From NCBI GenBank assembly GCA_018398765.1, contig JAHBMJ010000135.1:36586-60418 (forward strand): a stretch of 23,833 nucleotides of DNA. The letters run 5' to 3'. This document shows positions 1 to 23,833 of the stretch, one piece after another. Below the pieces are notes generated by a model. That model did not search any database, was not told where the DNA came from, and saw nothing but the letters and a program-made list of their open reading frames with translations. The position numbers and the translations under genes are program-made. This DNA comes from Chromera velia. Lineage: Eukaryota; Sar; Chromeraceae. Each line of letters starts with the position of its first letter. Position 1 is the stretch's first letter.

Positions 1-623
1 TGTACACACGGTACGTCCTAGGGTACGTCGCGAGGCAGTCCTGTACCCGCATGAACCAAACTGCACTAGCTTAACAAACCAGTCTGTGTGTGGCCTTCCC
101 TTTTCTCTTTAGTGTCCTTGTACGAAGTCACTGCCACTGGCTGCGCTCCATTGAAGCCTTTGAAGTGTCTTTGTGTATTTAGAATCAGCGTCTCTGATTG
201 ACCGCATGCTTCAACCGCCTAATTGCACTCACCTCTACACAGTCCAGCCGCGTATCAGCATGTACTTCCATTTTATGAGTCTTTCAGCTCGCCCTCCGCT
301 CATACGAAGTAACATCAGTGCAGATTCAATGCTTTAGACCGCCCTAATCATCCGTTCCATCTCTTTTGACCCACAGTGACAGTCCATCTGTCCCCAACAA
401 GCTTTAACACTATATATTTTTCCAACCCGACAACGCCTCTTTTTCTAGCAGCTCCACAAGACATCATCAGTGCTCTTCTCAAGGACTTATTGAGCCAATT
501 TTGTGTACAGACAGTCCATGTGTACTACATCGCCCTGCATGTTCAATATAAGACACTCCCACCTGCATGTATGCATATGTATGAGCTGATTCACTGACCT
601 TAATTCCGGGTTAATTATCGCGC
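1..623. other. Left flank, no gene recognised
   Basis: I see no credible coding region, RNA gene or long repeat here. The only open frame of note, a 73-codon stretch at 376-597, has no domain, no signal sequence and no recognisable composition. It may be intergenic or the distal part of a neighbouring gene that cannot be judged from this piece. Confidence 0.4.
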
Positions 624-703
624 GGCCAGCCCTCAATTTAGCTCGGTCGGCGGCCAGCCTTCATGGCCAGCCCTTAATTTAGCTTGGTCGGCGGCCAGCC
701 TTT
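624..703. repeat. 41-bp tandem duplication, two copies
   Basis: Two adjacent near-identical copies start at 624 and 665. Each opens with GGCCAGCCC, has AATTTAGC in the middle, and closes with TCGGCGGCCAGCCTT. They differ at only a few positions (C/T changes). The GGCCAGCC motif also brackets each copy internally, so the unit is itself a short repeat. No coding potential is seen. Confidence 0.75.
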
Positions 704-1201
704 GCGGCCCGTGCATGCATGGGGGCCCCCTTGGAGGGTTATGTTATGTTATGTAGGATCGGGGTACTGTGGGCATCTCCTCTACAGGAGTATCCCACCC
801 CTATATCATACATAATTTGTTTCCTTGTGTTACCCTAGTTCGCCCCCTGAGAGGGGATAGTCTTTGGGCAAAACTGCCGTCTGACTCAATAAATTACTCA
901 ATAATGTTTGAACTGGACAGATTCTTACTCAAACCGATGTGCCATTAATTAGCTCAACCGGTAGCATTGTCCTGCGGCAGAAAAAACCCAACTGGCTGCT
1001 CAAATCTTGACGTTGACTTGAGCCTCAAGGAGCCCCGTGCCAAGCGAGGAAAACCAGTGCATTTGTGACACTGATGAAAAACCTTCAAGACATATCACGC
1101 GGCCCTCTTACCCACCCCCTGGTTCCAAGCAGCACAGCATTTTTCGTCGTCGAATCGTCGATAGGCGTGGTGACGTTCTTCATTATTAAATTTAACAATT
1201 A
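704..1201. other. Non-coding spacer
   Basis: No gene recognised. It contains three TTATG units (about 739-753), a GGGGGCCCCC palindrome at 721-730 and an AT-rich stretch with AATAAA-like words near 887-905. It could hold degraded mobile-element sequence, but no terminal repeats or coding remnants were identified. Confidence 0.4.
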
Positions 1202-1230
1202 TATTCATTCATTCATTTATTCATTCATTA

Positions 1231-1340
1231 CCACCCTACAAGCGGGCCAGTCAGAGTCACTGTGGTCTAGTAAGAGCAGTTCTGTGGGAGTGGTCTAGTC
1301 AAAGTGGTCTGGGGAGAGCAATCTAGTCGAGTCCGGTGCC
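1231..1340. repeat. Interspersed cassette, copy 1
   Basis: A non-simple segment inside the tetranucleotide array, starting CCACCCTACAAGCGGGCCAG, continuing with AGTCACTGTGGTCTAGT, and ending GTCCGGTGCCATCC where the array restarts. It shares order and sequence with the segments at 2031 and 2283. It contains short internal repeats of GGTCTAGT or GGTCCAGT. No coding potential was recognised. Confidence 0.8.
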
Positions 1341-2030
1341 ATCCATCCATCCATCCATCCATTCATTCATTCATTCATTCATTCATTCATTCATTCATTC
1401 GTCCATTCAATGTCAGACATTCATTCATTCATTTGTCCATTCATTCATTCATTCATTCATTCATTCATTCACCCATCTACTCATTTATTCATTTACCCAT
1501 CCCCACTCATCTATTTATTCATCTATCCATTCATTCATTCATTCATTCGTCCATTTATCCATTCATTCATTCATCCATTCGTCCATTCATTCCTTCATTC
1601 ATTCACGTATTCAGTCACTCATTCATTCATCCATTCGTCCATTCATCCATCTATTCATTCATCCATTCATTCATTCATCCATCCATTCATTCGTCCATTC
1701 ATTCTTTCATTCATTCACACATTCAGTCACTCATTCATTCATCCATTCGTCCATTCATCCATTCATTCATCTATCCATTCATTCAGTCATTCATCCATTC
1801 TTTCATTCATCCATTCATTCATTCATTCATCCATTCATCCATTCACTCTTTCATTCATTCATTCATCCATTCATCCATTCATCCATACCTCCATCCATCC
1901 ATCCATCCATTCATTCATCCATTTATTCATTCATTGATTCATTAAAATTCATTCATTTATTCCTTCACTCATTCATTCATTCATTTATTCTTTCATTCAT
2001 TTATTCATTCATTCATTCATTCATTCATTA

Positions 2031-2120
2031 CCGCCCTACAAGCGGCCAGTCAGAGTCACTGTGGTCTATTGAGAGCGGTCAGGTGGTCCGGGGAGAGCGG
2101 TCCAGTCGGGTCCAGTGCCA
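2031..2120. repeat. Interspersed cassette, copy 2
   Basis: Second copy, beginning CCGCCCTACAAGCGGCCAGT and ending TCGGGTCCAGTGCCATTC. Relative to copies 1 and 3 it lacks an internal piece of about 20 bp around the second GGTCTAGTCAAAG, so it is a deletion derivative. Array sequence lies on both sides. Confidence 0.8.
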
Positions 2121-2282
2121 TTCATCCATTCACTCATTCATTCATTCACCCATTCACCCATTCACTCATTCATCCAATTAATGACGTCGATTCATTCACT
2201 CAGTCAATGACATTCATCCATTCATTCATTCATCGCATTTATCTTCATCTTCTCTAACGAAACAAGAAGGTCGATTCAGTCA

Positions 2283-2399
2283 GGGCGGTCTCTACAAAGT
2301 GGGCCAGTCAGAGTCACTGTGGTCCAGTAAAAGCGGTCTTGTGTGAGCGGTCTAGTCAAAGAGGTCCAGGGAGAGCGGTCCAGTCGGGTCCAGTGCCAT
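2283..2399. repeat. Interspersed cassette, copy 3
   Basis: Third copy, with TACAAAGTGGGCCAGTCAGA near the start and GTCGGGTCCAGTGCCATC at the end. It is preceded not by a pure array but by about 40 bp of other sequence (2241-2282). It retains the internal GGTCTAGTCAAAG piece missing in copy 2. Confidence 0.8.
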
Positions 2400-3216
2400 C
2401 ATCCATCCATCCATCCATCCATTCCTTCCTTCCTTCCTGCCTTCCTTCCTTTCTTCCTTCCTTCATTCATTTATTCATTCATTTATTCATTCATTCATTC
2501 ATTCATTCATTCATTCATTCGTCCATTCATTTGGCAATGTTCATCCATTCATCCATCCATTCATCCATTCATCCATTTATCCATCCATTCATTCATTTAT
2601 TCATTCATTCATTCATCCATTCATCCATTCATCCATCTATCTATTCATTCATTCATTCATCCATCCATTCACTCATTCATTCATTCATTTATTCATTCAT
2701 TCATTCATCCCTTCTCCCTTCCATTCATTCATTCGTTCATCCACCTATTCATTCATTCATTCTGTCATTCATGCATTCATTCATCCATTTATCCATTCAT
2801 TCATGCATCCATCCATTCATTCATTCAATGACATTCATCCATTCATCCGTCATCCATGCATCCATCCATTCATTCATCCATCCATCCATTCGTCCATTCA
2901 TCCATTCGTCTATCCATCCATTCATCCATTCATTCACTAGTTCATTCATTCGTCCATTCAATGACATCCATTCATCTATTTATCCATTCATTCATTCATC
3001 CGTTCATCCATTCACCCTTCCACCCATTCATCCATTCATCCATCCATTCATTCATTCATCCATTCATCCATCCATTCATCCATTTATTCATTCATTCATT
3101 CATTCATTCATTCATCCATTCACCCTTCCATTCATCCATCCATTCATCCATCCATCCATTCATTCATTCATTCATTCATCCATTCATTCATCCATCCATT
3201 TATCCATTCATCCAAT

Positions 3217-3745
3217 GCAAACGGTCTGGAGTGGGACAGTCTCTTCTCACCTCTCTTCTTCCGACTTCGAAGGGGCTGTGATGGAATGGCCGGCGGGCTG
3301 TGTTCATGGTGGATGCGGCGTTGAGGAGAGGCCGGATTGGTAAGTGAATGGAAGTATAGAGGCAAGCTGCATCTGTGGGCGGTGGCAGCATGTGATGGCT
3401 GCAGTTTGTGGAAGCTGGAGGCGGTCGGTGGTCCGGTGTGAAGAGAAGAGCTGCGTGGTGTTGTGAGTCTTATGAGCAAGCCTCGAGTGCGTCTTGATTC
3501 GTGCGTACCTTCGGAGGAGGGGAACGGGCCGTCGACTTGCTTGTTCGAAGGGGGCGTGCATGCATGCATGGAATTGTGGCACATGCTTTGCGATATAGTG
3601 GGCGCAGTGGTGGACGGCTGGGTGCTGCAGTGCCGAAGGCGGTGGGTAGTAAAGCCTCTTGTGGCCTCTGTCGTTCTTTTTGTGTGTGAGGCCCTCCAAT
3701 CTGCTGTTCTGCTCGCTCTTACCCTAGGCTCTTGCTACTCTTACA
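3217..3745. other. Unique spacer between tetranucleotide arrays
   Basis: Complex sequence with no supported gene. Overlapping open frames exist on both strands (for example minus-strand 3304-3699) but they have no recognisable domains. The right end (3641-3718) is one copy of a dispersed 78-bp repeat, and the minus-strand frame runs through it, so that open frame is probably repeat-derived. Confidence 0.4.
3641..3718. repeat. 78-bp dispersed direct repeat, copy 1
   Basis: Starts GGTGGGTAGTAAAG and ends CTGCTGTTCTGCTCGCTC. Aligned without gaps to 4142-4219 it matches at roughly 80 percent of positions. On the minus strand both copies stay open in the same register and encode a shared Leu-Tyr-Tyr-Pro-Pro-Pro-Ser string, hinting at a decayed coding repeat. 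Confidence 0.75.
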
Positions 3746-3936
3746 TCGATTCATCCACGCATTCATTCATCCACTCATCCGTCCCTTCATCCACTCATCC
3801 ATGCACGCAACCATTTAATGACATCCACTCATCCATTCATCCACGCATCCATTCTTCGGATCATCCATTCATCCATCCATTCATCCACGCATCGATTTAT
3901 CCATCCATTTCTACGTATTCATCGAGCCACATGCAT
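3746..3936. repeat. Second ATTC/ATCC-type array
   Basis: About 190 bp of degenerate ATTC, ATCC, ACTC and ACGC units, clearly related to the array ending at 3216. It includes the recurring AATGACATCCA word also found several times in the larger array. It may be the far end of the same array split by the 0.5-kb unique segment. Confidence 0.85.
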
Positions 3937-4422
3937 GTATGACTAGCCTGCATGATGCACCAGCTGCTCCGGTTCTGAATTCCTCATGGCTTCAGCGTCC
4001 CTCACCAGTCTGCATAACCTGCTTTGCCATGCAGTCGCCCCTTATAGTCTAGTGAGTATCCACCAGGTGAAGCGGTCCTCGACTGCACTCGACTCTGTAT
4101 GTGTCCCGATGGGGGATGTTGGGTCCATCGTGTTGCTTGGGGGTGGGTAGTAAAGGCCTTCGTAACCTCTTTCATTCCCTTTTTGTCTAAGGCCCTCCGT
4201 TCTGCTGTTCTGCTCGCTCATCCTTGTTTGCGTCTGCCAGGGTGAGTACCTGTATCGCTCTATGGTCCCTTTTTTCAAACAACAGTTCTCGTCTCGTTGC
4301 AAATCCGGTACTCCGTCAATTCTGCATCAATTTCAACTGGGAGAACATCGTTAAGTTTCTTTTTCGGGGTTCTGAGGTGCCAGCGTAGCATCACAAGCGA
4401 TTGAACGGACCAGCCTCAGAAG
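3937..4422. other. Spacer, no gene recognised
   Basis: No supported coding region. The only structure I see is the second copy of the 78-bp direct repeat (4142-4219). A minus-strand open frame of 86 codons at 4042-4302 runs through that repeat and has no recognisable domain. Confidence 0.4.
4142..4219. repeat. 78-bp dispersed direct repeat, copy 2
   Basis: Same start (GGTGGGTAGTAAAG) and same end (CTGCTGTTCTGCTCGCTC) as the copy at 3641-3718, with differences concentrated in the middle. The copies are 501 bp apart. Sequence to the left of each copy is only weakly alike. Confidence 0.75.
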
Positions 4423-4615
4423 GGTGGAGGGAAAAAGCCTCCATGGGGGGACCTCCCCTTTGAGGGCGGAGGGGAAAAGCCTCCATGAAGGTGACCCCCC
4501 CCCTCCCGGGGGGGGGGCTGCATGGAGGGTGGAGGGAGGCGTCTGAAGGGGCCGGGGGGTAACCCCCCCTCCCAAATAAGGGGCCCCCCGTGCGGACCTC
4601 CGCGCGGGGTGATTT
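4423..4615. other. GC-rich island with stacked inverted repeats
   Basis: Runs of G and C form several self-complementary stretches: a C-run facing a G-run around 4493-4518, a G5/C7 pair around 4555-4567, and an 11-bp stem with one mismatch around 4577-4602 (CCCCGTGCGGA facing TCCGCGCGGGG). It also has two direct copies of an AAAAGCCTCCATG-containing segment (near 4430 and 4472). It lies about 300 bp upstream of the gene start. Function unknown; a miniature mobile element or promoter-linked structure are options. Confidence 0.5.
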
Positions 4616-4894
4616 CCCAGCCTATCCCGCGGCCAACGTTTCCCATTCATGTCCGTGTACGCATCAGATTGTATTCATGTCTGTATGACGGACTCTGATG
4701 CAAGGCAGGGTAAGACTTGGAACGATGTCGTGTAAGGCGATCAAAGCTGCCTTTGACACGTTGCTCGTCAAGATCGACCTTCCCGATTTTTTGCTTTTGA
4801 ATTTGACCCTCTCTGTTGTGTTGACCGAACGGGTGATTTTTGGGGTCCCAAGACCCCGTGAACTTTCTGCTTCTCTCCCTTGTCCATTTTGAAC
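4616..4894 (+). other. Presumed 5' flank / 5' UTR of the large gene
   Basis: Sequence immediately upstream of the start ATG. I see no TATA box or other core promoter signal that can be named. The transcription start cannot be placed. A TTG at 4880 is in frame, but the ATG at 4895 gives a canonical signal peptide and is preferred. Confidence 0.35.
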
Positions 4895-5048
4895 ATGCGA
4901 CGAGTACCACAAATTATTCTGCTGTCGTCTTTGTTGTGTTTGGTCCTTCCCCTTATTGTTTCATCTGCAAGCAAGAGGGGGGCCAACCCAACGACAGGCA
5001 GACAGAAACTCGTCCATCCTCACAGAGCCGTCTCTCCGAAGCCCCCCC
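4895..5048 (+). CDS. Exon 1: signal peptide and basic linker
   Basis: The ATG at 4895 opens a basic N-terminus (MRRVPQ), then a hydrophobic core of Ile, Leu and Val (about residues 7-23) and an SSA-S cleavage-like site near residue 25, so the product enters the secretory pathway. The rest is a basic, proline-rich linker. The end is uncertain: GTAATG at 5049 gives the phase 1 needed by exon 2, while the better-looking GTAAGC at 5066 gives phase 0 and would need a weaker acceptor at 5219. Confidence 0.7.
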
Positions 5049-7031
5049 GTAATGCCTACCATCTGGTAAGCAGAGGAGAGAGAAATCCCCGATTCGAGGG
5101 GTGCCCTGCAGAGCCTGAAGCTGTTCATAGCTTCCAGTAAGACCAGCAGGGGAGCGCAGAGCAGAAGAAATTATCCGCGACAAGTCGCACTCCCCCTGCA
5201 GGCACCTCAGTATCCGAGGGCGACTGTGCCGTCTCCGAAATTGCACTGACATCCTTCGCAGATGGCAACCCTGCGGTCACATGCTATCCTGCCTCCTCGA
5301 GGTCCTGTGCTGGATGTGCAAAGTACGATGCTGCCAACTCAAAGTGCGAAGAATGCAAACCTGGTCAGCCACTGTGGTTGCAGTGATAGCCTGTCGCAGA
5401 ATGAAGATGCATGTGTATCCAGTTGCTTTTCAATACGTCCGAAATACCTGCACGAGTTTGTTTTTTTTTCTCTTTCACCTGCCACTCTGCCTGTCTGCCT
5501 TGCTGCTTCCCTGCCTGCCTGTCTCTGTTTGTGGCCGAGTGCCGGATTTGTTTGTTTGTTTGTTTGTGAATCGGTTTCATTCATTATCGCTGCCCGACTC
5601 TCAGACAGATACTGCCACCCGTCTCTGCCCCCGTCATTACCACCTACTCCTGAGCACCGTTCTCTTTTTCTTTTGCATTTCTGCCCCTTCGCCGCCGATT
5701 GATTCTCTGTCTTCTCTCCCTTTCTCCAACTAGGTCATGGCACAGTCTGTTGACTTCGACTTGTCAGACATCCAAACTGACGGATAAATGGCCTCGATCT
5801 TTCTTTCTTGCTTGCTTGTTTTTTTTTTTCGTTCTCCTTGCCTACACCTTCCTGCCCGACCTCGTTCTATGTCATCACACAAGGAGCAGACAGGACTCTG
5901 CAGTGCGTAATTCTTTCGCTGTTCCTTTCTTCCTCTCTTTTTTTTCGTCTATTGTTGCCCTAGCTCCCTTCTTTCTTTTGTCCAGGTTGGGTTTTTCAGT
6001 GCGCCCCCGGACAGACTGGGTGCTCGGAGGCCGTCTGCGTTGCCTGCGAGGACCTTCCCTTCGTGCAATCCGACCAGAAGACATGTGCAGACGTGTGCCC
6101 TGTGGCCCCGAAGGCTTTTTCCCAAGAGGAAATTGAAGGCTTCGCTTCAAAGGGAACCAGGGGGCTCACAGCCCTCGACGCTTGCTGTGCGTGTGGGGGC
6201 GGACTGAAGTCACCCACACCCTTTGCTTATGACGGTAGGTGTGGGGAGGGGGTTTCTTTGAGGTCAACGCACCCACCATGCATTCATCTTTCCTTTTCGA
6301 ACGGGAACCCTCCTCAGCGCTTCCTGTTTTCCCAGCACCGCTCTTCTCTTCTTCTGTTGGCGCCTACTGCAAAGGCGTGTCTCCATGAATGGCCAGCCAA
6401 TCTTCATCCTGCCCGCTTGCCATCCTACCAAACCTCCGCCCCCCCTCCGTGTGTGTGTATGTGTATGTATGCGTGTGGCTGCATGCGTGGGTACGCCCGT
6501 ATTCATATTCATATTCATACAGACAATGTGGATGTGGTGATCGGACAAGAAGTGATCCTCCACCCGACCCCCCGCACGGGCACTCACTACGCTGTCGGGA
6601 AGGGCTGCCAGCTTCACGAGATCGGATTGGCCATAGACTCCACCACAGGTGGGTGGGCTGGGTGTGCGTGCACGCGCGCGCGCGCGCGTGTGTATGTGTG
6701 TGGTCATTCGCTGTGCTATTCGCTTTGACGTTTGCCCCCCGCCCTTGTTCTTCGCTTATTCAGTCTTCTCTTCATTTTCCTCATCCTTTCTTCGGAAGGG
6801 AGGATTCGCACAGCAGTGTGCGCATCTCAATGACATGTGCCTACCTTCAAATCTGCCCCCTGCTGCCAACTCTGTCATCTCTCCGAATCGGTACTCGCAA
6901 CAGAAGTGTGCATGTGTGTGTCTGCGTGCGTGTGTTTTTGTGTCCATACATGTGTGTGTGTGTATGTGTGTGTGTGTGTTTGTTTATGTGCATGTGCGTG
7001 TGTCTGTATGCGTTTGTTTTTATGTGCATAC

Positions 7032-7062
<31 letters not shown>

Positions 7063-7813
7063 TGTGTGTATCCGTGCGTGTGTGTGTGTGTGTGTGTGTG
7101 TGTTTGTTTTTATGTGCATACTTGTGTGTGCGTGTGTGCGTCTGTCTGTCTGTGTGCTCGTTTGTGTGTATGTGTGCATCTGTGTGTGTGTGTTTGTGTG
7201 TGCGTCCCTGCTTGCAGGAGTCATCTCAGGCACCCCTGACAGAGAAGAGGGCACAACAGTGTCGTGCGTTGTCACTGCGGTGGAGAGTCGTTCTGAAGGT
7301 TTGTCTTTTTGTCTGTCAATCTGTCTGTGTGCATTTTAGGTTTGGTGTAATGATGGTCTTTAATCGCTTGGAAGCCTACAGGATCATTGCCAATTGAACA
7401 GTTGGACTTGTGCGCACGCCAAACATGTTTTTTCTCCCTTCGGCCTGTTTTTGTATTTTAGACCGACACAGGTAGTGCTCGAAAACCGTTTCTCCACCAT
7501 TGCTTTGCGTGTCCTCTCTCTACTTAATTTCTGTCTGGACCGACTCTGCCTGCAGGGCTCTACTACAACACAACGGTCCACATCCGGGCTCTCCCTGCGA
7601 CCTTCGGGCACAAAACCCTGGTGCTCAAGCGTCAGTCGGTAGATGACACAGGAATCATATCGGAATTCTCTCTGCAGTCGCAAAGTGACCTTCCATATGC
7701 GTGTCTGGATTACAGTCGAAACAGCTGGAGCACGCATGAAGGCGTCAATTGTGGAGGCAGGGGTTATTTCACCGACCGTCAGAATTCCCTTTTTTGCTTT
7801 CATAATCGATTTG

Positions 7814-7858
<45 letters not shown>

Positions 7859-8468
7859 TCTCTCCCTCCCTCCCTCCCTCTCCCTCTCCCTCTCCCCCCC
7901 CCCCTGTGTGTGTGTGTGTGTGTGTGCTCTCTGCATCCGTGTGAGAGCGTGCAGCGGGAGTGAAGCTGCCCTTGCTCGTGTCTCCCGGGTGGTCTGCCGA
8001 GAGGAGCAAGTTGACAATGCAATGCACGCCCTCGGTATCGTGGTTCAACGAGAACATGCTGACTGCGTATGGGAAACTGGAGGTGAAACCTTGGTTGAGC
8101 CGAATTGGGGGTGGCCTCTCAGAGGAGGGCCCTGGAGGCGGTACCCTGCAACAGATGGAAGGTTTGAACGGGATGACCAACGATATCCCCCTGACTGAAG
8201 TGCAAGCGACCAAATGCAGGTACATGCTTGGGCATGCGTCTTTTTGTCTCCGTTTATGTCTCAGGGTCACGTCGTCGTATGACTGTCTGACTGCAGCTGA
8301 TTGTCAACCAATCTGGTTGTGTGCTTCGGTTGAGTGTTTGCCTCCGCAACCGCAATTTTTCACCTGCCCATCCTTTTCAATGCGTAGGCAGGTGTGCGAC
8401 CCTATCAGTTATCCGGAAATGAGAACGGCCCCCTTTCATGTATATGTTCGGGCGTGCAGAGAGTGTCA

Positions 8469-8521
<53 letters not shown>

Positions 8522-9057
8522 CATGCAGAGTGGGCACTCACTTGAAAACAAGTGACTCCGAGCCTTCCGAGAAGACCTCTTTCTTCGACGTCGTCGTCAT
8601 TCGGACCTACCCCTGGCACGACATCGCATTCCCTTTTGGGGAGACCCTCAGACTCACACCCGGACTCCCTGTAAGGAGAGGCGCTCCCATCCGACCCTTC
8701 GACCCGAAAGTCAGTCGGTCGGTGGGTGGGTCGGTCAGCTGTCAGACGTGTTTGCGTGCGTCAGCTGGAGGACGGTACGAAGAGGACGGGCCAGGAGATG
8801 GAGTGGCGGCGGAGAGAGGGGGAAAGAGGGTGACGTTGTTGAGAGAAGTTCTGTCGAGTTGCGGGGAGGAAAGAAGAGGAGAGAGGCCAACCGAAATTCA
8901 CTGATCGACACACTCACAACTGCTCTTTCTCTGACGCACTGACCGACCCGCCCGCTCTGCCATTTCAGAGACGACAGAATGGGAGGGTCTTTCTTTTCTT
9001 TCTTTCTTTCTTTCTTTCCTTTCTTCCTGCTTTCTTTCTTTCTTTCTTTCTTTCTTT

Positions 9058-9089
<32 letters not shown>

Positions 9090-9093
9090 TCCT

Positions 9094-9137
<44 letters not shown>

Positions 9138-12100
9138 TCCCTCTTTCTTTCTTTCTTTCTTTCCTTCCTTCCTTCCTTCCTTCTTTCTTTTTTTCTTTCT
9201 TTCTTTCTTTCCTTCCTTCTTTCTTTCCTTCTTTCCTTCTTTCCTTCTTTCTTTCCTTCTTTCCTTCTTTCTTTCCTTCCTTCCTTCTTTTTTTCTTTCT
9301 TTCTTTCTTTCTGTCCTCGTCGAGTCGATCAACCGACGGACTGACCTGTTTTACAGCTTTTTTGCTCTCTTCTTCTTGGTTCTTTTTCCTCTGAAGGCCG
9401 TAAGCGCATAACCAACAATCCAAATATCTTTTTTTTTGAGAGAGTCCATGTGAATTCATGTACCTGTAGAAAGGCCCGACAGGCACACATCGCTTTCCAT
9501 ATTCTGACACACATTTCATCTCTGTTCTGACTTTGCCTGTATCACGGCTGCCTGTAGGTAGGTCTCACCGACCGTCACCTCCCCCTGAACCCGGTGTTCT
9601 TCACTCTCGCGTGCGAGCCCCAGCCCACAGGCGTCGTGCAACACGACGTCATCACCGGCCTCGTTTCATTCCAACCAAACTCCGCCAGGGCCCCGCCCTT
9701 CGTGCTCTTCTCCCTTGACCCCACCACGGGGGAAATCGGGGGGGTGACGGGAGGCAAGGACGAGGCGCTGGCAGCTCTGGATTTTCAGGTCTGTCAGTGG
9801 TCGGTGCATGGGTGCGGAGGTGAAGAACAACTTGGGGCGAAACGTACCTCCTATTTGTTTTCATACCGACCTCGACTCATTGACTAGAGCAATCTACTAC
9901 CCCAAAATAGGCTTGCATGCCAACCGTTAACTCATCCATCGCAAGTTGGTTTTGCTGTCTCTCAAACCATTCATTTTAATGCCTATCTGTGCGGGCGACC
10001 TTTTACAGGAATTTGGACTTCCTCCCTGCCGTTCTTCTCCCCTTCTCTCCCTATGCAGTACGATTCAACGACTGAGCGACTGCAAGCATCAATCAGCTGT
10101 CGCGTTGCCGCCCGGCAGCTTCTATACACCCCCGCGCAATCTCTCTCCAGCAGTCTCTTGACCCAAACTTCCTCCAAGACACAGTCGAAGCAAAAGGAGA
10201 AGGAGGAGGGAAGAAGCAAGAAAGGAACGGAAGGCAAACAAAAGGGCAGCTCAGACTCCTTCCTGGAATCGGAATCGGAATCCGTCTCTTCCTCTGCCGC
10301 TCCGATGACTCCCGGTGCCGTTCCTCTCGAGTGGCTCCTCTCGTATCAGACCTTCAAGACACCACCTGTTGGCAGGCAGTGAAGCTCAGGGAGCAGAGTC
10401 TCATTCTCTCTCCCTTCGTCGGCCATCCAGCAGATTTCCTCCGAGCGGGTGTGTCCGAGTCAGCCTGCAGGTCTGCGTGTTCTGCAGACCCCTCGTGTCC
10501 CTTTTTCCGTTTCGATAGCGGTTCAGGAGGGACATGCAAGAAAGGAAGGGTCAAGAACGCACTCGTGCACGGAACAGGGGGGGGGGACCTGGTCAGCATC
10601 ATGGCCAAAGCTTCGTGCGAGCCCATGACCGCGTGCGTGCAGCTGTACGTGAAGGGTTGGACTTGGTACTCCAGTACTTTCTGTCCTGTGGCACGTGATG
10701 CGTTGAGTGGGGGGGACTTTTTGTATGAGAGGAAAGGATTTTCCCCCACAGACGCGGGGTACCTTCTCAGGGCCTCTGCAGATGACGTACTGAGAGACCC
10801 TGAGGGAAAGTGCGGGAACAGAGACTGGATCATGAAGCAGGTGAGTAGTAAAAAGACGGAATGGAAGGGAGAGAAGAGGCACTTGGCGAAATATTCGAGA
10901 TCTGAACACGCATTTTTTCTCCTTTTTCGTGCAGTGTGTGCCTGCATATGTGCGCTGATGCAATGTTGCAGTGGAGTTATTCTCCCACTTTTCCTAACAC
11001 TTGCACACAGGTGAAATGGGCGCTTGAGCAAGCGGCCGGCTGGTTGTGGTCTTTGTGCACTTGTCAAGTTACTTCTTTCACCCTTCCTTTTATTCATCTC
11101 TGTGCTTTGTTCCTATGGTGGTTCAATGTTCCTGCATACGTGCAGGCGGACCCTGGGAGCGACTTTGTTGACGTTGAGAGTGGCCACTTTCAACTGAAGG
11201 GCCCGATCGTTGCTTGCATTCCCCACCTGGACCCATCGGAAGTTGCAGGGGCCTTCCATTCGTCCGAACGGTCTGGCGAGGCACTCATCTGGGGTCCTGG
11301 GGGAAGGGGGGGGTCCACCTCGACTAAGCTGTGGGACCTGAATAGAGCACCTAGGGGGTGTAGCTCTCCTCTGGGGGAGAGGGCAGGGAAGGAGGAGGAA
11401 GAAGAGCAGGCAGAGGAAAGGGGGGAGAGCGCAGAGAAAGAGGAGGAGGGGGGTGGAGAGGAGCAGAGCGCAGAGGTGTTTTGGTTTTCGGATGTTGACG
11501 ATCCTCGGGGAAGCTTCTTTCTCGATCCCTGCGAGTCCGTCAGTCAGTCAGTCAGTTAGTCTTTCGTCTGCAGACAGGCCGGCACTATGTCTCTCATTGT
11601 GTCTGGCTGTGGGTTGGTTGTGTAATTCACTTAGAAGTTCTTCTCTGTTCTCTTCTCTGGTTTGTTCGTTTCCCTTGTGGTTGTTTCTGCCCTTCTTCTC
11701 TCGCACTTCTGCTCACGGAATTTGACTGTGAGTGAATTGATTCGCTTAATTCTTTCATGCATGTGCATGGTCGAATGAATTCCTGCAAGCATGCAGCTGC
11801 TTCCCCGGTGAGTGGGGCAACAATCCACCCGTGTCCCCCGAAGCCTTCTCGATGCTGCCTGCGTCCGGACTTAACGTAGTCCCGGGCAACACCGCACAGC
11901 CCCAGATGATAGCCAGAGGGAGGCTCACATGCCTCCTGACCGACCTGATCCAATCGCTGCCCACGGATGAGGAGGATTTGTGCGCACAGCGGTGCAGAGA
12001 GACGAGTTTGTGTAACTACTTCTGGGTGGGACAGCTGTCGGGTATGCCCCAGTGCCGTCTGTACCGTTCGTGCGGGGCGTTGATGAGTGAGCCGAACACG

Positions 12101-13057
12101 GCGGCAGTGAGTGGGGGGACTCTCGGGACGTTGTTCGGGATCGTCAGACACGACGCCTGTCTGATTGCGGACCCGGAGGGGTACATGGCGGCGTCCAAGA
12201 GGAGGAAGCTCCTGACCTCAGTGGACTCTTCATCTCTGACTGGTCAGTCAGTCTGTCAATGAGGGTGTCTATCAGTCTTTCTGTCAGTCAGTCAGTTAGT
12301 TCGTATATCTGTCTGTATAAGAGCTAGTCTACATTCGCGCATGCAGAGAGTTGGGGAGCGGCAGGAAAACAAGGCATGCAGTCTAGATAGATCGTCCTGA
12401 GGTGCTGGATACCGCAGATCGTCTCATTCGTTCGTTGGCTGCACTTTTTCGCTGCATGCATGGTGAGTTGTTTCTGTCCTGCATGCATGTGGTTTTATCC
12501 TCGCTGTACATCCACCACACATCCCATCGAGATGCACCCCCGCAGTCACTGTCATCGATGCCTGCAGACCTGCATGAGTTGATCCCGCAAAGCGCCACTG
12601 ACAACCTCCCGGGAGGTGATCCAGCAAAGGCGATCGATGGGGTGCCGAACGCGGGTTTGTGGAGGGAATCCCCTTATGATTCGCCGGTCTCATGTGAACA
12701 CCCCAAATACATCCAGCTTGACATGGGTGGGGATGTGGACATGTCGGCAGTGAGGCTGTGGGGCTATTGGAGGGACGGCCGGACATACTGCGGCGTGAAA
12801 GTGGAGGTCTGCGGTGATGAGAGCTGCTTCAATGCTGGCAACGCCGCTGTTGTATTCGACAGGCCAGGGGATGGACCTGCAGAGACGGCAGATGGAAACT
12901 TGCTGCAGTTCACGAGGACTGTCAGAGGCCGATTCGTGCGCGTTTATATGGGACGAAGTACCAGCAACTCCGGTGCACACATCATAGAGGTGAAAGTGTA
13001 TGGTCCGAAGGGTCAGCTGAGGAGCGAGGGCTCGGGGTCGTGCGTTGGTCATGCACG

Positions 13058-13088
<31 letters not shown>

Positions 13089-13544
13089 TGTATGCGTGGA
13101 GAGGCAGGCAGGCGTATAGGGAGTCAGAAGAACGACGTAGGTGGACAGACTGTGAGGCAGAGAGACTTGCAGATAGACAGCCAGACAGGCACGCACGCAG
13201 ATGTATTGAGGGATAGACAGGCAGAGAGATAGGAAACTGTGAGTACTAAGCTAGCAGGCAGGCAGGCAGGCAGGCATGCAGACAGGCACAGAGAGACAGC
13301 CTCGGAGAAAGTCAGAGAGATAAACAGGCTAGGAATCGTATAGAGCCGCAGAGAGACAAACAGATTCAGGCAAGGTCAGCCAGACAAAGAGCAACAGAGA
13401 CAGAGAGACAGAGAGACAGTCAGGTAGACGGACAGACAGAAAGACAGACACATAGACCGTCGGGCAGATAGATGGACAGACAGACAGGCAGTCAGACATG
13501 TGGTGAAACGGACAGACAAACAGTCAGGCATGTAGACAGACGGA

Positions 13545-13584
<40 letters not shown>

Positions 13585-16500
13585 TAGGTAGGCAGGCAGC
13601 CAGGTAGATAGGCAGACCGACAAACAGACAGTCAAGTAGCCAGACGCTCAGGCAGACCGACAGAGAGATGCCATGTAGTCAGTTAGAGAGACAGATACAC
13701 TGATACACAGACAGAGAGACAGAGAGACAAACACACAGATACACAGACAGACAGAGAGGTAGGCAGACAGACAGGCAGGTGGACAGACAGAGCAGACGGT
13801 CAGAAGGACAGACACACAGACAGACAGACAGCAAGGTAGACGAATCCAAGAGAAGAAATGCAGGCAGCAATTTGGGGCATGGGTGAGCAAGAAGACAGAG
13901 AGAAGACTTGCAGGGAGAGAGAGAGCGAGAAGAGACCAGAGAGAAGCCGAAAGTCAGAAAGCAAAACGACAGAGTGTTCGTAAGCCCTTTGTCTCTCTTC
14001 CCCCTTGTCTTTCCTTCCTGCGGTTTCTCTTCCTCATTCCCTTTTCTCCTACCTGTCTCCCTGACTACCAACCTGACTGCCGTCACATCTCGTGTCTTGG
14101 CCTTTCGTACGATAATGCTGTTTTTTCGTTTCTTCTTCAAGTGATGGCTGCGTGGTCGCGCTCCAGGCCGAAGAACAGTTGGAGTTCTTCTCTTCTCTCC
14201 CGTCGCTCCCCATCCTTCCGCTTTCTCTCAACCCCTCCCAAAAGAAAATTAGAATGCTAGAAGTTGTCACGAAGAACTCGAGCGAGCCTGCCCGCACATT
14301 TGCATGCATCAAGCAGTACGTTGATATGTTTGTGCGAAAGAAGACGAAGAGGCACACACACACACACACACAAACCAACCAACCATAGATTGAGATTCCT
14401 TCCTCACTGCCCTGCGTCCCTCCCCGTCTTCCTGCACTCCCTCCCTCCCGCATTCCTTCCCTGCGCACGCACACGCAGAAGTCGGAGCCGCAGACTCGGA
14501 GTTGACTTTTCGGTCTATGCCGGGGTACCACAACGCCAAAGTGGACACTCCGTTACATCCCATCCAGGGCGATACCTCTGTAGGGAACATCGACACCCAA
14601 GACATCCCCAACTACACCACTTTCATCTATATTGGCACTCTGGTTCCGCCCTCTACTCACAACTACGCATTCGAGCTGAAGTCTGATGACGCGGGGTTTG
14701 TGTACATAGACGGCGACCTCATGGTTGATAACGGAGGGAGACACGGCTGCGACGTACGTGGCTGAATGCACACACACATAAATGATTGATCGAGTAGATT
14801 CACTGTCGAAGTACACGCAGACGACAAAAGAAGTGACGCACACGGATGCAGACGTACAGAATCCGACCAAAACATCAACGCGGATACACGGACGAGACAG
14901 GCGAAATTGCTCGCCCCCTTTTTCGTTTCTTTCCTCTTCTTTTCGTTTGCCTGGACGCTTGAGGATGCACAGAGACAGAAGAAAGAAGACCGCACAACTT
15001 TCTCTTTTTTTAATTTCATTACTGCAGTTTCATCGCTTAGTCCTTTTCCAGATTCAGATAAAGGGAAAAAAAATAAGTTAGGACAGAAAAAATCAGCGAT
15101 GCCAGGCCAAATCTTCCCTTCGTGTTCATTCCTGCCCACACCATGTTTGTTTGCTGTGATGTGTTGACAGACACGATCGGGCAGCAAAACTCTCAACGCG
15201 GGCCAGACCCACGTTATTCAGGTGCAGTGTAGCAACGCTGCTGGGAATGGGTGCTGCGAATTCAAGTGGAATGCTGGGTCAGGGCTCCATTCTGACTTGG
15301 ACGCTTCGTGGAGGCCTCTTGGGGGTAAGTTCTTCCAGAATGGTCCTGCATGTGCATGCATGACAATTAAGGGAGGGAGGACATGACTGACAATTAAGCG
15401 CTATTGTTCTTTGTGTTGTTTGCTTTTGTGTGTAAGCTCGGCATTCTGTCAAACCAAGAAAGAAAAAACAGAATCAAAACGAGAGATCTGCAGAGAGAAA
15501 AACAATCAAGAAAAAGAATGGAAATTCAGCCGTCAGTCAGAGGAAGGGAAGGAAATAGTAAAATCGCATTTGGGCCAGAGCGAGACCCGGAGTGTGCATG
15601 TGTAAACGACAGAAGTGAAAAGGCTGAGTGCCTGCCTGTCGGAGGAGAGAAAGGAATCTAAACGAGTTCGGAGCCGTCCCTGCCGGCTCTCTCTCTCTGT
15701 ATGCTGAGTTGTGCTCTTCCGTCCTCTTTGACTCTCAGCGCAAAGTAACATGATGATGATGACATTGTATGGTGCCTTTGTGTTTCTCTCTACCTGTTTC
15801 ACTCAGCACTTTTTTCCGCTACGTTTCATTAGTATGTCGACAGCCAACGTTTTTAGAATATTATATTGCTTCCCCTCTTCCTGTCTTTTGTTCTTTGCAG
15901 GCTCCTCTGTCTCCCTTGAAGCGTCCGAGACCCAAAAAGAAAAGCAGGCGGAGACCCCCCCCCCAAACAATCATGGTAAACGAGTGTGCATGTGTAAACG
16001 AGAGAAAGAAAAAAGGGAAGAAGGCTGCATGAGTGCCGGCCCGTGGGAGGGCAGAAAGGAATCGGAGAAACAATTTTGGTTTGGAGCCTTCAGCTCATCT
16101 CCGTCCCTGCCTGAGGTCTCTCTCTGTATGCTGAGTTGTGCTCTTCCCTCCTCTGTGATTCTCTGCGCAAAGTCACATGATGACGACCCGTGCTCTCTGC
16201 CTGTGTGTTTCTCTCTACCTGTTGTACTCAGCACTTTCTTCTCTTCCGCTACGTTTTACTCATATTCGACAACGAACAGTTGTTGATTCTTATCTTGCTT
16301 CCTCTCTTCCTGCCTTTTACTCTTTGCAGGCTCCTCCGTCTCCCTTACAGCGTCCGGGACCGAAAAAGAAAAGCAGGCGGAGAAACCCCCCCCGAAAAAT
16401 CAGGGATTCGATGTTTTGACAGATGCACCGAAAGATTTGAGTTTGTTACATGCGAAACAGGAGAGGCGGGGCGACAACGCGCGAGAGAGAGCGGGTGAGT

Positions 16501-19500
16501 CTGAGACCGGCAGTCCTTTCCTCTCCTTCCTCTGGGGCCTGGATCCCGTCACATGCGCTGGCCCATTCGATCCCGACAGCTGCAGCTGCCCCCATGGAAA
16601 GGTCATTGTGGCAGGGTATGGGATGCAGTTGAACGTGAGGGGGGGATCGATGGAGGACGCTTTGTTAGTGACTTGCCCGATCGGACACCCAAGTTGCAAG
16701 ATGGACATCACGCCGCCTTCCCAAGGGACGGCAGAGGGTTTGGTCTATTTGTTGTGCGGCTCCACACTATTCCCTGGGTTAGAGCAGGGGACGGCAAAGA
16801 CCCGGGGGGACCAGGTCCAAGAGGCCAAGGTCAGCTGTTCTGCTGGAAAGAAGGTGGCGTTTGGGTTGGACTTTCAGTGGAGCAGTAAGCAAATCGATGC
16901 AGGGTGGATGGAGATGAGAGCCTGTGAAGCTGGTGAAGCGAGCTGCAGTGGGACAAAGAACGACAAACCAGGTCACGAGGAGAGGTTTGTTTGGGCCGTG
17001 TGTATGCCCCAAGGAACAATCGGACTGACAACCTTCTGGCAGGACACTATTCACTTCACTAGTGGTTCTCGTACTTTCAGCTGCCCGGATGGCAAAACCA
17101 TAGTCGCAGGGTGGAAGTGGCAGGGAAATCATATGGACCTGTCAGTGACGAGCTATTCGTTCAAGCCTGCAGAAATCGGAGGGACCAGTACGTTTTTACG
17201 AACGTTGAACTATGATGGGAATGATGATGGGTATATGTGGCTTGTATGTGCGGGCACCCCTGTGAACGGTGGTTGGTCTGACTGGAGTGGGTGGTCCGAC
17301 TGCACGAAATCCTGCGGTACGGGACTGAAAACCCGCAGCCGCACCTGCACAGAACCCGCCCCCTCCGATGGGGGCAGAGGGTGCACAGGAGACGCCACAC
17401 AGAGCTCTCCCTGCAACCCGGACCCCTGCCCCAAGAGCTCGGCCTCATCTGAGCCACCCAGCGTCAGTGAACTCTTCTCTCCCCTCTCCCCGATCGCGTG
17501 CAGGGGAAGGTTCAACTCGGGCACGTGCAGTTGTCCGGCAGGAAAGGTGATTGTGACAGGGGTGGCGCTACAAATAAACACGAGCGGAGAAGGGTATGGC
17601 AACAGGGTGAAGACGGAGCTGTGTCCGACTGGACAGCAATCCTGCCCCTTCCAATTGCTGGGCACGACCGCCGGAATTGTGAACGGAAAGTTTACTCTTT
17701 ACGACGAGCCGACAGACAACGACACGGGAATCGTCTGGTTGCTGTGTGGCGTGTCTGTAGTTCCGGGCCTCGACCAGAAATTGGAGAGGAACTCTTTGTT
17801 CAATCCCCCCATTGTCACATGTTCGTCTGGGAAGAAGATTGCGTTCGGGTTTCGCGCAGATATGCGCATCGATATTTCCCCGGACAATTGGAACTTCCGA
17901 ACCTGTGCTGCCAACCAACAAAAGTGTCAGACTGAAACGCGCTACGATGGCACTTTGCAGATGCCTCAGATCGTATACGCCGTCTGTCTTCCTGAGTCAA
18001 CCCCGGGTCTAAACAGTGTGTGGGAAGGGGCACAGCACAAAGACAGTGGAGAGGTGAAGCTGACGTGTCCAGCAGGCAAGAGCGCGATTGCCGGTTTCCA
18101 GTACCAACTAGCAGAGCCCAACGCGCATATCGCAACGCAGACCTTTAAGAAGATTCCGGTGGGCACGAAGGAATGGGCGTACGACCTTGCGAATCTGGGT
18201 GGAAATGAGAATGGGCTCCTCTGGATGGTGTGCAGTGACGACAAGATAGACGGAGGGTTGTCTGCATGGTCTGATTGGAGCTCTTGCTCCAGGTCGTGTG
18301 GTGGCGGGACGCGGGTCCGGACGCGTTCGTGCAATGAGCCCGCGCCGTTGAATGGCGGAGCAGATTGCGAGGGGGAAAGAACGATCAGTGAGAATTGCAA
18401 TCACTACCCATGTCCGGGTGGTGACTGCTTGTTTGAGAGGGAGATTCTGGAGTGTTAACATAAGCAGATGCTGGGAGGGAGGTCGGTGGAGGAGTGCGGA
18501 AAGTGTACTTACCTTCCGAAGGCAGAGGGAGACTTGAGGGCGAAGGCACGGAGTCTCCCTGATGAATTTCCTTGGGGGAGCGGTCTTAGGGTCTCCTGCT
18601 GGGAACAGCGTTACGCTCTAGTCGACAGACGACAAGGCACTTTTGGAGTGAGGGCGTTGGAGTTCGTGTGTGTGGATGGAGAATGGGTAGACTCGTGGGG
18701 AGGGAAGGGACTGGACGAGATCGAGTGTGCTGCCTGTGTTCAGGTCAGTATGGGGCTGTCGGATTTTGTGTAATGGTTTGTCAAAGTTCATGTTCCTTCT
18801 ACAACCTTTCTTCTTCTTTTTCTTGAAGACGAGCTCAGGCTGAATTAACTGTCTGATGGGTGCGTGAAGTCGAACCTGCTTCTCGTGACCGAAAGCTGTG
18901 CGCTAAATTGTGGGTGGGGGGGGGCGAACATAATCCTTCTTCTTTTGTTCATGAAAGCGCCACATCGCTCACTTGTTTCCCTGACGACTCCCTTTTGTCT
19001 CTCCATGCAGGTCGGCAAACCGTCTCTGTCTGTTCTGGAGTCACAAGGAATGGACTTCAGGTGAGCAAGTCCAGGGAAAGAACAGACAAAAAAAGAAAAA
19101 CAAAGAACTGAGTTGAGTTGAAAAAGGAAAATGCCACCGTGACCGTCTGCAGTATTTTTGACTCTTCTTTCGTTGCCCATCTAGCAGTGTCCTTGCAAAA
19201 ACTTCTGATCGCGCTAGTCTGTTGAGGGAATTCTATGCACATGCATGAACCGTCACAGGTACTTTCTGGACCGTCTGCCCGTCCAGATTGTCGCCCAGAC
19301 CACCGTAACAGACCCCCAGCGTATCGTGGCAGAGGGCGATACTCTCACAGGAACGAAGAGCCCCGAACTGCCCATGCACATCCCCGAGTCCTTCGTCTGG
19401 TTCACCAAGACGGCAGCAGCAGAGGGCAGGTTCTCGCTTGAAAATGCGGGAAAGGAGACCTGTCTGCAGGCGACAGACGCAGACCGAATTGACGTACGTT

Positions 19501-19741
19501 CTAGCGGTCACTTGCTTCCTTCATTTCTTGCTTTCCTTCTTTCTTTTGTATGCTCTCTCTCTCGCGCGCGCGTGCGCTGTCATAGACTGACATTGTCTGA
19601 CTGTTTGTCGGTCTGTCATTTCCACTCCATAGCTATTGATCTGCTGCGTACCGCCAAGGACATGAAAAGGTAAACATGTCTCAGTACTGCACGACCGAAA
19701 GCCAGCGCAGTTTGTTCGCTAGCTTTGTGTATATGTGTGTA

Positions 19742-19781
<40 letters not shown>

Positions 19782-22700
19782 CGAGAGAGAGAGTGAAATG
19801 CGAAGGGAGAAGAGTGAGAGGGCCTGTTGTAAAGATGGTACACGAAAACAGAAAAACCTTTTTTTGCGGCGCCCTCAACTGAGGCATTTCAGACAACCGA
19901 AGGAAGAGAAGCGCGGTTTCAAGAAAAGTGCACTCTCTGACTTTTCCAGCCGGCTCTCGCGATGTCTGTTTGCACGTCTTCGCTGGTCTCTCTGCATGTA
20001 TGTGGGTGTATGCATACGTACGTACATACGTATGTCAGTGTATACATATGTCTTTTTCTCTCGCAGCGCACAGCCACTGCGACGTGTTCGGAGTCCAACG
20101 CCCTCCAGCAGTGGGACCCGGACCTGCTTGTGGACATCGCCGCAGGGGAGGTGTCCAGATACGCTTCCACTCACGGATCTAGTCAGTCTGTCTCTCTGTC
20201 TGTGAGGAAGTATGCATGCATAAGTGTACATTTCAATGCACACGTGAGCCCTCCCCTTTCGGCATCAATTTCGACAGTCAGATCGCTGTGTGATACACAA
20301 AAAGTTTCTCGAACAGCGTGAACGGCACCTTCGGTGCTGCCCCGATTCTTTGTGCTCTGTGGTTATTTTTTCCCTTTCATTTCTCTTAAGTGCATTCAAA
20401 GCTGACTGCATCTCTCTATGTGAAACTCTGCCAATTAAATGGTTGCAGACCTCTGGTGGGATTTCTGGAACGGAAAGGCTCCCCAGGCCCTCTCGACTGA
20501 ACTGAAGTCCGAGGCACTCATCTCAGATGGGGCCCTAGTAAAAGGAGTGAAAATTGAAATGGGGGGCAACCCGACAGGCCCAGAGTTGACGGCAGATAAG
20601 TGGACGGCAGCGCCGGGATTTGACGGGTTTCAGGTTCTGGAGTTTCCGTGGAGCGTTAGTCATGATTCCGATGAGTGGACCGTGGGCTGCGGAGAGGGCA
20701 AGCTGATTGCAGGGATCAGCACGCATTCTGTGCAGAGCAGAGGAGGGGGGAAGTTCTCGACCACAAGCGGGAAGCTACGGTGCGTGGCTATGAAAACAGC
20801 CGCAGCCTGCGAGGTCCGTCGGTTTGCCTGTCTAGCAAAAGGGTAGGTGGGGGACGGTTGGTGTCTGGACGTTCATGACTAGAGTGAGATGCATGAGGTC
20901 TTCTCCTATACAGTGAATCGGCTTGTGCGTCGGTCGCGTGACGAAAAAGAAGTGCATGCCCACAAGCTCCTCTGTCTTTTTCTCTGGCTTTTTGTCAATC
21001 AATCGATCAATGACTTCGTTGATCGATCGAATCATCTGGCGTCAAGAAAAGAAAGCGCTTTTTCTGTTTTCTTTCCATGGACTCAGAAGCATATGCAGGC
21101 GTGAGTGAAAGGATACGCGTATCACCAAAAACACATTTTCTCTGTTTCATGACTGAGCGAGTGATTGCAGGATTCCCAAATTCAGTTGGGATCTGCCGAA
21201 TTCGAGGAGGGGTCGCCGATGGACGGTGCGAGCAGTGTAGGGTCCTCTATTTTGTATGAGAAGGAGGCGGGACTCAGGGGGTTCTCTGTGAAGGTGCTGG
21301 GCACAACGAAAGTCGTCACGGGAGTATTCACGTGTTGCCAGGCCGGGTCGCCTTCTGTGACTCTGCAGGTTGGGAGGCAGACGTTCCAAGGAGAAGCCGA
21401 CACTTGCTTTATGATTTCTGTCGCGTTTGGTTTAAACGAGATATTGATGAATGAAGCTCCATTGCATGGGAGGGGGCTGGGCGTTTTCCTCACGTCTTTG
21501 TATTCTGTACTTCGCATGTCATGTAATTCAGCTTTGTTTATTCCACCCTCATGCCTGTGAATGCATGATTATTGCGCATTGACATTTCGGGTACCCCCGA
21601 AATTAAATTGCCTGCAGCCCCTTCCTTTCGTGTCTAACCGTGGCTTTTTTCTGGTCCCAGAGAGCCTGGGTGTCTTCGAAAAGTGGGAAGGCGAATACTG
21701 TCCGACAGGACACGACGAGACAGGTCGACTGGAATTCACTCAGAGAGTCGCCTGGGGGAATCCTGTGGTGACCCCCTTTGATCCCTCCAAGCTCTCTTTC
21801 ATCTACCGTGTAGGCAAGTGGTGTGTGGACAGTGAAGGCACGACATGTCTTGCGTCTGCCGCAGTGAACCCAGCCTTGGCTCCTGTCGAGAGGCTCTCCG
21901 GGCAGCTGGACATTTTCGCTTCCTCCCCTGGTGGGCAGGAAGAGCACCAGCTGTCGGTGTCAACCATAGAGGACTTCGAAGTCGACAAGCCGAAAGAAAA
22001 GAGCACAGGGACCGAAATGATGCCCAGACCCCCCCCTCCAGTGCGACCTGCAAGGGTCGCGCTTGCTCCTCTAAAGGCCCTCTCAGACTACGACGTCGAA
22101 CAGGAATATCTGCCCTACTGCAGGAGCGCGGGGAACGCACAGAAGCCCTGGGCACTCGTCAAAGACCTGACGGACCTGGACTCGGCCAGTGTGAGTACAT
22201 CATTGATTGTATGGATGGTTCTGTGAGGTCAATTTCTCTTTTTCCGTCGCTCTCTCAGACACATGCACGCATGCACACGCGGAGGATCTCCTATTCTGGA
22301 AGGAGGAAGGGGCATTTTCCTGACTGAACACAAGCTGCATGTGCTCTCTGACCTGCTAGCCATAGGATGGCTCTCCTCGTTTGTGGACAGGAAAGGATTC
22401 GAAGATGGGACTCATTTCGCGTTCATGTGCATTTCCTTTTCAATCTTCACTCTCGCTTACACCCAGGTAGGCAAAGACTTCACCGATAACTTTATGTCCC
22501 CGCTTCTCCCTTTCATCCTGCCTGCCCGCCTGCCTGCAGGAAGACGGAGCCCTCGGGACGCAATTTGGGCAGCTGGCAAGTGAGGAAGACGATCAGGGGA
22601 AGCACCTGTGAGTCAGTCAGCTCAGCCTGTGTGTCCATCAATTAGGTTCCACTTCCCTCGATCCACCAATTTCTCGGTCATTGCGATCTTCTGTCTACGA

Positions 22701-23725
22701 ATTGCAATCGGCCGGTTGCTTCTTCTTCTTCCTCCTCCTCTTCTTCTTTTTTTTCTTCTTCTTTTTCTTCTTCTTTATCATCATCTTCTTCTTCTTCTTC
22801 TTCTTCTTGTTGAATCACGCGATGGATCGATCGGTGGCGTCTCCTTTCTTTTGAGGGGAAAATAGATGAAGGAACATTGGCGAGGAAATTGGATCTCTTC
22901 GTTCAAGAGACACTGCAGGTCCAGATGTCCTTGTCAAATGATTGTGATGGGCTTTTTATCTGCATGCATGCAGCCTCTGTCGTTCATCCTTTCCGTGTTG
23001 TGATATTTCCTTTCTGTCTGTACCGTCTTTTGTGGGCTTGCGTGAGCATCTCCTCCTGCCGCCCTAATTCTCTGTCACAAAAGCCGTTGCGTCATGTCCT
23101 CATGCTCCTCTTTCTGCCCCTCCCCTAATTTATCTTCTGAAGGTTCGGAGACGAGTACACCGGCCCGAACGCAGACGCATCCGAACAGGAGAAGATTGGC
23201 AGCAATCCTTGTCAGTGAATCAGCAGCTGTCCATGTGTTGGTTGTTTGTTTCTTTCTTGCTTGGCCAGAAAAGCAAGAACACGAAAGAGACAATAGGTTG
23301 CCTCGGAAAGGGGGTCTTTCATTGTTGGAGGATCGATGTGATTGATTCGATCAGCCCTTGGCTCTTTGCCTTAGTGGCGGATTCGGTTTGTTGGGTAAAT
23401 GTCTTGCTGCGTTTCTGCTGCACGGGTGGGTGAATGGAATGATCACAGGCGGGTACCAGTTGTACGGCAATCGTCGTCACACTGCGGAGATTCAGAGGAA
23501 GAGTTTCGTGAAGGTGCAAAAGTTTGGGAAGAAACATTCAGGTATGCTGGCTTTCTTTTTGGAGGGAGAGCAGGTTTTTCTTTCTGTTTCTGTCTAATTT
23601 GGGAGGAAAGAGAATTCGGGGCCTTCTCCCTGACTTTCAGTCCTCTGTTCTCTTCTGTCTTCTCTGTTCTCTGCGTGTGCGGGAATTGGTTTCTCCACAG
23701 AGGTGGTGTGCTTCTGTGCGTTTGT
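4895..23725 (+). CDS. Large secreted multi-domain adhesive protein, 29-exon model, 3' incomplete
   Basis: One split gene reconstructed by following open frames across GT-AG introns with matching phase. The product (about 2,725 residues in this window) starts with a signal peptide and carries a Cys-rich region, two PAN/Apple domains, an F5/8C-like domain, PA14, and two TSP1 domains, each preceded by a three-fold Cys-repeat domain. These families act in carbohydrate and protein adhesion outside the cell, so a surface, extracellular-matrix or secretory-organelle protein is inferred. Apicomplexan parasites combine similar modules in secreted adhesins, including the LCCL/CCp family, where discoidin and PA14 domains occur. 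I see no LCCL domain here, and no transmembrane helix or stop codon before the window ends. Weak joins are exons 1-3, the end of exon 6, 10315-10349, 14479 and 18418-18477. The same gene could be split in two at 18456 if the TAA there is real. Confidence 0.8.
5202..5363 (+). CDS. Exon 2: Cys-rich, furin/growth-factor-receptor-like
   Basis: Begins after a strong CCCCCTGCAG acceptor. It encodes [20 protein letters not shown], the CxxC...CxxC spacing of receptor-type Cys-rich repeats. I end it at 5363 because GTCAGC fits phase 1 into exon 3 and resembles other donors in this gene. Reading on would add about seven codons before a TGA at 5384. Confidence 0.65.
5986..6234 (+). CDS. Exon 3: Cys-rich region continued
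   Basis: Encodes [25 protein letters not shown] and a terminal ACCACGGG motif: about 13 cysteines in 83 residues, continuing exon 2. The donor GTAGGT is clear, phase 1. The acceptor could instead be the TTTTTCAG ending at 5999 (phase 0), which would drop only WVFQ but then lacks a phase-matched donor in exon 2. Confidence 0.8.
6523..6648 (+). CDS. Exon 4: unknown beta-rich segment
   Basis: Exactly 42 codons, phase 1 at both ends, so it could be gained or lost without a frameshift. Encodes [20 protein letters not shown] and then a segment with a single Cys ([10 protein letters not shown]). Alternating hydrophobic residues suggest beta strands, but I do not recognise the family. Acceptor CATACAG, donor GTGGGT. 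Confidence 0.85.
6669..7206. repeat. Intronic CG and GT dinucleotide tracts (intron 4)
   Basis: A CGCGCGCG run (6672-6688) leads into GTGTGT. From about 6907 to 7205 the intron is almost wholly TGTG with CATA and CGTG interruptions. Alternating purine-pyrimidine DNA like this can adopt the Z form. The long minus-strand frame here is a His/Thr artefact of the repeat. Confidence 0.9.
7218..7298 (+). CDS. Exon 5: unknown beta-rich segment
   Basis: 27 codons, phase 1 to 1, after a CTTGCAG acceptor. Encodes [12 protein letters not shown] and [15 protein letters not shown], which look like beta strands with one Cys. It continues the domain of exon 4. Donor GTTTGT. Confidence 0.85.
7556..7630 (+). 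CDS. Exon 6: unknown beta-rich segment, end uncertain
   Basis: Follows a GCCTGCAG acceptor in phase 1 and encodes [17 protein letters not shown] and HKTLVLK. A GTCAGT donor at 7631 gives phase 1, matching exon 7. The same frame stays open past this donor to at least 7777, where GTTATT (7763) or GTCAGA (7778) would also give phase 1, so a longer exon cannot be excluded. Confidence 0.65.
7816..7926. repeat. Intronic TC, CCCT and GT tract (intron 6)
   Basis: TCTCTC, then CCCTCCCT and a C run, then GTGTGT, ending about 30 bp before the exon 7 acceptor. The pyrimidine tract may serve the 3' splice site. The Arg/Glu minus-strand frame over it is an artefact. Confidence 0.9.
7955..8219 (+). CDS. 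Exon 7: unknown extracellular segment
   Basis: Starts after GCGTGCAG in phase 1 and encodes [19 protein letters not shown], an [10 protein letters not shown] stretch, and a Gly-rich loop, ending ATKC plus a split Arg codon (phase 2). Two cysteines. No family recognised. Donor GTACAT is somewhat weak. Confidence 0.8.
8477..8519. repeat. Intronic CATA/CA tract (intron 7)
   Basis: ATACATAC followed by about 18 CA units, running straight into the TGCATGCAG acceptor of exon 8. Confidence 0.9.
8529..8670 (+). CDS. Exon 8: unknown extracellular segment
   Basis: The acceptor GCATGCAG overlaps a TGCATGCA word. Phase 2 in, phase 0 out. Encodes [19 protein letters not shown] followed by [19 protein letters not shown], a beta-rich stretch continuing exon 7. 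Donor GTAAGG. Confidence 0.85.
8988..9313. repeat. 325-bp homopyrimidine TTTC array (intron 8)
   Basis: Nearly uninterrupted TTTC with TTCC variants, with only isolated G bases. The sense strand of the gene is pyrimidine. The opposite strand reads as a long Lys/Glu/Arg open frame with no biological support. Mirror-symmetric polypyrimidine of this length can form triplex (H-DNA). Confidence 0.95.
9558..9788 (+). CDS. Exon 9: Ig/cadherin-like beta segment
   Basis: 77 codons, phase 0 to 0. Encodes [14 protein letters not shown] and later [15 protein letters not shown]. The LDPTTGxI signature is typical of putative-Ig (He_PIG) and cadherin-like repeats, so this may be one such fold; confidence in the family is low. 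Acceptor CCTGTAG, donor GTCTGT. Confidence 0.85.
10059..10314 (+). CDS. Exon 10: charged Lys/Glu/Ser linker
   Basis: Starts after CTATGCAG in phase 0. After [20 protein letters not shown] it becomes a low-complexity linker rich in Lys, Glu and Ser, including [13 protein letters not shown]. The purine-rich sense strand contrasts with the pyrimidine-rich introns, supporting coding. To reach the PAN frame that follows, either a 35-nt intron (10315-10349, GTGCCG to TATCAG) is removed or there is a frameshift. Confidence 0.7.
10350..10840 (+). CDS. Exon 11: PAN/Apple domain 1
   Basis: Encodes CWQAVKL, then [19 protein letters not shown] and GGTCKKG. A leading Cys, a CxxxC pair about 40-50 residues on, a following Cys and an aromatic strand fit the PAN/Apple fold, which binds proteins or carbohydrate. 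The second half ([16 protein letters not shown]) continues with three more Cys. Donor CAG/GTGAGT, phase 0, is near perfect. The exact left boundary depends on the frame change at 10315-10349. Confidence 0.85.
11146..11534 (+). CDS. Exon 12: Glu-rich linker region
   Basis: Follows ACGTGCAG in phase 0. Encodes [20 protein letters not shown] and a [12 protein letters not shown] stretch, then a very acidic low-complexity linker of Glu, Gly and Ala (about 11371-11475), ending [19 protein letters not shown] end at 11534 because GTCCGT then gives phase 2 to match exon 13. The next candidate, GTCAGT at 11539, gives phase 0. Confidence 0.75.
11797..12242 (+). CDS. Exon 13: PAN/Apple-like domain 2
   Basis: The acceptor lies in AAGCATGCAG. 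Encodes [11 protein letters not shown], then [32 protein letters not shown] and [11 protein letters not shown]. The Cys spacing (CxxxC...C, later CxxxxxC) repeats the PAN/Apple pattern of exon 11, at about 148 codons. Ends ACT plus G at a GTCAGT donor, phase 1. Confidence 0.82.
12568..13011 (+). CDS. Exon 14: F5/8C (galactose-binding-like) domain
   Basis: Encodes AKAIDG, then [43 protein letters not shown] and IIEVKVYG. This order (DG near the start, a strand with LD-G, V.V..C, GR-VRVY, and a final E-KVYG strand) is that of F5/8 type C or F-type lectin-like folds, which bind glycans or lipids. The GTCAGC donor at 13012 gives phase 1, matching exon 15. A more distal GTCGTG (13037) would give phase 2. 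Confidence 0.85.
13063..13850. repeat. Degenerate CAGA/GACA array (intron 14)
   Basis: After TCTC and TGTG runs, about 700 bp of GACAGACAG, CAGGCAGG and AGAGAGAC units with a CA run at 13551-13580. It fills half of the largest intron (13012-14478). No coding potential on either strand beyond repeat artefacts. Confidence 0.9.
14142..14315 (+). other. Possible cassette exon inside intron 14
   Basis: Preceded by a TTTCTTCTTCAAG acceptor and followed by a GTACGT donor, this 174-nt stretch is open ([16 protein letters not shown], later ARTFACIKQ). It can be entered in phase 2 from a GTCGTG donor at 13037, but leaves in phase 2 while exon 15 needs phase 1. I leave it out of the main model. Confidence 0.3.
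14479..14753 (+). CDS. Exon 15: PA14 domain, first part
   Basis: Encodes [31 protein letters not shown] and [19 protein letters not shown]. The strand ending in Y-F-L-S-DD, then the YIDG-L-VDN turn, is diagnostic of PA14, a carbohydrate-binding beta domain found in adhesins and glycosidases. Long pyrimidine tract before the CACGCAG acceptor (phase 1). Strong GTACGT donor, phase 0, inside the domain. Confidence 0.9.
14754..15170. other. Intron 15, splits the PA14 domain
   Basis: 417 bp without a recognised gene or long repeat. The two PA14 halves join in phase 0 across it. The donor GTACGT and acceptor TTGACAG are good. Confidence 0.7.
15171..15324 (+). CDS. Exon 16: PA14 domain, second part
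   Basis: Continues PA14 in phase 0 after TTGACAG. Encodes [18 protein letters not shown] and [11 protein letters not shown], matching the family's strand of G-H-I-V-Y followed by a final W strand. 51 codons plus one base, ending at a perfect GTAAGT donor (phase 1). Confidence 0.88.
15590..16411 (+). repeat. Tandem segmental duplication of intron plus exon 17 / exon 18 start
   Basis: Unit A (about 15590-15981) and unit B (about 15982-16411) share GAGTGTGCATGTGTAAACGA at their left ends, TGTATGCTGAGTTGTGCTCT in the middle, CTCTACCTGTT further on, and the TTTGCAGGCTCCTC splice junction with the exon behind it. Indels make unit B longer by nearly 40 bp. The exons keep the same phase. Confidence 0.88.
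15901..15975 (+). CDS. Exon 17: duplicated 25-codon spacer
   Basis: Encodes [18 protein letters not shown] plus a short Pro/Asn tail, a hydrophilic spacer. It is a clear copy of the first 25 codons of exon 18, and the intron before it is a copy of the intron before exon 18, so the exon arose by tandem duplication. Phase 1 to 1 keeps the frame. Acceptor TCTTTGCAG, donor GTAAAC. Confidence 0.85.
16330..18417 (+). CDS. Exon 18: two [three-fold Cys-repeat + TSP1] modules
   Basis: The largest exon, about 695 codons. After a polar spacer it has two tandem modules. Each starts with a Cys domain (16554-17249 and 17499-18233) built of three sub-repeats of C-x2-GK followed by a hydrophobic strand and, about 40-60 residues later, a [WY]-x-[LV]-C end. 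Then comes a TSP1 domain (17268-17429 and 18252-18413). Both TSP1 copies have WSxW, and CTKSCG or CSRSCG, which fit the known C-mannosylation and O-fucosylation sites. The three-fold repeat recalls the beta-rich C-terminal domain of apicomplexan perforin-like proteins; no MACPF domain is present in the window. The frame meets TAA at 18456, so a donor at 18418 or 18421 (phase 1) is assumed. Confidence 0.9.
16554..17249 (+). other. Three-fold Cys-repeat domain A (APC-beta-like)
   Basis: Protein domain inside exon 18. Three sub-repeats begin [23 protein letters not shown] and [11 protein letters not shown], and end VYLLCG, VWAVC and MWLVC. Internal three-fold symmetry with paired cysteines is described for the C-terminal membrane-binding domain of apicomplexan perforin-like proteins. 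The match here is by pattern only. Confidence 0.6.
17268..17429 (+). other. TSP1 domain A
   Basis: [19 protein letters not shown] opens the domain with three Trp spaced WxxWxxW and the CTKSCGTG O-fucosylation-type site. It continues with [15 protein letters not shown] and CNPDPC. Six cysteines and about 54 residues are standard for a thrombospondin type 1 repeat. Confidence 0.95.
17499..18233 (+). other. Three-fold Cys-repeat domain B (APC-beta-like)
   Basis: Second copy of the domain. Sub-repeats begin [23 protein letters not shown] and [11 protein letters not shown] and end VWLLCG, VYAVC and LWMVC. It is diverged from copy A outside these anchors, so the duplication is not recent. Confidence 0.6.
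18252..18413 (+). other. TSP1 domain B
   Basis: [19 protein letters not shown] opens the domain; it keeps the last two Trp of the WxxWxxW set and has a CSRSCGGG site. It continues with [14 protein letters not shown] and CNHYPC. Six cysteines; clearly paired with TSP1 domain A. Confidence 0.95.
18478..18743 (+). CDS. Exon 19: sushi-like Cys segment
   Basis: Encodes [40 protein letters not shown] and IECAACVQ. C-x-n-C-x-DGEW-x-n-C resembles a sushi/CCP module, but spacing is loose. The left boundary is uncertain: an acceptor at GGGAG/18478 restores phase 1, while the better AAGCAG/18468 is phase 0 and lacks a matching donor. Right end GTCAGT, phase 0. Confidence 0.7.
19011..19060 (+). CDS. Exon 20: short connector
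   Basis: 50 nt, phase 0 in and 2 out, encoding [16 protein letters not shown]. Strong CTCCATGCAG acceptor and CAG/GTGAGC donor. No domain by itself; it joins exons 19 and 21 in frame. Confidence 0.85.
19259..19493 (+). CDS. Exon 21: unknown extracellular segment
   Basis: Phase 2 in, phase 0 out. Encodes [36 protein letters not shown] and [14 protein letters not shown]. Contains one Cys and alternating hydrophobic residues. Family not recognised. Donor GTACGT. Confidence 0.85.
19494..20066. other. Intron 21 with GT and GA tracts
   Basis: 573 bp containing a CGCGCG patch (19562-19570), a GT run followed directly by a GA run (19735-19796), and a TACGTACATACGTATG palindromic patch (20014-20030). 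No gene recognised. A 37-nt splice-bounded stretch at 19633-19669 has the wrong phase to be included. Confidence 0.7.
20067..20181 (+). CDS. Exon 22: unknown extracellular segment
   Basis: Starts after TCTCTCGCAG in phase 0. Encodes [19 protein letters not shown] and [19 protein letters not shown]. Ends phase 1 at GTCAGT. Joins smoothly to exon 23. Confidence 0.85.
20449..20813 (+). CDS. Exon 23: Cys segment resembling one APC-beta sub-repeat
   Basis: Encodes [15 protein letters not shown], then [31 protein letters not shown] and [17 protein letters not shown] echoes the C-x2-GK-x3-G anchor of the three-fold repeat in exon 18; a dermatopontin-like reading is also possible. I end at GAG/GTCCGT (phase 0). 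The alternative GTAGGT near 20843 gives phase 2, which does not match exon 24. Confidence 0.75.
21171..21429 (+). CDS. Exon 24: unknown beta-rich segment
   Basis: Phase 0 in after GATTGCAG. Encodes [52 protein letters not shown] and TCFMISVAF. Looks beta-rich with three Cys. The GTTTAA donor (phase 1) is weak but is the one that fits exon 25. Confidence 0.75.
21661..22190 (+). CDS. Exon 25: unknown segment with Pro-rich linker
   Basis: Encodes [44 protein letters not shown], an acidic stretch, a Pro run ([12 protein letters not shown]) and [14 protein letters not shown]. The first part has paired Cys typical of secreted proteins. The Pro-rich part is probably a flexible linker. Strong AGT/GTGAGT donor, phase 0. 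Confidence 0.85.
22540..22607 (+). CDS. Exon 26: short acidic connector
   Basis: 68 nt, phase 0 in and 2 out. Encodes [20 protein letters not shown] plus KH. TGCCTGCAG acceptor and GTGAGT donor are both good. Joins exon 27 with the split Leu codon CT/G. Confidence 0.82.
22608..23142. other. Intron 26 with CTT tract
   Basis: 535 bp. TTC/CTT triplet repeats with CCT and TTT variants occupy about 22718-22808. A 53-nt splice-bounded stretch at 22866-22918 is considered separately as a possible poison exon. No other gene signal. Confidence 0.75.
23143..23210 (+). CDS. Exon 27: short connector
   Basis: 68 nt, phase 2 in and 1 out. Encodes [19 protein letters not shown] and SNP. Acceptor TTCTGAAG (AAG) after a pyrimidine stretch; donor GTCAGT. 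The phase match on both sides supports it. Confidence 0.8.
23449..23541 (+). CDS. Exon 28: basic segment
   Basis: 31 codons, phase 1 to 1. Encodes [17 protein letters not shown] and [13 protein letters not shown], a Lys/Arg-rich stretch unlike the acidic exons before it. No domain recognised. Acceptor GATCACAG, donor GTATGC. Confidence 0.8.
23701..23725 (+). CDS. Exon 29: small putative exon at window edge
   Basis: Follows a strong TTCTCCACAG acceptor. In phase 1 it encodes EVVCFCAFV before a GTGAGT donor at 23726 (phase 2). It is tiny, so it rests only on splice-site quality and phase. The gene must continue to the right. Confidence 0.45.
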
Positions 23726-23833
23726 GTGAGTTTGCTGCATGCATGTATATGGGTGGGCGTGCACTATGAATACATGCATTTACGTATGTTTCGATGCGTG
23801 TATGTACGTGTGTATGCGTGAGAGAGAGAGAGA

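Follow-up and report, generated by a model that had tools for sequence, protein, structure and literature searches.

The question raised by this locus is whether a 23,833-nucleotide stretch of Chromera velia DNA (hereafter the window) encodes, as a preliminary description proposed, one long secreted protein in which PAN, F5/8C, PA14 and TSP1 modules follow one another in an unusual order, and to which proteins of parasites such a product would be related. An exon model was assembled manually, with open frames and GT/AG sites as guides, and was corrected once. The exon phases were consistent from E1 to E24, with three doubtful joins (E1/E2, E10/E11 and E19/E20); with these three spliced out, the coding model comprised 2508 codons and no stops. 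An additional candidate exon, E15 (14142-14319), forced a phase clash and is probably intronic; it was dropped because E14 (to 13011) joins E16 (14479) in phase without it. The start at 4895 gives a sequence that by eye resembles a signal peptide. The features of the locus are as follows.

4895..5137, + strand: E1, beginning of the coding sequence; resembles a signal peptide at its start and runs to an in-frame TAA, with a similar-looking open start in the paralogue on contig C62
5138..5140, + strand: in-frame TAA; C62 seems open there (correspondence by eye); the alternative is a position within an intron at 5066-5164
5141..9788, + strand: E2-E9, N-terminal part; Cys-rich region with a weak He_PIG (Ig-like) match, collinear with C62 36026-32014
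10059..10840, + strand: E10/E11, first PAN-like domain; frame shifted by a 13-nt net difference from C62 near 10330-10370
11146..11534, + strand: E12; acidic linker at its end, counterparts in relatives
11797..12242, + strand: E13, second PAN-like domain; its last 10 residues mark where the exchangeable middle is entered; donor GTCAGT in phase 1
12568..13011, + strand: E14, F5/8C-type (discoidin-like) domain; phase 1 on both sides, no C62 counterpart
14479..14753, + strand: E16, PA14 exon 1; phase 1 in
15171..15324, + strand: E17, PA14 exon 2; phase 1 out
15901..15975, + strand: E18, short linker exon (75 nt); phase 1 on both sides
16330..18743, + strand: E19 and E20; one frame except for the TAA at 18456-18458, enclosing both APCbeta-TSP1 units and leading into the C-terminal constant part
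16548..17252, + strand: APCbeta-like domain 1; triple repeat, Cys counts 6, 4 and 2
17277..17429, + strand: TSP1 domain 1 (Pfam TSP_1)
17493..18242, + strand: APCbeta-like domain 2; triple repeat, Cys counts 6, 4 and 2
18261..18413, + strand: TSP1 domain 2 (Pfam TSP_1)
18456..18458, + strand: in-frame TAA, directly after a 13-residue motif identical in C62, whose frame stays open
18459..21368, + strand: E20-E25, C-terminal constant part; rich in Cys, weakly matching ricin-type lectins, E25 end approximate
21661..23541, + strand: E26-E29, further C-terminal exons with C62 counterparts; E25/E26 join provisional, and N follows the window

Searches of the genome covered 177,833,721 bases in 4040 contigs. 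On the minus strand of C62, from 36026 to 22561, residues 79-2571 of the window model were matched in order (tblastn, 20 pieces, 36-71% identity), and C62 also has counterparts of E26 (two pieces, 46% and 71%), E27 (70%), E28 (57%) and E29 (47%). Model residues 1086-1447, which hold the F5/8C-type domain, the dropped E15, PA14 and the linker, were without a counterpart in C62, and E1 gave no match to C62 by BLAST. This collinearity on one strand and in one order, which extends through E26-E29, bears out the proposal of one long gene; no sign of two or more separate genes was found as far as the paralogue permits a test. That the gene stops at 18458 and is followed by another was ruled out, as C62 reads on through the same motif. 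The limit of the gene given previously, 23725, was not sustained: it is no supported gene end, the 3' end passes into N (stretches of about 5 kb flank the window on both sides), and the C62 counterpart continues past E29 as a long open frame, helix-rich by eye. Pfam detected nothing above cut-off in that helix-rich stretch or in E26-E29, and comparison of the end pieces of C62 with the region 3' of the window, much of which is N, yielded two weak matches, neither of them credible. Upstream of the gene, long arrays of CATT/CATC-type short-unit repeats occupy window positions 1340-3211 and 3744-3909.

Between the window and C62, 38.4, 32.9 and 62.2% of the first, second and third codon positions differed over 2115 aligned codons (E14-E18 were left out, and E1, E10 and E21 yielded no aligned codons), and 172 of 545 four-fold sites were identical. 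These values therefore point to an old duplication with selection at the protein level since; judged by them, the window copy was long under such selection.

As assembled, the window copy is nevertheless not an intact gene, and the single uninterrupted reading frame implied earlier was not found. The TAA at 18456-18458 falls inside a stretch open in C62, and in a further such stretch, near 10330-10370, the distance between two matching motifs is 13 nt (net) less in the window than in C62, which puts the frame out of register. The TAA at 5138-5140 is less certain than these lesions, its correspondence with a seemingly open stretch of C62 consisting of a short motif recognized by eye. Secretion of the product is probable. 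The copy is probably a recent pseudogene, or else carries sequence errors; any inactivation would be recent, coming after long selection at the protein level, because so few lesions are found in about 2500 codons. The alternative that the gene is intact and expressed, the interruptions being short introns or errors of a draft assembly, is rather unlikely but keeps some weight. It would account for the absence of stops outside the three doubtful joins and for the stretch at 5066-5164 (99 nt, donor GTAAGC, acceptor ending GCAG), removal of which keeps the frame, and the assembly is a shotgun draft (PMC4501334). For the other two joins, however, introns of 35 and 57 nt would have to be assumed, with GTGCCG and GTGACT as donors, whereas the remaining introns, the doubtful first one (96 nt) aside, measure at least 159 nt; both would remove coding sequence conserved in C62, and a net difference of 13 nt is atypical of a base-call error.

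For domain assignment the window protein was scanned against Pfam in nine pieces, and matches at E ≤ 1 were considered. The two TSP1 modules of the preliminary description were recovered as two stretches of TSP_1 (PF00090; 3.2e-20, 72.5 bits, above the Pfam cut-off), and its PA14 module as PF07691 (9e-11, 42.2 bits against a cut-off of 24, profile positions 41-133 of 147). The PA14 exons also matched PDB entry 6QDI (5.1e-9), and PA14 matches in the genome numbered three, that of the window included.

The other two assignments stood in part, since both domains score below the curated cut-offs. F5_F8_type_C (PF00754) reached 25.0 bits (2.3e-5), and because this is below the cut-off of 28.2, E14 is called F5/8C-type and not a member on its own score. 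Its closest relatives in the genome, arrays on C2302 and C3471 with up to 56% identity, score 28.3 and 28.2 bits and thus lie at the cut-off; a PDB search with the exon gave one chance match (0.83). Both arrays belong to long open frames and have a TSP1 match close by, and C2302 has in addition a member of the family described below about 16 kb off, which makes it a possible source of the F5/8C module of the window. E11 matched PAN_1 (PF00024) at 0.0013 (19.0 bits, cut-off 21.4) and E13 matched PAN_4 (PF14295) at 0.009 (16.5 bits, cut-off 27); PAN was likewise below cut-off in all five pieces taken from relatives. A profile of E13 (eight family copies, window included) gave six PDB matches at E ≤ 10, all of them apple/PAN proteins (five factor XI and one Eimeria MIC5), with a best E of only 0.12. 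Both domains thus appear PAN-like rather than PAN on their own scores. Below cut-off were also He_PIG in the N-terminal part (5.7e-4, 20.7 bits, cut-off 24) and RicinB_lectin_2 in the C-terminal constant part (E = 0.032), and a PDB search with the latter part gave no match at E ≤ 10. Elsewhere, 25 TSP1 matches follow one another on one strand over about 15 kb at C215:35724-51082, possibly in one giant TSP1 protein.

The module order that had been regarded as unusual is present, but as one form within a family that exchanges its middle, since C62 has neither F5/8C nor PA14. Family members were counted by hand from matches at E ≤ 0.001, with the window included, and the counts are lower bounds. 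Matches to the PAN region, a query whose acidic low-complexity stretch may favour weak matches, were present in at least 19 contigs and matches to the C-terminal region in at least 19, with at least 17 shared and at least 21 in the union. In all 17 shared contigs listed the two regions were on the same strand and in the same order. Shared sequence identifies the PAN-like and C-terminal regions as constant parts in these 17 contigs, and the N-terminal part as constant for C62 only. On C3829 and C2553 the end of the PAN-like region (KRRRYLTSED and KRRKFLTDID, respectively) runs into the C-terminal motif in one open frame, leaving no room for a module between the constant parts; this junction locates the point of exchange.

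The middle was read in seven loci (the window, C62, C1288, C3541, C541, C3829 and C2553), the other 14 of 21 showing at most single exons. That of the window holds F5/8C, PA14 and two APCbeta-TSP1 units, and that of C62 the two units only. On C1288 it contains a Lectin_C domain (4.5e-8 for two pieces joined with X; 9.1e-4 genome-wide), a dermatopontin-like repeat and TSP1, and on C3541 Lectin_C (3.5e-10 for two pieces joined with X; 6.2e-8 genome-wide), F5/8C and TSP1. C541 has TSP1, a fascin-like stretch (0.026, below cut-off) and, by eye, a PAN-like stretch (PAN_2 at 0.089 when one piece was scanned, but no match for the joined piece). According to the search results, Lectin_C and TSP1 also follow the PAN region on C1199, for which no C-terminal match was among those listed, and TSP1 is present on C305 and C3873. 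Among the 17 shared contigs listed, a TSP1 match lies between the constant parts in seven; in the other ten, C3829 and C2553 among them, the gap contained no match to TSP1, Lectin_C, F5/8C or PA14. Among the relatives of the window F5/8C exon at E ≤ 0.001, the F5/8C match of C3541 does not appear; this domain type may therefore have been acquired independently by the two members. Stop codons interrupt several family matches elsewhere, which may reflect introns or decay. At C305:40889 and C3590:6532 the open frames around family matches run to 3426 and 2664 codons, far beyond those of the other PAN-region matches, a length that runs of N read as open could explain.

Splice sites and their phases were read from the sequence alone. 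The window F5/8C exon, the pair of PA14 exons and the linker exon each run from phase 1 to phase 1, phase 1 being common in the window gene generally. The entry donor of C62 (by eye) and the exit and TSP1 acceptors of C1288 are also in phase 1. The TSP1 acceptor and candidate lectin donors of C3541 are in phase 0, and the entry point is intronless in C541, C3829 and C2553. The linker exon with flanking intron (15674-15973) is duplicated in tandem at 16101-16402, with 82.7% identity over 306 alignment positions. Exon shuffling via phase-1 introns is the likely route by which the window member gained its modules, although the phases in its relatives are mixed. The question of why exon shuffling should be "restricted to Metazoa" has been raised by Patthy (PMC8001218); to class 1-1 exon shuffling as a Metazoa-only process, a family with constant parts and one exchange point could be an exception, provided that the exons are borne out by transcripts.

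We consider it somewhat probable that the locus belongs to a Chromera family of giant modular proteins, with constant parts and an exchanged middle, that act in adhesion. Its members would probably be secreted, with the constant parts serving as scaffold or anchor and the exchangeable middle binding the target. Going by the general properties of their families, F5/8C and PA14 would bind glycans or lipids and TSP1 would form a rigid spacer, while the APCbeta-like domains would, by homology with Toxoplasma TgPLP1, bind phospholipid membranes. The role would be one in attachment or recognition, and attachment rather than pore formation is suggested because no MACPF domain was found at the locus. 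It is unlikely, by comparison, that the family consists of structural proteins of a cell or cyst wall whose modules crosslink wall polymers. Carbohydrate-type modules and Cys-rich constant parts would suit a wall, and Cys-rich proteins of the oocyst-wall type were reported in Vitrella (Woo et al., PMC4501334), but the exchange of binding modules at one point, together with APCbeta-like domains, would suit target binding better. The earlier view that the locus is one large modular gene, probably for a secreted protein, in an apicomplexan relative that is likely free-living is upheld, with a window copy that is not intact as assembled.

The 700-750 bases 5' of each TSP1 encode three repeats for which no Pfam family scored above cut-off; DUF5122 gave 0.0029, below cut-off and with no stretch passing. 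A profile of four units, two from the window and two from C62, matched the PDB at 6.8e-25, 1e-24, 5.4e-16 and 1.1e-10 and nothing else. The best match was to TgPLP1 (5OUO), over profile positions 15-231 of 237. Dermatopontin or VMO-I, considered as a possible identity of the triple repeat, was ruled out by a PDB profile search. At E ≤ 10, window unit 1 alone retrieved four distinct PDB sequences, each of them perforin-like/MACPF (TgPLP1, 1.9e-17 and 5.3e-17; Plasmodium, 2.4e-6; 9XDA, 0.012), with a best stretch at residues 6-163 of 241, mainly repeats 1 and 2, and the reversed unit 1, used as control, retrieved none. Unit 2 alone gave 11 matches, namely TgPLP1 (3.8e-7 and 9.1e-7), 9XDA (0.0012) and eight at chance level. 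In each of the four units repeat 1 contains six Cys (four matching and two extra), repeat 2 four and repeat 3 two, and because repeat 3 has two Cys, not four, the domain is named APCbeta-like.

These matches make the block preceding each TSP1 a homologue of APCbeta, the tail with which apicomplexan perforin-like proteins bind membranes. The preliminary description did not contain these two domains, nor the family or the duplicated linker exon, and the link to parasites is stronger, on this homology, than was thought there, because the blocks formerly left unassigned are APCbeta-like. That the triple repeat is instead a generic Cys-rich beta domain, for example dermatopontin-like, with a convergent likeness to APCbeta is very improbable: a dermatopontin-like repeat does occur in the middle of the relative on C1288 (DERM E = 0.03, below cut-off) and the third repeat is short of two Cys, but the alignment to TgPLP1 spans most of all three repeats, the distinct PDB sequences matched are exclusively perforin-like/MACPF with an empty reversed control, and the repeats are explained by no Pfam family.

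APCbeta has been described as three repeats forming a beta-prism that binds phosphatidylethanolamine (PE) and inositol lipids, or phosphatidylserine (PS) and PE (PMC5943054, PMC6294395), with four conserved Cys in each repeat (PMC6294395, PMC5618198, PMC7522308). It is important for TgPLP1, the pore-forming protein of Toxoplasma host-cell exit (PMC6294395, PMC7522308), in which mutation of a hydrophobic Trp-tipped loop of this domain blocks function (PMC5943054, PMC6294395); that loop could not be placed in the window units. The domain has been called "unique to the Apicomplexa" in a review (PMC7522308) and "apicomplexan specific" (PMC6294395), and among the open-licence papers listed none dealt with APCbeta outside perforin-like proteins or in Chromera.

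The window units agree with the APCbeta of TgPLP1 (PDB 5OUO and 6D7A, the latter at 1e-24) in their three tandem repeats and in the four Cys with matching spacing in repeats 1 and 2, and with that of a Plasmodium perforin-like protein (PDB 7PLN, "sporozoite micronemal protein essential for cell traversal") at 5.4e-16 over positions 14-201. They differ from both in repeat 3 with its two Cys, in occurring as two copies that alternate with TSP1, and in lying at a locus without a MACPF match; both, moreover, are from parasites and the window is from a chromerid alga. From the C62 paralogue, which has the constant parts in the same order and both APCbeta-TSP1 units, the window differs in its F5/8C and PA14 modules and in being interrupted where C62 is open. 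With the micronemal adhesins TRAP and MIC2 it shares TSP1, the TSP1 part of a separate profile also matching MIC2 and TRAP entries, but no vWA was among the Pfam matches at E ≤ 1 in the nine window pieces. Woo et al. (PMC4501334) reported TSP1 expansions in chromerids and MacPerf proteins with WSC and DERM; section 55 of that paper mentions neither this family nor APCbeta outside MacPerf.

No MACPF match was obtained in the nine window pieces by Pfam or at the locus in the genome-wide search, and the predicted window protein is not an apicomplexan perforin-like protein. At E ≤ 1 such APCbeta-like domains were found genome-wide only in the window and C62, two in each, by a single-protein search that can miss distant copies, and of 42 pattern matches to the APCbeta-like profile in bacterial and archaeal genomes none was confirmed. 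We tentatively propose, as one possible history, that APCbeta was first an adhesion module of a free-living ancestor, without MACPF and paired with TSP1, and was joined to MACPF later, in apicomplexans, while the Chromera family came to shuffle binding modules into one exchange point, at least partly via phase-1 introns. An APCbeta homologue beside TSP1 and without MACPF in a free-living relative would offer a testable route for the assembly of a parasite tool. No paper with both MACPF and Chromera velia was found in the open-licence literature. In the genome, MACPF matches were confined to C334 (three) and C1659 (one), and the three on C334 lie close together at 37672-40755, one of them containing a TGA.
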